Position numbers and translations under genes: made by a program | Notes under the pieces: generated by a model | What the model was told of the DNA's origin: nothing | Databases searched by the model: none | What the model saw: the letters and a program-made list of their open reading frames with translations, nothing else | Assembly: GCF_019285515.1 (NCBI RefSeq) | Contig: NZ_CP079095.1 | Span: 1,426,001 to 1,490,000 of the forward strand | DNA from: Methylococcus sp. Mc7 | Lineage (GTDB): Bacteria > Pseudomonadota > Gammaproteobacteria > Methylococcales > Methylococcaceae | DNA length: 64,000 nt | Reading direction: 5' to 3' | Shown here: one piece after another, positions 1 through 64,000 of the stretch | How the letters are laid out: the number at the start of each line of letters is the position of its first letter | Numbering within the stretch: the first letter of the stretch is position 1

Positions 1-408
1 GGAGATGACGTAAAGGATTCCCTGTATCATTGATCGAGTCTGGGGGTGTTGGCCTGAAATTCGCAATAGGGGTACGCGTGAGGGTGCCGATCCGGTGCGG
101 TCGTATTCTATCAGGGGGAGGGAACTTTCTTGGCGGGCCGGGGACCAACTGGAGTTGCCGCGATGGCGATACGCGTCGCGTGGAGATCTGCTTTTTGTTC
201 GAACTGGCGCGGTTTCGTCTCAATGATATCCTGGCGGGCACGTTCGGGTTGATTGAGGACCATTATGGTGTACTTTAGACGCTATCGGTTGCGGACTTGT
301 AAGCCTCGACGGCTGCAGGAGCTGGCGGAGCGCAGTAGCAAGTGAGGGGGAAGATGCAATCCCATACATCGAATAGCAGTGCATATGATTTGGGCAACGG
401 GTGAGGAC
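1..408. other. Leading region without a supported gene
   Basis: No reading frame here resembles a known family. An 82-codon open frame (30-278, plus) has no convincing ribosome-binding site and unremarkable composition, so it is not called. The last 10 bases hold the GGGTGAGG-type ribosome-binding site of the gene starting at 409. Confidence 0.4.
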
Positions 409-2937
409 ATGAAGCCATTCAACGATAAATTCCACTTGAAATCATTGGCCATAACGATTCTCGGCGCGCTTGGCGCCGTTTCTCCATCAGGTGTGATGGC
501 GGCCGTTTACAGCGTCACCAATATCACGTCGCTTGCCGGGAATGTCGACGTCACGGACGTCAACGATGCCGGCCAAGTCGTCGGCTATTTCGATTCCGGG
601 GACGACAAGCATTCTCCTCATGCTTTTATCTTCGCCGATGGCGGCATGATCGATCTTGGGGTGTTGGTCGGCGGCAGGAGCAGGTCCTGGAGCACCAACA
701 ACGCCGCCGCCGTCGTGGGGCAATCGGGTAACGATCAGAATCCTGTCGCGTTTTACTACAGTTATTACGGCAACAAAAAGATGGTCGATCTCGGCATGCC
801 TCAAGGGGCAACAGCCGCCGTTGCTTCGGCCATCAACAATAACGGCCAAATCGTGGGATGGGCCAAAATCGAGGGCGACAGACACGCGTTTCTATACAGC
901 AATGGTGCTTTTTCCGACCTCGGCACGCTCGGGGGAGATTCCAGCTTTGGCACAGGCGTCAACGACGCCGGCCAAGTCGTAGGGTATGCGGAGACCGCCA
1001 CCAAAACTCCTCACGCATTCTTGTACGACAACGGCAACAAGATCGATCTGGGTACTCTGGGCGCCGACAAGAGCTACGCTACCGGCATCAACAACGGCGG
1101 CCAAGTGGTCGGATATTCAGACGTTTCCGCCGGGGTGACGCACGCATTTCTGTATAGCGGCGGCAGCATGGCGGATATCGGCACCTTGGGAGGGGGTACC
1201 AGTCAGGCTCTGGGGATCAACGATGCCGGCAAGATCGTCGGCATATCCACCACGACCGGCGGCCAGCAACGCGGCTTTCTCTACAGCGACGGCAAGATGT
1301 ATGACCTGTACGACCTGATGCCGGCGGAGGCGAACATCGCATCGGGCACCGAGATTCAGGGCATCGCCATCAACAACGCCGGCCAGATCGCGCTAACCGC
1401 CAGGACCGGAGCGAACCGGCGGGCCTTGCTGCTCACGCCGAATCTTCCGGCGGTGGTCGTCGAGGGACCTGCCGGCAATGTTGCCGAGAACGTGAAGGTG
1501 ACGCTGAGCGGTTCCCACAGTACCGCGCCCGCCTGTTCCCGGCAGGGGGCCCCCAAGCCTTGCCCGGTTTTCTCCTGGTCGCAGGTCGCAGGTCCCAGCG
1601 TCAGCCTGAAGGGAGCCGACACCGCTAACGCAAGTTTCACCACGCCAGTCTTGGGGCCCGGCCAAAAAAGCAGCGTGCTCACCTTCAAATTGAAGGTCAG
1701 CGACGGCTTGTTCAGTGACGAGGAACTTATCGATGTCACCGTGGTGGCCGACAACGTCGCCAATCAGCCGCCGATCGCCGATGCCGGCGAGGCACAGACG
1801 GTGAGGGAAGGGGCGAGCGTACATCTCGACGGTTCCGGGAGTTATGATCCGGAAGGAAGCGCGCTTACCTATGCATGGAGCAACGTTTCGACGGGCGAGC
1901 CGTGCAACACGGTAGCCTTGGACAACGACGCCAGCTCCTCGCCGAGTTTCACGGCGCCGCTGGTCGGCCAGACGCCGCAAACCTGCACGTTTTCTCTCAC
2001 GGTGACCGACGACAAAGGGTTGGCTTCAGCCCCTTCGAGCGTCAATGTGACGGTGGACAGCACGAATCACCCTCCGGTGGCGGACGCCGGCACGAATCTT
2101 ACGGTGCATACTGGAGATACCGTGAACCTGAACGGCAATGGCAGCAGCGACCCGGACGGCGATTCCTTGACTTATGCCTGGGCTCAAACCGGCGGACCCG
2201 CAGTAGCCCTGACCGGAGCCGACACGGCGGCGCCGAGTTTCGTCGCTCCGGCAGTGACGGCCGAGAACGATACTCTAGTATTCCAGTTGACCGTGAGCGA
2301 TGGGTTCTTGACGGCGAGCGCGTCGATGAACGTGAAGGTCCTGAGCGCCGGTTCCTCTCCGACCCCAGCGCCAACGGCGTCTCCGACCCCGGCACCCACC
2401 CCGGCACCCACCTCGTCTCCAAACCCGACACCCGGGCCGACGTCCAGTCCGAGCCCCACGCCTACGCCTACGCCTGCACCGACGCCATCCCCGACGCCGA
2501 ATCCCGTCTGTGATCGCGCGGTGGTCGACCCCGCTCGGCTCTGGGCGCCGGATCACAAGATGCGGCGGATAATTCTCAAGGAGCTTGGGGAAAGTACCCA
2601 GTCTCTGGCGGGAGAAGCCGGATCTTCGGCGGCGAGCGACATGACGGTCAAGATTCTTTCGGTCATGCAGGATGAACCGGTCCGTCGGATCAACAGTTCC
2701 GACAGCAGTCCCGACGCCGTCATCGTGCATAAGGCGACCGGCGACAAGCTGAGACTGCGCGCCGAGCGGGCCGGCAAGAAGAAAAACGGAAATGGCCGGG
2801 TCTATACCATCGGCTTCAGTGCAACCGATGCACAGCAAAACGTCTGCGAAGGTACCGTCAAGGTATGCGTGCCTTTGAAGAAGAAGGATAGCTGTGTGGA
2901 CGACGGTCCGCTTTATAACTCGCTGTTGAAGCGATAA
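409..2937 (+). CDS. Exported HAF-repeat / PKD-like domain protein
   Basis: Predicted exported protein of 842 residues. The start at 409 is chosen over the ATG at 379 because GGTGAGG precedes it and it gives a clean signal peptide (basic start, hydrophobic core, GVMA-A cleavage). Residues about 45-330 hold six or more repeats of the HAF type, with the pattern NDAGQVVGY...HAFLY...LGTLGG. Two or three Ig/PKD-like beta-sandwich domains follow (motifs [10 protein letters not shown] and [10 protein letters not shown]). Next comes a Pro/Thr/Ser linker made of PTPAPTP-type repeats, then a Cys-containing C-terminal domain of about 140 residues. The family is extracellular with unknown ligand; a cell-surface or matrix role is inferred. 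It has no operon partner on either side. Confidence 0.75.
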
Positions 2938-3347
2938 CGGTCGCTACGGAGCAATACGTGCGGGTGGGGCTGCGTGCCCACCCGCATGTACTTGCCGGTC
3001 GACGATACTTCCCCGGTAGTAGTCGTCTTCCTCCGCTCAATCCTCAAGAATCCCCTTTTTGCTCAGCCTCTAACTGTCACCAGGCAACGCCGGTGATGTC
3101 ATTCGGCGACGGTGCGGCTGTTCGCCTCACCGCGTGTAAAAACAGTCTATTCAGCGATATTGGTTTCCAGTCTTTGGGATCGCTGTCGTCCTGGGACGAC
3201 GACGCCTTCCCGGCTTTTCCTCGAATACGAGGAGAATCAGTGCGATAGGAAGGAATAGTCTGGTCACGATTCTTGCTTGGGATATCGGGAGTCGGCACCG
3301 AAACGCCGATTCTGTTCTTGTCAATCCTGGGTTTCGAATCGATAGCG
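2938..3347. other. Intergenic region with stem-loops
   Basis: 410 bases with no convincing gene. The notable element is a perfect 10-bp stem, 2959-2968 paired with 2977-2986 (TGCGGGTGGG / CCCACCCGCA), 22 bases after the HAF gene stop. It lacks a T-tract, so it is a candidate weak terminator or mRNA-stabilising hairpin only. Smaller palindromes follow near 3190 and 3220. Confidence 0.4.
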
Positions 3348-3872
3348 ATGACCGTCAAGGGAAACTTCCGCGCTCTCCGGCACCCGCTCGCGCGGGCATT
3401 GCTGCGCAGTGTTCGTTCCGGCTTGGGGGTAGTGATCCTGCTCTCGGGTTGTGCAACCCATATCGATCACGGCAAATCCGTGGCGCGCTCCGAAGCGACG
3501 CGTCATTTCACTCCCCGCCATGGCGCCGCTTACAATCGGGCCTATCGTGTCAAGGGCCGGATCTATCACCCTCTGGCCAGCGCCAAGGGATATCGGGAGC
3601 GGGGTACGGCGTCATGGTACGGAGAGGAGTCCGGCCATCGCACGGCGATGGGGACCCGCTTCAATCCCCATGGCTTGAGCGCTGCGCATAGAACCCTCCC
3701 CTTGCCTACGCGGGTAAGGGTCACCAATCTCAGCAACCGCCGTTCGATCGTTCTCGTGGTAAACGATCGCGGACCTTTCGTCGACGGGCGTCTGATCGAC
3801 CTCTCGCATGGCGCGGCGAAGGCGCTCCGGCTGAGCGGTCTGGGGCGCGTCGAAGTCGAGGCCCTGGACTGA
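3348..3872 (+). CDS. rlpA: RlpA-family septal lytic transglycosylase (lipoprotein)
   Basis: Protein of 174 residues from ATG 3348; the longer frame from 3273 adds an unlikely N-terminus. A basic start and hydrophobic stretch lead to a lipobox (ILLSGC), predicting an outer-membrane lipoprotein. The C-terminal half is the double-psi beta-barrel of RlpA: GTASWYGEESGHRTAMGTRF, then RTLPLPTRVRVTNL and VVNDRGPFVDGRLIDLS, with the catalytic Asp in NDRGPF. RlpA enzymes cleave peptidoglycan glycan strands lacking stem peptides. The SPOR domain of many RlpA proteins is absent, so this is the short form. A terminator follows at 3929. Confidence 0.85.
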   Translation: MTVKGNFRALRHPLARALLRSVRSGLGVVILLSGCATHIDHGKSVARSEATRHFTPRHGAAYNRAYRVKGRIYHPLASAKGYRERGTASWYGEESGHRTAMGTRFNPHGLSAAHRTLPLPTRVRVTNLSNRRSIVLVVNDRGPFVDGRLIDLSHGAAKALRLSGLGRVEVEALD

Positions 3873-3928
3873 CCCCACCCGTTCCGCCTTCGCTTGAGCC
3901 GCACCGCGGTTTCGTGATTCCATAGTTC

Positions 3929-3960
3929 AAATCGGCCCCGGCGGGCGCTTGCCGATTTTT
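3929..3960 (+). terminator. Rho-independent terminator after rlpA
   Basis: AAATCGGC (3929-3936) pairs with GCCGATTT (3951-3958), followed by a run of five T. It lies 57 bases after the rlpA stop and upstream of zwf. Confidence 0.7.
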
Positions 3961-4140
3961 GATTCTCGATGCACGCGGCGACAGCATGCCCAGGGAATCG
4001 TGGCGGTGGGCCTGCGCAAGCGACCCGCAGAAGTTCGACCCCCAGGGGGAGCCCAAAGTCGGCAGACAACGGTTGGTCCATGCGATTGCATTCCTCCCGG
4101 GCTGTCTCCCATCCTCTGAGGTTCAAGGAAAGGAGGTTCC

Positions 4141-5625
4141 ATGACCCTGCCGCAACCCCCTCAGGCGCTTCCGTGCCATTTCGTCATCTTCGGGGCCACG
4201 GGCGATCTGTCCGCGTTCAAGCTGCTTCCCGCGCTCTATCACTTGGAGGCTGGCGGACATTTGCCGGGCGGAATGTCGATCATCGCCCTGGGCCGGCGGC
4301 CCTGGAGCGACGCCGATTGGCTTCGTCACCTGGAGGACAGCATCCGGAGACGGACGGGCGAACAGTTCAACGCGCGCGTCTACCGGCGTTTCGCGGCGCG
4401 TTTCACCTATTTCGCGGGAGACCTGCACGATCCGGCCCTCTACCAGGCCTTGAGCGACAGGCTTTGCGCCGACCAGCGCTGCGCCGACACCGTGTTCTAT
4501 CTGTCCATCAAGCCCGCCGACTTCGGCGCGGTCATCCAGCGGCTCGACCAGGCCGGATTGAACCGGCCGCGCGGCCTGCACCGGATCGTGGTGGAAAAGC
4601 CCTTCGGCGAGGACGTCGACAGCGCCCGGCTGCTGAACCGGCTGCTGCACGACTCCTTCGACGAGGAGCAGATCTACCGGATCGATCACTATCTGGGCAA
4701 GGAAACGGTCCAGAATCTGCTGGTGTTCCGATTCGCCAATACGCTCATCGAGCCGCTCTGGAACCGCAATTACATCGACCATGTGCAGATTTCCGTGGCC
4801 GAGCAGGCGGGCGTTTCCACCCGGGCCGATTACTACGACAAAGCCGGCGCGCTCCGTGACATGCTGCAGAACCATTTGCTGCAGCTGCTCACGCTGGTGG
4901 CGATGGAGCCGCCGCCGGCACTGGAGGCCGATGCGCTGCGCGACGAGAAGGTCAAGGTGCTGCGGTCGATCCGCCCCATCGCCGAGCAGGCGATTCATGC
5001 CCATGCTTTCCGGGCGCAATACGGCCCCGGTTCGATCGACGGCACTCACGTTCCCGGCTATCAGGACGAGCCCGGCGTAGCGCCCCGTTCCGTTGCCGAA
5101 ACCTTCGTCGCCGCCAAGTTCTATGTCGACAACTGGCGTTGGCGCGGCGTGCCCTTTTACCTGCGTACGGGCAAGCGCCTTGCGCGGCAGCTCTCACTCA
5201 TCGCCATCCGCTTCCGCCATCCGCCCCAGCAACTGTTCCGGGAAACCCCGCTGGAATTCATCGAGCCCAACTGGGTCTTGCTTTCCCTGCAACCCTCGGA
5301 GAGCATGCATATTGAGCTGCACTCGAAGCAGCCCGGCCTCGGCATGGATACCCGGGTCATCCGCCTCGACGCCTCCTATCGGCGGGGCCGCGAGAAAACG
5401 CTGGAAGCTTACGAGACGCTGCTGCTGGACGTCATGGAAGGCGACCGCTCGCTGTTCCTGCGCTTCGACGAGGTGGAATGGGCCTGGCGGGTGGTCGATC
5501 CCATCCTCCGGCATTGGACGCGGCAGCGCGATTTCATCCGCGCCTATCCGGCGGGCTCGTGGGGGCCACCGGAAGCCGACCGCCTGTTCGACAAACTCGA
5601 ACAGACCTGGCGCAACCAGTTATGA
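4141..5625 (+). CDS. zwf: Glucose-6-phosphate 1-dehydrogenase
   Basis: Oxidises glucose-6-phosphate to 6-phosphogluconolactone with NAD(P)+, the first step of the oxidative pentose phosphate and Entner-Doudoroff routes (cytosolic). It has 494 residues, normal for the family. The N-terminal dinucleotide site is IFGATGDLSAFKLLPALY, the substrate-binding signature is RIDHYLGKETVQN near residue 180, and DYYDKAGALRDMLQNH follows. The start is fixed by a strong AGGAGG ten bases upstream. The stop overlaps the start of pgl, so the two are translationally coupled and supply consecutive steps. Confidence 0.97.
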   Translation: MTLPQPPQALPCHFVIFGATGDLSAFKLLPALYHLEAGGHLPGGMSIIALGRRPWSDADWLRHLEDSIRRRTGEQFNARVYRRFAARFTYFAGDLHDPALYQALSDRLCADQRCADTVFYLSIKPADFGAVIQRLDQAGLNRPRGLHRIVVEKPFGEDVDSARLLNRLLHDSFDEEQIYRIDHYLGKETVQNLLVFRFANTLIEPLWNRNYIDHVQISVAEQAGVSTRADYYDKAGALRDMLQNHLLQLLTLVAMEPPPALEADALRDEKVKVLRSIRPIAEQAIHAHAFRAQYGPGSIDGTHVPGYQDEPGVAPRSVAETFVAAKFYVDNWRWRGVPFYLRTGKRLARQLSLIAIRFRHPPQQLFRETPLEFIEPNWVLLSLQPSESMHIELHSKQPGLGMDTRVIRLDASYRRGREKTLEAYETLLLDVMEGDRSLFLRFDEVEWAWRVVDPILRHWTRQRDFIRAYPAGSWGPPEADRLFDKLEQTWRNQL

Positions 5626-6344
5626 GGGCAGGCCCGATGTACCCGAGACAGCAGAAGCGCTGGCACGTCTATCCCACGGCGGAGGACTTCGAGATCAGAG
5701 TGGTGCGGGGGATCCTGCGGATGGCCTGGGAGGCCATCGCGATCCGCGGGGCCTTCCATATCGTTCTGGCCGGCGGCAAGACTCCGGAGCCCATCTACCG
5801 GAGACTGGCGGCGGCGAGGGCGGAAGCCGAGTGGAGCAAATGGCATGTCTATTGGGGCGATGAATTCTGCCTCCCGGCGGACGATCCGGCAAGGAACTCC
5901 GCCGTCGCCCGAAGCGTCTGGCTCGACGAGGGTCTGATTCCCGGCGCCCAGATCCATCCCATTCCCGCGGAGCTGGGGCCCCAACGCGGCGCCGAGCTGT
6001 ATGCGGAAGTGGTCGCCGGAGTCGAAGAGTTCGATCTCGTTCTGCTCGGTCTGGGTACGGACGGTCATACCGCCAGCCTGTTTCCGGGGCGCGATTGGGG
6101 TGCCGATCCGGACAGTCCCGACGTGTTGGCGGTGACGGATGCGCCGGGCGCCTGCGCCGAGCGCGTCAGTCTCAGCGCCGGCCGATTGAGCCGAAGCCGC
6201 GAGGTGATCTTTCTGGCGACCGGCTTCGGCAAATTCAGCGCGGTTCAGCGCTGGCGTTGCGGAGAACCGTTGCCGGCAGCGGCGATAACGCCGGCATGCG
6301 GCGTGGATATCTGCGTGACGCTGGAAGCCTTCGACTTTGCCTGA
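5622..6344 (+). CDS. pgl: 6-phosphogluconolactonase
   Basis: Hydrolyses 6-phosphogluconolactone, the product of Zwf encoded immediately upstream. Family motifs are LAGGKTPEPIY near the N-terminus, WGDEFCLP, and the signature LGLGTDGHTASLFPG. The length of 240 residues is typical. The ATG at 5622 overlaps the zwf stop (ATGA); an ATG at 5637 with AGGGCAGG upstream is an alternative start. Together zwf-pgl form a two-gene operon that converges on yigZ, with a gap of only three bases between the stops. Confidence 0.95.
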   Translation: MRAGPMYPRQQKRWHVYPTAEDFEIRVVRGILRMAWEAIAIRGAFHIVLAGGKTPEPIYRRLAAARAEAEWSKWHVYWGDEFCLPADDPARNSAVARSVWLDEGLIPGAQIHPIPAELGPQRGAELYAEVVAGVEEFDLVLLGLGTDGHTASLFPGRDWGADPDSPDVLAVTDAPGACAERVSLSAGRLSRSREVIFLATGFGKFSAVQRWRCGEPLPAAAITPACGVDICVTLEAFDFA

Positions 6345-6347
6345 GCT

Positions 6348-6977
6348 TTATGCTTCGACCAGTGAAAACTGGCCGCGCGTGGCATCCCGCAGCTCCGCCC
6401 GGAATCGCTCGATGGCGCTTTCCAGCAGGTTCACCGTGACCTTCAGGCCCTGTTCGGTGTAAGTCTCCCTCCGCTCGTCCACGCCGAGCGACTCCAGGAG
6501 GCGGTAAAGCGCGCCCATGTGCTCGAACGGTACCTCCACCGTGATTTCGGTCCGCGGCAGTTCCTCCTGCCGTTCGGCGGTGCGCAATGCCTCCGCCACC
6601 GTTCCCCCGTAGGCCCGCACCAGTCCGCCCGCTCCCAGCTTGGTACCGCCGAAATAGCGGACCACCCCGACCACCACGTGATCGAGCCCCTGGCCTTCGA
6701 TGGCCCGGAGGATGGGCTGGCCGGCGGTGCCGCCCGGTTCGCCGGCGTCGCTGAAGCGGTACTGGTCGTCGATTCGGTAGGCCCAGCACAGGTGGGACGC
6801 GTCGGGATGCCTGGCCGCCACGGTCCGGAGAAAGGCGAGCCCCTGTTCCGGCGTATCGGCCCGCGCACCGTAGGCCAGGAACAGCGAGCCTTTCACCTCG
6901 GTCTGGTGCTCGGCCGTCGTTTTCAGGGTAACGAAGCCCCTTCCGTTCATCTGTTCATCCTGAGGGTCGGCCATCAA
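6348..6977 (-). CDS. YigZ / IMPACT-family protein (UPF0029)
   Basis: Protein of 209 residues with both hallmark motifs of the family: DAGEPGGTAGQPIL and VVRYFGGTKLGAGGLVRAY. The C-terminal ferredoxin-like (DUF1949-type) domain is present. Eukaryotic IMPACT/YIH1 proteins regulate GCN2 and bind ribosome-associated partners. The bacterial role is not established, although a proteolytic role (YigZ as proline dipeptidase-like) has been reported for some members. Its start overlaps the stop of the dehydrogenase gene upstream by four bases (ATGA-type coupling). Confidence 0.9.
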   Translation of the reverse strand: MMADPQDEQMNGRGFVTLKTTAEHQTEVKGSLFLAYGARADTPEQGLAFLRTVAARHPDASHLCWAYRIDDQYRFSDAGEPGGTAGQPILRAIEGQGLDHVVVGVVRYFGGTKLGAGGLVRAYGGTVAEALRTAERQEELPRTEITVEVPFEHMGALYRLLESLGVDERRETYTEQGLKVTVNLLESAIERFRAELRDATRGQFSLVEA

Positions 6978-7945
6978 TAGCCGCGCTGGGGATCGACCCG
7001 GTACGGCATCGGCTCGCCGCGGGCCGCGGCATTGAGCATATTCGCAAGTTCGCCGATCCTCGCGGGCTCCTTTTCTTTCGACCAGCCGGCCCGGTGCGGA
7101 CTCATCACCACGTTGTCCAGTTCGTGGAAAGGGAATGCGGAGGGCGGATGCGGCAACCCCTGCTTACGTTCGGTCGCGGAAGGATAGCGGTACCAGACGT
7201 CGATGCCGGCCGCGTAGATCCGCCTGGCCTTCAATGTCCGATAAAGCGCCGCCTCTTCCACGATCCCCCCTCGCGCCACGTTGACCAGGACGGCGTTCGC
7301 CGGCAGCAGTTCCAGTTCACGCCATCCGATCAAGCCGTCGGTCTCGTGGGTATGCGGGAGACAGACGACGAGCGCCGCCGCGTGCGGCAGGAGCCCCGGG
7401 AGGTCGGCGATGGCGTATTCCTCGGCGGCCGGTCCTGGACTGCGCCGCACGCCGGCGACCCGCATGCCCAAGCCCCGGCAGGCCGCAGCGATGCGCCTGC
7501 CGATGCGGCCATAGCCGAGGATCAGGGCCAGGCCACCGTCCAGCATCACCGAACCGGGGGCTTTCGAAGACGGCTCTTCCGACCAGTACCCTTGGCGGAA
7601 CCGCTGGTCGTAGGGCACGATCCGCTTGGCGGCGGCCAGTAGCAGGGCCACCGCCATTTCCGCCGTCGGCCCGATATTGTAGGGCAGGTTGTGCAGGGCT
7701 ATCTGTGGAAATTCCCGCATGAGATCCAGGGTTGCCAGAGGCACGCCTACCCACGGTACGATCACCGCGCGCAGGCGGGGGCTGCCCTCCAGTTCCCCGG
7801 CCGTCGGTTCACCGCTTACCAGGATGTCGAAATCGGCCGTCGACCGGCATTCGCCCGTACTCAGGCGAATGCCGGGATCGAGGCGGCTTTGCAGGTCCGC
7901 CAGGTGCTCCGGTCCGGTTTCATGGTTCAAATGGACTTTCAGCAT
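6974..7945 (-). CDS. D-isomer-specific 2-hydroxyacid dehydrogenase
   Basis: NAD(P)-dependent oxidoreductase of 323 residues. It has a split substrate-binding domain and a Rossmann domain with nucleotide loop LGYGRIGRRIA. The catalytic Arg lies in VNVARGGIVEE and the catalytic His in MSPHRAGW. The substrate cannot be named from sequence; glyoxylate, hydroxypyruvate or a 2-oxo acid are all possible in this superfamily. It sits between the EamA transporter gene (12 bases away) and yigZ (4-base overlap), so the three minus-strand genes are probably co-transcribed from the promoter/attenuator near 9040. Confidence 0.85.
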   Translation of the reverse strand: MLKVHLNHETGPEHLADLQSRLDPGIRLSTGECRSTADFDILVSGEPTAGELEGSPRLRAVIVPWVGVPLATLDLMREFPQIALHNLPYNIGPTAEMAVALLLAAAKRIVPYDQRFRQGYWSEEPSSKAPGSVMLDGGLALILGYGRIGRRIAAACRGLGMRVAGVRRSPGPAAEEYAIADLPGLLPHAAALVVCLPHTHETDGLIGWRELELLPANAVLVNVARGGIVEEAALYRTLKARRIYAAGIDVWYRYPSATERKQGLPHPPSAFPFHELDNVVMSPHRAGWSKEKEPARIGELANMLNAAARGEPMPYRVDPQRGY

Positions 7946-7957
7946 CGAACGCCCGTA

Positions 7958-8836
7958 CTACGCCTCTTGCGCCACTCGCCGCTCGGTCCACTGGTGCAGA
8001 AGCAGCGCCGCCAGGATCAGGGCGGTGCCGGCGACGATCCTGAACGAGAGCGGTTCGTCGTTCAGGACGTGGCCCAGGTACAAGGCCAGCACCGGCGAGA
8101 TCAGGCTGATCATCGCCACCCGCGTCGCGGATAGATGGCTCAGCACATAATAATAGAGCGCGAACCCGACCGTCGTGGCGATCGCGCCGAGATAGGCGAT
8201 GGCGGCGATACTGCTGGCGGGCAGCAGTTCCGGCCACTCGCCGTCGACCGCCGCCCAGGTCGCGAGATAGGCCGGCAGGGCGATCACCAGTCCTCCGGCG
8301 ACCGTCGTCAGGGCCGGCAGCCGGGCGTCCAGCCGCTTGATGCCGACCGCGCTGAGACACTGCAGAAAGGCGGACAACAGCACGCCGGCAATGCCATAAA
8401 CGCCCTGCGATCCCAGCTCCAGGGCCGAACCGAAGATGGCCGCAAGGCCGCCCAGTCCCAGCGCATAGCCGGACAGTTTTCCGGCGGTGAGGCTGCGCTC
8501 GCCCAGCAGGGCTGCCGCCATCAACGCCGTGAGCAGGGGCGACAGCCCGAACACGACCGAGATCCAGCCCGAAGGAATGAACTGGGAGGCCCAGTACACC
8601 GCCAGCATGGCGCCATAGACCTGGATCGACGCGAGCAGGTAGGTGCGGACCGCTTTCCGATGCCAGGGCATGCGGCGGCGCAGCACGAGCATGACCAGCA
8701 GCACGCACAGGGTGCCGATGGCCATACGGCCGGTGACGCCGAACAGATAGCCCGGCCCTTCCCCGCTCCATTTGATGGCGAGGGGAGTCGTGGCCCAGAG
8801 CAGGATGACGCTCAGGTAAGCAAGGGAAACGCTCAT
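7958..8836 (-). CDS. EamA/DMT-family transporter
   Basis: Integral membrane protein of 292 residues with ten hydrophobic segments in two EamA repeats, typical of the drug/metabolite transporter superfamily. ATG 8836 is chosen because GGAGG (8842-8846 on the other strand) lies just upstream; the longer open frame runs back into the terminator hairpin. Family members export amino acids, aromatic compounds or other metabolites, and a few import; the substrate here is unknown. The gene is preceded by a leader with a 31-codon ORF and competing hairpins (8861-9023), suggesting control by translation-coupled attenuation. Confidence 0.85.
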   Translation of the reverse strand: MSVSLAYLSVILLWATTPLAIKWSGEGPGYLFGVTGRMAIGTLCVLLVMLVLRRRMPWHRKAVRTYLLASIQVYGAMLAVYWASQFIPSGWISVVFGLSPLLTALMAAALLGERSLTAGKLSGYALGLGGLAAIFGSALELGSQGVYGIAGVLLSAFLQCLSAVGIKRLDARLPALTTVAGGLVIALPAYLATWAAVDGEWPELLPASSIAAIAYLGAIATTVGFALYYYVLSHLSATRVAMISLISPVLALYLGHVLNDEPLSFRIVAGTALILAALLLHQWTERRVAQEA

Positions 8837-8860
8837 TTCACACCTCCCGGACGGAAAAAG

Positions 8861-8898
8861 AAAAAGGCCGCAGATTCGTGGGAACCTGCGGCCTTTTT
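8861..8898 (-). terminator. Intrinsic terminator in the leader of the EamA gene
   Basis: A perfect 13-bp inverted repeat (8861-8873 with 8886-8898, AAAAAGGCCGCAG / CTGCGGCCTTTTT), followed on the minus strand by further T-rich sequence. It ends only 25 bases before the ATG of the transporter gene, so it must act as an attenuator or as the end of an upstream transcript. Confidence 0.8.
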
Positions 8899-8927
8899 CG
8901 CGAAAACGCCTGTGATCAGACGACTCT

Positions 8928-9023
8928 CTATGGAACCCCGCAGGCAAGCGCCAGCCATCGCATCGGCCTGCGCCAAAGATGCGTAAGGCTCACGAAGTCG
9001 AAGGGTTTCGGCGAAAGTTTCAT
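8928..9023 (-). CDS. Candidate leader peptide (31 aa) with Trp/Arg codons
   Basis: A short ORF, ATG 9023 to TAG 8928, lies between a sigma70-like promoter and the terminator hairpin. It contains the run HLWRRPMRWL, with Trp at codons 17 and 23 and several Arg codons, including the usually rare AGG. Region 1 (8966-8972, CGCAGGC on the transcript) pairs with region 2 (8939-8945, GCCTGCG). Region 2 can instead pair (CCTGCGG, 8938-8944) with the 5' arm of the terminator (CCGCAGG, 8885-8891). This is the 1:2 / 2:3 / 3:4 layout of amino-acid operon attenuators. No clear ribosome-binding site is seen, and the mapped promoter would put transcription start almost at the ATG. Confidence 0.5.
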   Translation of the reverse strand: MKLSPKPFDFVSLTHLWRRPMRWLALACGVP

Positions 9024-9030
9024 GGGTCCG

Positions 9031-9060
9031 ATTCTCGCCGTTGCTCGCCGGTCGAGTCAA
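9031..9060 (-). promoter_or_regulatory. Sigma70-like promoter for the leader/EamA operon
   Basis: On the minus strand TTGACT (9060-9055) and GAGAAT (9036-9031) are separated by 18 bases. It lies between the urate_ox_N-type gene stop (9079) and the leader peptide start. The -35 match is good, the -10 moderate. Confidence 0.5.
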
Positions 9061-9078
9061 GCGTCCTCGCCAATGGGC

Positions 9079-9789
9079 TCAGGTCAGGACTTCCAGGATG
9101 AGGAACAGGACCACCGTGAGTCCGAATCCGCAGCCGATAACGCCGGGTATGCTGGCCATCGGGCCGAGGATCCCGGCGGGCGGCAGCTTGAACTTGTTGC
9201 ATTGCGGGCAGCGGACCAGTGCCTTGTAGACGGCGTTGTATTCCAACACCATGACCGCGAGGAAAACCGCCAGGAACGCGACCACGCCGAAGCCGCCGTG
9301 CGGATAATGGCCGGAGGCGCCCATGAAAAACAGCATCGGCACCGAGAACATCGCGTTGCTGCGCGAGGCCACGCCCGCCGCCGCGAGCGCATCGGCCGCG
9401 TCCGGCAGCGGCTCGCCGCCCGCCGCCACGCCTTCCGCGGAGGCGATGACGATCTTCTGGTTGGGCCAGATCACCAGCCACACGTTCAGGAACATCAAGG
9501 TGCCGAGCAGGGCGCCGACGTAGATGTCGATCGACATACCGCCGCCCCGGACCCCCATGATGGCGACACCGGTCAGGAAGGTCACCATCGCCCCCCAGCG
9601 GAACCACCACAGCGCCCTTGGCGCAAGCTTGCGCAGCACGTCCGATTTGGCGCCGGCGTCCGCTTCCTTCATGTATTCGGTCTGGACGAAATTGAAATAA
9701 TAGAGCAGCCCGATCCAGGTGATGCCGCCCAGAAAATGCCCCCAACGCAACAGCATTTCGATGCCGGCTTTGGTCGTGATGATTTCCAT
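9079..9789 (-). CDS. Stand-alone urate-hydroxylase-type (Urate_ox_N) membrane domain protein
   Basis: Membrane protein of 236 residues with about seven hydrophobic segments, opening with the Urate_ox_N-like signature HFLGGITWIGLLYYFNFVQ. Full-length PuuD-type urate hydroxylases carry a C-terminal cytochrome c domain; no CxxCH is present here, only a CPQC motif near residue 190. No purine-catabolism gene is nearby. A redox or heme-linked membrane function is possible but unproven. GAGGAGG lies ahead of the ATG. The gene is transcribed towards the EamA leader region. Confidence 0.75.
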   Translation of the reverse strand: MEIITTKAGIEMLLRWGHFLGGITWIGLLYYFNFVQTEYMKEADAGAKSDVLRKLAPRALWWFRWGAMVTFLTGVAIMGVRGGGMSIDIYVGALLGTLMFLNVWLVIWPNQKIVIASAEGVAAGGEPLPDAADALAAAGVASRSNAMFSVPMLFFMGASGHYPHGGFGVVAFLAVFLAVMVLEYNAVYKALVRCPQCNKFKLPPAGILGPMASIPGVIGCGFGLTVVLFLILEVLT

Positions 9790-9932
9790 GTGTTCCTCCT
9801 CAAGGGTTGTTATTGGCGTTGTAGTATGTTGTGGTGGACGGGTGGCTGCCGGGATAGCCGGATGAGCGGACTACAGGATTCGTCAAGACCTGTATCCCCG
9901 TCACGCTCAAGGTACTGCAGGCGCTGCAAGCT

Positions 9933-10076
9933 GTGAAGTATTTCTTGGAAGGCATGCCGGCCGGCGTGCGTCCCTTCTTGGTCGAATACCCCGAGGAAAG
10001 AAGCGTGAAAATCACGTTCCTTTGCGTGCCAGATGCCGGCATGAAAGCCGCCGTGACTGCCGGAGGTCATGAATGA
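9933..10076 (+). CDS. Short ORF, possible gene remnant
   Basis: An open frame that extends back to a stop near 9859 and ends at 10076. Its stop overlaps (ATGA) the start of the LprI-like relic. From GTG 9933 it gives 47 residues, from ATG 9954 (GGAAGG upstream) 40 residues. The translation (for example AGVRPFLVEYPEERSVKITF) looks protein-like but matches no family I recognise. The overlap suggests an operon with the next frame; it may be the end of a truncated gene. Confidence 0.3.
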   Translation: MKYFLEGMPAGVRPFLVEYPEERSVKITFLCVPDAGMKAAVTAGGHE

Positions 10077-10290
10077 CTGGAATACGCCGGCTCCTGTATC
10101 GCCTCGCCACTGTTGCCGTTGCGGTAACGACCGTTACGGCTCAGGCCGATCCGCGTCCCGGCTTCGACTGCGCCAAAGCCAAAGGGTGATCGAAGAAGCC
10201 ATATGTTCCGACGAGAATCTCGCTGCCCGCGACCGGAGCCTCGCCATGCAATTCGCGCGGCTGGTGCGATGCGAAGTGGCTGTTCGATGA
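10073..10290 (+). pseudogene. Frameshifted LprI/DUF1311-like exported protein
   Basis: From ATG 10073 the frame encodes a signal peptide (RRLLYRLATVAVAVTTVTAQA) and then PGFDCAKAKG before a TGA. The next part of the same family motif, VIEEAICSDENLAARDRSL, continues in another frame and ends at 10290. LprI/DUF1311 proteins characteristically read FDCAKA...IEKAICSDPELAALD, so a small indel near 10180-10190 has split the gene. Family members are periplasmic and some inhibit lysozyme. The region after 10290 no longer resembles the family. Confidence 0.6.
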
Positions 10291-10509
10291 CCAAGGATTC
10301 GTCGTACTGCTGGGGCACGGGCCGCGTTCGCCCGCCGGCATCGGGGAGTGCGGAATCTTCTCCGTCGGATTGCGCTATTGTCCAAGAAAATCCGGCGCTT
10401 TATCCTTAGGCTTCGACAGCCGGATGTCGAAGCCGGCGCCGGTCGAAGGGTATGAACCCTGACCGGCAATCAGTCCAACCAACAAATACAAGGCAACCAC
10501 GGAGATTCC

Positions 10510-11316
10510 ATGTTCAACGTCAAACAAATCTGCGGGGCCGTGACCGGCCTGCTTCTTTCCTCGAGTGCCGTCTGGGCAGCGAGTTGCGCCGACCTGGAAA
10601 AGCAGGGGCTGACCTACGACAACATGAAATCCACGATCAGCAGCGTGGTTTCGCTGGATAACGGCGGCTTGGGTTTCCCGATGTGGCTGACTCTGGTGGA
10701 CGGCAGCGGCACCATCTGCAACGTCACCAATTCTCTGAGCGCATCGCAGGACGTGACGGCAGACATCTGGCTGGGCAGCCGTAACATTTCCGCTCAGAAA
10801 GCCAATGCGGCCAATGCTTTCAGCACCGGCGAGCTCGCTCTGTCGACCGCCAATCTCTACACCGCGACCCAGCCCAGCGGCAGCCTCTACGGCTTGCAGG
10901 CCAGCAATCCGATCGATGCGGCCTCGTCCTACGGCGGTAACTCCGCCAAATTCGGCGCCAAGAACGATCCGCTGAAGGGCAAGCGCATCGGCGGCATCAA
11001 CGTGTTCGGCGGCGGGCTCGCGCTCTACAACTCAGCCAAGCAGAAGGTCGGCGCGATCGGCGTTTCGGGGGACACCTCCTGTACCGACCATGTCGTCGCC
11101 TGGAAGGTGCGTGAATTGCTGGCGGGTGGCGCCTTCGCCGTCAAGAACGTCCCGGCCGGTGTTTCCCCCGGCAATAACGACGCGATGATCCAGGACATCG
11201 TCAAGGACAACGGCATCGGCAACCAGGCCAGCTTGAGCGGATTCGGGCACCCGACCTGCATCAACAATCCCGGGCCGGGTGTGAATGCCGGTTCGATTTA
11301 CGGTCCGGCTCAATAA
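10510..11316 (+). CDS. Exported GlcG/HbpS-family protein
   Basis: Predicted exported protein of 268 residues with signal peptide (GLLLSSSAVWA-A). The central and C-terminal parts show the GlcG/HbpS fold pattern, including GGINVFGGGLALYNSAKQKV and GAIGVSGDTSCTDHVVAW. Members bind heme or cobalamin-like ligands or are of unknown function. Cys residues in the mature part suggest disulfides. A bidirectional terminator follows 31 bases downstream, and the AraC-type gene converges from the other side; whether that regulator controls this gene is not visible. Confidence 0.75.
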   Translation: MFNVKQICGAVTGLLLSSSAVWAASCADLEKQGLTYDNMKSTISSVVSLDNGGLGFPMWLTLVDGSGTICNVTNSLSASQDVTADIWLGSRNISAQKANAANAFSTGELALSTANLYTATQPSGSLYGLQASNPIDAASSYGGNSAKFGAKNDPLKGKRIGGINVFGGGLALYNSAKQKVGAIGVSGDTSCTDHVVAWKVRELLAGGAFAVKNVPAGVSPGNNDAMIQDIVKDNGIGNQASLSGFGHPTCINNPGPGVNAGSIYGPAQ

Positions 11317-11347
11317 GTCAACGGCGAAAGCCGGTTTTGCCGCGCAA

Positions 11348-11373
11348 AAAACGCCGACGTTCGTCGGCGTTTT
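11348..11373. terminator. Bidirectional terminator
   Basis: AAAACGCCGACG (11348-11359) pairs with CGTCGGCGTTTT (11362-11373), flanked by A and T runs. It serves the GlcG-like gene (plus) and can serve the AraC gene (minus). Confidence 0.8.
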
Positions 11374-11433
11374 CGTTTCCCCTTGTTTTCCGGAAAGCGT
11401 TTGAGTTCGAAGCGGGAGAAAGCCTCGCGGCGG

Positions 11434-12501
11434 TCAGTCGTGCCCGGTTTCCAAACCGCCAAGCGGCGCCAGCCGATCGAGCGGACGAAAAGAATCGGCG
11501 GCCATGTGTTCTCCTGCCTTGAAGGTGCCCGGCGTTTCGCCGAACCGGCGCCGGAACAGCCGGTTGAAATAAGACAAGTCATTGAAGCCTGATGCGAAAG
11601 CGATCTCGCCGATGCGAAGGTGCCGATGCTTCGGGTCGCACAGCAGCCGGCGCGCCCGCTCCAGCCGCAGGCGGTTGACCATTTCAGTGAAGCTCTCTCC
11701 GGTTTCTGCAATCAGATCATGCAGATACCGTTCGGAAATGTTCAAGGCCCGCGCCGCCGCGGTTACCGACAGCTGGGGGTGATGATGATGGTCTTGCAGG
11801 TATTGTTTCAATGCCGCCAACCGGGCCGCGCGCAAGCCGTAAAGCCTTGCCTCGTGTTCGGCCTCTCGGGTCGGCCCCAACAGCAGGGCGAGCAGGTCCA
11901 GGACGTGGTTGCCGGCAAGCCGGGTGAGCCGGGAATCCTCGGCAACCGGCGGCGTATTGCTCAGCAGCATCAGATACTGCGACAGCAATCGCAGCGGCGC
12001 CTGATCCGCGTGGAGTGCGCCGATGCACCGCTCCGCATTGGGCGCCTTATGCAGCATTTCCTCCCGGGGGATGACCAGATTCAGACTCTCGCAGTACCGG
12101 CCGGCCGGTGGAATGAGCGAGGCTTCGAAGGGTTTGCCGTACGAATAGCCGGTAGCGCTGAAGCCGTCCAGCAGCGTTCTTTCTTTTTGGCGCAAGGTCT
12201 CGCTGCGTCCGCTCAGGTTGATGTGGAAGCAGAACCCGTCGAAGCCGTCCCATTCGATCCATCGGCGGGACCGGGTAAAAGTCGCCGCGCTGAACGATAC
12301 CTTATAGGCATCGATATTCCCCAAGGAAAGCCATTCGACCCGCCCGAAAAAAGGGCGCCGATCGACATGGGCGACATCGACGGCTCCCGGCCCACCGGAG
12401 GCCGTTTCCCGCCAGAGATCGAAGCGGTCGCGCTCCGGCAGTTGGTCGCTGGAAAAGACGAGTAGGCTGCCCATGTCGACTCCTGGTTTCACCTGCGTCA
12501 C
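11434..12501 (-). CDS. AraC-family transcriptional regulator
   Basis: Protein of 355 residues. The last 100 residues form the double helix-turn-helix of AraC/XylS proteins: AARALNISERYLHDLI, then IAFASGFNDLSYFNRLFRRRFGETP. The N-terminal 220 residues resemble the AraC-binding-like domain (DUF-type, with FCFHINLSG) found in regulators such as FeaR. Effector and targets are unknown. ATG 12501 is used; ATG 12474 is an alternative. Its promoter must lie in 12502-12765, where no other gene is seen. Confidence 0.88.
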   Translation of the reverse strand: MTQVKPGVDMGSLLVFSSDQLPERDRFDLWRETASGGPGAVDVAHVDRRPFFGRVEWLSLGNIDAYKVSFSAATFTRSRRWIEWDGFDGFCFHINLSGRSETLRQKERTLLDGFSATGYSYGKPFEASLIPPAGRYCESLNLVIPREEMLHKAPNAERCIGALHADQAPLRLLSQYLMLLSNTPPVAEDSRLTRLAGNHVLDLLALLLGPTREAEHEARLYGLRAARLAALKQYLQDHHHHPQLSVTAAARALNISERYLHDLIAETGESFTEMVNRLRLERARRLLCDPKHRHLRIGEIAFASGFNDLSYFNRLFRRRFGETPGTFKAGEHMAADSFRPLDRLAPLGGLETGHD

Positions 12502-12765
12502 ACCCCAAAAGCGGACTGTGCTGTCCGGATCAGCCGATTGTCTATCAAAAAAGATGCCAGTGCAGCATGGTTTTTTGTGTTGGATGTACCGGTGAAGACC
12601 CGCTGTCGTCGGTGATGCTTCGTTTCCGCCGGGCCGACCCGGCCGGAGCCCTTTGTCAAGAGCCTGACGCCCGGTGTTATGAAGCGGTTACCGTGTTAGC
12701 CGTCCGGCCTGCTGCAATGCCGTGAGCAACCGCAGAAAGGTTTCGCTGGCGTCGTGGCTGCCGCC

Positions 12766-13191
12766 TCACCCATCGCCCGGCGCCGTTTCCAGGCAAGGAC
12801 GCAACGGGGTGTGGCGGGGCGGGCACGCGGGTACGGTGGAATCCTCGCGTTGAACGGCGGCGAGGAACCGGTATCCCCGGCGTGGGGCCGTTTCGATGTA
12901 GCGCGGTGTCCTCGGGTTATCGCCCAATGCCTTGCGCAGCTCGCTGATGCAGCCTTCCAGCACGGACCCGCTCACATGGCGGTGTCCCCACACCGCGTTC
13001 AGCAGTTCGGCTTTGGTGAGCAGCCGGTACGGATTCATCAACAGAAACTTCAATACCGCCAAGGTCTTGGGCCGCAACTGCAACACCTGTCCGTCCCGCG
13101 ACAGGCGGGCGTTGGCGGTGTCCAGCCGAAACGGCATGAAAATCCATGTTTGTGTCGAATCCACAGAGGCTCCCATCTCGATTGAATCCAA
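12766..13191 (-). CDS. Winged-helix (Trans_reg_C / OmpR-type) DNA-binding protein, possibly truncated
   Basis: 141 residues. Residues about 17-110 form an OmpR/CadC-type winged helix with RLSRDGQVLQLRPKTLAVL, TKAELLNAVWG and RYIETAPRRGYRF. There is no receiver domain, membrane segment or ATPase/TPR region, one of which normally accompanies this domain. After the TGA (12768-12766) the same frame stays open for 25 more codons to a TAA at 12688, reading like a normal protein end (ASETFLRLLTALQQAG), so the TGA may be a premature stop. Target unknown. Confidence 0.7.
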   Translation of the reverse strand: MDSIEMGASVDSTQTWIFMPFRLDTANARLSRDGQVLQLRPKTLAVLKFLLMNPYRLLTKAELLNAVWGHRHVSGSVLEGCISELRKALGDNPRTPRYIETAPRRGYRFLAAVQREDSTVPACPPRHTPLRPCLETAPGDG

Positions 13192-13779
13192 GGTGCCCCG
13201 CCATGCCGATAGGGATGTTCGGCGCGGGACCGCCGCCGGCTGATTCCGGATGCAGCCTATTGTGAATCACTATTAGGGTTATGAACATAGATCGGTGAAG
13301 CTGGAGCCAGTTCCGGCCATCAAGCTTTGAACGCTCCGCTCTGAAATACACAGGGGGCTTGCGGCTCTTCCCACGGATATTTCGAAGTTCGCCGAATTCC
13401 ACCGACCTGTTTGTCGCCACGGCGGGGCGCTGGTTCGTGTCCGGTCCCGCCGTGGACTGGAGCCTGCTGTTTCCGGCGACGCAGCTTGGCGGTGAACCTG
13501 GGACTCATGGCTTGAAGCCTTGACCTTCCTGGGAGCGTATCCCGAAGGCACCGGTGCGTAATTGCTGAACGCGATGTCTAGAAATGATAATGAGTTGCAT
13601 CTGGCGGTCGGCTGCCACCCTTCCGGCCGTCGGTCGCCATCGCTTCTGGCCGCTGGTCCGCAGCTGGGTCGTTCAAAGGCCCGCGCAGAATCCGGTCTGC
13701 CGCCTGCGCGCCGCTCTGCTAGGCGTCTCTGCGAAAAAGCAGCACACTAGACTTCCTCCTGACCACAGGCGGATCCGTC
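13192..13779. other. Long intergenic region upstream of the diguanylate cyclase
   Basis: 588 bases without a supported gene. It holds the promoter region of the winged-helix gene (minus) and the upstream region of the GGDEF gene (plus), and a Fur-box-like palindrome at 13585-13599. Several open frames cross it but none shows family features. Confidence 0.5.
13585..13599. promoter_or_regulatory. Fur-box-like 7-1-7 palindrome
   Basis: TGATAAT-G-AGTTGCA matches the Fur 7-1-7 consensus TGATAAT-N-ATTATCA at 12 of 14 positions. It lies 181 bases before the GTG of the diguanylate cyclase gene. Binding is inferred only. Confidence 0.35.
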
Positions 13780-14970
13780 GTGATCGATATCTTTACCCTG
13801 TTGACCATTATCGCCCTGGTCTGCTATGGCAAGGCCGGCGTCATCTTTCTCATTGCTTCGCAATATCCGCCCCGGCTCATGCGCGCCATGCGTTGCTGGG
13901 CTCTGGGTGTGCTGATGATGGGCACGGATTTCGGTTTACTCGTGCTGTCGGATCTCGGGCTCATCCCCGAATCGCCGGCTCTGGGGAGCGCCGTGACGCT
14001 CGGTGTGGGCGGTGCCTTGCTGGTGTTCGTGGCGGTGCAGGAAATCCAGGAGCGGTCCTACAGCAAGACCGCCTTGACGGTATCGGTTCTGTTGACTGCG
14101 GCAATGAACGCCTATGTCCTCTACCTGGGCAGCGCCGAGCTCCGCATCGTCATCAACAGTGCCCTCTCGTCCATGGTGACGTTCCTGATCGCGTTCGCTC
14201 TTTTGCGTTCCGCACCGCAGTCGGGCCGGTCGATTTACCGGGTCACAGGCACTTTGACCGTGGTCGTCGGCTTGGTCTGGGGAATACGCAGCGCGAACCC
14301 GCTGTTCCTGCATCACCCGATTCTGAGTCCGCTGAGCGACAACTGGCTGCAGCAGGTCACGTTTACCGTGCTCCTGGTAGGCACAGGGATCATGTCTTTG
14401 TGCTTCGGCCTCATCTTCGCGGAAGAACTCAACGCAGAACTGCATCAACTGGCATCCTTCGACGCGCTGACCCGCATCTATAACCGGCGTGTTTTTGAAG
14501 ACTTGGCCGGTGAGGAACTTGCCCGAGCACGCATCAAGCGCGAACCCGTTTCCCTGCTCATGATCGACATCGATCACTTCAAGCAGGTGAACGACCGATT
14601 CGGCCATGTGGCGGGCGACGTAGCCTTGCACAGGATCGCCGAAATCATGGCGGGCTGCCTGCGGCGCATGGATCTGTTTTGCCGTTATGGGGGCGAAGAA
14701 TTTTGCGCGCTGCTTCCTGCAACACCCCGAGAGGAAGCGACCGCCATCGCCGAGCGTCTGCGGGTCGCGGCAATGGAAACCCGGCTCCGTTATGGCGAAA
14801 CCGAAATACCCCTCACAGTGAGCGTAGGTGTCGCTTGTATCGATCAGCCGCCGTTCGACTTGACCGCCATCAAGCAGCACGCCGATCGGGCCCTTTACAC
14901 CGCCAAGCATACAGGGCGTAACCGCGTTGCCGTTGCCGGATATAGCGGCTCGCCCGTTCGTGATCCATGA
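13780..14970 (+). CDS. Membrane-anchored diguanylate cyclase (GGDEF)
   Basis: Protein of 396 residues from a GTG start. Seven or so hydrophobic segments (residues 1-215) precede a GGDEF domain with DALTRIYNRR, MIDIDHFKQVND, and the active-site loop GGEEF. An inhibitory RxxD site (RRMD) sits exactly five residues before GGEEF, so product inhibition is expected. It makes cyclic-di-GMP from two GTP at the inner membrane. The sensory part resembles no named domain. No EAL partner is nearby. Confidence 0.9.
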   Translation: MIDIFTLLTIIALVCYGKAGVIFLIASQYPPRLMRAMRCWALGVLMMGTDFGLLVLSDLGLIPESPALGSAVTLGVGGALLVFVAVQEIQERSYSKTALTVSVLLTAAMNAYVLYLGSAELRIVINSALSSMVTFLIAFALLRSAPQSGRSIYRVTGTLTVVVGLVWGIRSANPLFLHHPILSPLSDNWLQQVTFTVLLVGTGIMSLCFGLIFAEELNAELHQLASFDALTRIYNRRVFEDLAGEELARARIKREPVSLLMIDIDHFKQVNDRFGHVAGDVALHRIAEIMAGCLRRMDLFCRYGGEEFCALLPATPREEATAIAERLRVAAMETRLRYGETEIPLTVSVGVACIDQPPFDLTAIKQHADRALYTAKHTGRNRVAVAGYSGSPVRDP

Positions 14971-15110
14971 ATCTGCCAGCCATTCTCCAACTGTCGCCCT
15001 GAGCGAACCACGGGGCAACATGACGCTTTGCGTATTTCCCCGTATTGCTAAAGGGAGATTGCGGTATCAAGGTCACTTGACCGGAACATGGCGAGTTAAG
15101 GAGCTGAGTA

Positions 15111-15208
15111 TAACCGTTCATTCCCCCCATTTTTTGCTGGGATCGCGGCCATCTTGGCCACTTTTTCAGCGGGCGGGACACCCGCACTCCCAGGGGACTG
15201 AACGGTTA
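15111..15208. repeat. MITE-like 98-bp element with 10-bp terminal inverted repeats
   Basis: TAACCGTTCA (15111-15120) and TGAACGGTTA (15199-15208) are perfect inverted termini. Inside are smaller hairpins (GGCCA-TCT-TGGCC near 15150; GCGGG...CCCGC near 15170). No ORF is present. The form is that of a miniature inverted-repeat element or REP-type palindrome; no target-site duplication is evident by eye. Confidence 0.45.
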
Positions 15209-15385
15209 CGGATGGCATGCGGTTCGTGAGTGTTCAGCAAGTATTGCCTCAAAAAGTCGGGGGGCGCCGCTTTCGGTGCCAAGTGTCGATCACGCGGACC
15301 AATGCCGTTTCCGCCCGGCGGCACCGCGGTTCGCCGGCTTGGCCTGCGTCACGGCGTACTCATCCTTCAGCGCGCCTGATTCGGC

Positions 15386-15580
15386 CTACTTCAACCCAAA
15401 AAGGGCGAAACCGACAACGAGCGCAGCCGCGAACGTCGCACCGATGAGAAATGGAAAGAGCAAGTTCCGCTTGTTTCGCCGGATATACCGTCTTATCCTG
15501 CGTGTCAGCGATGGGTGTTCTGCCATCTGCCGGCTCATACAAAGTGGATCATTGTAAAAACCATAGTCCATGTCCGGCAA
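15386..15580 (-). CDS. Small single-span membrane protein
   Basis: 64 residues (50 if it starts at ATG 15538). A very basic segment (RRIRRYIRRNKRN) precedes one hydrophobic helix (LLFPFLIGATFAAALVVGFA) near the C-terminus, predicting an N-in single-span inner-membrane protein. No family is recognised and no strong ribosome-binding site marks a start. It overlaps by 11 bases, head to head, with the next frame on the other strand. Confidence 0.4.
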   Translation of the reverse strand: MPDMDYGFYNDPLCMSRQMAEHPSLTRRIRRYIRRNKRNLLFPFLIGATFAAALVVGFALFGLK

Positions 15581-15824
15581 AAGCCTGGATATTATCGAGA
15601 AATGGTGTGTTTCCAGTTTTGAATCAATGCATCTGGCAAGTCAGAGCAAAGTCCTCCAGGAAATAGAAAAGGCAGGATTTTTCGTCGTCTTACCGGTGGG
15701 CCGGCTTCTTCGGCTGTCGCAGGAAACCGGGTCGGCGTTCTACCGGGATTTGGCTCGGCGGGGGGCGAGAAAAGCCAAGGCCGACTGCGGACTGGTGGAA
15801 TGTCAGGCGGAGTGGAACCGGTAA
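15570..15824 (+). CDS. Hypothetical protein
   Basis: 84-codon frame; ATG 15630 is an alternative start. The translation contains an amphipathic helix (KVLQEIEKAGFFVVLPVGRL) and a basic stretch, with no family match. It overlaps the start of the opposing small membrane protein. It may be a real orphan gene or chance frame. Confidence 0.25.
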   Translation: MSGKSLDIIEKWCVSSFESMHLASQSKVLQEIEKAGFFVVLPVGRLLRLSQETGSAFYRDLARRGARKAKADCGLVECQAEWNR

Positions 15825-15870
15825 TGCCAGATCTGCTGACTTTCGGTGCCTTGACACCGGCCGGCCTGAA

Positions 15871-16275
15871 TTGGTCGAGCCGAGACCAGCGAAGTCATCA
15901 GTGGGCCTGTTCAGGGCGCGAAACAATTCTAATATTCAAACGCAAAAGGGCATTAGTTTTGTAAGCGGGGGTATCGGCCAAGACCAGCGGGACGAGTTGC
16001 GGGGCATTAAAGGTCAGTTCAACTTGCATTTATTGTTCGCAGTACAACAGAAAGGAGAATATCTAAGCGACGTGCAAGTTGAAATAACATCAGCCCATGG
16101 AACATCAATGCTTGGTGCAATGTCGGCAGGACCGCACTTCTACGCCAAACTCCCGAGTGGGCGCTACAAAGTGATGGCAGAACGTGACGCGTATACACTA
16201 AGCCAATCTGTATCGGTTGGCGGAGGTGAAAGAAAGTCCGTAGTATTCAGGTTTCCACTCAAGCGAGGCGACTGA
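15871..16275 (+). CDS. Carboxypeptidase-regulatory-like beta-sandwich protein, signal peptide missing
   Basis: 134 residues. The body reads like small periplasmic proteins of this type: FVSGGIGQDQRDEL, GEYLSDVQVEI, AGPHFYAKLPSGRYKV, and a VSVGGGERKSVVFRF end. Such proteins normally start with a signal peptide; here the 30 residues before the domain are not hydrophobic, so the 5' end is probably lost or rearranged. The sequence is more AT-rich than the flanking core genes, in keeping with the accessory character of this stretch. Confidence 0.55.
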   Translation: MVEPRPAKSSVGLFRARNNSNIQTQKGISFVSGGIGQDQRDELRGIKGQFNLHLLFAVQQKGEYLSDVQVEITSAHGTSMLGAMSAGPHFYAKLPSGRYKVMAERDAYTLSQSVSVGGGERKSVVFRFPLKRGD

Positions 16276-16504
16276 CCTCTGTCTTCGAAATTCGCGATGT
16301 GAAGCGAGTTGATCCTTTTACTTTTCGCCGTGCGGGACCGCATGAGGCTCAACATAAGAAGCGACTATTCCAGCTACAGCCAACAAGGGAGAGGTCGGTG
16401 AAAATATCGCTGACCTAAATCCCCCGGCACCCTGGCGATGATCTCGAAGTAACGCTTTTCCTGAACTAAAAATGTCCACCCGCTATCTCTCTTGAGGCAT
16501 CTGC

Positions 16505-17125
16505 ATGGCAAAAATCAAACTTCTCTCAGCTTTCCTCAGGGTCAGTCTTGCCTTTACAGGTTTGGCCAACATCGCTCCCGGCTGGGCCGAAGGCGAGTGC
16601 GACGGATTAACATCTACACCGGGCGTGGTTCAAAGGCACGGAGTAATCGAAGGCACGCCGAGGGACGACGTCATTATTGGCACCCCTGGCGACGACCACA
16701 TCCGGGGGTCGGGCGGCAATGACACCATCTGTGGCGAGGGTGGCAACGATACCATCTCAGGCGGCAATGGAGACGATACCATTTTCGGCGGCAGCGGAGA
16801 CGACCACCTCGCGGGTAAGAATGGAAAGGACCACATAGAAGGCGGCCCTGGCGACGACCAGATTAGCGGCGGAAACGGCAAAGACAGCCTTTTTGGGGGT
16901 GCAGGTGACGACAACCTCGCAGGCGGCAACGGAAAAGACCTCATGCATGGCGGAGAAGGCAATGACGACCTCAGCGGAGGCAACGGAAACGACGAGCTAT
17001 GGGGGGATGAAGGAGAGGACCGACTTAAAGGTGGTAACGGCCGTGACGAACTTCATTACGACCAAAGTGATTTCGACAACACGGTCTGCCGCCGTCCTGA
17101 TGTCTGCTTCACAACGGCGGATTGA
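16505..17125 (+). CDS. Secreted RTX-type calcium-binding repeat protein
   Basis: 206 residues. A Sec signal peptide (FLRVSLAFTGLANIAPGWA) is followed, from about residue 50 to 184, by 15 consecutive nonapeptides of the form GGxGxDxLx, the calcium-binding parallel beta-roll of RTX proteins. A short Cys-containing tail ends the protein. RTX proteins usually leave by type I secretion with a C-terminal signal and lack a Sec leader; this one has a Sec leader and no transporter nearby. No enzymatic domain is present; a calcium-stabilised surface or matrix role is inferred. Confidence 0.85.
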   Translation: MAKIKLLSAFLRVSLAFTGLANIAPGWAEGECDGLTSTPGVVQRHGVIEGTPRDDVIIGTPGDDHIRGSGGNDTICGEGGNDTISGGNGDDTIFGGSGDDHLAGKNGKDHIEGGPGDDQISGGNGKDSLFGGAGDDNLAGGNGKDLMHGGEGNDDLSGGNGNDELWGDEGEDRLKGGNGRDELHYDQSDFDNTVCRRPDVCFTTAD

Positions 17126-17287
17126 AACTCCAGAGATTCCGGGGCGGACCAAAACAGGTTCGGGCTAACGGTCATGGCGACCAGCCGCCCTGGATGATGA
17201 TAGGGGGCGGGGAGGCGAAAGCCTTCCCGACCCCTATCCCAGAGGGAGAAGGGAGTAAAGGTGCTGCGACTTTCACGTTAACTCGAT

Positions 17288-17466
17288 CGATGGGCTTCGT
17301 AAGCTCGGCGCATCTGCTCAATGCTGCTGCGGCATTCGGATATCAGGAAACGATACGCTATGCCCATCTGTCGCCGGTGAATGGGGCGGCGAAGGCGCTT
17401 GAGGGAAAGCGGTCACGATTTGGTCGCGTCGTGACCTCGGATAACCTGGAGAATTGGTCGGGGTGA
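17288..17466 (+). pseudogene. Integrase 3'-end relic beside attL
   Basis: The translation matches the last ~60 residues of the prophage integrase (30057-31136) with decay: ETIRYAHLSPVNGAAKALEG and RSRFGRVVTSDNLEN correspond to VTMRYAHLSPENVRAAVKVL and RSRFGHAVALNDLEN. The catalytic Tyr context (RYAHLSP) is kept but the Arg and HxxR boxes are gone. As in the intact copy, the gene end runs directly into the att repeat, so this is the remnant of an earlier related element in the same tRNA gene. Confidence 0.8.
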
Positions 17467-17499
17467 GAGGATTCGAACCTCCGGCCACTGCCTCCCGAA
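17453..17499. repeat. attL: 47-bp direct repeat of the tRNA-Pro 3' half
   Basis: Positions 17453-17499 are identical to 31149-31195. The repeat covers the 3' half of the tRNA-Pro gene (T arm, variable loop, anticodon-stem 3' side and part of the loop) plus two bases beyond it. After it the sequence diverges and no full tRNA can be formed here. Confidence 0.92.
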
Positions 17500-17604
17500 T
17501 CCAGCGGCCAACCAGTCATACTTTAATATTCAATGGGTTGAATCTACACGCCCCGCGCAAACGTGACTGAAGATGACCCGTAATGTCGCTTCGTGACTGA
17601 ACGT

Positions 17605-17625
17605 GGTCACGATTTGGTCACGCTG
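17605..17625. repeat. Second integrase-end relic inside the element
   Basis: These 21 bases are identical to 31084-31104, within the 3' end of the integrase gene, and largely match 17411-17425 in the first relic. No att repeat follows this copy. It suggests yet another round of insertion and deletion at this end. Confidence 0.6.
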
Positions 17626-17678
17626 GATCTGAATCGGTTCGCCCACAACGACGACCTTCGTTTACGTCGCTTGCAAGA

Positions 17679-17697
17679 ATTATCAAATTTTGATAAT
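17679..17697. promoter_or_regulatory. Palindromic operator of the toxin-antitoxin pair
   Basis: ATTATCAAA-T-TTTGATAAT is a perfect 9-1-9 inverted repeat, 32 bases before the antitoxin ATG, in an AT-rich patch. Autoregulation by ParD-ParE through such palindromes is the family rule. Confidence 0.65.
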
Positions 17698-17729
17698 ACG
17701 TGCTCTGACCCAGAAGAAGGTTCTTCCCC

Positions 17730-17990
17730 ATGCCCTTCAGCTACGCCATAGGCTCACATTTCGAGCAATTCATCCGCCAGCAAGTTCAGAGCGGCCGCTA
17801 CACCAGTGCAAGCGAAGTCGTTCGTGAAGCCCTGCGCCTGCTTGAAAGCCGCGAACGTCTGCGCCGCATTGAGCTTGAAGAGTACCGTTCCAAGATTCGT
17901 GACGGCATCGAAAGTCCTGGTGTCCCGGCCGAAGATGTTTTCACGCGCCTGGAAGCCAAGTATCAAGCTATGTTCGATCAGAAAATTTGA
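17730..17990 (+). CDS. parD: ParD-family antitoxin
   Basis: 86-residue protein with an N-terminal ribbon-helix-helix type segment (FEQFIRQQVQSGRYTSASEV) and the ParD-typical VVREALRLLESRE, followed by an acidic-basic C-terminal toxin-binding tail. It neutralises the ParE-like toxin encoded six bases downstream and probably represses the operon at the palindrome at 17679. It is at the left end of the prophage, where it would favour retention of the element. Confidence 0.88.
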   Translation: MPFSYAIGSHFEQFIRQQVQSGRYTSASEVVREALRLLESRERLRRIELEEYRSKIRDGIESPGVPAEDVFTRLEAKYQAMFDQKI

Positions 17991-17996
17991 TGCTTC

Positions 17997-18287
17997 ATGC
18001 GATGTAGATTTTCCGGCCGGGCTGAACTCGATCTCGAAGAAATCGCCGATTACATCGCCCAAGACAACCCACGCCGGGCGCTATCCTTTGTCCGAGAAAT
18101 CCGCCAGCGGTGCCGGGCCATCGCAGATTTTCCCCAGGCCGCACCCCTCCGGCCGGAACTCGGTGAAGACATCCGCATGGTGCCGATTGGCCTGTATTTG
18201 ATCTTTTACACAACCCACGCGGATCAAGTTCGGATCGAGCGCATCCTGTCCGGCTCCCGTAATCTGTCGGAAGACTACTTCACCTGA
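17997..18287 (+). CDS. parE: ParE/RelE-family toxin
   Basis: 96 residues with the ParE pattern: F(S)GRAELDLEEIADYIAQDN, RAIADFPQAAPLRPELGEDI, RMVPIGLYLIFYTTHADQVR and the ending IERILSGSRNLSEDYF. ParE toxins poison DNA gyrase; RelE relatives cleave mRNA. The long alpha-helical N-terminus and the IGLYLIFY strand favour ParE. ATG 17997 follows the antitoxin stop by six bases. Confidence 0.88.
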   Translation: MRCRFSGRAELDLEEIADYIAQDNPRRALSFVREIRQRCRAIADFPQAAPLRPELGEDIRMVPIGLYLIFYTTHADQVRIERILSGSRNLSEDYFT

Positions 18288-18320
18288 AATCGGCCCGGTC
18301 TGGACCGTCTTGTATCGTTT

Positions 18321-18869
18321 TCACCTGCAGTACAGGTCAATATTCGTATTGGCAAGGTTCCGATCATATCGGGCCAAGTGCTTTTTCCAGTAAAGGCAGC
18401 GGTCTTCTTTCTCCTTCAACTTCAGGTACCGCCTGTGCGTTTCGCTCTCCACCGGAGCGGCCGCTGTCTGAGCGGGCGGAGCCTGTTGAATGTGGATGTG
18501 ATTGTGAATCACCGTCGTCACCTGAGGCGGTGCCGGATCGCGTTCCGACCACGATCGTTCCCGGTATGGAGACACTCCGGCTTGTGGTTCGATTGGCGGG
18601 TTCTGTCTGAAAGCAGGTTGCGAAACGGCCGCTATCGGTTGAGGTGTCAGTCTCAACCAGCTCGTTAGCGATTCCATGGACTCTCTCGGCGACTTGGCGA
18701 TGTTTATAAGCCCGATCGCCACAAAGAGCGCACCGATCGCGATCGCGAAATCCCCGAGCCCTGGTCGCCGGTGCCGTCGCACCCCGCGCTCATAGGTGCT
18801 TTTTGCGTTCTCCCAGTCCGCCTTCTTCTTTTGGGACTCTCGGTACCAGTCCCGGTCATACAATCCCAT
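18321..18869 (-). CDS. MGLYDRDWYRE-type membrane protein
   Basis: 182 residues. It opens with MGLYDRDWYREsqkkk, a motif seen at the start of many small proteobacterial membrane proteins. A hydrophobic helix (FAIAIGALFVAIGLINIA) lies around residues 40-58, followed by a Pro/Gln-rich region and a basic C-terminal segment with Cys residues. The function is unknown. It is transcribed towards the toxin gene, the two stops being 34 bases apart, and away from the repressor-like genes. Whether it belongs to the phage or is cargo is not clear. Confidence 0.65.
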   Translation of the reverse strand: MGLYDRDWYRESQKKKADWENAKSTYERGVRRHRRPGLGDFAIAIGALFVAIGLINIAKSPRESMESLTSWLRLTPQPIAAVSQPAFRQNPPIEPQAGVSPYRERSWSERDPAPPQVTTVIHNHIHIQQAPPAQTAAAPVESETHRRYLKLKEKEDRCLYWKKHLARYDRNLANTNIDLYCR

Positions 18870-18941
18870 GGTGTGGCTCCTTTCGTCTTTATTTCTGAGA
18901 AAGTCTTTCCAAGATCACCCACCCTATCCCCCATCGTTCGA

Positions 18942-19217
18942 TCACCCGTTGGGCGATCCGCCAGCCTTGGCTAGTTTTTTTCTGGTTTCCTCCAGTTCGG
19001 GGCTGATCTGGCCGACTTCAGGGATCGTCTTTCCCGTTGTGATCCAGTAGGCGTACTCCGGCCAAAGTTTGGTCAAGGCAGTGATGTGGTCTTCATTCAC
19101 CCGCTGCTTTCCCGTCAGTAGGTTTCCCCACTTGTAAGCGGTGATCCCGGTTCGTTCCTCAAGCTCGGGGAGGGTCAAGCCGGACCAAGCTATAAGCCTC
19201 TTGATGCGATCGCGCAT
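18942..19217 (-). CDS. Small HTH repressor-like protein, copy 1
   Basis: 91 residues. A helix-turn-helix-like N-terminus (LTLPELEERTGITAYKWGNL) is followed by the family's QRVNEDHITALTKLWPEYAYWITTG. It is a clear paralogue of the protein at 19586-19864; even the 3' ends and the bases after them are alike (both finish AGGSPxG). This family occurs with prophages, and a repressor or Cro-like role is inferred. Its transcription unit would run from the promoter region near 19890. Confidence 0.65.
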   Translation of the reverse strand: MRDRIKRLIAWSGLTLPELEERTGITAYKWGNLLTGKQRVNEDHITALTKLWPEYAYWITTGKTIPEVGQISPELEETRKKLAKAGGSPNG

Positions 19218-19253
19218 TTCAATATCAAAAACCCTAAAGCGAACAGCAGTCGT

Positions 19254-19496
19254 TTATCTCTCTAAATTATTTAACAAAGATTTATATTCTCCTGAGCCGG
19301 CATAAATCTCCAGCGCGTCCGCAAACGCCAGGAGGAAGTTCTTTTCTCCTCCGGTGTATCTGTTTGCTGTTGTTCTTATCGTGTAAAGGATATCTCTAAG
19401 TCGATCGTGAAATGGGCTGCTGGACGCGTAGAACTGTTGGTACATTTCAATCGATGCGATCGCTTGTTTAGCTAGCTCGAAAACTTCAGATTTCAT
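19254..19496 (-). CDS. Hypothetical protein between the two repressor paralogues
   Basis: 80 residues, predicted alpha-helical (FELAKQAIASIEMYQQFY, NFLLAFADALEIYAG). No family is recognised. Base composition here is clearly more AT-rich than the phage structural genes. It lies between the duplicated HTH genes in the same orientation and could be part of the immunity module. Confidence 0.5.
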   Translation of the reverse strand: MKSEVFELAKQAIASIEMYQQFYASSSPFHDRLRDILYTIRTTANRYTGGEKNFLLAFADALEIYAGSGEYKSLLNNLER

Positions 19497-19585
19497 GTTG
19501 TGTCCTTAAATGCTTAGTTCATAGAAATTCTGGGATTTGGGTTAACGCCCACCTTTAATTACCCTCCCTGTCCCCCAACTTTCGA

Positions 19586-19864
19586 TCACCCTCTGGGCGA
19601 TCCGCCTGCCATGGCTAGTTGTTCCCTTTCGTGGTCCTGTTTAGGACTAACTTGACCTGCTTCGGGTAGCGTTTCCCCTGTGATGAGCCAGTAGGTGTAT
19701 TGGGGCCATTGTCTTTTGATCGCCTCGATGTGGTCCTCGTTCACTTTCTGGTGACCGCTCTCAACGTTTTTCCATTTGTACTCTTCGATTCCTGTCAGCT
19801 TCTCCAAGTCGCGTCGGCTCAACCCTTGGAAGTCTCTGATCTCTCGGATGCGGTCTTTGATCAT
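19586..19864 (-). CDS. Small HTH repressor-like protein, copy 2
   Basis: 92 residues: LSRRDLEKLTGIEEYKWKNV, then HQKVNEDHIEAIKRQWPQYT and YWLITGETLPEAGQVSP. It is paralogous to the gene at 18942. It starts 24 bases from the -35 box of the divergent phage promoter at 19888, the expected position for a phage repressor acting on the adjacent palindrome. Which of the two copies is the functional repressor cannot be told from sequence. Confidence 0.7.
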   Translation of the reverse strand: MIKDRIREIRDFQGLSRRDLEKLTGIEEYKWKNVESGHQKVNEDHIEAIKRQWPQYTYWLITGETLPEAGQVSPKQDHEREQLAMAGGSPRG

Positions 19865-19887
19865 GGATCATATTTATCGGTTACATA

Positions 19888-19922
19888 TTGACAGGACCAA
19901 TAAGATCGGATCATAATGATCC
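19888..19922 (+). promoter_or_regulatory. Phage early promoter with overlapping palindromic operator
   Basis: TTGACA (19888-19893) with CATAAT 18 bases downstream (19912-19917). The -10 lies inside a perfect 7-1-7 palindrome GGATCAT-A-ATGATCC (19908-19922). The half-site GGATCAT recurs at 19865-19871 next to the repressor start. Binding of a repressor here would block the rightward early genes. Confidence 0.65.
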
Positions 19923-19977
19923 CATCAGCGGATGCTGTGACGTACTGTGACGAAATGTGCTTTTAGAGGGGAGTGTC

Positions 19978-20232
19978 GTGGACTCGAATCCGATTCGTCA
20001 AGCGCTGTTAAGCCTTCAATCGCCCGCGGTGGTGCCTGACCACTTCGCCGAAATCACCGGCCTGAGCAAAGACACGGTGCGGGGCATGCTCAACAAAGGC
20101 CAGCTCCGCACCGTCAAGGTAGGCCGCCGCCGCATGGTCAACATGCTTCACGTCTGGCTGCTCTGCCTCCAAGGCATCGACCTCACCGAATTCGAACTCG
20201 ACGGTTTTGCATTGGAAGGGGAGGAAGACTGA
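19978..20232 (+). CDS. HTH-type phage regulator
   Basis: 84 residues from GTG 19978, chosen because AGAGGGGAG sits six bases upstream; GTG 19957 would be leader-like. A helix-turn-helix of the excisionase/MerR type is visible: FAEITGLSKDTVRGMLNKGQLRTVKVGRRRMVNM. It is the first gene of the rightward operon and probably an early regulator. The stop overlaps the next start (TGATG). Confidence 0.65.
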   Translation: MDSNPIRQALLSLQSPAVVPDHFAEITGLSKDTVRGMLNKGQLRTVKVGRRRMVNMLHVWLLCLQGIDLTEFELDGFALEGEED

Positions 20233-20615
20233 TGAACGCACCCACCCTCCGCCGCTGCGCCTGCCTCAACCGTGACCACGGCCGCTGTCATAACGAAGCC
20301 GTTCAGTGGCTCACCTTGTCAGATGGTTTCGGGGGCGGTCAGGAAATCTTGATCTGCAAGACCCATCTCCGGCTCTACGTTCGTCAGGGCATCGTTCCCC
20401 GCGTTTCGGTGGCTTTTCTGCACGATCAGAAGGTTGGCGCGGCTGCCGGGCTTGGCCCTGGCGGAGTGGAAGGGAAAGCACCGCCCGCCGAACCCGAAGC
20501 GCCAGTCACCGCCGCGCCGAGCCGGGCGAAAGAGCGGCCCACCGAACCCCCGGCGCCGGTCGTCAAAGTCCGCTCGCGCCACTGGGCGCAACTCGACTGG
20601 TGCGGGGCCGTCTGA
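20232..20615 (+). CDS. Hypothetical phage protein with N-terminal Cys cluster
   Basis: 127 residues. The N-terminal 50 residues contain five Cys and several His (CACLNRDHGRCHNEA, ILICKTHLRL), suggesting a small zinc-binding fold. The C-terminal half is a Pro/Ala-rich linker ending in RSRHWAQLDWCGAV. The function is unknown. It overlaps the preceding gene and is separated from the next by one base. Confidence 0.55.
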   Translation: MNAPTLRRCACLNRDHGRCHNEAVQWLTLSDGFGGGQEILICKTHLRLYVRQGIVPRVSVAFLHDQKVGAAAGLGPGGVEGKAPPAEPEAPVTAAPSRAKERPTEPPAPVVKVRSRHWAQLDWCGAV

Positions 20616-20616
20616 C

Positions 20617-20916
20617 ATGACCCCGCATCCGCCCATGGCACCCATGCCGTACGACATCCCCGACACCCCGGACCGCCAGACCGTCGGCGGCCTGGTCGAA
20701 CGCGTGGATCTGATCAGCGAAGACCTCGCCGGCGTGCTGAACCGAGTCAGCCTGCTCGCCACGGAATTCCCCCTGGAAACCACGCTGCTGATCAGCCAGG
20801 TGCACCTCAAAGGCACCCTGCGCCGCCTGACCCACGTCCGCGACCGCTTCCAGTTCCTGCTCGATGACGAGGCCGAGCGCCAAGCCCAGACGCATAACCC
20901 TGCGGAGGCAAATTGA
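20617..20916 (+). CDS. Hypothetical phage protein
   Basis: 99 residues from ATG 20617, one base after the preceding stop; the longer frame from 20434 is rejected because it overlaps that gene. After a Pro-rich start it is helical (GGLVERVDLISEDLAGVLN, then THVRDRFQFLLDDEAER). No family is recognised. The next gene follows after one base. Confidence 0.55.
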   Translation: MTPHPPMAPMPYDIPDTPDRQTVGGLVERVDLISEDLAGVLNRVSLLATEFPLETTLLISQVHLKGTLRRLTHVRDRFQFLLDDEAERQAQTHNPAEAN

Positions 20917-20917
20917 G

Positions 20918-21346
20918 ATGAACGCACCAACCCAACCCTTAACCGGCAGTCTGGCCCGTGGTTTCCGTCAGATTGTCATCGACGTAGACGGCCTAGGGCG
21001 CTTTTGTCATGACGCCAGTAAAGATGAAAGCGTCTCCAAGCACTCGCTCGAAGGTCGTCTCATGGAAGAACAGCGCCGAGTCACCCGCGCCATCTATGCC
21101 GTCGGTATGGTCTTCGCCGGAGACGATCCCTTCTTTGACCAGTTCGTCGAATTCGCAGCCGAACGCGCCAAGCTCTACGTCAAAGAGCGGTTCCGGCGCT
21201 TGAGCGATAGCGATCTGGACATCCTCTATGGCTATGAACATGCCGTGCACACCGCTGGCCTGTGCGATCTGAGAGGTGGCGATCTTGTGCCGGCCCCGGC
21301 GCTGTCCGAACCCGTTGCGGCGGCTGTCCAGGTGGAGGCCGTCTAA
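20918..21346 (+). CDS. Hypothetical phage protein
   Basis: 142 residues from ATG 20918. Mixed alpha/beta character with EEQRRVTRAIYAVGMVFAGD and DQFVEFAAERAKLYVKERF. Its first residues, MNAPTQP, echo MNAPTLR of the gene at 20232, which may reflect a shared translation-start segment. No family is recognised. It is the last gene before the non-coding repeat block. Confidence 0.5.
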   Translation: MNAPTQPLTGSLARGFRQIVIDVDGLGRFCHDASKDESVSKHSLEGRLMEEQRRVTRAIYAVGMVFAGDDPFFDQFVEFAAERAKLYVKERFRRLSDSDLDILYGYEHAVHTAGLCDLRGGDLVPAPALSEPVAAAVQVEAV

Positions 21347-21734
21347 CCATGTTCCCCCACACCCCCAGGACGCGCCCTCCCTTCGCGTCACCCACCTGCA
21401 ACCCTTCCGGTCCCCTCGGCTGGGGGCGAGGCCCGGAAACCTATGATCAACCCGCTGCGCCCGAACCCCGCCGCAGTCCCCGGAGCCACCTTTCCCTGAA
21501 GGAAAACCTTTCGCAGCGGTCCTGCCGGCTTCTCCCCGGTGGGCGAGGCGTTTTTCCCGGACAGCTCGGCGGTGGGCAGAGGGATGACGGTGCAAGGCGC
21601 GGAGCGCTATCACTGGCCTGGCATCGGCGTACTGACCTCCGAGCAGCGCGAGGCCGGGAAAAGTGCCGACATGCAGCGGTAGTGACGAAAGGCCCCGGCC
21701 TTATCGCTTTGGCTCTGGCTTGTTCTTCAAACAC

Positions 21735-21808
21735 GCCGGCAGGACGCCGGCACCGACTTCAATCTAAGGCGCAGGGATTGCGCGGCCAACTCGTGTTTTC
21801 GGGAAGTA
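21735..21808 (+). repeat. Structured repeat, copy A
   Basis: Hairpin 1 is GCCGGC-AGGAC-GCCGGC (21735-21751); hairpin 2 is GCGC-AGGGATT-GCGC (21769-21783), joined by a linker containing a CTTCAATC core. The third hairpin of the unit is degenerate in this copy. Confidence 0.7.
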
Positions 21809-21959
21809 GCAGTTTTCCGTCTGCACCAGCGGCCCCGATCATCTCCCAAGCCGGCCGACCCACCGGCACCTCGCCCGACCTGAGGGTACGGGCGTCTTTT
21901 ATTCCGTGCGCGGCGGCCGTGAAAAAAGCCTTCGGCCGCCTCGCTTGTATCGAAAGGAC

Positions 21960-22035
21960 CCCGGCAGGACGCCGGGACCGATTTCAATCCAAGGCGCAGG
22001 GATTGCGCGGCTTACCCGAGCTTTTCGGAAAGTTC
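21960..22035 (+). repeat. Structured repeat, copy B
   Basis: Hairpin 1 is CCCGGC-AGGAC-GCCGGG (21960-21976), a compensatory change at the closing pair relative to copies A and C. The linker ATTTCAATCCAAG and hairpin 2 GCGC-AGGGATT-GCGC follow, then a CCGA...TCGG hairpin. Confidence 0.75.
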
Positions 22036-22066
22036 GCTCTTTCGCTCTTGCTCGTATCCAAACCAC

Positions 22067-22142
22067 GCCGGCAGGAAGCCGGCACCGATTTCAATCCAAG
22101 GCGCAGGGAATGCGCGGCCGACCCGAGCCGTTCGGAAAGTTC
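22067..22142 (+). repeat. Structured repeat, copy C
   Basis: Hairpin 1 is GCCGGC-AGGAA-GCCGGC (22067-22083); linker ATTTCAATCCAAG; hairpin 2 GCGC-AGGGAAT-GCGC (22101-22115); third hairpin CCGA-GCCGT-TCGG, also differing from copy B in the loop only. Confidence 0.75.
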
Positions 22143-22211
22143 TCACCCCGAACCCGACGCCTTTACCGCCGCCCGGCTTGCCCTCCCATTGCTTCAAGTC
22201 GAGGAGCTGTC

Positions 22212-22391
22212 ATGACCTCCGTCCCGCGTCTCGTCGAACGCATCTGCGCCAACTGCCGTTACTCGGAAACGCTGGGCGAACCGGATTACTGGTGCGTTCT
22301 CGGCTATGAAACCGAATACCTCGAGGGCGACACCGGCCGCATGGTCCAGGCGGCTTATCCGTTCGAATGCGAATTCGAGGCCAAGTCATGA
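22212..22391 (+). CDS. Small Cys-containing phage protein
   Basis: 59 residues from ATG 22212 with GAGGAGCTG upstream. It contains VERICANCRYSETLGEPDYW, then CVLGYETEYLEG and a final Cys near the C-terminus, i.e. four Cys that could bind a metal. Its stop overlaps the next ATG (ATGA). It is strongly acidic overall. Function unknown. Confidence 0.55.
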   Translation: MTSVPRLVERICANCRYSETLGEPDYWCVLGYETEYLEGDTGRMVQAAYPFECEFEAKS

Positions 22392-22576
22392 AACCCACCC
22401 TCGACGCCACCTATCAAAGTCGCAGCCTCAACCGCCTGGCGGCCGAACGCACCGCCCTTCTGGCCAGCGTTTCCGGACTCGCCGTCCTGGCCGTCTGTAT
22501 CTTCGCCTTCGCCGAAGTCCTCGCCAGCGCCCTCTGGCTCTGGAGCGTCAATCGGGAGCTCGCCTGTGCGTACTAA
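22388..22576 (+). CDS. Small single-span phage membrane protein
   Basis: 62 residues from ATG 22388 (overlapping the preceding stop). One hydrophobic helix (LLASVSGLAVLAVCIFAFAE plus the next few residues) follows a short basic N-terminus. The size and topology suit a minor virion or assembly protein, but the position ahead of the ssDNA-binding candidate makes a different membrane role possible. The next gene starts 11 bases before its end. Confidence 0.5.
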   Translation: MKPTLDATYQSRSLNRLAAERTALLASVSGLAVLAVCIFAFAEVLASALWLWSVNRELACAY

Positions 22577-23246
22577 CCTCCGCCACTGCCCCGACTGCGA
22601 CTACCTCCAAGCCTTACCCAACGGCTGGACCGTCTGCGGCTTCAGTCTCACCGGCCCCGCTCTCGAGCTGCTCAACAGCGCCGCCCGCTTCGACTACCGC
22701 ACCCCTGTCGCCGCCTGCGCCTACCCCATCGGCGGCGGCCGTTACTCCACCGAAAGCGAGCAGATCGCCCCGGAAACCGCCGGCCTCCAAGGCGGCCTAG
22801 TCCTGCGCCGCCATGCCTTCACCCGCACCCCGCCCCAATGCTGGGACTGCCCGTACTATCGAGGCGAAGTTGAAAAGAACCCCGCGAAAAGCTGTCGGCT
22901 CCAACGTCGTCAGCGCTGGTACTGGGGACCCGGCGACAACCTCGTCATCCAGGCCGACAGCTATCGCTGTGAACCGTTGTTTCCGTACATCGACGCCCTG
23001 CGTGAAGGGATCGACCGCGACACCGGCGAACTCAGCCCCGACTACGTGGAAGCCCTAGCCTGGTTCCAGGAGTACGACCGCAGTCTCCAGGTTCAGGCCG
23101 CAAGATCGACTGCCCTTCCCGCCGGCGGCGCTGCCCAGGCCAAAGCGTCCGGGCAGTTTCCGGCGTCCAATCGCCCCATTCCTTTCCGCCGGCCCGGTGC
23201 CAATACGCGCACACCGGACAGACCGGCTGTACCCAAAAGCGCGTGA
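22566..23246 (+). CDS. Cys-rich phage protein of unknown function
   Basis: 226 residues from GTG 22566. The first part reads RHCPDCDYLQALPNGWTVC, and later TPPQCWDCPYYRGEVEKNPA followed by a further Cys, giving several CxxC-type pairs suitable for zinc or Fe-S binding. The C-terminus is Pro/Arg-rich. It is in the position where filamentous phages often keep accessory replication or regulation genes. No family is recognised. Confidence 0.5.
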   Translation: MRTNLRHCPDCDYLQALPNGWTVCGFSLTGPALELLNSAARFDYRTPVAACAYPIGGGRYSTESEQIAPETAGLQGGLVLRRHAFTRTPPQCWDCPYYRGEVEKNPAKSCRLQRRQRWYWGPGDNLVIQADSYRCEPLFPYIDALREGIDRDTGELSPDYVEALAWFQEYDRSLQVQAARSTALPAGGAAQAKASGQFPASNRPIPFRRPGANTRTPDRPAVPKSA

Positions 23247-23266
23247 AACTCAACAGGAGAAAGTCC

Positions 23267-24106
23267 ATGCAAATCGTCATCAGCGCCCCCATCCTTGGCG
23301 CCAACCGCTTCCACGTCGAAGGCGTCAAAGGCGGCAGCGTCTACATCCTTCAGCCCGCCCAGGAAGATGCCGACAATCATTTAGGCCTTCAGGTCCAGAA
23401 GTTCAACGCCCCGTACGACCTGATCGAACAGCTCAGCCAAAAGCCGTTGCCCGGTCATTACGACCTGCTCATCGACATCGAACGCGGCAGCCAGGACAGC
23501 GACAAGGAAACCGTCCTCTCCATCACCGGCAACGGCAAGCTCGACCTCGGTGCCCTCTATGAACTGTTCCACCTCGACCCCAACGCCCCGGTCAACAAAC
23601 CCAATCCGGAAAGCCAGCGCCCCCTCGCTGGCGTCATCCGCGGCCTGATCCTCAGCGCCACCCGCTACGACATGACCGACAGCGGCGGCGGCAAGGGCGG
23701 ACGTCTCTACGTGGTCCAGCCCACCTCAGGCCGCAACCCCAACCAGTTCGGCCTCGAACTCATTCGGCTGCGGATGCCCTACGACATCTACACCCAACTG
23801 CAGAGCCTGCAAGTCCCCGGCGAATACCTTATTGACGTCCAGCTTGCGAGAGGGGCCGGCGACAAAGCCCAGCTGCGGGTCACCGGCCTCAGTCCCGGCA
23901 ACCTCCTCGACAAAGCCCGGCTGCACGAGCTCTTCAAGCTCGGCAAGGACGGCCAGCCGCTCCAGCCCGGTCAGCCGGGGACTGGTGTCAGCAGCAGTGC
24001 TTCCGTTTCCGGTTCCGCTTCGGCTTCCGCGCCCAAGCCGGGCGCCACGCCAAACCCCGGCCCCGGTGCCCTGTCCGGCCCCGAACCCGCCCCGGTCCGG
24101 GCCTGA
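23267..24106 (+). CDS. Candidate ssDNA-binding protein with duplicated domain
   Basis: 279 residues from ATG 23267, which has AGGAGAAAG upstream (GTG 23243 lacks this). Two similar ~105-residue domains follow each other: PILGANRFHVEGVKGGSVYI ... YDLIEQLSQ ... KLDLGALYELFHL and LILSATRYDMTDSGGG ... YDIYTQLQS ... LLDKARLHELFKL. A Pro/Ser/Gly-rich tail ends the protein. Position directly before the coat genes is that of gpV-type ssDNA-binding proteins in inoviruses, and a tandem beta-barrel would fit. The assignment is inferred from synteny. Confidence 0.5.
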   Translation: MQIVISAPILGANRFHVEGVKGGSVYILQPAQEDADNHLGLQVQKFNAPYDLIEQLSQKPLPGHYDLLIDIERGSQDSDKETVLSITGNGKLDLGALYELFHLDPNAPVNKPNPESQRPLAGVIRGLILSATRYDMTDSGGGKGGRLYVVQPTSGRNPNQFGLELIRLRMPYDIYTQLQSLQVPGEYLIDVQLARGAGDKAQLRVTGLSPGNLLDKARLHELFKLGKDGQPLQPGQPGTGVSSSASVSGSASASAPKPGATPNPGPGALSGPEPAPVRA

Positions 24107-24160
24107 GCCGCCGCAAACCCTGACCCTAACCGTTAACGCCTGAACCGACGAGGTATCCCG

Positions 24161-24763
24161 ATGGCCGTCTCCTCCGCTGTCCCCACCGCCCTCACCGAGG
24201 CTGCCAAGGACGGAGCGGCCATCGCCGCTGCGGGTCTGGGCTTCCTCGTCGTCATGGCAGGCTTCAAATACCTCCGGCGTGCCGCGGCTCCGAAAGCCGA
24301 TGACGTTGAAAAAGGTCTCGTCATCGACGAACGCGATCCCGAATTGCTCGGCAATGTCCGTGAGTATTTGGCCGATCGTGCCGCCCAGGCGGACAACGCC
24401 GAAAGCGACGGGACTTATGAGTATTACTACCGCAACCGCGAGGCCTTCGAAGACATCGGCGAGTTCGTCAAGAAAGGCGGCCGCCATGAATATCACGACG
24501 GCGAAGCCGGCAACGATGACGAATACGAACCAATTCAGGATGAAAAACCCGATCACAACGGCGTGTTTGCCGCCAACGATCCCGACGACACCATTAGCCC
24601 CTCATCCCGTGCCGAGCGTTATGGCGCGGACGACCATCCGGACGCGTTCGAGGACGACGAAGCCACCGAAGACGGCGAAGGCGAAGAAGAGAACGAAGAC
24701 GAAGAAGGTGAAGAACGGGCAGCCGAACCCTCCGAACCCGCCAACCGCTCGGCACAAGGCTGA
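24161..24763 (+). CDS. Coat-protein paralogue with long acidic tail
   Basis: 200 residues. Residues 1-42 (VPTALTEAAKDGAAIAAAGL, then GFLVVMAGFKYLRRA) align with the mature major coat protein encoded next (VPTDVTDALTAAKADGTTIA ... AVFRYIRKAL). No signal peptide is present. The remaining ~155 residues are extremely acidic (runs of D and E, GEEEENEDEEGEE-like) with an internal YEYYYRNREAFEDIGEFVKK segment. In ordinary filamentous coat proteins the C-terminus is basic and contacts DNA, so this tail is unusual. It may be a minor coat, assembly or decoy protein. Confidence 0.6.
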   Translation: MAVSSAVPTALTEAAKDGAAIAAAGLGFLVVMAGFKYLRRAAAPKADDVEKGLVIDERDPELLGNVREYLADRAAQADNAESDGTYEYYYRNREAFEDIGEFVKKGGRHEYHDGEAGNDDEYEPIQDEKPDHNGVFAANDPDDTISPSSRAERYGADDHPDAFEDDEATEDGEGEEENEDEEGEERAAEPSEPANRSAQG

Positions 24764-24839
24764 CCGCCATGATTCAAATTCCGGGGACTCCCGGATATTC
24801 CCGGCGCGCAAGCGTCATTCAACCTGAGAGGTAACACCT

Positions 24840-25115
24840 ATGATCCGTGCAATGAAGAAAACCGCCGGCGCCACCTACGAGTTCGTTTCGGGCGCGTGGG
24901 AACAGGTCGGTTCCGTCGTGAAGTCGACCGGCGCCAAAGCCGCAGCGGCCGGCACCGGCGCACTCGCCCTCAGCGGCAACGCCCTGGCCGCCGTGCCCAC
25001 CGACGTCACTGACGCCCTGACGGCGGCTAAGGCGGATGGCACCACCATCGCCGGCACCGTCCTCGGCGTCATCATCGCCATCGCCGTGTTCCGCTACATC
25101 CGCAAGGCCCTGTAA
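24840..25115 (+). CDS. Major coat protein precursor (gpVIII-like)
   Basis: 91-residue precursor. The mature part after ALSGNALA is AVPTDVTDALTAAKADGTTI followed by a hydrophobic helix (AGTVLGVIIAIAVF) and RYIRKAL: acidic amphipathic N-terminus, membrane span, basic DNA-facing C-terminus, the standard inovirus coat plan. ATG 24840 has GAGAGG upstream; GTG 24918 would give a more typical 24-residue signal peptide (KSTGAKAAAAGTGALALSGN) and is a real alternative. About 40 residues remain after cleavage. Confidence 0.88.
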   Translation: MIRAMKKTAGATYEFVSGAWEQVGSVVKSTGAKAAAAGTGALALSGNALAAVPTDVTDALTAAKADGTTIAGTVLGVIIAIAVFRYIRKAL

Positions 25116-25218
25116 GGCGTGGCGGTCTGCGCTGCAGAGCAGACCGCTTTCCTTTAACGATCCGGGTACCGGGTCTTGGTACCGATCCGGTTCAACCTCA
25201 CACCTTCGGAGCAGCGCC

Positions 25219-25557
25219 ATGGGCGTCCTGTATCAAGCCTACTGTCATGAGAGCGCCGACACCGTCGCCGGCCTGGTCATGGGAACCCAGCTCCATGACG
25301 GTGGCAGCTACCCCTGGTACGTCGCCGGCTACACCGTCGGCACCGCCTCGGTCGACTACCTCATCACCTATTTCAGCGGCACCCCGCCGGTGCCGCAGAC
25401 CCTCACCGTCACCGTGCCGTTAGTGTCCTGTCCGGTGGTGGGTCCGATCACCAACGCCTCCGGCCTCGCCGTCGACGACGTCACTCAGGTTTCCTGGCTG
25501 GTGGCCGCCGTGCTGCTCTCGGCCTACGTCATCAAACTCCTGCGCCGGGCGTTCTGA
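25219..25557 (+). CDS. Minor coat-like membrane protein
   Basis: 112 residues from ATG 25219 (GGAGCAGC upstream); the frame upstream of it is not used. A beta-rich N-terminal part (GGSYPWYVAGYTVGTASVDY) precedes a single C-terminal span with a basic end (WLVAAVLLSAYVIKLLRRAF), like other inovirus structural proteins. It lies in the coat operon and its stop overlaps the tiny ORF that follows (TGATG). Confidence 0.6.
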   Translation: MGVLYQAYCHESADTVAGLVMGTQLHDGGSYPWYVAGYTVGTASVDYLITYFSGTPPVPQTLTVTVPLVSCPVVGPITNASGLAVDDVTQVSWLVAAVLLSAYVIKLLRRAF

Positions 25558-25628
25558 TGGTTGCCGACTTCTATCTCCTCGCCTTGTTCATCGCCATCGT
25601 GGGGGCGGTATGGATCACCGTGTCGTAA
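25557..25628 (+). CDS. 23-residue inner-membrane minor coat candidate (gpVII/gpIX-like)
   Basis: ATG 25557 to TAA 25628: MVADFYLLALFIAIVGAVW then ITVS, essentially a single membrane span. It overlaps the preceding stop by one base and the next gene start by 19 bases. M13 gpVII and gpIX are similarly tiny (about 32-33 residues) and cap the virion. Size and position in the structural operon are the evidence. Confidence 0.5.
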   Translation: MVADFYLLALFIAIVGAVWITVS

Positions 25629-26995
25629 GGCGCATCGTTCTTTTGCTTGCGCTGCTTGGTCTGTTCGGGCCGTTTTCGGCACGGGCTGTGACGTTTCCGG
25701 GTACGGGTCAGCTCAGTACGACGATTGGTCCGGTCTATATCAAGACCGGCTGGCCGTCGGGGGGCGGCGATATTGCCATGGAAGCCCTGGGCGGTTTCCG
25801 GGCCGCTTTCACCCCGTTCAACCTCGGCTTGTCCGTGGGCACGGCGCTGGTGATGTACGGCGTGTCGAAGGGCATCAACCAGGCGGAAATGTATTTCCAG
25901 AGCGGGAAAAACGTCACGGCACCGTTCGGGGGTGACGGCTGGGTCAATGGCGACGTGCCACCGGGGTCGAGTGCCGTGGCGCAGGGGTATATCTACAACG
26001 GCACGGTGTATACCTCGAAAGCCGCCTTTGCGGCGGCGGTGTGTTTCAGCAACACATATAACGGGGTTGCTTATACTGCATCTCGGACCTTGGAGGCATA
26101 TAACCGTCCAAACGAGTTTCAGTGTGGCTGTCCGGATTATTGCAAAGCCAATCCGCAATCTCCGGACATCTGGTGGCCGACGACCGGGACATTTCCCGGC
26201 GATGGGCCGGCGACCTGTGCGGTGGGGTATGCGCTGGTTAACGGCCAGTGCATCTACGATTCCACCGGGGCGCACGGGTTCCCGCCGTGGCCTTCGAACG
26301 CTCCTCAGCCTTACGCGAGGCAGACGGGTGGGTCCTGGGGCTATCATCCCGGCTCGATCCATTATGACGGGATCGACTCGTTTTCCACCCCCGCCAGCCG
26401 GACCGGGACCGATACCCACGGGAATCCAGTGCGGGAGACCCTGACCCCGACCTCGGACGGCGGTGTCGACTACAAGCGGGAAACCCAGTCGGAGATCAAT
26501 GGCCAGCCCGCTGTTCAGACCGACAAGATTCACACCGACGCCAACGGGGTGGTGACCTCGGTCACCAGCAACGTTGCGTACAACACCAGCCTCACCAACG
26601 TGACCCAAGGCGGCGATACCGTCGTCAAGATCGACACCTCGGACCTGAACAAGGAAGCGACCCAGCTGCAGATCAAGGGGGGCCTCGACCAGATCAACGC
26701 CAAGCTGGATTGCGCCAACAAGACCACCCTCGGCTGCATCGAGCTGGGCGAGGCCGGCAACAAGACGGAGCTGCAGACCAAGGACAAGGCCGACCTGTTC
26801 CATGAGGTGTCGGTGGGCGGGGGCGGGGGCGCGGGCGCCTGTCCCAACGACCTGGTGGTGTCGTTCCTCGGCTTCCCCTACCTGGTCAGCTACGATCTCG
26901 TGTGCCGCTATGCCACCGGCATTCACTTCGTGGTGGTGGCCCTGGCCTGGGTGTCGGCCGGCTGGGTGATGTTCGGCAGTTGGAAGGGCTTGTGA
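25610..26995 (+). CDS. gpIII-like adsorption / minor coat protein
   Basis: 461 residues. Signal peptide (RRIVLLLALLGLFGPFSARA), Cys-rich N-terminal domains (FQCGCPDYCKANPQSPDIWW), a repetitive middle with TSDGGVDYKRETQSEINGQP, a Gly linker (GGGGGAGA), and a C-terminal membrane anchor (IHFVVVALAWVSAGWVMF) ending in a short basic tail. This is the architecture of filamentous-phage pIII/OrfU-type proteins, which bind the host pilus and TolA and release the virion. The receptor cannot be read from sequence; the host's type IV pilus (pilW is present at 57.4 kb) is a plausible target. Confidence 0.75.
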   Translation: MDHRVVRRIVLLLALLGLFGPFSARAVTFPGTGQLSTTIGPVYIKTGWPSGGGDIAMEALGGFRAAFTPFNLGLSVGTALVMYGVSKGINQAEMYFQSGKNVTAPFGGDGWVNGDVPPGSSAVAQGYIYNGTVYTSKAAFAAAVCFSNTYNGVAYTASRTLEAYNRPNEFQCGCPDYCKANPQSPDIWWPTTGTFPGDGPATCAVGYALVNGQCIYDSTGAHGFPPWPSNAPQPYARQTGGSWGYHPGSIHYDGIDSFSTPASRTGTDTHGNPVRETLTPTSDGGVDYKRETQSEINGQPAVQTDKIHTDANGVVTSVTSNVAYNTSLTNVTQGGDTVVKIDTSDLNKEATQLQIKGGLDQINAKLDCANKTTLGCIELGEAGNKTELQTKDKADLFHEVSVGGGGGAGACPNDLVVSFLGFPYLVSYDLVCRYATGIHFVVVALAWVSAGWVMFGSWKGL

Positions 26996-26996
26996 C

Positions 26997-27272
26997 ATGG
27001 GCACCCTGGCTTCGCTCCTGATCGGTCTGGCCACCTCGCTCCCCGGCAAGGTGCTCTCGGCCTTAGGCATCGGCTGGCTGACCTTCACCGGCATCGCGGT
27101 CGCCTCCGACGCGGTCAAGAACGGCGCCTTGTCGGCCTGGGGATCGCTGCCTTCTGACATCGCCCAGGTGCTGGGCCTGGCCGGGTTCGACCAGGCGGTC
27201 GGCATCGTTCTGGGCGCCTTCGTCGCCAAGGCCACCCTGGCGGCCTTGCCTAAGCTGGGGAAACTTACATGA
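26997..27272 (+). CDS. DUF2523-type minor coat protein (gpVI-like)
   Basis: 91 residues with three hydrophobic stretches (LASLLIGLATSLPGKVL, GWLTFTGIAVA, AVGIVLGAFVAKATLAAL). DUF2523 proteins sit between gpIII-like and Zot-like genes in inoviruses and are thought to equal gpVI, which anchors gpIII at the virion tip. The start follows the gpIII-like stop by one base and the stop overlaps the Zot-like start by four. Confidence 0.8.
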   Translation: MGTLASLLIGLATSLPGKVLSALGIGWLTFTGIAVASDAVKNGALSAWGSLPSDIAQVLGLAGFDQAVGIVLGAFVAKATLAALPKLGKLT

Positions 27273-28309
27273 TCACCCTCATCACCGGGGCGCCCGGCGC
27301 CGGCAAGACCGCCTTCGTCGTCAACGAACTCGCGGCCCTGGACGGCCAGCGTCCCTTGTTCGTTCATGCCGTGCCCGGCCTGGCCTATCCCCACGAGCCG
27401 ATCTATTGCCGCTCCACCCTGTGCAGCCATTGTGCCGAGGCTCAGAAGCCCGATGAGGCGCTGTACGTGGAGGACTGGGATAAATGGGCGCCGATCGGCG
27501 CCTTGATCGTCATTGATGAAGTCCAGCGCATTTGGCGGCCGCGCATGAGCAATGCGGCGGTGCCGGAAAGTGTCGCGGCGTTGGAGACTCATCGGCATCG
27601 CGGCGTCGACTTCTACCTGATCTCGCAAGGGCCTCACCTGTTTGACATCAACGTCCGCCGGCTGGTGAGCCGCCATATCCACCTGGTTGGTAAATGGCTG
27701 TCGCGATTTTCGTACGAATGGCCGCAATGCCGCGACGATACCGACCGCGTGCATGATGCGATTAAGAAGCCGTACAAGCTCCCGTCGCGGGTCTTCGGCC
27801 AGTACAAGAGCGCCGAAGTTCACACCCCGCAGCGCCATGCCAAGCCTTTAGCTTTCTATGCGCTGCTGGGCCTCGTGCCGGTGCTGGGCGTCCTCGGCTA
27901 CCGGGTCTATATCCGCTTGCACGAATTTCAGCACCCGGACGAAGGTAAACCCGCCATCGCCCCCGCCGGTCCGCCGCCGGCCGCCACGCCCGTCCCGGTT
28001 GCGCTGCCCAGTCCCACGCCCGCGCCCAAGACGGTGCCGGATTTCCAGCCGCGGGAAGCGGGTCGGCCGGAGTCGGCCCCGGCCTATGACGGTCTTTACC
28101 GGGTCAACGCCGCGCCGATCGTCATGGGCTGCATCGGCACCCCCGACGCCTGCAAGTGCTACACCGTCAAGGCCACGGTGGCCCTGGTCGACGAAGCTTG
28201 GTGCCGCGCCTATCTGCGGCGCGAGGTGTTCTATCCCTATGAGCCCGTACCTCGCGTCCCGCACCCGGTCGCCAGCCATGCGCCCTCGACCCTGGCCGCC
28301 CAGCGCTAG
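27269..28309 (+). CDS. Zot-like / gpI phage assembly ATPase
   Basis: 346 residues. Walker A GAPGAGKT at 7-14, Walker B-like LIVIDEVQ at 79-86, a membrane span at about 192-214 (LAFYALLGLVPVLGVLGYRV) and a periplasmic Pro-rich region with a Cys-containing end (CIGTPDACKCYTVKA). gpI proteins drive virion extrusion through the inner membrane and pair with an outer-membrane secretin; no gpIV-like secretin is encoded here, so a host secretin is probably used. The Zot name comes from a cholera phage protein; toxin activity is not implied. Confidence 0.88.
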   Translation: MITLITGAPGAGKTAFVVNELAALDGQRPLFVHAVPGLAYPHEPIYCRSTLCSHCAEAQKPDEALYVEDWDKWAPIGALIVIDEVQRIWRPRMSNAAVPESVAALETHRHRGVDFYLISQGPHLFDINVRRLVSRHIHLVGKWLSRFSYEWPQCRDDTDRVHDAIKKPYKLPSRVFGQYKSAEVHTPQRHAKPLAFYALLGLVPVLGVLGYRVYIRLHEFQHPDEGKPAIAPAGPPPAATPVPVALPSPTPAPKTVPDFQPREAGRPESAPAYDGLYRVNAAPIVMGCIGTPDACKCYTVKATVALVDEAWCRAYLRREVFYPYEPVPRVPHPVASHAPSTLAAQR

Positions 28310-28405
28310 CGCCGGTGGGCGAGGACGCGCAGCGGCCGCGCACGGCCGGCGCGGGCGCGGTGTTCGGCCGGGCAATAACCGGCGTTAGGCAGCAGGGTGA
28401 GGGGC

Positions 28406-28432
28406 ATCAGACGTTCCTGTAACACGTCTGAT
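28406..28432. other. Candidate phage replication origin / hairpin
   Basis: A perfect 9-bp inverted repeat, ATCAGACGT (28406-28414) and ACGTCTGAT (28424-28432), with a 9-base loop. It lies in the 237-base gap between the Zot-like and replication genes, next to a very GC-rich palindromic stretch (28311-28385). Rolling-circle origins and packaging signals take this form. A terminator is an alternative, but there is no T-tract. Confidence 0.4.
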
Positions 28433-28546
28433 CTAAGGGGATACAAAGCCCTATTCGAGCACAGTAAGACACAAAGTAATCGAAATTTTGGTTTTGAAAG
28501 ATTTTTTGAATGATCGATGGTTAAGCCGAATAAAGGGAGAAAGCAC

Positions 28547-29836
28547 ATGGCCGACTTAAAGCTGTTCGAACGTTACTCCTATGCCGGTCTGTCCAAGGGG
28601 ACAGAGCCCGACCCCAAGGGCCGCATTTTCAAATCTCCCCGTATCACCTGGGACCTATCGCATATCCTGATCTGCGGCACCTTCGTCGACACGGTGCGGC
28701 AGAACTATTTCGGCCAGCTCAAGCGGGACCTGTACGAAGCGGTCAAAGCTGCGGCCGAAGGCACCGGCGATTTCCAGTTTTTCCCCGGTCAACACCCCTG
28801 GGCCGCCCGGAGAATGGGCAAGGTCTGCGGCTACCGGTACGCCCTCCAGGACAACACCCGTGGTGTCATTCTCCTCATCGGTAGCTACTACCAGGCCGAA
28901 ACCGACCTGCTCGAGGGCAAGCCCGGCCATCACCTGAAAATCGAGCTCTCGCCCCATCTCCTGGCTGCCTGTAACTCTCAGGCGATCCAGACCGAACTGG
29001 ACAGCTTCGCGCATGGCCTCATGACCGCCCCCGAACCCGCCGGGGTCGCCATTCATCTGGCGGTGGACGTTCAAGGCTGGTCCCCCGATCCGCACTTCCA
29101 GGACAGGTTTATCACCCGTGCCCGTATCGCAAGGCGCTATGACGGCATCTCGGACGCCGAGTTCGATGGCCTGTCCGATGTCTCCGTCTGCTACGGCAAG
29201 CAGGCTGCCGAGAGCCTCACCTTCGGTAAGGCGGCTTCCCTTCAGCTCTGCCTCTATGACAAGTCCAAGCAGATCGTCCACGCCGACAAGGTGGACTTCA
29301 TGCAGGGGCAATGGGGCGAGTTCACCCAAGGCGAATTCGATCCCACTCAGCCGGTTTGGCGGGTGGAAGCCAGATTTCATCATTCGGTGGTCAACGAAAT
29401 CGGCGAAGGCTTCGGCAAGCAGCTCAAGCGCTGGGTGGACGTCGTGCCGCATCTCACCGACATGTGGCGCTATGCTCTGACCATCAATCGGGCCAAGGAT
29501 GGCACCTACATTGACCCCGTTTGGCAACTCCTCCGCGACGATCCCGAGTTCCGGGTCCCGGCCCAGGGCCACAAGATCGTGCGTAAAAAAAAAGAGGACG
29601 TGTCCGCGGTCGCCCGCAACTTCGGCAACGTGCTCGGCAATCTCATCTCGCTTTATGCCCGTGAGGGCCGGAACGCCGATTACATCCTGATCCAGGTCAA
29701 GCGCCTTTCGATCTATCCCAAGCTGCTGGAACATCTCGCCCGTCGGGGCCAAGCCAAGGGCCAGGTGGAGCAGGATTTGAAGGACTTCATCCGAGAGGGG
29801 ATATGGAAGCGGCGAACCTTGGGGAAAGCCGCATGA
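28547..29836 (+). CDS. Phage replication initiation protein (gpII/RstA-like)
   Basis: 429 residues from ATG 28547 (AGGGAGAAAG upstream; ATG 28517 is less likely). Conserved features of filamentous-phage/plasmid rolling-circle initiators are seen: AIHLAVDVQGW, SLQLCLYDKSKQIVHAD, VWRVEARFHHSVVNEIGEG. Such enzymes nick the origin and remain attached through a tyrosine. A run of nine A (29585-29593) encodes KKK and is a potential slippage point. The stop overlaps the next start (ATGA). Confidence 0.8.
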   Translation: MADLKLFERYSYAGLSKGTEPDPKGRIFKSPRITWDLSHILICGTFVDTVRQNYFGQLKRDLYEAVKAAAEGTGDFQFFPGQHPWAARRMGKVCGYRYALQDNTRGVILLIGSYYQAETDLLEGKPGHHLKIELSPHLLAACNSQAIQTELDSFAHGLMTAPEPAGVAIHLAVDVQGWSPDPHFQDRFITRARIARRYDGISDAEFDGLSDVSVCYGKQAAESLTFGKAASLQLCLYDKSKQIVHADKVDFMQGQWGEFTQGEFDPTQPVWRVEARFHHSVVNEIGEGFGKQLKRWVDVVPHLTDMWRYALTINRAKDGTYIDPVWQLLRDDPEFRVPAQGHKIVRKKKEDVSAVARNFGNVLGNLISLYAREGRNADYILIQVKRLSIYPKLLEHLARRGQAKGQVEQDLKDFIREGIWKRRTLGKAA

Positions 29837-30246
29837 CCTTGCCGCTTCTTCTCAGTCTCGAGGAAGCCGCCAAACAACTCGGGGGCGTCTCTTCCCGGAC
29901 CGTTCGCCGCATGATTGAGGCTGGCGAAATCTCGGCCGTGAAAGTCCGTGGACGGCTTACCGTGCCGCTCGCATCTCTCCATGACTGGGTAGCCGGACAA
30001 CTCCAGACCCCGCATAATTCGAGTCGCGCGGGGCATGTGTCTAAGGAGAACATCACATGCCTTACAAACGAAAAGATAGTCCCATTTGGTGGGCGTCGTT
30101 CGTCGACGCAAGCGGATGCCGAATTAGGCGCTCGACTGGGACTGAAGACCGAAAAGAAGCCATTGCCATCGAAGCAAGGTGGAAACTCGAAGTCCACCGG
30201 CAAAAGCATTGGGAGGAGCAGCCGGCTCGGACCTTCGGGGAGCTGA
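29833..30246 (+). CDS. Excisionase-like HTH protein
   Basis: 137 residues from ATG 29833, overlapping the Rep stop. Residues 5-55 are a MerR/excisionase-type winged helix: LSLEEAAKQLGGVSSRTVRR, MIEAGEISAVKVRGR, VPLASLHDWVAGQ. The last ~60 residues are read out of frame within the integrase gene (190-base overlap) and have low-complexity basic character, so the original stop was probably nearer 30055. It is likely the directionality factor for the adjacent integrase. Confidence 0.65.
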   Translation: MTLPLLLSLEEAAKQLGGVSSRTVRRMIEAGEISAVKVRGRLTVPLASLHDWVAGQLQTPHNSSRAGHVSKENITCLTNEKIVPFGGRRSSTQADAELGARLGLKTEKKPLPSKQGGNSKSTGKSIGRSSRLGPSGS

Positions 30247-31136
30247 TACTTGCGTATCTCGACGGACCGAGCCGGGAGAAGCGAAGCCGGGAGCGTGATG
30301 AATATTCCGCGAAGCGTCTTTATCCAATGTTTCAGGGACGGGAACTCGGCAGTTTGACCGCTGCCGATGTGAGGGCATACATCGCCAGCCGGCGAAGGGA
30401 CGGGGTGGCTTCCGCCACGATCAATAAGGAAATTGGGTTATTCCGGGCGGCGTTGAACTGGGCAAGGCGCGAACTCGAGTGGAACGTACCGAATCCGTTT
30501 ACTGGCCGGAAACTGAAAGAGCCGGAAGGGCGGATTCGTTGGATTACTCGCGAGGAAGCCGCAAGGCTGATCGAAGCTGCGAGGAGTGAACCTAAGGCGT
30601 TGCATGTTGCTGACTTCATCCGGCTTGGATTGCATACCGGGATGCGGAAAGGCGAAATGTTGGGCCTCGAATGGAGCCGGGTAGACCTGGGGGCGAACTT
30701 GGTTTACCTCGGATCCGTCAATCAGAAAAACGGAAAGCTGGGAAGTGTGCCGCTCAATAGCCAAGCACGCGAGGCAATACTATCACGAGCACGATTCCGA
30801 GCTTCCCGCTGCCCGGGGTCGCCGTGGGTATTCGCTCATGAAGATGGGACGCGGATCGGCTCGATTCGGACGGCCTTCGATGGGGCCTGCAAGAGAGCAG
30901 GGGTACACGACTTTCACCCGCACGACCTGCGGCATACTTGTGCTGCGTGGTTGGTGCAGGCCGGTGTATCGATTCGGGAGGTTGCCGAGCTGTTGCGGCA
31001 TTCCGACATCAGGGTAACGATGCGTTATGCCCATCTCTCACCGGAGAATGTGAGAGCGGCCGTGAAAGTGCTTGAGGAAAACCGGTCACGATTTGGTCAC
31101 GCTGTGGCCTTGAATGACCTTGAGAATACGGGGTAA
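30057..31136 (+). CDS. int: Phage tyrosine integrase
   Basis: 359 residues with all five catalytic positions in order: Arg197 (GMRKGEM), His289 and Arg292 (HPHDLRHT), His315 (LLRHSD), Tyr324 (RYAHLSP). A core-binding SAM-like domain covers residues about 58-140. AAGGAGAAC precedes the ATG. The stop is 12 bases from the 47-bp att repeat and the intact tRNA, the classical int-attR layout. It catalyses integration into tRNA-Pro. Relics of its 3' end occur at 17288 and 17605. Confidence 0.95.
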   Translation: MPYKRKDSPIWWASFVDASGCRIRRSTGTEDRKEAIAIEARWKLEVHRQKHWEEQPARTFGELILAYLDGPSREKRSRERDEYSAKRLYPMFQGRELGSLTAADVRAYIASRRRDGVASATINKEIGLFRAALNWARRELEWNVPNPFTGRKLKEPEGRIRWITREEAARLIEAARSEPKALHVADFIRLGLHTGMRKGEMLGLEWSRVDLGANLVYLGSVNQKNGKLGSVPLNSQAREAILSRARFRASRCPGSPWVFAHEDGTRIGSIRTAFDGACKRAGVHDFHPHDLRHTCAAWLVQAGVSIREVAELLRHSDIRVTMRYAHLSPENVRAAVKVLEENRSRFGHAVALNDLENTG

Positions 31137-31148
31137 CTGTTTGATTTG

Positions 31149-31195
31149 ATTGGTCGGGGTGAGAGGATTCGAACCTCCGGCCACTGCCTCCCGAA
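31149..31195. repeat. attR: 47-bp direct repeat within tRNA-Pro
   Basis: Identical to 17453-17499. It spans the 3' half of the intact tRNA-Pro gene, so insertion at the other end left a partial tRNA copy (attL) and kept this one functional. Confidence 0.92.
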
Positions 31196-31227
31196 AGCAG
31201 TGCTCTACCAGGCTGAGCTACACCCCG
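31151..31227 (-). tRNA. tRNA-Pro (CGG anticodon)
   Basis: 77 bases with encoded CCA. The acceptor stem is CGGGGTG / CACCCCG with discriminator A, and the anticodon loop TTCGGGA gives anticodon CGG with G37. The C1-G72 pair and A73 are proline identity features. It is the insertion site of the filamentous prophage and lies 21 bases downstream of ispB. Confidence 0.95.
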
Positions 31228-31248
31228 AAATCTGGCTGAACAGATTTT

Positions 31249-32271
31249 TCAATAACCGCGATCAACAGCGAACCGTGCAAGAGCGATCAAAGCATCCTTA
31301 TAATCACTCTCGGGAAGATGGGTAACCTGCTCGACAGCTTTGTTCGCAGCATCCCTGGCACGCCGCTCAGTATACGAGATTGCGTCGGTCGACTCAATCA
31401 CCGCGTACACTTTTTTGAACTGTTCCCGCTCGCCCTGCTCTATCGCTTGCCGCAAGATGTCCGCATCCGCGCCTGAGGATTGGGACAGCGCGTAGATCAA
31501 TGGCAAGGTCGGCTTGCCTTCGGCGAGGTCGTCCCCGAGATTCTTGCCCCATTCTTCGGGGTCGGCCATGTAGTCCAACACGTCGTCCTTGAGCTGGAAG
31601 GCCATGCCGAGATACGTCCCATAATTTTTCAGGGACTCTTCGATTTCGGGAGATGACCCCGTAAGCACCGCGCCAAGCTGGGCGGCCGCGCTGAACAATA
31701 TCGCCGTCTTGCGGGAGATGACATCCAGGTATCGTCCCTCATCGGTCGCTGGATTATTGCAATTGAGCAGTTGCAATACCTCGCCCTCGGCGATGGCCGT
31801 GGTGGTGCGCGACAGAATGTCCATCACTCGCATGTTCTGAACCCGCACCATCAGTTCGAACGAGCGCGAGTACAGATAATCCCCTACCAATACGCTCGCG
31901 GAATTGCCCCACAGGGCATTGGCCGAGTCCTGTCCTCTGCGCAACGCGGATTCGTCGACGACGTCATCGTGCAGCAGCGTTGCGGTGTGGATGAACTCGA
32001 TGACTGCCGCCAGGGTGATATGGTGGTCACCCGGATAACTCAATGCCTTGGCCGAAAGTAAATGAAGCATCGGGCGCAGGCGCTTGCCCCCGCTGCCGAC
32101 GATGTACTGCCCGATCTGATTGATGAGTACTACATCGGAATGCAGTTCGCGCAGGATCAAGCGATCGACCGCCGCCGCCTCGTCGTCGACGAGACGCCGG
32201 ATACCGGCAAAAACCTCGCGGGAATTGCGAAGATCGGCGGACCCTGGATCGGAGACAGCTTGACTATTCAT
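31249..32271 (-). CDS. ispB: Polyprenyl (octaprenyl) diphosphate synthase
   Basis: 340 residues from ATG 32271. Both Asp-rich motifs of trans-prenyltransferases are present (LLHDDVVDES and QLKDDVLDYM), along with GGKRLRPML near the start. Elongates farnesyl diphosphate with isopentenyl diphosphate to the side chain of ubiquinone. Chain length cannot be read with certainty. It precedes tRNA-Pro and stands alone; in many relatives it lies divergent from rplU-rpmA, which are absent here. Confidence 0.93.
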   Translation of the reverse strand: MNSQAVSDPGSADLRNSREVFAGIRRLVDDEAAAVDRLILRELHSDVVLINQIGQYIVGSGGKRLRPMLHLLSAKALSYPGDHHITLAAVIEFIHTATLLHDDVVDESALRRGQDSANALWGNSASVLVGDYLYSRSFELMVRVQNMRVMDILSRTTTAIAEGEVLQLLNCNNPATDEGRYLDVISRKTAILFSAAAQLGAVLTGSSPEIEESLKNYGTYLGMAFQLKDDVLDYMADPEEWGKNLGDDLAEGKPTLPLIYALSQSSGADADILRQAIEQGEREQFKKVYAVIESTDAISYTERRARDAANKAVEQVTHLPESDYKDALIALARFAVDRGY

Positions 32272-32394
32272 TGAGTTGTTAGAGCGCGCCCGCCAACAAA
32301 AAAACCCATCCATGTTAGATACTTGTACGACATGTGTCAAGGCGCGCCGATGCGGCTTTCTGGCGCCGAGGTTGCGTGGGTAATCGCATGCATA

Positions 32395-33567
32395 TCAGTC
32401 GACGGCGGTGGCGGCGCATTCACCCAGAACTTTCGACAACAGGGCGATGCCCCGCTCGATCTTGTCCGGCGTCGCATGGCTGAAATTCAGCCGCAAGGCC
32501 GGATAGCGCTGCTCCGCAACCGGGAAAAACGGCTCTCCCGGCATGAATGCCACGTCATGGTTCAGCGCCACCTTGAGCGCGGCCAGGGTGTCTATGTTCT
32601 CGACCAGTCGCAGCCAGAAGAACAGACCGCCGGCCGGTGCGGACCATTCCGCCAGGCCGTTGAAATGTCGGTCCAGGGCAGCTTGCATCGTATCCCGGCG
32701 GTCGGCATAGACGCCGTTCATGTGCGCCATGTGCTTCCCGAAGTCGCTGGAGGCGAGGAAGCGCGTCAGCCAAGCCTGGCCGGTTCGGCCGGTGTGAAGA
32801 TCGCTCGATTGCTTGAGGCGGACGAGCCAAGGGAACAAGGCGGGGGACGACGCGAGGTAGCCGACGCGCAATCCCGGAGCCGTAATCTTGGAAAAGCTGC
32901 CCAGATATATCCAGGGCGCCCGCTCGAGATATGCACAGACCGGCGTTCTGTCGCATGACGTATAGACCAGATCCCGATAGGGGTCGTCTTCCACCAGCGG
33001 AGTGCCGGTCTCATCCAGTACCGCCGCGACGGCGCGGCGCGCCCCATCGGTGTAACAGCATCCCGAGGGGTTTTGGAAGCTGGGGATGAGATACACGAAA
33101 GCGGGCCGGTGGCGGACGATGGCCGTTTTCAGCGCATCCGGATCGATGCCTTCGGCCTGCAAGGGCAGGCCGTGAAACTCCGCGCCATAGACCCGGAAGC
33201 ATTGGAGCGCGGCCAGGTACGTCGGTGATTCCAGCAGCACCGGCGTTCCTTCGTCGATGAACAGTTTGCCGACCAGGTCGATACCCTGCTGGGAGCCTGT
33301 CGTTACCAGCACCTGTTCGACTTGGCACCGAAGCCCGAGGCCCGAAAGCCTCCGGGCAATCAGCTCCCGCAACGCCGGCTCCCCTTCGCTGGGACCGTAT
33401 TGGCGGGAATCTGCGGCGCAGGCGCCGAAATCCAGCTCCGGCATCAGCTCTTCCGCCGGCAGGCCGCCGGCGAAAGAGATGACCCCGGGCCGCTGAGTGA
33501 TCTGCAGGATGTCCCGGATGAGGGAGCTGGTAAGGCGTTCGGTTCGGCGGGAAAGTCGATGCGTCAT
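32395..33567 (-). CDS. PLP-dependent aminotransferase (class I/II, 2-aminoadipate type)
   Basis: 390 residues from ATG 33567. Fold-type I features: VLVTTGSQQGIDLVGKLF, PSFQNPSG, a LVEDDPYRDLVY segment, the PLP Lys in YLGSFSKITAPGLRVGYL, and the carboxylate-binding Arg near ALRLNFSHA. It resembles LysN/KAT-like broad-specificity aminotransferases and the catalytic half of MocR proteins, but has no wHTH domain. The amino donor and acceptor are not determinable. Confidence 0.88.
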   Translation of the reverse strand: MTHRLSRRTERLTSSLIRDILQITQRPGVISFAGGLPAEELMPELDFGACAADSRQYGPSEGEPALRELIARRLSGLGLRCQVEQVLVTTGSQQGIDLVGKLFIDEGTPVLLESPTYLAALQCFRVYGAEFHGLPLQAEGIDPDALKTAIVRHRPAFVYLIPSFQNPSGCCYTDGARRAVAAVLDETGTPLVEDDPYRDLVYTSCDRTPVCAYLERAPWIYLGSFSKITAPGLRVGYLASSPALFPWLVRLKQSSDLHTGRTGQAWLTRFLASSDFGKHMAHMNGVYADRRDTMQAALDRHFNGLAEWSAPAGGLFFWLRLVENIDTLAALKVALNHDVAFMPGEPFFPVAEQRYPALRLNFSHATPDKIERGIALLSKVLGECAATAVD

Positions 33568-34013
33568 GAGAATCCGGCGTGGTTGATCGAGCCAATTCGG
33601 CTGCGTGGTTCCGAAAAAATCCGAGCAAAGTTCGCCGCGGCCCCGGTCATGAGAAGAAGCCAAAGGCTGACAGCGTTTGCAAGCTCTTGACTATACAACA
33701 TCAGGGCTACGCATCCTTGCGCTGCGGGAACAAACGGACTTGCGGCGCCTTCCCCCTCGAACCGCAAAGCCGAGGGACATATGGCGGGAAAATTTGCAAC
33801 GACTTGCGAACTAAACGTGGTCTTGATCGCGGAATTTGGTTAGTATTACCGCCCGATTACGGAAGACGAGGTCGTCAGGCGTCGGCTTCCGTTAGCGCCG
33901 CGTTGTAGCCGGGCAGGTACCGGCGGGTCGACGGGCAGAGGGATACGACGGCAGTCACCCGGCTCCAGACTCCACACAACGATAACTACGATACCCGAGG
34001 AGACTCAGTCGAT
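33568..34013. other. Intergenic region upstream of the SmbP-like gene
   Basis: 446 bases without a supported gene. It contains the divergent promoter regions for the aminotransferase (minus) and the SmbP-like gene (plus); an AT-richer patch lies around 33780-33860. GAGGAGAC (33998-34005) is the ribosome-binding site of the gene at 34014. Confidence 0.4.
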
Positions 34014-34382
34014 ATGAAAATTCAGAATGTCCTGTCCAAGTTCGCCGCTTTGCTGGTTGCCGGTTCCTTGAGCTTCGGCGCTTTCGCCGCGGAAGACGCC
34101 GCTGGCGTGAAGAAAGCCACCGAAGAAGCACTCAAGGCATCCCAGGATGCGCTGGAACAGGCCAAGAGCGGCCAGAAGGATGCAGCCATCGCGAGCGCGA
34201 AGCTCTACCGTCAGAAGGCTAAGGAAATCACCGGCGCCGGTGCAGGCATTTCGCTGCAGAAGGCCATGGGGTATGCCAAGGAAGCCGCGACGGATCTCGA
34301 AGCCGGCAACAACGCCGCTGCTGTCGAGAAGCTGACCGACGTCGTGAACCGCATGACGGCGATCAACAACGAGACGAAGTAA
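34014..34382 (+). CDS. SmbP-like small periplasmic helical protein
   Basis: 122 residues. Signal peptide (KFAALLVAGSLSFGAFA-A), then an alpha-helical mature protein rich in Ala, Lys and Glu (KKATEEALKASQDALEQAK, KAMGYAKEAATDLEAGNNAA). The pattern of two helical hairpin repeats matches the SmbP family; the founding member in Nitrosomonas binds copper and other metals through many His residues, which are lacking here, so metal binding is doubtful. Strong ribosome-binding site and a good terminator suggest a well expressed monocistronic gene. Confidence 0.65.
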   Translation: MKIQNVLSKFAALLVAGSLSFGAFAAEDAAGVKKATEEALKASQDALEQAKSGQKDAAIASAKLYRQKAKEITGAGAGISLQKAMGYAKEAATDLEAGNNAAAVEKLTDVVNRMTAINNETK

Positions 34383-34430
34383 GCTCGTTGCATTTCGCTG
34401 GCGGCTTGCCCGCCGGAAATGGAAGGCGGG

Positions 34431-34453
34431 GCGGAGACGCTCCGCCTTTTTTC
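34431..34453 (+). terminator. Rho-independent terminator
   Basis: GGCGGAG (34431-34437) pairs with CTCCGCC (34441-34447), followed by six T. It ends the SmbP-like transcript. Confidence 0.85.
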
Positions 34454-34481
34454 ATTCCATTCGCGGCCGTATTCCTGGCGC

Positions 34482-34832
34482 TTACGGCGCTTGCCGCACC
34501 CCGGCACCGGACAGGTAGTCGGGCGTGCCGGCTTCCGGGTGGGTTTCCATGTAGGCGCGGAAACCGGCGAATACCGGCCAGGTGACCGTCTCCATGCCGC
34601 TCGCGGCCAACAAGCCGATGCCGGCAAAGGTGCGCTCCACCCAAGTCGGATGGGTTTTCATCTGGAAGTCCCTTTGCAGGGTCTCCTCATCGTCGGTCAT
34701 CAAGGCATAAGTCAGGCGCGTATTGTGGAACGCCATGGGCTGAGCCGGCCGGTCCGGCGTCGCGGGCTCCGTGCCGCAGCCGGCCAGAAGGGACATCAGC
34801 GCTGAAACCGCCAATTTCGAAGGCTTTTCCAC
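34482..34832 (-). CDS. Hypothetical lipoprotein
   Basis: 116 residues from GTG 34832, which places a signal sequence directly before a lipobox (LMSLLAGCG). The mature part contains LTYALMTDDEETLQRDF and a hydrophobic stretch (FAGIGLLAASGMETVTWPVF). A longer frame from 34940 would bury the signal. No family is recognised with confidence. It is divergent from thiE. Confidence 0.6.
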   Translation of the reverse strand: MEKPSKLAVSALMSLLAGCGTEPATPDRPAQPMAFHNTRLTYALMTDDEETLQRDFQMKTHPTWVERTFAGIGLLAASGMETVTWPVFAGFRAYMETHPEAGTPDYLSGAGVRQAP

Positions 34833-34969
34833 GATAGTCTTCGGTAAAGAAGCCGCAATGTTCGGAAGCCTACCATGGATGGCATGGCGAGGGGGAGGTG
34901 CCCGTCGGATTCCAATGATTGATTGAGAATACCAGTACATCCGGCAAATGCTCGGTAGAGGAGGGCTCG

Positions 34970-35632
34970 ATGCACCTGCCGTTCCCTTCGAAGGGACTTT
35001 ACGCGATCACGCCTGATCGGTTGCGGGGCGATGCGCTGCTTGCCGCCGTGGAGCTCGCCGTCCTTGGGGGCGTCGCGGTGCTGCAATACCGGCCCAAGTC
35101 GGGATCGGCGAAAGATCACTTGGCCGAAGGGGGCCGGTTACTCAACGCCTGTCGCGCCGCGGGCATTCCTTTGATCATCAACGACAGTCCGCGGCTGGCG
35201 GCGGAGATAGGCGCGGACGGAGTGCACCTGGGCAAGGACGACGGCGGGGTGGCCGCAGCGCGGAGCGTAATCGGCACCCGGGCAATCGTCGGTGTTTCCT
35301 GTTATGACTCGCTGGATCGGGCGCTCCGTGCGGAAGCCGATGGGGCGGATTACGTCGCCTTCGGGGCGTTTTTCCCGTCGTCGACCAAACCCGGCGCTCC
35401 GCGTGCCCGGCTGGAGACTCTGCGGGAGGCGAGAACCCGCTTGAGCGTCCCCGTCGTCGCCATCGGCGGCATAGACGCCGCTAAGGCCGGTCAAGTCATT
35501 GGGGCCGGCGCGGACCTGGTCGCGGTCGTCGAGGCCGTGTTCGGGGCATCGGATGTCGCACGTGCGGCATCCGAACTGCGCAGCCTTTTTCACTCTCCGC
35601 CGAAACGGCGACCGCTCCGTGACGGCGGGTGA
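34970..35632 (+). CDS. thiE: Thiamine-phosphate synthase
   Basis: Joins hydroxymethylpyrimidine diphosphate and thiazole phosphate to give thiamine phosphate. 220 residues from ATG 34970 (GAGGAGGG upstream). TIM-barrel motifs: GLYAITPD, VLQYRPKSGS, IINDSPRLAAEIGADGVHLG, YVAFGAFFPSSTKPGAP, VVAIGGID. Its product becomes ThDP, the cofactor of the pyruvate dehydrogenase E1 encoded next, but the 94-base gap shows no shared regulation and no TPP riboswitch is evident. Confidence 0.93.
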   Translation: MHLPFPSKGLYAITPDRLRGDALLAAVELAVLGGVAVLQYRPKSGSAKDHLAEGGRLLNACRAAGIPLIINDSPRLAAEIGADGVHLGKDDGGVAAARSVIGTRAIVGVSCYDSLDRALRAEADGADYVAFGAFFPSSTKPGAPRARLETLREARTRLSVPVVAIGGIDAAKAGQVIGAGADLVAVVEAVFGASDVARAASELRSLFHSPPKRRPLRDGG

Positions 35633-35726
35633 AACAACCGTTTTGTACGATCCCATTGTCCTCGGGATAGAACGGCGGCATCATATCCGGTTAACGCTTT
35701 AATCAACCGAAGGGTCGAGAATCGCC

Positions 35727-38414
<2,688 letters not shown>

Positions 38415-38430
38415 GGAGGATAAGAACAAC

Positions 38431-39726
38431 ATGGCCCAAGAACAAACCGTCGTCGTCCCCGATATCGGCGATTTCAAGGACGTCGAAATCATCGAGGTAC
38501 TGGTCAAGCCGGGCGACAAGGTCGCGGCGAACGATTCGCTGATCACCCTGGAGAGCGACAAGGCGGCGATGGAGATTCCCTCGCCCTATGCCGGCACCGT
38601 CGCCGAACTGCATGTGAGCGTCGGCAGCAAGGTCAGCATGGGTACACCGATTCTGCTGTTGCGGGCCGATGAGGGCGCGGAAGCCTCTGCGGCGGCCGCC
38701 GCCCCCGCCGAACCGGTGCCAGCCCCCGTACCGGCGGTGGCCGAGCCTGCTCCCCCGCCGCCGGCCGCACCCGTGCCTTCCTCCACTCCTCCTGCGTCGA
38801 CGCCGGTCACCGAGGAGGGCTCGGGGCTGGCCCATGCCAGCCCCGCGGTCCGCCGTTTCGCCCGCGAACTCGGCGTCGACGTGGCAAAAGTCCGCGGCAC
38901 CGGCCCCAAGGGCCGCATCTTGAAAACGGACATCCAGACCTTCGTGAAGGATGCCGTGGCAAAGGCGGAACGGCCCGGCGCCGGCGGTTTCGCCTTACCG
39001 GAGATGCCGGAAATCGATTTCGCCCAGTTCGGCCCGATCGAACGCCAGCCGCTGTCGCGGATCCAGAAGCTCTCTGCGGCCAATCTCCACCGGACCTGGA
39101 TCACGCTCCCGCAAGTCACCCAGCACGACGAGGCCGACATCACCGAGCTGGAAGCCTTCCGCAATGCACTCAAAGCCGAATCCGCCAAGCGCGGCGTCAA
39201 GCTGACCCCGCTGCCGTTCATCATCAAGGCCGTGGTCGCCGCCCTGAAAGCCTTCCCGCGCTTCAACGCATCGCTTGCGCCCAACGGCGAAGAACTGATC
39301 CTGAAGAGCTACTGCCACATCGGATTCGCGGTGGACACGCCGGACGGCCTGGTGGTGCCGGTGATCCGCGATGCCGACACCAAAGGCATCTGGGACATCG
39401 CCGCCGAACTTGCCGCCATCGGCGACAAGGCCCGCGGCAAGAAGCTGCGCACCGCCGACCTGCAGGGCGGCACCTTCACCGTTTCCAGCTTGGGCGGCAT
39501 CGGCGGCACCGCCTTTACGCCCATCATCAACGCCCCCGAGGTCGCCATCCTGGGCGTCTCCAAGGCGCAGCTGCGGCCGGTGTTCCAAGACGGCCAGTTC
39601 GTCCCGCGGCTGATGCTGCCCTTGTCGTTGTCCTACGACCACCGCGTGATCGACGGCGCCGACGGCGTCCGCTTCGTCACCTATGTCAGCGGCCTGCTCG
39701 CCGACATGCGGCGCGTCCTGCTCTAA
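38431..39726 (+). CDS. aceF: Dihydrolipoyl acetyltransferase (E2)
   Basis: 431 residues: one lipoyl domain (lipoyl Lys in ESDKAAMEIPSP, near residue 44), an Ala/Pro-rich linker, a peripheral-subunit-binding domain (ASPAVRRFARELGVDVAKV), and the catalytic domain with active-site DHRVIDGADG near the C-terminus. Only one lipoyl domain is present, against three in E. coli. Forms the core of the pyruvate dehydrogenase complex. Confidence 0.96.
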   Translation: MAQEQTVVVPDIGDFKDVEIIEVLVKPGDKVAANDSLITLESDKAAMEIPSPYAGTVAELHVSVGSKVSMGTPILLLRADEGAEASAAAAAPAEPVPAPVPAVAEPAPPPPAAPVPSSTPPASTPVTEEGSGLAHASPAVRRFARELGVDVAKVRGTGPKGRILKTDIQTFVKDAVAKAERPGAGGFALPEMPEIDFAQFGPIERQPLSRIQKLSAANLHRTWITLPQVTQHDEADITELEAFRNALKAESAKRGVKLTPLPFIIKAVVAALKAFPRFNASLAPNGEELILKSYCHIGFAVDTPDGLVVPVIRDADTKGIWDIAAELAAIGDKARGKKLRTADLQGGTFTVSSLGGIGGTAFTPIINAPEVAILGVSKAQLRPVFQDGQFVPRLMLPLSLSYDHRVIDGADGVRFVTYVSGLLADMRRVLL

Positions 39727-39745
39727 CTGAAGAAGGATATTCCCG

Positions 39746-41167
39746 ATGGCTGAACCCAAGACGATTCACGCCGAGGTCCTGGTGCTGGGCGGCGGGCCGG
39801 GCGGTTACACCGCCGCTTTCCGCGCGGCGGACCTGGGCAAGCAGGCGGTCCTGGTCGAGCGCTACCCGACCCTGGGCGGCGTCTGTCTCAACGTGGGCTG
39901 CATCCCGTCCAAGGCTTTGCTGCACACCGCGCAGATCATCCACGAGGCCAAGGAGGCCAGCGAGTTCGGCATCCGCTTCGGCGCCCCGGAAATCGATCTG
40001 GACCAGATCCGCGGCTTCAAGGACAAGGTGGTCAAGACCCTGACCGGCGGGCTCGACGCCCTCGCCAAACAGCGCAAGGTGACCGTTGTGCAGGGCACCG
40101 GCCGCTTCGCCGGCGACCACAGCATGCAGGTGGAAACGGCCGAAGGCCCGGTCACCGTGAGCTTCGACCACGCCATCATCGCCGCCGGCTCGCGCGCGGT
40201 GAAGATTCCGGGCTTCCCCAACGACGATCCGCGTCTGATGGACTCCACCGACGCCCTGGCGCTGCGGGAAGTGCCCAAGCGCCTCCTGATCGTCGGCGGC
40301 GGCATCATCGGCCTGGAAATGGCCACGGTTTATCACGCTTTGGGCGCCGCTATCACCGTGGTGGAACTGATGGACCAGTTGATCCCCGGCTGCGATGCCG
40401 ACCTGGTGCGTCCTCTGCATCAGCACATCAAGAAGCAGTACGAGAACATCTATCTCAAGACCCGCGTCACCCGGATCGAACCCGAAGCGGCCGGTCTCAA
40501 GGTGTTCTTCGAAGGCGAAGGCGTGCCCGAGTCCGATGTATTCGATCGGGTGCTGGTCGCGGTGGGGCGCACCCCGAACGGCGGTCTGATCGGTGCGGAA
40601 AACGCGGGCGTCCAGGTCGATGCCAAGGGCTTCATCCCCGTCGACGAGCGCCAGCGCACCAACGTCCCGCATATCTACGCCATCGGCGACATCGTCGGCA
40701 ACCCCATGCTGGCCCACAAGGCCACCCACGAGGCCAAGGTTGCCGCCGAAGTCATCGCCGGTCACCCTTCGGCGTTCCAGGCTCTGACCATTCCGTCGGT
40801 GGCCTATACCGATCCGGAAGTCGCCTGGATGGGCGTCACCGAAACCCAGGCCAAAGCCCAGGGCATCGAATACGAAAAAGCCGTGTTCCCCTGGGCCGCG
40901 AGCGGGCGCGCCTTGGGCATCGGCCGCAAGGAAGGCGCCACCAAGCTGCTGTGCGACAAGGCCACCAAGCGGGTGATCGGCGCCGGCATCGTCGGCCCCC
41001 ACGCGGGTGAGCTCATCGCCGAAGCCGTGCTGGCCCTGGAAATGGGCGCCGACGCCGAGGACATCGGCCTCACCGTCCACGCCCACCCGACCTTGTCGGA
41101 AACCTTCGCCTTCGCTGCGGAAATGATCGAAGGGACGATCACCGATCTCTATATCCGCAAGCGCTGA
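39746..41167 (+). CDS. lpdA: Dihydrolipoamide dehydrogenase (E3)
   Basis: 473 residues. FAD-binding GGGPGGYTAAFRAADLG at the N-terminus, redox-active disulfide in GGVCLNVGCIPSKALL, NAD-binding GGGIIGLEMATV, and the active-site His in HAHPTLSE. Reoxidises the dihydrolipoyl groups of AceF. Last gene of the operon, with an AAGGAT ribosome-binding site. No lipoyl domain is fused at the N-terminus, unlike some bacterial E3 proteins. Confidence 0.97.
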   Translation: MAEPKTIHAEVLVLGGGPGGYTAAFRAADLGKQAVLVERYPTLGGVCLNVGCIPSKALLHTAQIIHEAKEASEFGIRFGAPEIDLDQIRGFKDKVVKTLTGGLDALAKQRKVTVVQGTGRFAGDHSMQVETAEGPVTVSFDHAIIAAGSRAVKIPGFPNDDPRLMDSTDALALREVPKRLLIVGGGIIGLEMATVYHALGAAITVVELMDQLIPGCDADLVRPLHQHIKKQYENIYLKTRVTRIEPEAAGLKVFFEGEGVPESDVFDRVLVAVGRTPNGGLIGAENAGVQVDAKGFIPVDERQRTNVPHIYAIGDIVGNPMLAHKATHEAKVAAEVIAGHPSAFQALTIPSVAYTDPEVAWMGVTETQAKAQGIEYEKAVFPWAASGRALGIGRKEGATKLLCDKATKRVIGAGIVGPHAGELIAEAVLALEMGADAEDIGLTVHAHPTLSETFAFAAEMIEGTITDLYIRKR

Positions 41168-41313
41168 GCGAGCGGGCCGCGGTCGAAGAGAAGGCGAATT
41201 CCATATTTTCTCCACATTTCCATCAAAGTTGGGGACCAAGCTATGGGCAGGTATCCGATCAGGGTGCCTGCTTCCCTCAACCTTGAACTCGACTCGATCG
41301 AAGGAGAAACGCC

Positions 41314-41826
41314 ATGTTCGCTCGCAACTTGATGACCGCCGGTTTGCTGCTGGCATTGTCGGCCCCCGCGGTTCTTGCCAAGCCCGAAAAGGGGCCGCAT
41401 TTCCCGCGGGAATACGATCTCAACGGCGACGGAACCGTCACGTCCGGCGAAGTGACGACCGCACGCACCGCCGAATTCACCACCATGGATGCCGATGCCA
41501 GCGGATACGCCAGCATCGCTGAAATCGAGGCTTGGCTGACGGCCAAGCAAACGGAACGCTTCGGGGCGCTGGATAGCGACCAGAGCGGTGCCCTGAGCCA
41601 GGCCGAGTTCGTCGGCGGTGATACGGGCAGGCAGGCGCGGCGGGCGGCCAAGGCCTTCAAGATAGGCGATACCGATCAGAACGGCGGGCTTTCCCCGGCC
41701 GAGTTCGCAGCGCTCCGCCCCGTCAGCCAGGACCTCATCAGATTGCTCACCGCCGTGGATACTGATGACGATGACCAGATCTCCCTGGCCGAATACCTCG
41801 CCGAGCCTGCGAAACCCGGCCGCTGA
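41314..41826 (+). CDS. Exported EF-hand calcium-binding protein
   Basis: 170 residues. Signal peptide (LMTAGLLLALSAPAVLA) then five EF-hand loops: DLNGDGTVTSGE, DADASGYASIAE, DSDQSGALSQAE, DTDQNGGLSPAE, DTDDDDQISLAE. AAGGAG precedes the ATG. Calcium-binding in the periplasm is expected; whether it buffers, signals or stabilises is unknown. It precedes a two-component system in the same orientation (gap 92 bases), suggesting possible functional linkage. Confidence 0.85.
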   Translation: MFARNLMTAGLLLALSAPAVLAKPEKGPHFPREYDLNGDGTVTSGEVTTARTAEFTTMDADASGYASIAEIEAWLTAKQTERFGALDSDQSGALSQAEFVGGDTGRQARRAAKAFKIGDTDQNGGLSPAEFAALRPVSQDLIRLLTAVDTDDDDQISLAEYLAEPAKPGR

Positions 41827-41918
41827 AGCCGTCTCTCCGTCCCGTGGCGGCGGCCGGTTCCTGAGGCCGCCGGCCGCCAGGAGGGGCAAGCCCGGAATCA
41901 TCCCGTCCCGCCGCAGGC

Positions 41919-43331
41919 GTGGCATCGGCAGCCGGCCGGCGCTATGAATTCAATATCTTCGGGAAGCTGTTTCTCGGTGCCTTCCTGAGCACGCTGGTCC
42001 TCACGGTCGCCGTCATGGCTTCGGTCCGCTGGAGTTTTCTGCGCGGCTTCGAGGAGTATCTGTTCCAGGTCCAGGAAGAACGCCTGGACCGCTTTGCAGC
42101 GTTGCTGGCGCAGCAGCACCGGCAGTATGGCGGCTGAGATTTCCTCAGGGGCAACGAAGGCTATTGGCGTGAACTCTTGCAGCAAGGCGCCGGTTTCGAC
42201 CCCGAGGACCTGCGGCCGCCGCCGGACGCCGGTTTCGATGCGGGGCCGGACGTTTTCTCTCCACCGCCGGAGCACCCCCGCCCGCCGTCACCGGAAGGGC
42301 TGCTGCGGGACGGGCACGTCTGGGTGCTGGACGCGGATCGCCAGCAGGTCAGCGGTCCGCCTTTCCCGCTGAGGGACGCGAGCGAGGGAAATCTTCGCCC
42401 CATCGTTTGGGGCGGCGCCACCGTTGGATGGCTCGGCTTCAAGCCGCATCCCCACGCCCAGCCGTTCAGGGACGACCGCCTTCAGGCGGCCTTCATCGAG
42501 CAGCAGGCCCGGACCGGCTATGTCATCATGGCCTTTGCCTTGCTGATTTCCCTGGTGGGATCGCTGATCCTTGCGCGCCAGTTCCTGCTGCCGATCAAGC
42601 GTCTGGCCGCCGATTTCAACTTGCTGGCCCGCACCCTGGCCCACAACGAACAATGCCGCCGGCAATGGGTCGCCGATACTTCCCACGAACTGCGGACGCC
42701 GCTGGCGGTCCTGCGTTCGGAGGTCGAGGCGCTATTGGACGGGGTCCGCGAGCCTACGCCGGAACGCCTGCGTTCGCTGCACGGGGAGATCATGGCCTTG
42801 AGCAAACTGGTGGACGATCTCTTCGAGCTGTCGCTCTATGATCTCGGAAACCTCAAGTACCGCATGGAGCCGCTGAACCCGGTGGGCATCCTGGCTGAAG
42901 TGGTTTCCGGTTTCCGGAGCCGGTTCGAAGCGAAAAATATCGCTTTGAAGCCGCTTAACCAGCACATTGCCAAGATCACCGTCCTTGGCGATGCGCAAAG
43001 GCTACGTCAGTTGTTCGGGAATCTGCTCGAAAACCGTCTTCGCTATACCGATGCCGGCGGCGCCTGCAAAATCGCCGTGCGTCAGGCCGAGACCATGGCA
43101 ATACTGGAAGTTTCGGATTCCGCTCCTGCTGTTCCCGAGAGCGCCTGTACGCAGTTGTTCGAACGGTTTTACCGGGTCGATTCGTCCCGCAGCCGGCGTC
43201 TGGGCGGCGCGGGGTTGGGCCTTGCGATCTGCCGAAACATCGTGGAAGCCCACGGCGGCGGGATCCGGGCGCAAGTCTCGCATCTCGGCGGGCTCAGCGT
43301 GCGCGTGGAGCTGCCCTTGCTTCCGTCCTGA
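41919..43331 (+). pseudogene. BaeS-like sensor histidine kinase with an in-frame TGA
   Basis: The frame from GTG 41919 to 43331 (471 codons) is interrupted only by TGA 42135-42137; both parts are in the same frame. The first part holds transmembrane helix 1 (LFLGAFLSTLVLTVAVMASV). After the TGA come DFLRGNEGYWRELL, a periplasmic domain, helix 2 (TGYVIMAFALLISLVGSLIL), HAMP, the phospho-His box (DTSHELRTPLAVL), an N box (NLLENRLRY) and GLGLAIC. Relatives commonly read ...WDFLR...WRELL at this place, so TGG to TGA is likely. It may be a pseudogene, a sequencing error, or a gene expressed from an internal start or by read-through. Confidence 0.75.
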
Positions 43332-43348
43332 ACCGAAGGCCTGCGCCG

Positions 43349-44029
43349 ATGCCGGATTCAAAGTCGATATTGCTCGTGGAAGACGAACCCAAGCTCGCGG
43401 AAGTACTCAAGGAATACTTGGAGCGCGCGGGCTTTTCGGTCCAATGGCTGGCTGAGGGGCTGCCGGCGGCGTCCTGGGTAAAGCAGCACGAACCAGACCT
43501 CGTCCTGCTGGACCTGCTGCTGCCCGGCCGGGACGGCATGGATGTCTGCCGTGACATCCGGAAGTTTTCCAACGTGCCGATCTTCATGATCACCGCCAGG
43601 GTCGACGAAATCGACCGTTTACTGGGTCTGGAACTCGGCGCCGACGACTATATCTGCAAGCCCTACAGTCCCAGGGAGGTCGTCGCGAGGGTGCGGGCCG
43701 TGTTCCGCCGGATCGAATATTGCGGTTCCGGGCGTCCGCCGGAGCCGGAATTCAGGGTGGATCACGAGCGTATGACCATCGAGTTCCAGAGCCGCGTGCT
43801 GGACTTGACTGGGGTGGAGTTCAGGCTGCTCGCTGCCTTGATGGAAAAACCCGGCAGGATTTTGTCGCGGGAGCGATTGCTCGGCCGTCTATACGAAGAC
43901 AACCGGATCGTCGCCGACCGCACGGTGGACAGCCACGTAAAGAACATTCGAAAGAAACTGGCCGCGGTGCTGCCGGAACGCGAGGTGCTGGTTTCGGTTT
44001 ACGGGGCGGGGTACAAATTTGAATGGTGA
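43349..44029 (+). CDS. OmpR-family response regulator
   Basis: 226 residues. Receiver domain with the acidic pair (VEDEP), phosphoacceptor Asp in LVLLDLLLPGRDG, Thr in ITARVDE and Lys in ICKPYSP; C-terminal winged helix with LTGVEFRLLAALMEKPGRIL and DSHVKNIRKKL. It resembles BaeR. It follows the interrupted kinase gene by 17 bases and would be its partner; if the kinase is dead, phosphorylation must come from elsewhere. The next gene's longer frame overlaps its end. Confidence 0.92.
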   Translation: MPDSKSILLVEDEPKLAEVLKEYLERAGFSVQWLAEGLPAASWVKQHEPDLVLLDLLLPGRDGMDVCRDIRKFSNVPIFMITARVDEIDRLLGLELGADDYICKPYSPREVVARVRAVFRRIEYCGSGRPPEPEFRVDHERMTIEFQSRVLDLTGVEFRLLAALMEKPGRILSRERLLGRLYEDNRIVADRTVDSHVKNIRKKLAAVLPEREVLVSVYGAGYKFEW

Positions 44030-44088
44030 CTCCCTTTGAATCCAGTCGGGGCACAGAGCCGCCCGTGATTCCTAGGCCTGAGCGGAAA

Positions 44089-44604
44089 ATGGCACAGCGC
44101 CCGGCCATTGCTTTCCTCGCTACGCTGATCGCGTCGTTCGTTGCGGCACCGGCGGTGGTGGCGACCGGGTTTCCGGATTATCCCGGCGGACCGCTGTTCC
44201 AGGGAGCACCGGTGAAACCGCGGCTGAATACACCGAAGGCTCGTCGTTACCGGACGGCGCTGCGCCGAGAGAGCGCCCAAGGGCCGAACTTCAACGGCCA
44301 CTATCGGCTTGCCACCTGGGGCTGCGGCTCGAGTTGTCTCGATCTGGCCGTGGTCGACCTGACCAATGGCAGAGTCTGGTTCGCACCCACCGAATATTGC
44401 GCCGCCGCGCGCAGCGAGGGCCAGGGAAAACCCGTTTGGATCGACGCCCGCATCGACAGCAGGCTTTTCTACCGGTACGACTGCCAGATGACCAAGGAAA
44501 CCGCCTGTCCGGACGACGCACCGAACCGCCGCCACGCCTACGTCTGGACACACGAAGGGGTCAAATCCCTGGGAGCCGAATGTGTCCCCGAAACAGGCCC
44601 GTGA
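44089..44604 (+). CDS. Exported hypothetical protein
   Basis: 171 residues from ATG 44089; the longer frame from 44023 overlaps the response regulator. Signal peptide (AIAFLATLIASFVAAPAVVA). The mature part contains GPNFNGHYRLATWGCGSSC, DLAVVDLTNGRVWFAP, with several Cys likely disulfide-bonded. This GHY...WGCG..C pattern occurs in a widespread set of uncharacterised periplasmic proteins. Function unknown; no operon evidence beyond same-strand proximity. Confidence 0.65.
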   Translation: MAQRPAIAFLATLIASFVAAPAVVATGFPDYPGGPLFQGAPVKPRLNTPKARRYRTALRRESAQGPNFNGHYRLATWGCGSSCLDLAVVDLTNGRVWFAPTEYCAAARSEGQGKPVWIDARIDSRLFYRYDCQMTKETACPDDAPNRRHAYVWTHEGVKSLGAECVPETGP

Positions 44605-44846
44605 AGAAAGCCAGAGCGCGCCATTCCGCAGACTCGGCATGCCGATTCGGACTGCCCGAATATGCAAGGACCGTTGCAAGTGAAGCGGGGCGGCTGCCCG
44701 GAGACCATGGCGGCTGTTCCGCACGACGAACCGGCCGGGCATGGCGGGTGGCTCAACGCTTGGTTGACAAGGCCTGGCGGCGAGGGCATTGTTCGGCGGA
44801 AAGTCTTTGAACTTACGCCCCATTTTGTCAGTTTGTCGGAAGTGGC

Positions 44847-45398
44847 ATGACGACATTACGTATCGCCCTCGCTTTCGCTATCGCCACGGTCGTCGTTGGC
44901 TGTTCCGGCCCCCACCGGGGCCTTTCCGACTGGTTCGGCGGATCTTCGCCCTCGGGCGTGCCCGAAACCGGCCAGACCTATTATTCCGGGGTTGCAAACC
45001 TGGTGGTACATACCGGGGCCTCCGGCAGCTCGGCAATCGTCGGACGGTTGCCGCTGCACGAAAAGGTTGTCCGCACGCGGGTCGAACACGGCTTTGCCTA
45101 CATCCTCGCGTCCCGGACCGGGCTTGAGGGATGGGAAGACAACGCAAAGCTCATCTGGCGGCTGCCTGCGCAAGGCGGCGGTCCTGTTCAACATCCGCGA
45201 CCCGCAGAGCAAATGCCCCCGGTCGAACCGCCGAAGCCGGATGACGCGACAGCGGCACGGCCCGCGCAGCCAGCCGTCGAACTTGCAGACCTACCGGCCT
45301 CACCCGTCCAGCCGTCCGAACCGGCGGCGCCGGCGGTTCCTGCTCCCGAGCCGTCGAGTACGCCGCGTCCGATTCCCAAGGCCTTCGATCCATTCTGA
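44847..45398 (+). CDS. SH3-domain lipoprotein
   Basis: 183 residues. Lipobox (TVVVGCSG) near residue 19, a bacterial SH3-like domain (NLVVHTGASGSSAIVGRLPL ... GWEDNAKLIWRLP), and a Pro/Ala-rich tail. Such proteins bind peptidoglycan or act in envelope structure; the exact role is unknown. The C-terminal tail is compositionally biased. Confidence 0.7.
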   Translation: MTTLRIALAFAIATVVVGCSGPHRGLSDWFGGSSPSGVPETGQTYYSGVANLVVHTGASGSSAIVGRLPLHEKVVRTRVEHGFAYILASRTGLEGWEDNAKLIWRLPAQGGGPVQHPRPAEQMPPVEPPKPDDATAARPAQPAVELADLPASPVQPSEPAAPAVPAPEPSSTPRPIPKAFDPF

Positions 45399-45496
45399 AC
45401 GGGCGAACCCGCCTCGTTCCCGAGCTTTGGGGGCCGGGTCCGACGGCGCCCTGACCAAGTTATCGGTACGACCCACCACTTCCGGAAATCATTCAG

Positions 45497-46690
45497 ATGC
45501 CCGCCGCCCATCCTCACGCGCTTCTCGTCATCCTGTTCGTTGCAGCCATGGCGCCGCTGTTCAACGAACTGCCCATTCGGTTGCGCCTGCCGCTGGTCGT
45601 GCTGGAGATATTGTTCGGCATCGTCGTCGGGCCGCAGGTCCTTGACCTGATTTCCGTCGAGGGCGCTATCAGGACATTGTCTGCCCTGGGCATGTCGTTC
45701 CTTTTCTTCCTGGCCGGGATGGAGATCGATTTCGCCTCGCTGCGCGGTCCTCCGCTCAATTTGGGTGCCATCGGATGGCTGTTCTCCATCATGTTGGCAT
45801 TGCTGTTGACGTTTTCGCTTTATGCGGCCGGCATCGTTTCCGATCCGCTGTTGGTCGCGGTTGCCCTCAGCACCACGGCAATCGGCACCTTGCTCCCCAT
45901 CCTGCGGGATGCCGGCGAACTCGACACCGAATTCGGCCGATTTCTGCTGGGCGCTGGAGCGATCGGAGAGTTCGGGCCGATCATCCTGTTTTCGCTGATT
46001 TTGACCGGGGAGCAGAGCGTCGCTCTGCGCTCCGGCATGCTGGTTTCCTTCGTGCTCATTGCCATCGCCTGCGCCGCGTTGGCGTTGCAACTGCGTCCGC
46101 CGCGAGTTGTCGCGCTGCTCTCGCGCAGCCTGCACAGCACGAGCCAGTTGCCCGTGCGTCTCTCGATGTTCCTATTGGGCGGTTCGGTCGTACTCGCCGA
46201 CAGCTTCGGCCTCGACTTGTTGCTGGGCGCGTTTGCAGCCGGGAGCCTGGTCGGCCTGGTCGCCCGCTCGCCCGAAGCCGAGCCCTTCCGCCACAAGCTC
46301 GACGCTCTCGGGTTCGGCTTTCTGATTCCTATCTTCTTCGTCACCAGCGGTGCCCAAATGGATGTCGCCGGCCTGTTCTCCAACCCCAATGCCCTGATGC
46401 GGGTGCCGTTGTTTCTCCTGCTCCTGCTGGTCATTCGCGGGCTCCCCGCGTGGCGTTACCGGCGGAGTATTCCAACCGCCGAGCGATACGCCCTGGCGTT
46501 TTATTCGGCCACTGGTTTGCCTTTGATCGTCGTCATCACGGAGATTGGAAAAGCAACCGGCCGCATGCTTCCTGAAAACGCCACGGCGCTGGTCGGTGCA
46601 GGAATTCTTTCTGTACTGGTTTTTCCGCTTGCCGCCATGACACTGAGGCCGCGAAAGCGGGAGCGGTCTGAAAGTTTACTGTCGAGCTGA
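45497..46690 (+). CDS. Monovalent cation:proton antiporter (CPA2-type)
   Basis: 397 residues with about 12 hydrophobic segments and the Na+/H+ exchanger domain (LEILFGIVVGPQVLDLI, LFFLAGMEIDFASL, LSTTAIGTLLPIL, FFVTSGAQMDVAGLF). It resembles the membrane half of KefB/KefC but lacks the RCK/TrkA nucleotide-binding part. Exchanges Na+ or K+ for H+ at the inner membrane; specificity is not deducible. Confidence 0.85.
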   Translation: MPAAHPHALLVILFVAAMAPLFNELPIRLRLPLVVLEILFGIVVGPQVLDLISVEGAIRTLSALGMSFLFFLAGMEIDFASLRGPPLNLGAIGWLFSIMLALLLTFSLYAAGIVSDPLLVAVALSTTAIGTLLPILRDAGELDTEFGRFLLGAGAIGEFGPIILFSLILTGEQSVALRSGMLVSFVLIAIACAALALQLRPPRVVALLSRSLHSTSQLPVRLSMFLLGGSVVLADSFGLDLLLGAFAAGSLVGLVARSPEAEPFRHKLDALGFGFLIPIFFVTSGAQMDVAGLFSNPNALMRVPLFLLLLLVIRGLPAWRYRRSIPTAERYALAFYSATGLPLIVVITEIGKATGRMLPENATALVGAGILSVLVFPLAAMTLRPRKRERSESLLSS

Positions 46691-46952
46691 CGGAAAATCG
46701 GCCGGGAAAAACACGGGATCAGGAGTCGGGCGCCTGGAATTTAACCTGAAAGGCGCTCAACTTTGCTCGCCCCTCCCTTTGGGAGAGAGCCATGATCGTT
46801 AGTGGAGATGGTGCGGAGGGGCGCGGCTTGAGCAGAATTCTCGGGGAGCTATGCCAAGAGCCTGTACCGTCGCCTCATGAAGGCGGTAGCGAACACAGAT
46901 GGGGTCCGGCGAGCCGAAGGCGAGGGGGAAGTGAAATCAACCCTTGACCTAA

Positions 46953-47028
46953 TGGAGCTGGTGACAGGATTCGAACCCGCGACCGGCTGATTACAAATCA
47001 GCTGCTCTACCGACTGAGCTACACCAGC
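46953..47028 (-). tRNA. tRNA-Thr (TGT anticodon)
   Basis: 76 bases with encoded CCA. Acceptor stem GCTGGTG / CACCAGC with discriminator T; anticodon loop TTTGTAA gives anticodon TGT, reading ACA. The 262 bases between the antiporter gene and this tRNA contain no supported feature. Confidence 0.94.
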
Positions 47029-47128
47029 ATGAGGACGGAGGCGATGCCTTGCAGGTGTCGCTGGGACGGGGCCTGCAGGGGGAGGTAATTATAACGCCCG
47101 GCTGAGCTATGGGAAACCGCGATGGCGC

Positions 47129-47770
47129 TTACCCGATTGCCGGCGTCTTGTCCGGAAATTCGCACAGGTCGGCGATGGGGCACTGCGGGCATTTGGGCTT
47201 GCGGGCGGTGCAGGTGTAGCGGCCGTGCAGGATGAGGAGGTGGTGGGCATCCTTCAGGAACTCGCGGGGGGTGTGTTTATCCAGCGCTTTTTCCACTGCC
47301 AGCACGGTTTTGCCCGGCGCCAGGCGGGTGCGGTTGGCGACGCGGAAGATGTGGGTGTCGACCGCGATGGTGTGCTGGCCGAAGGCGGTGTTGAGTATGA
47401 CGTTGGCGGTCTTGCGGCCCACGCCGGGCAGGGCTTCCAAGGCTGCGCGGTCGCGCGGCACTTCGCCGCCGTGGCGCTCGATCAGCCGTTCGCAGAGGCC
47501 GATGATGTTCTTGGCCTTGCTGTTGAACAGGCCGATGGTCTTGATGTACTCGCGCAGGCCGTCTTCCCCCAGGGCCAGGATGGCCTCGGGGGTATTGGCG
47601 GCGGGGAAGAGCTTTTCGGTGGCCTTGTTGACGCCTTTGTCGGTGGCCTGGGCGGAAAGGACGACGGCGATCAGCAGCTCGAAAGGCGTGTCGTAGCGTA
47701 GTTCGGTGGTCGGTTCGGGGATGGCGGCGGCGAGGCGTTCGAAAATTTGCCGCCGCTTGCCGGCGTTCAT
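47129..47770 (-). CDS. nth: Endonuclease III
   Basis: Base-excision repair DNA glycosylase/AP lyase for oxidised pyrimidines. 213 residues from ATG 47770. Helix-hairpin-helix [13 protein letters not shown] with catalytic Lys, catalytic Asp in [12 protein letters not shown], and the [4Fe-4S] ligands in [17 protein letters not shown] near the end. It overlaps rnfE by four bases; the rnfABCDGE-nth order is the same as rsxABCDGE-nth in enterobacteria. Confidence 0.96.
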
Positions 47771-48468
47771 GCTTTCCGCACGGCGGGCTCGAATGAGACT
47801 GGCTGCGGGGCTGCGGCCTGGGACCGCGCCTTGGCGCGGGCGTCGATCACGTTCTTCAGGGCGATGATGAGCCCCAGTCCGATGAAGGCGCCGGGCGGCA
47901 GGATGGCCAGCAGGAATCCGTCGTAGTCTTCGATGATCCGGAGGCTCCAGTTGCGGGCGGTCTCGCCGAACATCAGTTCGGCCCGGCTCAGCAGGGCGCC
48001 GGTGCCGACGATTTCGCGGAAGGCGCCGAGCGCGACCAGTGCCGCGGTGAACCCCAATCCCATGAACAGGCCGTCGAGGACGGCGCGATCGACCGTGTTC
48101 TTCGAGGCGAAGGCTTCGGCGCGGCCGATGATGGCGCAGTTGGTGACGATCAGCGGGATGAAGATGCCGAGGATCTTGTACAGGTCGTGGAAGAACGCGC
48201 TCATCAGCAACTCGATCACGGTGACGTTGGCGGCGATGACCAGCACGAATACCGGCAGGCGCACTTCCGTAGTGATGCGGTTGCGGACCAGCGAAACCAC
48301 GCCGTTGGAGAATACCAGGGCGACGGTGGTGGCCAGCCCGAGGCCTAGGCTGTTGACCACGGTGCTGCTGACCGCGAGCAGCGGGCACAGGCCGAGCAGG
48401 GCGACCAGGGCCTGATTGTTGTGCCAGAGCCCGTCCAGGGCGATCTTGCGGTAGGGGCCGAGGTTCAC
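47767..48468 (-). CDS. rnfE: Rnf electron transport complex subunit E
   Basis: 233-residue inner-membrane protein of the RnfA/RnfE fold with six spans ([40 protein letters not shown]). RnfE and RnfA are inverted-topology paralogues that coordinate a membrane [2Fe-2S] centre; the GLCPLLAVS segment carries the Cys. Start overlaps rnfG end by four bases. Confidence 0.95.
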
Positions 48469-49103
48469 GGGGTCTCCTCCTGTTGCGGCGGGACGAACAC
48501 GATTTCGCGGTTGTCGCGGAAGAATTGCAGCGTCTTGAGCACGGCTTTGACGACGGCGCGGGGTGTGATGGTGGCGCCGGTGAACTGGTCGAAGTCACCG
48601 CCGTCCTTCTTCACGCCCCAGCGTATCTCGGGCGGATCGAGTAGGGAAAGTCCTGCGAATTGGTGGATCCAGTCCGATTTGTTTTCGTCGATGGGGTCGC
48701 CGAGGCCGGGGGTTTCCTTGTGGCCCAGCACCCGCACGCCGGCCAGTTCGCCATCGTAGTGGACGGCGACCAGCAGGCGGATCGCACCGTTGTAGCCGTC
48801 CGGCGCGATGGGCGAGAGCACGGCGGTGACGGGTTTTCCGGCTTTGCGGGCGCGGTAGACCGGCAGCGGCTGGCTCGTGCCGAGCAGCGGGTCAGCGAGC
48901 TCGATGGCGTCTGCCAGCGGGTCGTTGTCGAAAGTCTCCGGCGGCACCAGCACTTCGATGGAGTGCAGCAGGGTGGCGCGCTCGTTGGCCTCGATCAGCG
49001 GTTCGGTGTGGCGGAAGACCGTGGACACCAGGCCGGTGCCGGCGACCGAAAACACGCCGAGGATGAAGCCGGCGACGATGACGGGGTGCTGTTTCAGGTG
49101 CAT
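48465..49103 (-). CDS. rnfG: Rnf electron transport complex subunit G
   Basis: 212 residues from ATG 49103. One N-terminal span ([20 protein letters not shown]) and a periplasmic FMN-binding domain; the covalent flavin Thr is in [12 protein letters not shown]. Also [10 protein letters not shown], typical of RnfG/NqrC. Its start overlaps the end of rnfD by ten bases. Confidence 0.95.
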
Positions 49104-50131
49104 CCGGGATGCCCGTAAACCCTGGGGCGGGTGTAATGGTCGATGGTCGGGGCGGCCAGGTTGAGCAGCAGCACCGCGAAGGCCACGCCGTCCGGGTAAC
49201 CACCCCACGAGCGGATCACGAATACCAGGCTGCCGATCAGCGCGCCATAGATCAGGCGTCCTTTCGGGGTGGTCGAGGCGGTCACGGGGTCGGTGGCGAT
49301 GAAGAAGGCGCCGAGCATGGTGGCGCCGCCCAGCAGATGGAACAGCGGGGTCGGATAGGTCTCCGGCTCCAGCAGGAAGAAACCCAGGCTCAATGCGCCC
49401 AACGCGGCAAGGAAGCCCGCAGGGATCTGCCAGGCGATCAGCCCGCGGCGCAGCAGCCAGAGGCCACCGGCGAGGTAGCCCAGGTTCACCCATTGCCAGC
49501 CTTTGCCGGCGAGCGCGCCGAACAGTGCCCCGGACTGGATCTCGTCCATCGTCCGGCCCAGGCCGAGCTGGGTCTTGAGGGTGTCCAGCGGCGTCGCCAT
49601 CGCCAGGGCGTCGAAGCTCGATCCGTCCGGCCCCGCGCGATGGACGATGGCGTTCCAGGCCTCCAGCAGGTTTAGTTGTGTAGCCGCGAGGTCGGTCGGC
49701 GGCAGCCAGGCGGTCATCGCTTTCGGGAAGGAGATGAGCAAGACGGCATAGCCGACCATGGCCGGGTTGAACGGGTTGTAGCCCAGGCCGCCGTAGAGCT
49801 GCTTGCCGATGACGACGGCGAACAGGGTGCCGAAGACGGTGATCCACCAAGGCGCGATGGGCGGCAGCGATACCGCCAGCAGTGCCGCGGTCAGCACGGC
49901 GCTCCAGTCGGACAGGCCGGCGCGGCTGTGCCGGGCGCGCAGGCGCAGCATGGCGGATTCCGCCAGCAGGGCGATGGCGATCGCCAGCGCGAGGTTGATC
50001 AGCACGCCGGGGCCGAACTGCCAGAGCTGGGCGGCGACGCCGGGCGCCATGGCCAAGAGTACCCATTGCATGATGCGGCGGGTACTGGCGGTGGGTGCGA
50101 GATGGGGCGCGGGAGCGGTATTGAAGCGCAT
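49094..50131 (-). CDS. rnfD: Rnf electron transport complex subunit D
   Basis: 345 residues with about nine to ten membrane spans. NqrB/RnfD family; the covalent flavin site is in the SSFDALAMATPLDTLK segment, where the Thr of ATPL is the expected attachment residue. GYNPFNPAMVGYAVLLISFP and VTASTTPKGRLIYG are further landmarks. The start lies three bases after the rnfC stop. Confidence 0.95.
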   Translation of the reverse strand: MRFNTAPAPHLAPTASTRRIMQWVLLAMAPGVAAQLWQFGPGVLINLALAIAIALLAESAMLRLRARHSRAGLSDWSAVLTAALLAVSLPPIAPWWITVFGTLFAVVIGKQLYGGLGYNPFNPAMVGYAVLLISFPKAMTAWLPPTDLAATQLNLLEAWNAIVHRAGPDGSSFDALAMATPLDTLKTQLGLGRTMDEIQSGALFGALAGKGWQWVNLGYLAGGLWLLRRGLIAWQIPAGFLAALGALSLGFFLLEPETYPTPLFHLLGGATMLGAFFIATDPVTASTTPKGRLIYGALIGSLVFVIRSWGGYPDGVAFAVLLLNLAAPTIDHYTRPRVYGHPGCT

Positions 50132-50134
50132 GGT

Positions 50135-51706
50135 CTAGTTCTCGGCCGGTTCCTGTGCCGGGGGAGATTCGTCAGGCGCGGCGTCCGTCGTTGGCGCGGA
50201 TTCGGGCGGCCGCTTGCGGGCCTTGGCGCGGGCGATGGCGTCCTGGATCTCGGAAGTATCCGGCTTGGCCAGGGCGGTTTTCTTGCGTTGGGCGGCCTCG
50301 GCGCGTTCCTGCTTCTCGCGCTCCTTGCGGGCCTGCCGGGCCTCGAAGCGTTCCCGGGCATGGTCGGCCTTGGTGCGTTCGCGCTGCTTGGCGACGAGTT
50401 CGCTCTTGGCGGCGCGGAAATACTGCACCAGCGGAATGTGGCTGGGGCAGACGTAGTCGCAGCAGCCGCATTCGATGCAGTCGGCCAACTGGTATTCCTC
50501 GGCCCGCTGCAGATTGTCCGCGCGGCTGTACCAGTAGAGCTGCTGAGGCAGCAGGTTGATCGGGCAGGCCTCGGCGCAGGCGCCGCAGCGGATGCAGGGG
50601 AGGGCCTGTTTCGGGCCGGTGGTTTCGCCGCGCCCGGTCACCAGCACGCAGTTGGCGGCCTTGACCAGGGGCAGCGCGTCGGAGGGGAGGGATATGCCCA
50701 TCATGGGGCCGCCCAGGATCAATCGCTCGGCCACGCCGGAATAGCCGCCGCTGTAGCGCACCAGATCGGCGATGGGGGTACCGATGCGGGTCAGCCAGTT
50801 GCCCGGATTCTTGATGCCCTTGCCGGTGACGGTGACGATGCGCTCGATCAGCGGTTCGCCCCGGCCCACCGCCCGGTACACCGCCGCCGCCGTGCCCACG
50901 TTCTGGCAGATCACGCCGGCATCGGCGGGGATGCCGCGGGTCGGCACTTCGCGCCCGGTGAGGATGCGGATGAGCTGCTTCTCGCCGCCGCTGGGATAGA
51001 GGGCCGGCACGGTGACGATGTCGATGTTCGAATAATCCCCGGCTTCTCGCGTTTCCCGCAGCGCCCGGATCGCTTCCGGCATATCGTCCTCGACGCCGAG
51101 CAGGCATCGCTCCACCCCCAATACCCGCATCAGGATGCGCGCACCTTCCAGCACCTCGCGCGGGAAATTCCGCAGCAGGCTGTCGTCGCAGGTGATATAG
51201 GGTTCGCACTCTGCGCCGTTGAGGATCAGGGTGTCGATCGGTCGGTGGCCGGGATCGGTCTTGACCGCGGTCGAGAACGCCGCGCCGCCCAAGCCCACGA
51301 TGCCCGCCTCGAAGATGACCCGGCGCAGTTCTTCCGGGGCAAGTTGGCCGTAATCGGGCCGCTCCTCGGGAGCTGGCGCGAGGTCTTCCCCGTCGGTGTC
51401 GATCACGATGGCCAGGTCGGTGAGGCCGGAAGGATGCGGCAGGGGGCGCGGCTCGATGGCGCTGACGATTCCTGAGCTGGAGGCATGGATCGGCGGATTC
51501 ATCGGCCCGTCGCCGCGGGCGATGACCTGACCTTTGCGGACGTGGTCGCCGACCTGCACCACGCTTTGCGCGTTCTGCCCGCCGCGCTGCTGCAGCGGGA
51601 AGATCAGCCGCGGCGGCACCGGGGCCGTCGCCAGCGGAGCGAGGCTGGAATCTTCCTTGTGGGCGTCCAGATGGAGGCCGCCGTGGAATCGGTGTAGCGT
51701 GAACAT
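50135..51706 (-). CDS. rnfC: Rnf electron transport complex subunit C
   Basis: 523 residues from ATG 51706. NADH/FMN-binding domain like Complex I NuoF (GLGGAAFSTAVK, NGAECEPYITCDD), a SLBB region, two [4Fe-4S] motifs (CIRCGACAEACP and CIECGCCDYVCP) and a long charged coiled-coil C-terminal tail (ERFEARQARKEREKQERAEA). It is the cytosolic electron-input subunit. The ATG overlaps the rnfB stop by one base. Confidence 0.95.
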   Translation of the reverse strand: MFTLHRFHGGLHLDAHKEDSSLAPLATAPVPPRLIFPLQQRGGQNAQSVVQVGDHVRKGQVIARGDGPMNPPIHASSSGIVSAIEPRPLPHPSGLTDLAIVIDTDGEDLAPAPEERPDYGQLAPEELRRVIFEAGIVGLGGAAFSTAVKTDPGHRPIDTLILNGAECEPYITCDDSLLRNFPREVLEGARILMRVLGVERCLLGVEDDMPEAIRALRETREAGDYSNIDIVTVPALYPSGGEKQLIRILTGREVPTRGIPADAGVICQNVGTAAAVYRAVGRGEPLIERIVTVTGKGIKNPGNWLTRIGTPIADLVRYSGGYSGVAERLILGGPMMGISLPSDALPLVKAANCVLVTGRGETTGPKQALPCIRCGACAEACPINLLPQQLYWYSRADNLQRAEEYQLADCIECGCCDYVCPSHIPLVQYFRAAKSELVAKQRERTKADHARERFEARQARKEREKQERAEAAQRKKTALAKPDTSEIQDAIARAKARKRPPESAPTTDAAPDESPPAQEPAEN

Positions 51707-52248
51707 CAGCGGGTTCCGTCGGGCTTGGGCCAGCGCCAGGTGCCGAGATTCTCCCGGACCGGCTCCAGCGCGATGCAATCGACCGGGCAGGGCGCTATGC
51801 AAAGTTCGCAGCCGGTGCATTCGGAGGCGATGACCGTGTGCATCAGCTTGGCCGCGCCAAGGATCGCGTCGACCGGGCAGGCCTGGATGCACAGGGTGCA
51901 GCCGATGCACTTGGTTTCGTCGATGACGGCGACGCATTTCGGCTTTTCGGCGCCGTGCTCGTCGTTCAGCGGCTTGGGTTCGACCCCGAGCAGATCGGCC
52001 AGCGCCTGGACGCCGTCCTCGCCGCCGGGCGGGCACTGGTTGATGTCCGCCTCGCCCCGGGCGATGGCTTCGGCGTAAGGGCGGCAGCCGGGAAAACCGC
52101 ACTGGCCGCACTGGGTCTGCGGCAGCAGGGCATCGATCTTCTCGGCCAGCGGATCGCCCTCCACCTTGAAGCGCCGCGAGGCGTAGCCCAGCAGCGCGCC
52201 GAACAGGGTGAACAAGACGCAGACCGCGAGAAACGCCAGCATCCCCAC
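51706..52248 (-). CDS. rnfB: Rnf electron transport complex subunit B
   Basis: 180 residues. N-terminal span ([20 protein letters not shown]), an Fe-S domain ([16 protein letters not shown] plus a later Cys in INQCPPGG) and a two-cluster ferredoxin domain ([16 protein letters not shown] and [16 protein letters not shown]). Transfers electrons between RnfC and the membrane subunits or ferredoxin. Six bases separate it from rnfA. Confidence 0.95.
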
Positions 52249-52254
52249 ACCCCT

Positions 52255-52836
52255 TCAGCCTTTGACCAGGCCGGAGAAGCCCATGAAGGCGACGGACAGA
52301 AGACCCGCGGTTATCAGCGCGATGGCATTGCCGCGGAACGGCGCCGGCACGTCGGCGGCGTCGACCCGCTCCCGCAGGCCGGCGAACAGCACCAGCACCA
52401 GGGTGAAGCCGGCAGCGGCGCCGAAGCCGTACAGGAAAGATTCGACGAAATCGTGGCCGGCCTGGACGTTGAGCAGGGCCACGCCGAGCACGGCGCAGTT
52501 GGTGGTGATCAGCGGCAGGAATATCCCTAGCACCTGGTAAAGCAGTGGGCTGGTTTTCTTCACGACCATCTCGGTGAACTGGACCACCACGGCGATCACC
52601 ACGATGAAGGCGATGGTGCGCAGGTATTGCAGCCCCATCGGCTCCAGCAGGAAATGGTTGACCAGGTAGCTGCTGACCGAGGACAACGTCAGCACGAAGG
52701 TCGTCGCCAGCCCCATGCCGATCGCCGTTTCCGATTTGCGCGAAACACCCATGAAGGGGCACAGCCCCAGGAACTTCACCAGGACGAAGTTGTTCACCAG
52801 GGTCGTGCTGACGAGGATCAACAGATAGTCTTTCAT
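52255..52836 (-). CDS. rnfA: Rnf electron transport complex subunit A
   Basis: 193 residues, six spans. Starts [20 protein letters not shown] and carries [11 protein letters not shown] with the conserved Cys, typical for RnfA/RsxA. First gene of the seven-gene operon rnfABCDGE-nth. In gammaproteobacteria Rnf/Rsx reduces SoxR or supplies low-potential electrons (for example to nitrogenase); which applies here cannot be told. Promoter expected in 52837-52909. Confidence 0.95.
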
Positions 52837-52909
52837 CTGAAGGGATGACGATGCGCCGGCGGGGGAACAGGGAATTATATAGTTGACCGCATTGCTCGGG
52901 AAATGGCCG

Positions 52910-54307
52910 TCAGCGCTTCTTCACATGGCGGATCATCCGCCGGCGCTTCTTGATCTGGCGCTCGGTAAGCTCGTTGCGGCGGCCCTGGAACGGGTTCTCG
53001 GCGCTTTTGAACACCAGCTTCAGTGGCACGCCCTGCAGCTTGAAAGCCTTGCGGAACTCGTTGCCGAGATAGCGCTTGTATGCCGCCGGCAGGTCCTCGG
53101 TCTGGTTGCCGTGGATCACGACGACCGGCGGGTTGTGGCCGCCCTGGTGGGCGTATTTGAGCTTGATGCGACGGCCGCGGACCATTGGCGGCTGGTGGGC
53201 GGTCAAACAGTCCTGGAGCACCTGGGTCAGGCGCGAGGCCGACAGATCCAGCATGGCGGACTGGTAGATCGGTTTGACCGCATCCATCAGTACCCCTACG
53301 CCGGTGCCGTGCAGGGCCGAGACGAAATATTTCTTGGCGAACTCGAGAAACGGCAGCTTGACGTCGATCTGGCGCTTGACCTTTTCGCGCTGGTCCGGGT
53401 CCAGCCCGTCCCATTTGTTGAAGCCGATCAGGAGGCCACGGCCGATTTCCAGTACCATCCCCAACAGGTTGGCGTCCTGGTCCGTGAGGCCCTCGCTGGC
53501 GTCCACCAGGTAGATCACTACGTGGGCCTTCTCGATGGCCTGGAAGCTCTTGATGACGCTGAATTTCTCCACGCCCTCGTTGACCCGGGCGCGGCGGCGG
53601 ATGCCGGCGGTGTCGATCAGGGTATAACGCTCGCCGCGCCGCTCGAAGGGAATGTAGATGCTGTCGCGGGTGGTGCCGGGCTGGTCGTAGACGACCACGC
53701 GCTCCTCGCCCAGGATGCGGTTGACCAGGGTGGATTTGCCGACGTTGGGCCGGCCCACCACCGCGATGCGGATGCCGCCTTCGGCTTCCGTCTCCTCCGT
53801 TTCCTCGGCTTCCGGCAGCAGCGCTTCGACCCGCTCCAGCAGTGCCTGCACGCCGGTGCCGTGCGCCGCCGAAATGAGTTGCGGCTCGCCCAGTCCGAAG
53901 GCGTGGAATTCCGCACCGGCGATCAGCGCGTTGGTGCCGTCGATCTTGTTGGCTACCAGCAGCACCGGCTTGCTGATACGGCGGAGGCGCTCGGCGATGA
54001 GTTCGTCGCCTGCGGTCATGCCGGCGTGGACGTCGACCAGGAACAGGATGACGTCGGCCTCGTCGAGAACGTGGTCGACCTGCTTCATGGCCTTGTCGTC
54101 GATGCCCGCGGCCGCCTCGATGATGCCGCCGGTGTCGACCACGAAATAGTCGCGCTCGCCGCGCTGCACGCGGCCGTACTGGCGGTCCCGGGTCAGGCCG
54201 GGGTAGTCGGCCACCAGTGCGTCACGGCTCCGGGTCAGGTAGTTGAACAGGGTGGACTTGCCGACATTGGTGCGGCCGATCAGGGCGACGACGGGCAGCA
54301 TGCTCAA
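52910..54307 (-). CDS. der: Ribosome-associated GTPase Der
   Basis: 465 residues with two consecutive G domains (GRTNVGKST at about 11-19 and GRPNVGKST near 190; LVANKID and GFNKWD motifs) and a C-terminal KH-like domain. Essential for 50S subunit maturation. It overlaps bamB by four bases and ends the ndk-to-der cluster. The C-terminus is basic ([13 protein letters not shown]). Confidence 0.96.
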
Positions 54308-55491
54308 TCCACCGTGATCGCGGCCAGGGTGCCGTCAGTGGCGTAGACATAGACGATGTCTCCGTATACCACCGGAGGGTATTCGATGGGCTCGTCCGTG
54401 ATCTGGACGCGTCCCACGATGCGTCCGTCCTCCTTGTTCAGCACGTGCACATAGCCTTCGAAATCGCCGACCACCAAGTAGTCCTTCACCAGGGCGGGCG
54501 CGGTCAGGCGGCGCTGGTGCAGCTCGGACTGCTTCCACTGGTCTTCGCCGCTCCGGATGGCGAGCTGCCAGAGATCGGCATTGGCGTCGGTGACGTACAG
54601 CTCCCGGCGGTCGGCCGTCATGCCGGCGGGAGAGGAAATGCTTTCGCGCTTCCACTGCACTTCCCCCGTGTTGAGTCCCAGCGAGGCGGTACCGCCCTGG
54701 TAGCCGGAGACGAACACCGAGTCGTTCCGCACCACTGGCGTGGCGCTGAGGTCGACCAGCCGTTCGATTTCGGAGCGGCCGTGCGGCAGGGAGACGTTGG
54801 CCTCCCAGTCCAGCCTGCCCTCCTTGAGCTGGACGGCGCTCACCTTGCCGCCCCCGAAACCGTCGATCACCAGGTCGCCGGCGATGATCGGAGCGCCCCG
54901 GCTGCGTATGGCCAGCGGCGGGGCATGGCGCTCGAAAGACCAGAGCGTGGCGCCGGATTTCCGGTCCAGGCCAGTCAGATGGCCGTTCGCACCGCGGACC
55001 ACGACCACGTCGTCCGCGACGGCGGGGACGGAAAGGATCTCGCTGGCGAGCGTCGATTTCCAGATGAGCGCGCCGTCGGCCGCGTTCAGCACGATGATCG
55101 CCCCCTCCGCGGTGGCCAGGAACAGCTCGCCGTCGTCGAATACGGGGCCGGCGGACAGCTCCATTTCATGGTCGACCGACCACAGCTTCTCGCCGGTCAG
55201 GCGGTTGAAGGCCTGGACCGTGCCGTGCCGCTCCGCGGCGAACACACGGCCATCGTCCAGGGCGGGTCCGAGGTTGATGCTTTGGTCGTCGTAGCCGTTG
55301 CCGATCTCCGCCGTCCAGAGTTTGTCCGCCTTCACCTGCGGCGTGATTTCGGCCAGCGGCGCGGGCGGTTCGGCATTGTCCTTGCCGGTGAAGTAATCCT
55401 GGATTCCCTGGTAGGCGTTCTGGATGGCGTCCAGGCCGGCGCAGCCGGAAAGGGCGGCGAGCGAGGCGATGAGCAGTGCGCGGCGGATCAT
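54304..55491 (-). CDS. bamB: Outer-membrane assembly lipoprotein BamB
   Basis: 395 residues from ATG 55491, with lipobox LAALSGCAG. The mature part is an eight-bladed PQQ-like propeller (repeats such as [31 protein letters not shown]). A BAM-complex accessory for outer-membrane protein insertion. The start overlaps the end of yfgM by four bases. Confidence 0.94.
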
Positions 55492-56126
55492 CGGGTGGCG
55501 GGCGTGCCGAGGTCGGTCAGCTTGAGTTCGAGCAGGGGCGAGGGCTGGCCTTCCCGGCGCGCCTTCAGATAGGCGGCGCGGGCTTCTTCGGGGCGGTTCA
55601 TGGCGATATAAATGTCGCCCTTCAGCTCCTCGGCGAGCGCGGCGAATTCCGGGGCACCCTTGCCCGTTATGCTTTCCGCCAGTCTCAGCGCATCCTCCGT
55701 TTCGCCGAGCCCAAGCTGGACTTCGGCCAGCCGGAGCCGCGCGATCTGCAGGATCTTCTCGTCCTTGCCGGCCGCGATCAGCTGTTGCAGCAGCGTCTTG
55801 GCGCCGGCCAGATCGCCCGCTTCGACCTTGAGCCGCACCAGGAAAAGCTTGCCGTAAGTGGCATAGGCGGAGCCGGGGAACTGCTTGTCGATCCGTTCGC
55901 CCAACTGGATGGCGGCGTCGGCCTGCTTGTTCGCCACCGCATCGAGGAGCTGCTGGTACAGCGTTCCGCCGAGCATGGCTTTTTCGTCCTGGGAACGCTT
56001 CCAGGCGCCCCAGCCGACGATCACGGCAATCCCCAGCGCCACGCCCCAGACGACGGAGCTGGCGTTGGTTTTCCACCAGCGCTTGAGCGCCTCGAGGCGC
56101 TCTTCTTCGGTCAGATAAACTTCCAT
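55488..56126 (-). CDS. yfgM: YfgM-family TPR membrane protein
   Basis: 212 residues. Short cytoplasmic start (MEVYLTEEERLEALKRWWK), one span (SSVVWGVALGIAVIVGWGAW), then a periplasmic tetratricopeptide-like region. YfgM works with PpiD and SecYEG as an ancillary chaperone. Position between hisS and bamB is the conserved one. Confidence 0.9.
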   Translation of the reverse strand: MEVYLTEEERLEALKRWWKTNASSVVWGVALGIAVIVGWGAWKRSQDEKAMLGGTLYQQLLDAVANKQADAAIQLGERIDKQFPGSAYATYGKLFLVRLKVEAGDLAGAKTLLQQLIAAGKDEKILQIARLRLAEVQLGLGETEDALRLAESITGKGAPEFAALAEELKGDIYIAMNRPEEARAAYLKARREGQPSPLLELKLTDLGTPATR

Positions 56127-56139
56127 GGCAACCTCTTAT

Positions 56140-57408
56140 TCAGATATGGACACAGGATTGGATGAGCCGTACCAGGTCGGCCTGCGCGACCGTTTGCTGG
56201 GCGCCGTCCGAGCGCAGGGGTTTCAGGCTGATGCTGTCGTCCCGCATTTCGTCCTCGCCCAGGATCAGGGCAAAGGCCGCCTCGCTCTTGTCGGCGCGCT
56301 TGAACTGGTTCTTGAAGCTGCCGCCGCCGCAATTGACCACGAGCCGGAGGCCGGGAAACGCGTCCCTCAGCATTTCCGCCAGCACGGCGCCGCGCCGCTC
56401 CGCGGCCGTGCCCGCCGCGATGAAATAGATATGCGGAGCGGTATCGGCGACGGCCTCGCCGGTCAGCTCGATCAGGCGCTCCAGCCCCAAGGCGAAGCCG
56501 ATGGCGCTGGATTCGCGGCCGCCGAGCTGGGCCACCAGGCCGTCATAGCGGCCGCCGGCGCAGACGGTGCCCTGGGTGCCCAGTTCGTCCGTCACCCATT
56601 CGAACACCGTGTTGCAGTAGTAATCCAGGCCGCGTACCAGCCGCGGGTTGATCACGTACGGGATCTCGGCGGCATCGAGCAGCGCGGTCAGGCCTTCGAA
56701 GTGCGCACGCGAGGTCGCGCCCAGATAGTCGGCCAGCACCGGCGCTCCGGCGAGCAGATCCTTCATCTCCGGATTCTTGCTGTCGAGGACGCGCAGCGGA
56801 TTGGTTTCCAGACGCCGCGCGCTGTCCGCATCCAGCGCGTCGTAATTCTCGCGCAGATAATCCACCAGAATCTGGCGGTAGGCCAGCCGTTCGTCGGGGG
56901 TGCCCAGGGAGTTCAGTTCCAGCCGCAGCTTGTGGGCTACCCCCAAGCGCTGCCAGAGCCGGCGGCTCATGAAGATCAGCTCCGCATCGATGTCCGGGCC
57001 GGGCATGCCGAAGACCTCGACGCCGACCTGGTGAAACTGGCGGTAACGCCCCTTCTGCGGGCGTTCGTGGCGGAACATGGGGCCGGCATACCACAGCCGA
57101 TGGGTCTGGTTGTGCAGCAGGCCGTGCTCGAGGCAGGCGCGCAGGCACCCCGCGGTGCCTTCGGGGCGCAGGGTCAGCGAATCGCCGTTGCGGTCCTCGA
57201 AAACGTACATCTCCTTTTCGACGATGTCGGTGACTTCGCCGATGGAGCGCTTGAACAGCTCGGTCTTTTCGACGATGGGCAGACGGATCTCGCGGTAGCC
57301 GTAGCAGGCCATGACGCCGCGGATCTGGTGTTCGACCTGCTGCCAGCGCGGCGTCATGTCCGGCAGGATGTCGTGCATGCCGCGGATGGCTTGGATTTTT
57401 TCGCTCAT
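56140..57408 (-). CDS. hisS: Histidyl-tRNA synthetase
   Basis: 422 residues from ATG 57408 ([16 protein letters not shown], the conserved start). Class II motifs: motif 2 with [16 protein letters not shown], His-specific [13 protein letters not shown], motif 3 [12 protein letters not shown], and the C-terminal anticodon-binding domain. Attaches His to tRNA-His. Confidence 0.97.
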
Positions 57409-57441
57409 TGAGTCGATCTGTCTATCGGTGGGCAAACGCGG

Positions 57442-58209
57442 TCACGGCTTGCCGAACAGGCGCCGTGCTTGCACGGCTTCGCCGGAATCCGGGAAATCCG
57501 TGCCTATCCGGTCGGCCAGCCGCCGCGCTTCGGCGGCGTCGCCCAGGGCCAGTTCGGTCTGGACGCCGAGCCAGAGGGTTTCCGGCGTGTCTCCGGCGAT
57601 GGCCTGGTAGCGCTGCAGGAAGGCGCGCGTGGACAGGTATTGCCGCGCTTCCAGGCTGACGTAGGCCATTTCCAGCAGCGCCGGAGGGTAGTTCGGACTC
57701 CTCTCCAGCGCCTGGCGCAGATACGGCTCGGCTTCCGCGGGCCGGCCCGCACGGCGCAGGCAGGCGCCGGCATTGGAGAGGGGAATCCAGGGCTGGGGGT
57801 ACAGCGGAGTCGAGTACGCGACTTCGAATCTGGCCAAGGCGTCCTGGGTGTGCCCGGTGTTGCAGAGAAATCGCCCGTAATTGTTGAAGGCGCTGTAATT
57901 CTCCGGATTCAGCGACAAGGCTTCGCGGAAATGCCGGTCGGCTTCCTCGGTCTTGCCCAGCTTTTCGTACAGGATGGCCAGCGCATCGTGCGCATCGCTG
58001 TTGGCGGGGTCCAGCTCCACCGCATGCTTCAGGTCGTCCAGTGCCACCTCCAGTGCTCCCTGCGCCATGTAGCGGACGCCTTTTTGGACATAGACGTCCG
58101 CGGCGCTGAGTTCGCCATAGGGATCGTTGGCCGCGTGCGGCCTCCGTTCCGGGGCGGTGCAGGCGGCAACGGTTCCCAGCAACGCGCTCAAAGCCAGCCA
58201 TCCTCTCAT
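57442..58209 (-). CDS. pilW: Type IV pilus biogenesis lipoprotein PilW/PilF
   Basis: 255 residues from ATG 58209. Lipobox (GTVAACTA) and about six TPR motifs (DAHDALAILYEKLGKTEEAD, YSAFNNYGRFLCNTGHTQDA). It is the pilotin that helps the PilQ secretin assemble in the outer membrane. Position after rlmN is the usual one; rodZ and ispG, which often separate it from hisS, are missing here. Confidence 0.9.
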   Translation of the reverse strand: MRGWLALSALLGTVAACTAPERRPHAANDPYGELSAADVYVQKGVRYMAQGALEVALDDLKHAVELDPANSDAHDALAILYEKLGKTEEADRHFREALSLNPENYSAFNNYGRFLCNTGHTQDALARFEVAYSTPLYPQPWIPLSNAGACLRRAGRPAEAEPYLRQALERSPNYPPALLEMAYVSLEARQYLSTRAFLQRYQAIAGDTPETLWLGVQTELALGDAAEARRLADRIGTDFPDSGEAVQARRLFGKP

Positions 58210-58211
58210 CG

Positions 58212-59312
58212 TCAATGCGCGGTGTGCAGGCGGAACTGGCGCCGGCTGCGGTCGTTGACCTTGCCCACCAATTGGCCGCAGGCCGCGTCGATGTCCCTGC
58301 CCCGGGTCTTCCGGGTGGTGGTGATGAGTCCGGCATCCTGGAGGGTCTGGGCGAAGCGGGCGATCGCCTCGGGGCGCGAGCAGCGGAACGCCGAGTTCGG
58401 GAACGGATTGAACGGGATCAGGTTGACCTTGGAGGGCACATGGCTCAGCAGACGGATCAGGGCGCGGGCATGTTCGGGACCGTCGTTCACGCCGTCCAGC
58501 ATGACGTATTCGAAGGTAACCTTGCGGCGGTTCTCGGTACCGACATAGCGCTTGCAGGCGGCCAGCAGTTCCCTGATCGGGTATTTGCGGTTGATCGGCA
58601 CCAGTTCGTTGCGCAGCTCGTCGTTGGGGGCGTGCAGCGATACCGCCAGGCTGATGTCGCTGACCTCGGCCAGCCGGTCCAGCGCCGGCACGATGCCCGA
58701 AGTGCTGAGCGTGACCCGCCGTTTCGACAGGCCGTAGGTGAAGTCGTCCATCATCAGGCGGGTCGCGGCGACGACATTGCCGAAATTGAGCAGGGGCTCG
58801 CCCATGCCCATCAGGACCACGTTGCTGATGCGCTGTTCTTCGCCGAGGCGGTGCTGCGCCACCCAGAGCTGGCCGATGATCTCGGCGGTAGTCAGGTTCC
58901 GGTTGAATCCCTGGCGGGCGGTGGAGCAGAACGAGCACTCGAGCGAGCAGCCGACCTGCGAGGACACGCACAGGGTATTGCGCCCCTCGTCGGGAATCAG
59001 CACGGTCTCCACACGGTTGACGGCGTCCACCTGCAGCACCCACTTGCGGGTGCCGTCGGCCGAGCGCTGCTCGAGCACCAGCTCGGGCGGCCGGATTTCG
59101 CTCACGGCTTCGAGCCGGCTGCGCAGCGCCTTGCTCAGGTTGGTCATCAGCGAAAAATCGGTGACGCCGCGCTGGTGGATCCACTGCAGCAATTGCGAAG
59201 CGCGGAACGGCTTCTCACCGATGCGGACGAAGAAGGCTTCCATGCCTTCCCGGTCCAGATCGAGCAGATTGACGCGGGCTGCCGTCTCAGCGGGTACGGG
59301 GGCAGAGTTCAT
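58212..59312 (-). CDS. rlmN: Dual-specificity 23S rRNA/tRNA m2A methyltransferase RlmN
   Basis: 366 residues. Radical SAM cluster motif in [15 protein letters not shown] (CxxxCxxC), and the other conserved Cys in the C-terminal part ([10 protein letters not shown]). Methylates A2503 of 23S rRNA and A37 of some tRNAs. Its first 26 bases overlap the end of ndk. Confidence 0.95.
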
Positions 59313-59718
59313 CGCTCTCGAAGAAATAGGCGATCTCCTGGGCCGCCGTTTCCGGGCCGTCGGAGCCGTGCACCGCGTTTTCGTCGATGCTGACGGCGAA
59401 GTCGGCGCGGATGGTGCCGGGAGCGGCGTCCTTGGGATTGGTGGCGCCCATCAGGTCGCGGTTCTTGGCAATGGCATTCTCGCCTTCCAGCACCTGGATC
59501 ATGACCGGGCCGCTGATCATGAACGACACCAGGTCGTTGAAGAACGGGCGCTCCCGGTGCACGGCATAGAAGCCTTCGGCCTCCTCGCGGGACAGTTGGG
59601 CCATCTTCGCGGCCACGATCTTGAGGCCGGCCTTCTCGAAGCGGGAATAAATCTCGCCAATGACGTTCTTGGCGACCGCGTCCGGCTTGATGATGGAAAG
59701 GGTGCGTTCTACCGCCAT
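59287..59718 (-). CDS. ndk: Nucleoside diphosphate kinase
   Basis: 143 residues with the phospho-His signature NAVHGSDG near residue 117 and [18 protein letters not shown] at the N-terminus. Balances NTP pools with ATP. First gene of the ndk-rlmN-pilW-hisS-yfgM-bamB-der run; GGAGA precedes its ATG. Confidence 0.96.
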
Positions 59719-59802
59719 GGAATCTCCTTGCGTTCTCAGTGTTGATTGAAATCGTACAGGGGCTGGTCGCCCCTTCCGTTCGTGGCGATACCGCCAGGAT
59801 GG

Positions 59803-59830
59803 AAAAATCCGTTGATTTTAACGGATTTTT
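59803..59830. terminator. Bidirectional terminator between erpA/iscA and ndk
   Basis: AAAAATCCGTT (59803-59813) and AACGGATTTTT (59820-59830) form a perfect 11-bp stem with a 6-base loop, giving a T-run on either strand. It ends the Fe-S gene transcript. Confidence 0.85.
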
Positions 59831-59868
59831 GTAAGGTTTTGGAGTTTCGTGATTCGGTCGGCGCGATT

Positions 59869-60192
59869 TCAGACCGCGAAGCTTTCGCCGCAGCCGCAAC
59901 TCGCGGTGGCCTTGGGGTTGTGGAAGCGGAAGGCCTCGTTCAGCCCTTCCCGCGCGTAGTCGATTTCGACGCCGTCGAGATAGGCCAGGTCCCCGGTTTT
60001 GACCACGACCTTGACGCCGTGCTGTTCGAAGACCGTGTCGTCCGCGGCGACTTCGTCGGCGTAATCCACGACGTAGGCATAGCCCGAGCATCCCGCCTGT
60101 CTGACGCCCAGGCGCAGTCCCACCCCATGCCCGCGGCGCTGGAGTTGCCTTGCGATCTGTACGGCGGCGTTTTCGGTCACTGTAACGGCCAT
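59869..60192 (-). CDS. A-type Fe-S cluster carrier (IscA/ErpA)
   Basis: 107 residues from ATG 60192. The three conserved Cys are present: one in RQAGCSGYAYVVD, two in the C-terminal CGCGESF. Carries Fe-S clusters from the scaffold to target proteins. IscA, ErpA and SufA cannot be separated safely by eye; its place after iscR-iscS suggests IscA. The gap of 172 bases to iscS has no other gene. Confidence 0.88.
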   Translation of the reverse strand: MAVTVTENAAVQIARQLQRRGHGVGLRLGVRQAGCSGYAYVVDYADEVAADDTVFEQHGVKVVVKTGDLAYLDGVEIDYAREGLNEAFRFHNPKATASCGCGESFAV

Positions 60193-60364
60193 GATGATGT
60201 CCTCAAGATGCGAGTGTGGGGTCTTGTTCTCAGGCCCGCAAATATCCTCCTGGTATTTCGGGCCGCCGCCCTGGCCGGTGCGTGCCCGGCCAGGGCTCAC
60301 GCGGCTGATCGCCGCGCCGGGGCATCCCTGTCCCGGATTAACCAGGTCCAATTTATGGGCCGGG

Positions 60365-61489
60365 TTAACAGGATCGCGGGTCTGTACCGAGGATTCGACC
60401 GAGCACGGTCAGCAGTTGTTCCGCCTCCGCTTCGGTGTTGCCTCTGCCGAGGCTGATCCGTACCGCGCCGGTCGCCAGGGCCGGATCGACGCCCATGGCG
60501 AGCAGCACCGGGCTGGGTTCGCGCGCTCCGCTGGCGCACGCCGAGCCGCTGGAAACCGCAATGCCGTGCCGGTCCAGCAGCATGACGAGGGTCTCGCCGT
60601 CGTAGCCCGCCACGGCGAACTGCAGCGTGTTGGGCAGCCGTTCCGGGGTGCGGGCGAAGACCGTCGTGCCGGGCAGTTTTTCGATGCCCCGTTCCAACCG
60701 GTCCCGCAGGCGGCGAAGCCGCCGGCCATGCTCTTCCAGCTCCGCGGCGGCGAGTTCGGCGGCTTTGCCGAAGCCTACGATGGCGGCCACGTTTTCGGTG
60801 CCGCCGCGCAGGCCTTTTTCCTGCTCGCCGCCGTGGATGAGCGGTGTCAGCGGGACCGAAGGGGCGGCGATCAGGGCGCCGGTTCCCTTGGGGCCGTAAA
60901 TCTTGTGTCCGGACAGCGACATCAGGTGGGCGCCGATCCGTGGGAAGCTCAAGGGGATTTTTCCCGCCGCCTGGACCGCGTCGCAATGGAGCCAGGCGCC
61001 GCTGTCCAAGGCGGCGATGCGGGCGACGTCCTGGATCACGCCGGTCTCGTTGTTGGCAAGCATCACCGAGACGATGTCGGGCGGATCTTCCGCGATTCCG
61101 GCAAGAACGGAATCTTCGATCAGGCCCTGGGCGTCCACCGCCAAGATTCGGCAGTCCCAGCCGTGCTTGGCCAGGAACCGCGCGGGTTCGGCGACCGAAG
61201 GGTGTTCGGTGGCGCCGATGCGGATGCGGCCGGGTTTCAGGCTCCAGGCCAGGCCCTTGATGGCGAGGTTGTTGGCTTCGCTGCCACCGCTGGTGAATAT
61301 GACCTGGGCGGGCGCTGCGCCGGCCAGGGCGGCGACCTGGGCTCGGGCGGTTTCCACCGCGTCACGGGCGATGCGGCCCGGGCGGTGCAGGCTGGAGGGG
61401 TTGCCATGGCAGGATTTCAGGTAGGGCAGCATGGCCTCCAGCACCCGCTCGTCCAGGGGGGTGGTGGCGTTGTGATCGAAATAGATCAT
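60365..61489 (-). CDS. iscS: Cysteine desulfurase (IscS/NifS)
   Basis: 374 residues from ATG 61489. PLP-Lys in SLSGHKIYGPKG, the mobile active-site Cys loop in SSGSACASG, and EANNLAIKG near the N-terminus. Provides sulfur for Fe-S clusters. It is shorter than E. coli IscS (404) and its start (MIYFDHNATTPLDERVLEAM) and EPSPVLLAMG tail resemble the NifS side of the family. Overlaps iscR by four bases. Confidence 0.92.
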   Translation of the reverse strand: MIYFDHNATTPLDERVLEAMLPYLKSCHGNPSSLHRPGRIARDAVETARAQVAALAGAAPAQVIFTSGGSEANNLAIKGLAWSLKPGRIRIGATEHPSVAEPARFLAKHGWDCRILAVDAQGLIEDSVLAGIAEDPPDIVSVMLANNETGVIQDVARIAALDSGAWLHCDAVQAAGKIPLSFPRIGAHLMSLSGHKIYGPKGTGALIAAPSVPLTPLIHGGEQEKGLRGGTENVAAIVGFGKAAELAAAELEEHGRRLRRLRDRLERGIEKLPGTTVFARTPERLPNTLQFAVAGYDGETLVMLLDRHGIAVSSGSACASGAREPSPVLLAMGVDPALATGAVRISLGRGNTEAEAEQLLTVLGRILGTDPRSC

Positions 61490-61974
61490 CCGGTCTTGGC
61501 CGGCTCCTGTCCCATCAGGAGTTCGACACGCCGCAGGCTCTGGCGGTCCTGCCGCTCGGCGACCTGCCGCACCGGCTGGCGGTTCAGCACTTCGCCCAGG
61601 CTGATGGAGGCGAGGTATTCGCGAATCTGTTCGCTCAGGCCCATCCACAGGTCGTGGGTCAGGCAGGGCTGGTTGTTCTGGCAGTTGGCCTTGCCGCCGC
61701 AGCGGGTGGAATCGATCGGCTCGTCAACGGCGGCGATGATTTCGGCGATGTTGATCTCGTTCGCGCAGCGGCTGAGCTGGTAGCCGCCGCCGGGGCCGCG
61801 GACGCCTTCCACCATGCCCGCCCGGCGCAGGCGGGCGAACAGTTGTTCGAGATAGGATAAGGATATATTCTGCCGCTTGGCGATATCGGTCAGCGTGACC
61901 GGATTCGTTTCGCTGTGATACGCAAGATCCAGCATGGCGGTGACCGCATAGCGGCCCTTCGTCGTCAGTCGCAC
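61486..61974 (-). CDS. iscR: Rrf2-family regulator IscR
   Basis: 162 residues. N-terminal wHTH (MRLTTKGRYAVTAMLDLAYH, LSYLEQLFARLRRAGMVEGV) and the three cluster-ligating Cys in RCGGKANCQNNQPCLTH. With a [2Fe-2S] cluster it represses isc genes, including its own. The promoter lies in 61975-62100; no clear IscR site could be identified by eye. Confidence 0.93.
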   Translation of the reverse strand: MRLTTKGRYAVTAMLDLAYHSETNPVTLTDIAKRQNISLSYLEQLFARLRRAGMVEGVRGPGGGYQLSRCANEINIAEIIAAVDEPIDSTRCGGKANCQNNQPCLTHDLWMGLSEQIREYLASISLGEVLNRQPVRQVAERQDRQSLRRVELLMGQEPAKTG

Positions 61975-62250
61975 GACATTTTTCCTCCCCAGTTGACGAA
62001 ATTTCAGGATTCAGCCGATCAAGCGACGGTGGCCAGATATGCCCGAGCGATTTAGTAGATTATTCTGTGGTTTTTCCGCGCTCAATTCAACCGATCCGGG
62101 TATCGGCTCGAAAGTTTTTTCCGCTGGACGGTTCCGCGGCTCCACTGCGGGTCGATCGTACGCCGGGGCTTTTCGGCGTAGACAGCCCCAGCCGTTAATT
62201 GGACAATCAGAGACGGGACTCACAGAGTGAGGGAGGCGGAGTAAACGCAG

Positions 62251-62826
62251 ATGGCCGATCATCACCACGCATCCGAGCTGGAGCACGGCGCCGCAGGCAG
62301 GAAGGCGGCTGCGATTGTGTTCATAGTCGGCATCACGGCGCTCATCGTCGCGCTGGATCGGTTTGGTGTGTTCGGTCCCGGCCACGAGGGCGGCGAGGAG
62401 CGGACGGAACAGGCCGCGGAGCAGACCGGCCGCCCGCTGCCGGAGCCTTCGGTTCGGGTGGACGAGGAAGCGCCAGCGGCCGGCGAAGGTGATGAAGCGC
62501 TGCTTCCCCTTTCCGTAACGGGCAATTATTCCGGCAGCGAAATCCGTACCGCCGGTTACAGCGAGGGCATGAGTTTTTCGCTGGAGATGTCCCTGGACCA
62601 GCGCGGCCGGGCGGTCTACGGGAATTATTCCAACAGCGCCGGCGATGCGGGAAATCTGAAGGGCTCGGTGGAGGGGGAGGTGTTTTCCGGGCGCACGGAA
62701 TCGCTGATGCTGCCCGGCAATTTCTGCGATTTCGAGGCCGAAGCCAAGCAGGGTGGTGCGATCATCCAGGGCGAGTTCCGTTGCACCACGGGGCACCGGT
62801 CCAGGTTCACCCTCAAGCGCCGCTAG
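62251..62826 (+). CDS. Membrane-anchored hypothetical protein
   Basis: 191 residues. His-rich start (MADHHHASELEHG), one span (AAAIVFIVGITALIVALDRF), a Glu/Pro-rich linker and a beta-rich C-terminal domain (GNYSGSEIRTAGYSEGMSFS, SLMLPGNFCDFEAEAKQGG) probably in the periplasm. No family is recognised. GGAGGCGGAG lies about ten bases ahead of the ATG. Divergent from iscR. Confidence 0.65.
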   Translation: MADHHHASELEHGAAGRKAAAIVFIVGITALIVALDRFGVFGPGHEGGEERTEQAAEQTGRPLPEPSVRVDEEAPAAGEGDEALLPLSVTGNYSGSEIRTAGYSEGMSFSLEMSLDQRGRAVYGNYSNSAGDAGNLKGSVEGEVFSGRTESLMLPGNFCDFEAEAKQGGAIIQGEFRCTTGHRSRFTLKRR

Positions 62827-62833
62827 CGGACGC

Positions 62834-63535
62834 TCAGCGCCGGTGCGGCGGGAACAGGCGCGGGTTGCGGGCCACGAAGCGCCGCACCAGCCGGTCGGCG
62901 ATGAGCGAGTCGCCGTTCTTGACGTAGTGATAGCCCATCCAGGCGGCCAGAAAAGCCCCTGCGGAGTCGACGATGAGGTCGGTCATGGTGTCGCGTGCCG
63001 ACTTCTGCATGTTGAATCCGAAGCCCTGGTCCATCAGGAATTCGAAGATCTCCCACAAGGCGCCCACCGACATCGAATAACAGAATGCCGTGATCGCGAC
63101 GTAGAACGGCGCCATTTTCACCCGATGGGTGCAGTGGAAGGCGTAGATCAGCAGGAAGCCCAGGAGTCCCATGACCAGCGCCGAAACGCTGTGCAGCAGC
63201 AGGTCCCACCACCAGAATCGTTCGTAGAACATCGCCACTTCGCCCAGGCCGAATGCCGCGTACAGGAACAGGCAGGTGAGGAAGGTGAACTCCACCGGCA
63301 ACTGGACCTGGAACTGGCGGGCGATCATGGCGGGCAGGAAGGTCAGGGCGAGCACCGCGAGCGAAGTGAAGGCGACCAGCCATTGAGTCTCGTGCAGGGC
63401 GCCGATGAAGACGCCCAGGATCAGGGCCTGCAGGACCAGCGACAGCCAGATCTGCAGGCGGTCGGCCCAGTCTTCCGGGGCGAGCGCCGCCCGCAGGCGC
63501 GACGGTTTGCGGCGGCGCCGGTGTAGCGCTCCCAT
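62834..63535 (-). CDS. DUF2238/YjdF-like membrane protein
   Basis: 233 residues from ATG 63535. Six or seven spans; WWWDLLLHSVSALVMGLLGF, VGALWEIFEFLMDQ, and DTMTDLIVDSAGAFLAAWMG are typical of this uncharacterised family (the WEIFEF and DT..D.. pattern recalls VanZ-like folds). It converges with the gene at 62251 (stops seven bases apart) and lies directly after ttcA. Confidence 0.75.
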   Translation of the reverse strand: MGALHRRRRKPSRLRAALAPEDWADRLQIWLSLVLQALILGVFIGALHETQWLVAFTSLAVLALTFLPAMIARQFQVQLPVEFTFLTCLFLYAAFGLGEVAMFYERFWWWDLLLHSVSALVMGLLGFLLIYAFHCTHRVKMAPFYVAITAFCYSMSVGALWEIFEFLMDQGFGFNMQKSARDTMTDLIVDSAGAFLAAWMGYHYVKNGDSLIADRLVRRFVARNPRLFPPHRR

Positions 63536-63539
63536 GGGG

Positions 63540-64000
63540 TCAGAGGGAGAGGATGTCCAGTCCGGCTCCGCGCTCCGGCGCCGCGTCCGCAGTGTCGCGG
63601 AGGGATTCGAGACCCGCGAAGTCGAACAGCTTGGCATCGGCGAGCTGCGAGGGGGCGACGTTCTGGAGCGCGGTGAACAGGGTTTCGACCCGGCCCGGAT
63701 GGCGCTTTTCCCAATCCTTGAGCATGGCTTTCATGGCCTGGCGCTGGAGGTTTTCCTGCGAGCCGCAAAGATTGCAGGGGATGATGGGGAAGGCGCGGAT
63801 CCTGGCGTATTCGGCGATGTCTTCCTCCTTGCAATAGGCCAGCGGCCGGATCACGATGTGGCGGCGGTCGTCGCTGAGCAGCTTGGGCGGCATGGCTTTC
63901 AAGGTGCCGCCGTAGAACAGGTTCAGGAAGAACGTTTCCAGGATGTCGTCGCGATGGTGTCCCAGGGCGATCTTGGTGATGCCGTTGTCGGCCGCGTAGC
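63540..64000 (-). CDS. ttcA: tRNA 2-thiocytidine synthetase TtcA (3' part)
   Basis: The gene enters from beyond the right edge; 153 codons plus the stop are visible. [20 protein letters not shown] and [19 protein letters not shown] are TtcA landmarks; the second has two of the Fe-S-binding Cys (CNLC). It thiolates C32 of certain tRNAs using ATP and sulfur from IscS, which is encoded 2 kb away. The PP-loop lies outside the window. Confidence 0.92.

What the first reader, a model, noticed from the sequence alone, without database searches (positions are those of the whole stretch)
17453..31195. Apparently complete filamentous prophage with its own tRNA-Pro integrase
Seen: 47-bp perfect att repeats, an intact tyrosine integrase, and the inovirus gene order (ssDNA-binding candidate, coat, gpIII-like, DUF2523, Zot/gpI, Rep) with no obvious broken gene. 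Known: most filamentous phages integrate through host XerCD at dif; tRNA-targeting tyrosine integrases are less common. Inference: an active or recently active phage with several early genes I cannot assign, in a host group where few inoviruses are described. At 13.7 kb it is also large for the group.
Basis: partly seen in the sequence, partly recalled or inferred. Interest (0 to 1): 0.75.

Follow-up and report, generated by a model that had tools for sequence, protein, structure and literature searches.

The report
Pf-type filamentous prophage in Methylococcus
This is an apparently intact filamentous-phage genome sitting in a proline tRNA gene of a methane-eating bacterium; comparing it with relatives exposed a small DNA hairpin beside its replication gene that recurs in Pf1-like phages, looks like their replication start, and also marks a point where these phages swap their coat genes.

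Summary
The prophage is real: a 47-bp perfect repeat (17453-17499 / 31149-31195) made of the 3' part of an intact tRNA-Pro(CGG) encloses open coat, TspB/gpIII-like, DUF2523, Zot, Rep, Xis and Int genes. The host is a Methylococcus. By its Rep it is Pf1-like (33% to PA0727, active-site Tyr kept); its Zot is not. Congeneric prophages keep SSB (65-82%) and Rep (80-92%) but carry other virion genes and integrases. tRNA integration, 13.7 kb and modularity are normal for Pf-type phages.

New here: a hairpin (28406-28432) upstream of rep. Its core, loosened after a first look, lies upstream of 79 of 79 testable rep genes in IMG/VR contigs chosen by Rep alone (11 of 1,433 random windows), and of 6 of 6 phage records fetched afterwards. 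The stem shows compensatory changes. It is most likely the rolling-circle origin, nicked in the loop as in CTXphi. It also bounds virion-module exchange: in Pf records all four combinations of flanks occur around an identical hairpin. Phage activity, nicking and Rep-driven exchange are untested.

The parts
17323..17454 (+). relic of an older, related integrase (C-terminus only), outside attL
   Evidence: 17377-17454 is 78% identical to the end of the resident int (D2); similarity to the G001 integrase region from 17323
17453..17499 (.). attL (47-bp core)
   Evidence: identical to 31149-31195
17730..17990 (+). ParD antitoxin
   Evidence: PF03693 E 8e-15
17997..18287 (+). ParE toxin of a toxin-antitoxin pair
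   Evidence: PF05016 E 2e-18
18321..18869 (-). protein of unknown function
   Evidence: phrog_13107 E 1e-5 on the first 29 aa only
18942..19217 (-). XRE-type repressor A
   Evidence: phrog_147 E 7e-19; homologues in 8 relatives
19254..19496 (-). small unknown protein
   Evidence: no family
19586..19864 (-). XRE-type repressor B, paralogue of A
   Evidence: phrog_147 E 3e-24
19957..20232 (+). Cox/Xis-like helix-turn-helix regulator
   Evidence: phrog_575 E 1e-8
20617..20916 (+). conserved small protein of unknown function
   Evidence: 71% and 83% in two congeneric prophages
21347..22211 (+). main intergenic region: conserved block (21343-21444) and three 96-nt repeats (21715-22142)
22566..23246 (+). 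conserved Cys-rich protein of unknown function
   Evidence: 81% and 85% in two congeneric prophages; no family
23243..24106 (+). ssDNA-binding protein candidate made of two similar domains
   Evidence: phrog_22642 in two stretches; its first half matches the second domain of a relative at 33%, E 1.6e-12; single-domain homologues elsewhere
24161..24763 (+). coat-domain protein with long acidic C-terminal tail
   Evidence: PF05356 E 9e-10, residues 2-41
24840..25115 (+). major coat protein
   Evidence: PF05356 E 1e-17
25219..25557 (+). third coat-like protein (sub-threshold)
   Evidence: PF05356 E 0.003, below the cut-off
25610..26995 (+). gpIII/TspB-like minor coat (adsorption) protein
   Evidence: phrog_13221; NF041109
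26997..27272 (+). DUF2523 minor coat protein
   Evidence: PF10734 E 1e-16
27269..28309 (+). Zot/gpI assembly ATPase, not of the Pf lineage
   Evidence: PF05707 E 1e-20, phrog_197, best phage record Aeromonas MBa-2020a 38%
28406..28432 (+). predicted rolling-circle origin ori(+): hairpin, 9-bp stem, 9-nt loop TCCTGTAAC; predicted nick between G28419 and T28420; also a virion/replication module boundary
28547..29836 (+). rolling-circle initiator Rep (Pf1 PA0727 type)
   Evidence: 33% to Pf1 PA0727, YDK aligned to SIYNK; phrog_1159
29803..30246 (+). excisionase-like HTH protein overlapping rep and int
   Evidence: PF12728, TIGR01764
30057..31136 (+). tyrosine integrase, tRNA-Pro site
   Evidence: PF00589; 87% identical open 359-aa homologue at the same tRNA in G001
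31149..31195 (.). attR, inside tRNA-Pro
31151..31227 (-). tRNA-Pro(CGG), intact
   Evidence: ARAGORN, Rfam tRNA 65.5 bits

Best explanation
A structurally intact, Pf-type temperate inovirus of Methylococcus. Int (with Xis) inserts it at, and can remove it from, the 3' half of tRNA-Pro(CGG), which stays intact because attP carries the same 47 nt. Two XRE repressors and a Cox-like regulator probably hold the lysogenic switch. On induction Rep nicks the hairpin at 28406-28432, in the loop between G28419 and T28420, and starts rolling-circle replication; the two-domain SSB coats the single strand, and Zot with the coat proteins extrudes the filament. The replication core (SSB, hairpin, Rep) is a unit onto which different virion sets and integrases are attached; the hairpin is one of the attachment points. 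Shown by sequence: att sites, gene content, conservation and covariation of the hairpin, reassortment of its flanks. Inferred: nicking, replication, assembly, excision.
For: att and tRNA. Genes. Rep is homologous to Pf1 PA0727, the proven Pf initiator (PMC4863604, passages); its Tyr237 aligns with the SIYNK Tyr and is invariant in 21 of 21 homologues. Hairpin core upstream of 79 of 79 rep genes in 78 IMG/VR loci (2 genes skipped for lack of upstream DNA) vs 11 of 1,433 random windows, and in 6 of 6 phage records fetched after the pattern was fixed. Covariation: 70 double-changed cells vs 32.6 in shuffles, score 0.316 vs 0.110, 0/500 each. In 151 relatives the model lies beside 20 of 21 rep matches of 300 aa or more, the 21st cut by a contig end; 17 of the 20 were in the model's alignment, 3 (G087, G102, G115) were not, and those 3 keep TGT in the loop, one with a compensatory change in the inner stem. 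CTXphi's initiator nicks between G and T in an ori(+) hairpin loop (PMC4439123, passages). Module exchange.
Against: No circular form, virion or nick was observed. This Rep matches no Pfam family; 4 of 21 homologues reach Rep_trans, best E 9e-4. The search core was loosened after seeing the same loci: the first, stricter core gave 45 of 79. The invariance of TGT and CACG in alignment A4 is imposed by that pattern. Two of five covariation measures do not exceed shuffles (double-changed pairs 5 vs 5.0; further pair types 15 vs 15.2). The 136 nt around the hairpin fold no better than shuffles (z -0.95). The two outer pairs are unpaired in 26 and 33 of 52 sequences, and 19 sequences of one clade have a different inner stem. 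Structures of Rep and SSB were never modelled (server busy).
Confidence: 0.85

Rival explanations
1. The hairpin is not the origin but a transcription terminator for zot, a Rep operator or a packaging signal.
For: It lies between zot and rep; filamentous phages have packaging hairpins (recalled).
Against: No T-run follows the stem in the window. It is kept with each of three virion modules upstream, whereas a packaging signal should follow the virion genes. An additional operator role is not excluded.
Confidence: 0.12
2. A decayed or domesticated prophage that can no longer excise.
For: A decayed rep fragment lies elsewhere in this genome (G000:C1:568394-568990, one stop), and integrase remnants lie at this tRNA here and in G002.
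Against: The core genes here are open and full length; att copies are identical; an 87% identical open integrase sits at the same tRNA in G001.
Confidence: 0.2
3. Module junctions at the hairpin arise by ordinary homologous recombination in a short conserved stretch, not by Rep.
For: In the Pf quartet the hairpin is the only near-identical stretch next to two divergent flanks, so any exchange would map there.
Against: Only about 28 nt are shared there, very little for homologous recombination (recalled), and the site is the predicted nick-join site.
Confidence: 0.45

Closest known systems
Pf1/Pf4 phages of Pseudomonas aeruginosa (Inoviridae, Primolicivirus)
   Same: PA0727-type Rep with the catalytic YxK; order coat A, minor coat, Zot-position gene, Rep, Int; tRNA-targeting integrases, HTH excisionase; exchangeable structural genes PA0723-PA0726' over conserved PA0719-0721 and PA0727 (Fiedoruk 2020, passages); the same hairpin
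   Different: Rep only 33% identical; best Pf Zot listed 29%; two-domain SSB; two repressor paralogues; tRNA-Pro site, not among the five Pf sites named in the abstract passage
IMG/VR contig IMGVR_UViG_3300024924_000010 (L083)
   Different: host unknown; SSB match weaker (37%)
CTXphi ori(+) with RstA
   Same: initiator nicks between G and T of an ori(+) hairpin loop (PMC4439123, passages)
   Different: CTXphi ori(+) is 167 bp with several stem-loops and needs HU (same passages); no sequence comparison made here
Congeneric Methylococcus prophages G002 L023/L024, G001 L025-L029
   Same: Rep 80-92%, SSB 65-82% where held; same hairpin in the 6 of 7 with upstream DNA (L026 is cut)
   Different: virion sets A, B or C; integrases beside tRNA-Gln, -Lys, -Val or -Pro

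Membership tests
Inoviridae (filamentous phages) | small major coat protein with inovirus coat domain | tested here: met
   PF05356 E 1e-17
Inoviridae (filamentous phages) | Zot/gpI morphogenesis ATPase | tested here: met
   PF05707 E 1e-20
Inoviridae (filamentous phages) | filamentous virion with circular ssDNA | not testable with these tools
   needs culture and microscopy
Pf1-like inoviruses (shared replication module) | PA0727-type Rep with catalytic Tyr | tested here: met
   33% over 421 aa, YDK aligned to SIYNK; Tyr invariant in 21 of 21
Pf1-like inoviruses (shared replication module) | own tyrosine integrase next to rep, tRNA attachment site | tested here: met
Pf1-like inoviruses (shared replication module) | conserved hairpin upstream of rep | tested here: met
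   this feature was defined in this work
genus Primolicivirus (Pf1 itself) | Pf-lineage Zot and structural genes | tested here: not met
   Zot best records are non-Pf (38%); Pf 62-2 29%
Rep_trans rolling-circle initiators (PF02486) | match to the family model | tested here: inconclusive
   no match for this Rep; 4 of 21 homologues match, best E 9e-4
Rolling-circle ori(+) | site-specific nick by Rep in the hairpin loop | not testable with these tools
   predicted from the conserved TGT and the CTXphi nick

The most novel reading that the evidence does not exclude
The rep-proximal hairpin is the universal ori(+) of Pf1-like inoviruses and at the same time a site-specific recombination hinge: Rep nicks and rejoins at this loop in co-infected cells, so that whole virion modules are swapped onto a conserved replication core in one step. 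This would explain the reassortment of structural lineages in Pf phages and in Methylococcus prophages.
Probability: 0.4. Interest if true: 0.78.

Novelty: new variant of a known kind. Interest (0 to 1): 0.6.

Why it matters
Pf phages are a model for chronic filamentous infection, yet in the passages read their ori(+) is mentioned without a position. The hairpin gives an exact nick prediction that one oligonucleotide cleavage assay can test, in phages recorded from Pseudomonas, Synechococcus and methanotrophs. It also offers a simple physical reason for the mixing of inovirus coat and replication genes, and a 40-nt marker (model R1) that also hit beside an integrase with no rep gene detected. 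For methanotrophs it shows that 3 of 6 Methylococcus genomes carry relatives of this phage.

Tried and rejected
Rejected: that 13.7 kb or a tRNA integrase makes it exceptional. Rejected: that the three 96-nt repeats are a host repeat family; the query has one match in the own genome. Led nowhere: single-protein scans of IMG/VR with Zot and Rep (no relatives; alignments worked); PDB sequence searches with Rep and SSB profiles (no credible match); Rfam (only the tRNA above its cut-off); the alignment of the conserved intergenic block, not used because two rows were on the wrong strand and one was the wrong stretch; the 'unrelated upstream' filter (0 of 586 pairs), uninformative because its threshold lay below the aligner's background (0.57).

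Results against or limiting. One search's count (172 of 177) includes duplicates and loci selected by the motif and is not used; its five misses were L014, L015, L017 (found by the model) and the decayed own copy (L030, L061). The core was loosened between (45 of 79; 79 of 79) after looking at those loci. Model R1 was built from A4, which holds 17 of the 20 genome sequences it later found. For some searches only part of the first-look candidates was scored (150 of 583; 43 per genome, stricter filters). Of 32 model hits at E <= 0.01, 20 lie beside a rep match of 300 aa or more, 1 beside a rep fragment, 1 at a contig end, 1 beside an integrase without rep, and 9 (E 2.4e-4 or weaker) beside no rep match; of those 9 only L379 and L381 were opened. 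One congeneric contig, L028, aligns with the window from 28314, left of the hairpin (75%), so its left flank is not foreign; its virion genes are cut off. The flanks of window and L027, both virion set A, are not alike just left of the hairpin (0.63), so the flank does not follow the set perfectly. The four-gamete test uses 126 loci, motif-selected ones included, with single-linkage types: 1, 2, 3, 3 and 0 quartets at thresholds 0.70 to 0.90, and 0 at ten shifted positions; graded coding DNA may make the controls less sensitive. The Pf quartet was first seen (9 of 27 records with a Rep match inspected). att repeats were found for 5 of 11 loci tried.

Literature: motif strings were searched; 'TGTAACACG' with 'filamentous phage' gave 0 papers; the 20 of 134 papers listed are unrelated by title. 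The listings show no paper about this hairpin by title or abstract start. Passages only were seen of PMC4863604, PMC4439123, PMC7549136, PMC7047154, PMC10011098 and PMC6813254. Subscription papers, including the Pf1 genome paper (Hill 1991, seen only as a citation), could not be read, so an earlier description is possible.
Full report
What was checked. The tRNA-Pro(CGG) at 31151-31227 is intact; the repeat covers it from the anticodon loop to its 3' end and the prophage lies on the 3' side, the usual layout for a tRNA integrase (established knowledge). Just outside attL lies the C-terminal end of another integrase, 78% identical to the resident one over 78 nt, so this tRNA was used before. In G001 the same tRNA holds an 87% identical open integrase; in G002 a broken integrase with scraps of xis and rep; in G004 a small element with an open integrase (see the end).

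Host and relatives. The window lies in a 4.0-Mb chromosome. The closest named Rep relatives are contigs of a Methylococcus MAG, whose lengths coincide with contigs of G001, which the tool lists as same genus; so the host is a Methylococcus (inference). Among 151 genomes 19 carry a Rep match, 3 of the 6 Methylococcus genomes among them. G002 has two elements, G001 five rep-bearing contigs, and the own genome a decayed rep fragment with one stop at G000:C1:568394-568990, close to the same kind of tRNA cluster where G002 has a full prophage.

Which phage it is. Rep is 33% identical to Pf1 PA0727 over 421 aa. PA0727 was shown to be the Pf initiator, needing a Tyr in a SIYNK motif (PMC4863604, passages); the aligned residue is Tyr237 of this Rep, and it is invariant in 21 of 21 homologues. 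Zot, in contrast, is nearer to an Aeromonas phage (38%) and gut inoviruses (up to about 33%) than to the Pf record listed (29%). The replication and integration side is Pf1-like; the virion side is not.

Modules. Across Methylococcus prophages SSB and Rep are 65-82% and 80-92% identical to ours, while Zot is 56% (L027), 25-30% over part of its length (L024, L025), or without a match at E 1e-3 (L023). All-against-all comparison gives three virion sets: A (window, L027), B (L023, L025, and L031/L032 in other genera) and C (L024, L029). Two main kinds of integrase combine with them independently. The integrases lie beside tRNA-Pro, -Gln, -Lys, -Val and, in another genus, -Leu; att repeats were found for 5 of 11 loci tried. 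Fiedoruk and co-workers described this pattern for Pf phages: five integrase types over two structural lineages, with PA0719-0721 and PA0727 common to both (passages). Roux 2019 also calls inovirus genomes modular (passage). The modularity is therefore known in kind.

The hairpin. DNA alignments of the window with five congeneric elements (L023, L024, L025, L027, L029) begin within 28405-28408 on the rep side; a sixth, L028, begins at 28314. That point is the 5' edge of a hairpin, ATCAGACGT-TCCTGTAAC-ACGTCTGAT (28406-28432), seen upstream of rep in the window and in six of seven further Methylococcus elements, the seventh (L026) being cut. In IMG/VR contigs chosen only by Rep similarity a first core, C[CT]TGTAACACG, lay upstream of 45 of 79 rep genes. 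Inspection of the rest showed hairpins with other stems, and the loosened core [CT][CT]TGT..CACG lies upstream of 79 of 79 (78 loci; two genes skipped), with 22 further copies in 1.61 million strand-bases and in 11 of 1,433 random 420-nt windows. Many of these loci are close relatives, so 79 is not 79 independent events. The loosening was post hoc; the later tests are 6 of 6 phage records fetched afterwards and three genome rep genes that escape the regex but were found by the covariance model (G087, G102, G115). These three read CATGTAGCACG, CATGTAGCACG and CCTGTAGCACA; the last has ATG opposite CAT where others have ACG opposite CGT, a compensatory change.

Structure. In 52 distinct sequences (A4) ten columns never vary, but seven of these are imposed by the search pattern. 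The stem changes on both sides in 70 cells against 32.6 +/- 4.1 in shuffles, the covariation score is 0.316 against 0.110, and pairing is 80% against 21-41% when partners are slid; two other measures do not exceed shuffles. A second clade of 19 sequences keeps the loop and an outer stem with one more spacer base. Pf1, Pf 62-2, five further Pseudomonas records and two Synechococcus records (nine of nine inspected, of 27 with a Rep match) have the core 61-70 nt upstream of the annotated rep start. The model has one hit in the own genome and lies beside 20 of 21 rep matches of 300 aa or more in 151 relatives; 17 of those 20 were in its own alignment.

Function of the hairpin. A conserved loop with a covarying stem next to a rolling-circle initiator is what an ori(+) looks like. 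The best experimental parallel is CTXphi, whose initiator nicks between the guanine and thymine in the apical loop of an ori(+) hairpin (PMC4439123, passages); by analogy the nick here is predicted at G28419^T28420. That it is kept with three different virion modules speaks against a packaging signal, and the lack of a T-run against a terminator. Confidence that it is ori(+): about 0.85. Nicking was not shown.

The hinge. In six P. aeruginosa Pf records the 28-nt hairpin is identical while the left (zot-side) and right (rep-side) flanks occur in all four combinations: L249; L395 and L396; L394; L397 and L398. Left flanks are 0.98-1.00 identical within and 0.53 between types; right flanks are 1.00 within one type, 0.78 within the other and 0.44-0.56 between. 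Over 126 distinct loci four-gamete quartets appear at the hairpin at four of five clustering thresholds (1, 2, 3, 3, 0) and at none of ten shifted positions. Exchange therefore does happen at this site. Whether Rep catalyses it, as rolling-circle plasmid initiators are reported to do (recalled, no call), or short homology suffices, is open; I give Rep catalysis about 0.4.

Other features. The SSB candidate has two similar domains in the window and in four other elements of the same GTDB family that could be read in full (L023, L024, L031, L032), whereas four relatives in another family of the order have one. An SSB role rests on position and weak PHROG evidence. Three consecutive ORFs carry or resemble the inovirus coat domain, the first with a long acidic tail. 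At the same tRNA-Pro in G004 two 46-nt cores 3.3 kb apart enclose an open integrase, an excisionase-like gene and a G2P-type Rep (PF23343 E 1e-29, phrog_2969), with no coat or Zot match: a minimal element or satellite using a related integrase.

Verdict. The prophage is a new, well-preserved variant of the Pf type, ordinary in integration and size. The hairpin found on the way is the part worth following up. No paper about it turned up in the searches listed, which cover open-licence papers only.

Noticed in passing
L045:3395-6756 (G004, same tRNA-Pro): A 3.3-kb element between two 46-nt tRNA cores with an open integrase, an excisionase-like gene and a G2P-type Rep (PF23343), but no coat or Zot match: a minimal integrative element or inovirus satellite candidate.
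   Followed up: partly
window 21715-22142: Three 96-nt repeats (76-86% to the reference copy), each folding into small hairpins, in the main intergenic region; one match in the own genome. Role unknown.
   Followed up: partly
window 21343-21444: Block starting at the end of an ORF, 91-96% identical in congeneric prophages, able to form a TTCCGG...CCGGAA hairpin; candidate packaging signal or minus-strand origin.
   Followed up: partly
window 24161-25557: Three consecutive ORFs with or resembling the inovirus coat domain, the first with a long acidic tail; all three have matches in the same order in L027.
   Followed up: no
G000:C1 about 1408200-1443400 (left of the prophage): The region between the tRNA-Met neighbourhood and the prophage appears inverted relative to G002-G005, with one end at or near the integrase relic next to attL.
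   Followed up: partly
L393:6115-6384 (G000:C1:1402115-1402384): A 79% homologue of repressor A about 0.4 kb from a tRNA-Phe: trace of another related prophage in the same genome.
   Followed up: no
L376:1501-1540 (G101): Match to the ori hairpin model (E 3e-6) beside an integrase but with no rep detected: a rep-less remnant or a satellite-like element.
   Followed up: no
window 16505-17125: 206-aa protein of glycine-aspartate-rich repeats (RTX-like by eye, no family search done) just left of the prophage.
   Followed up: no
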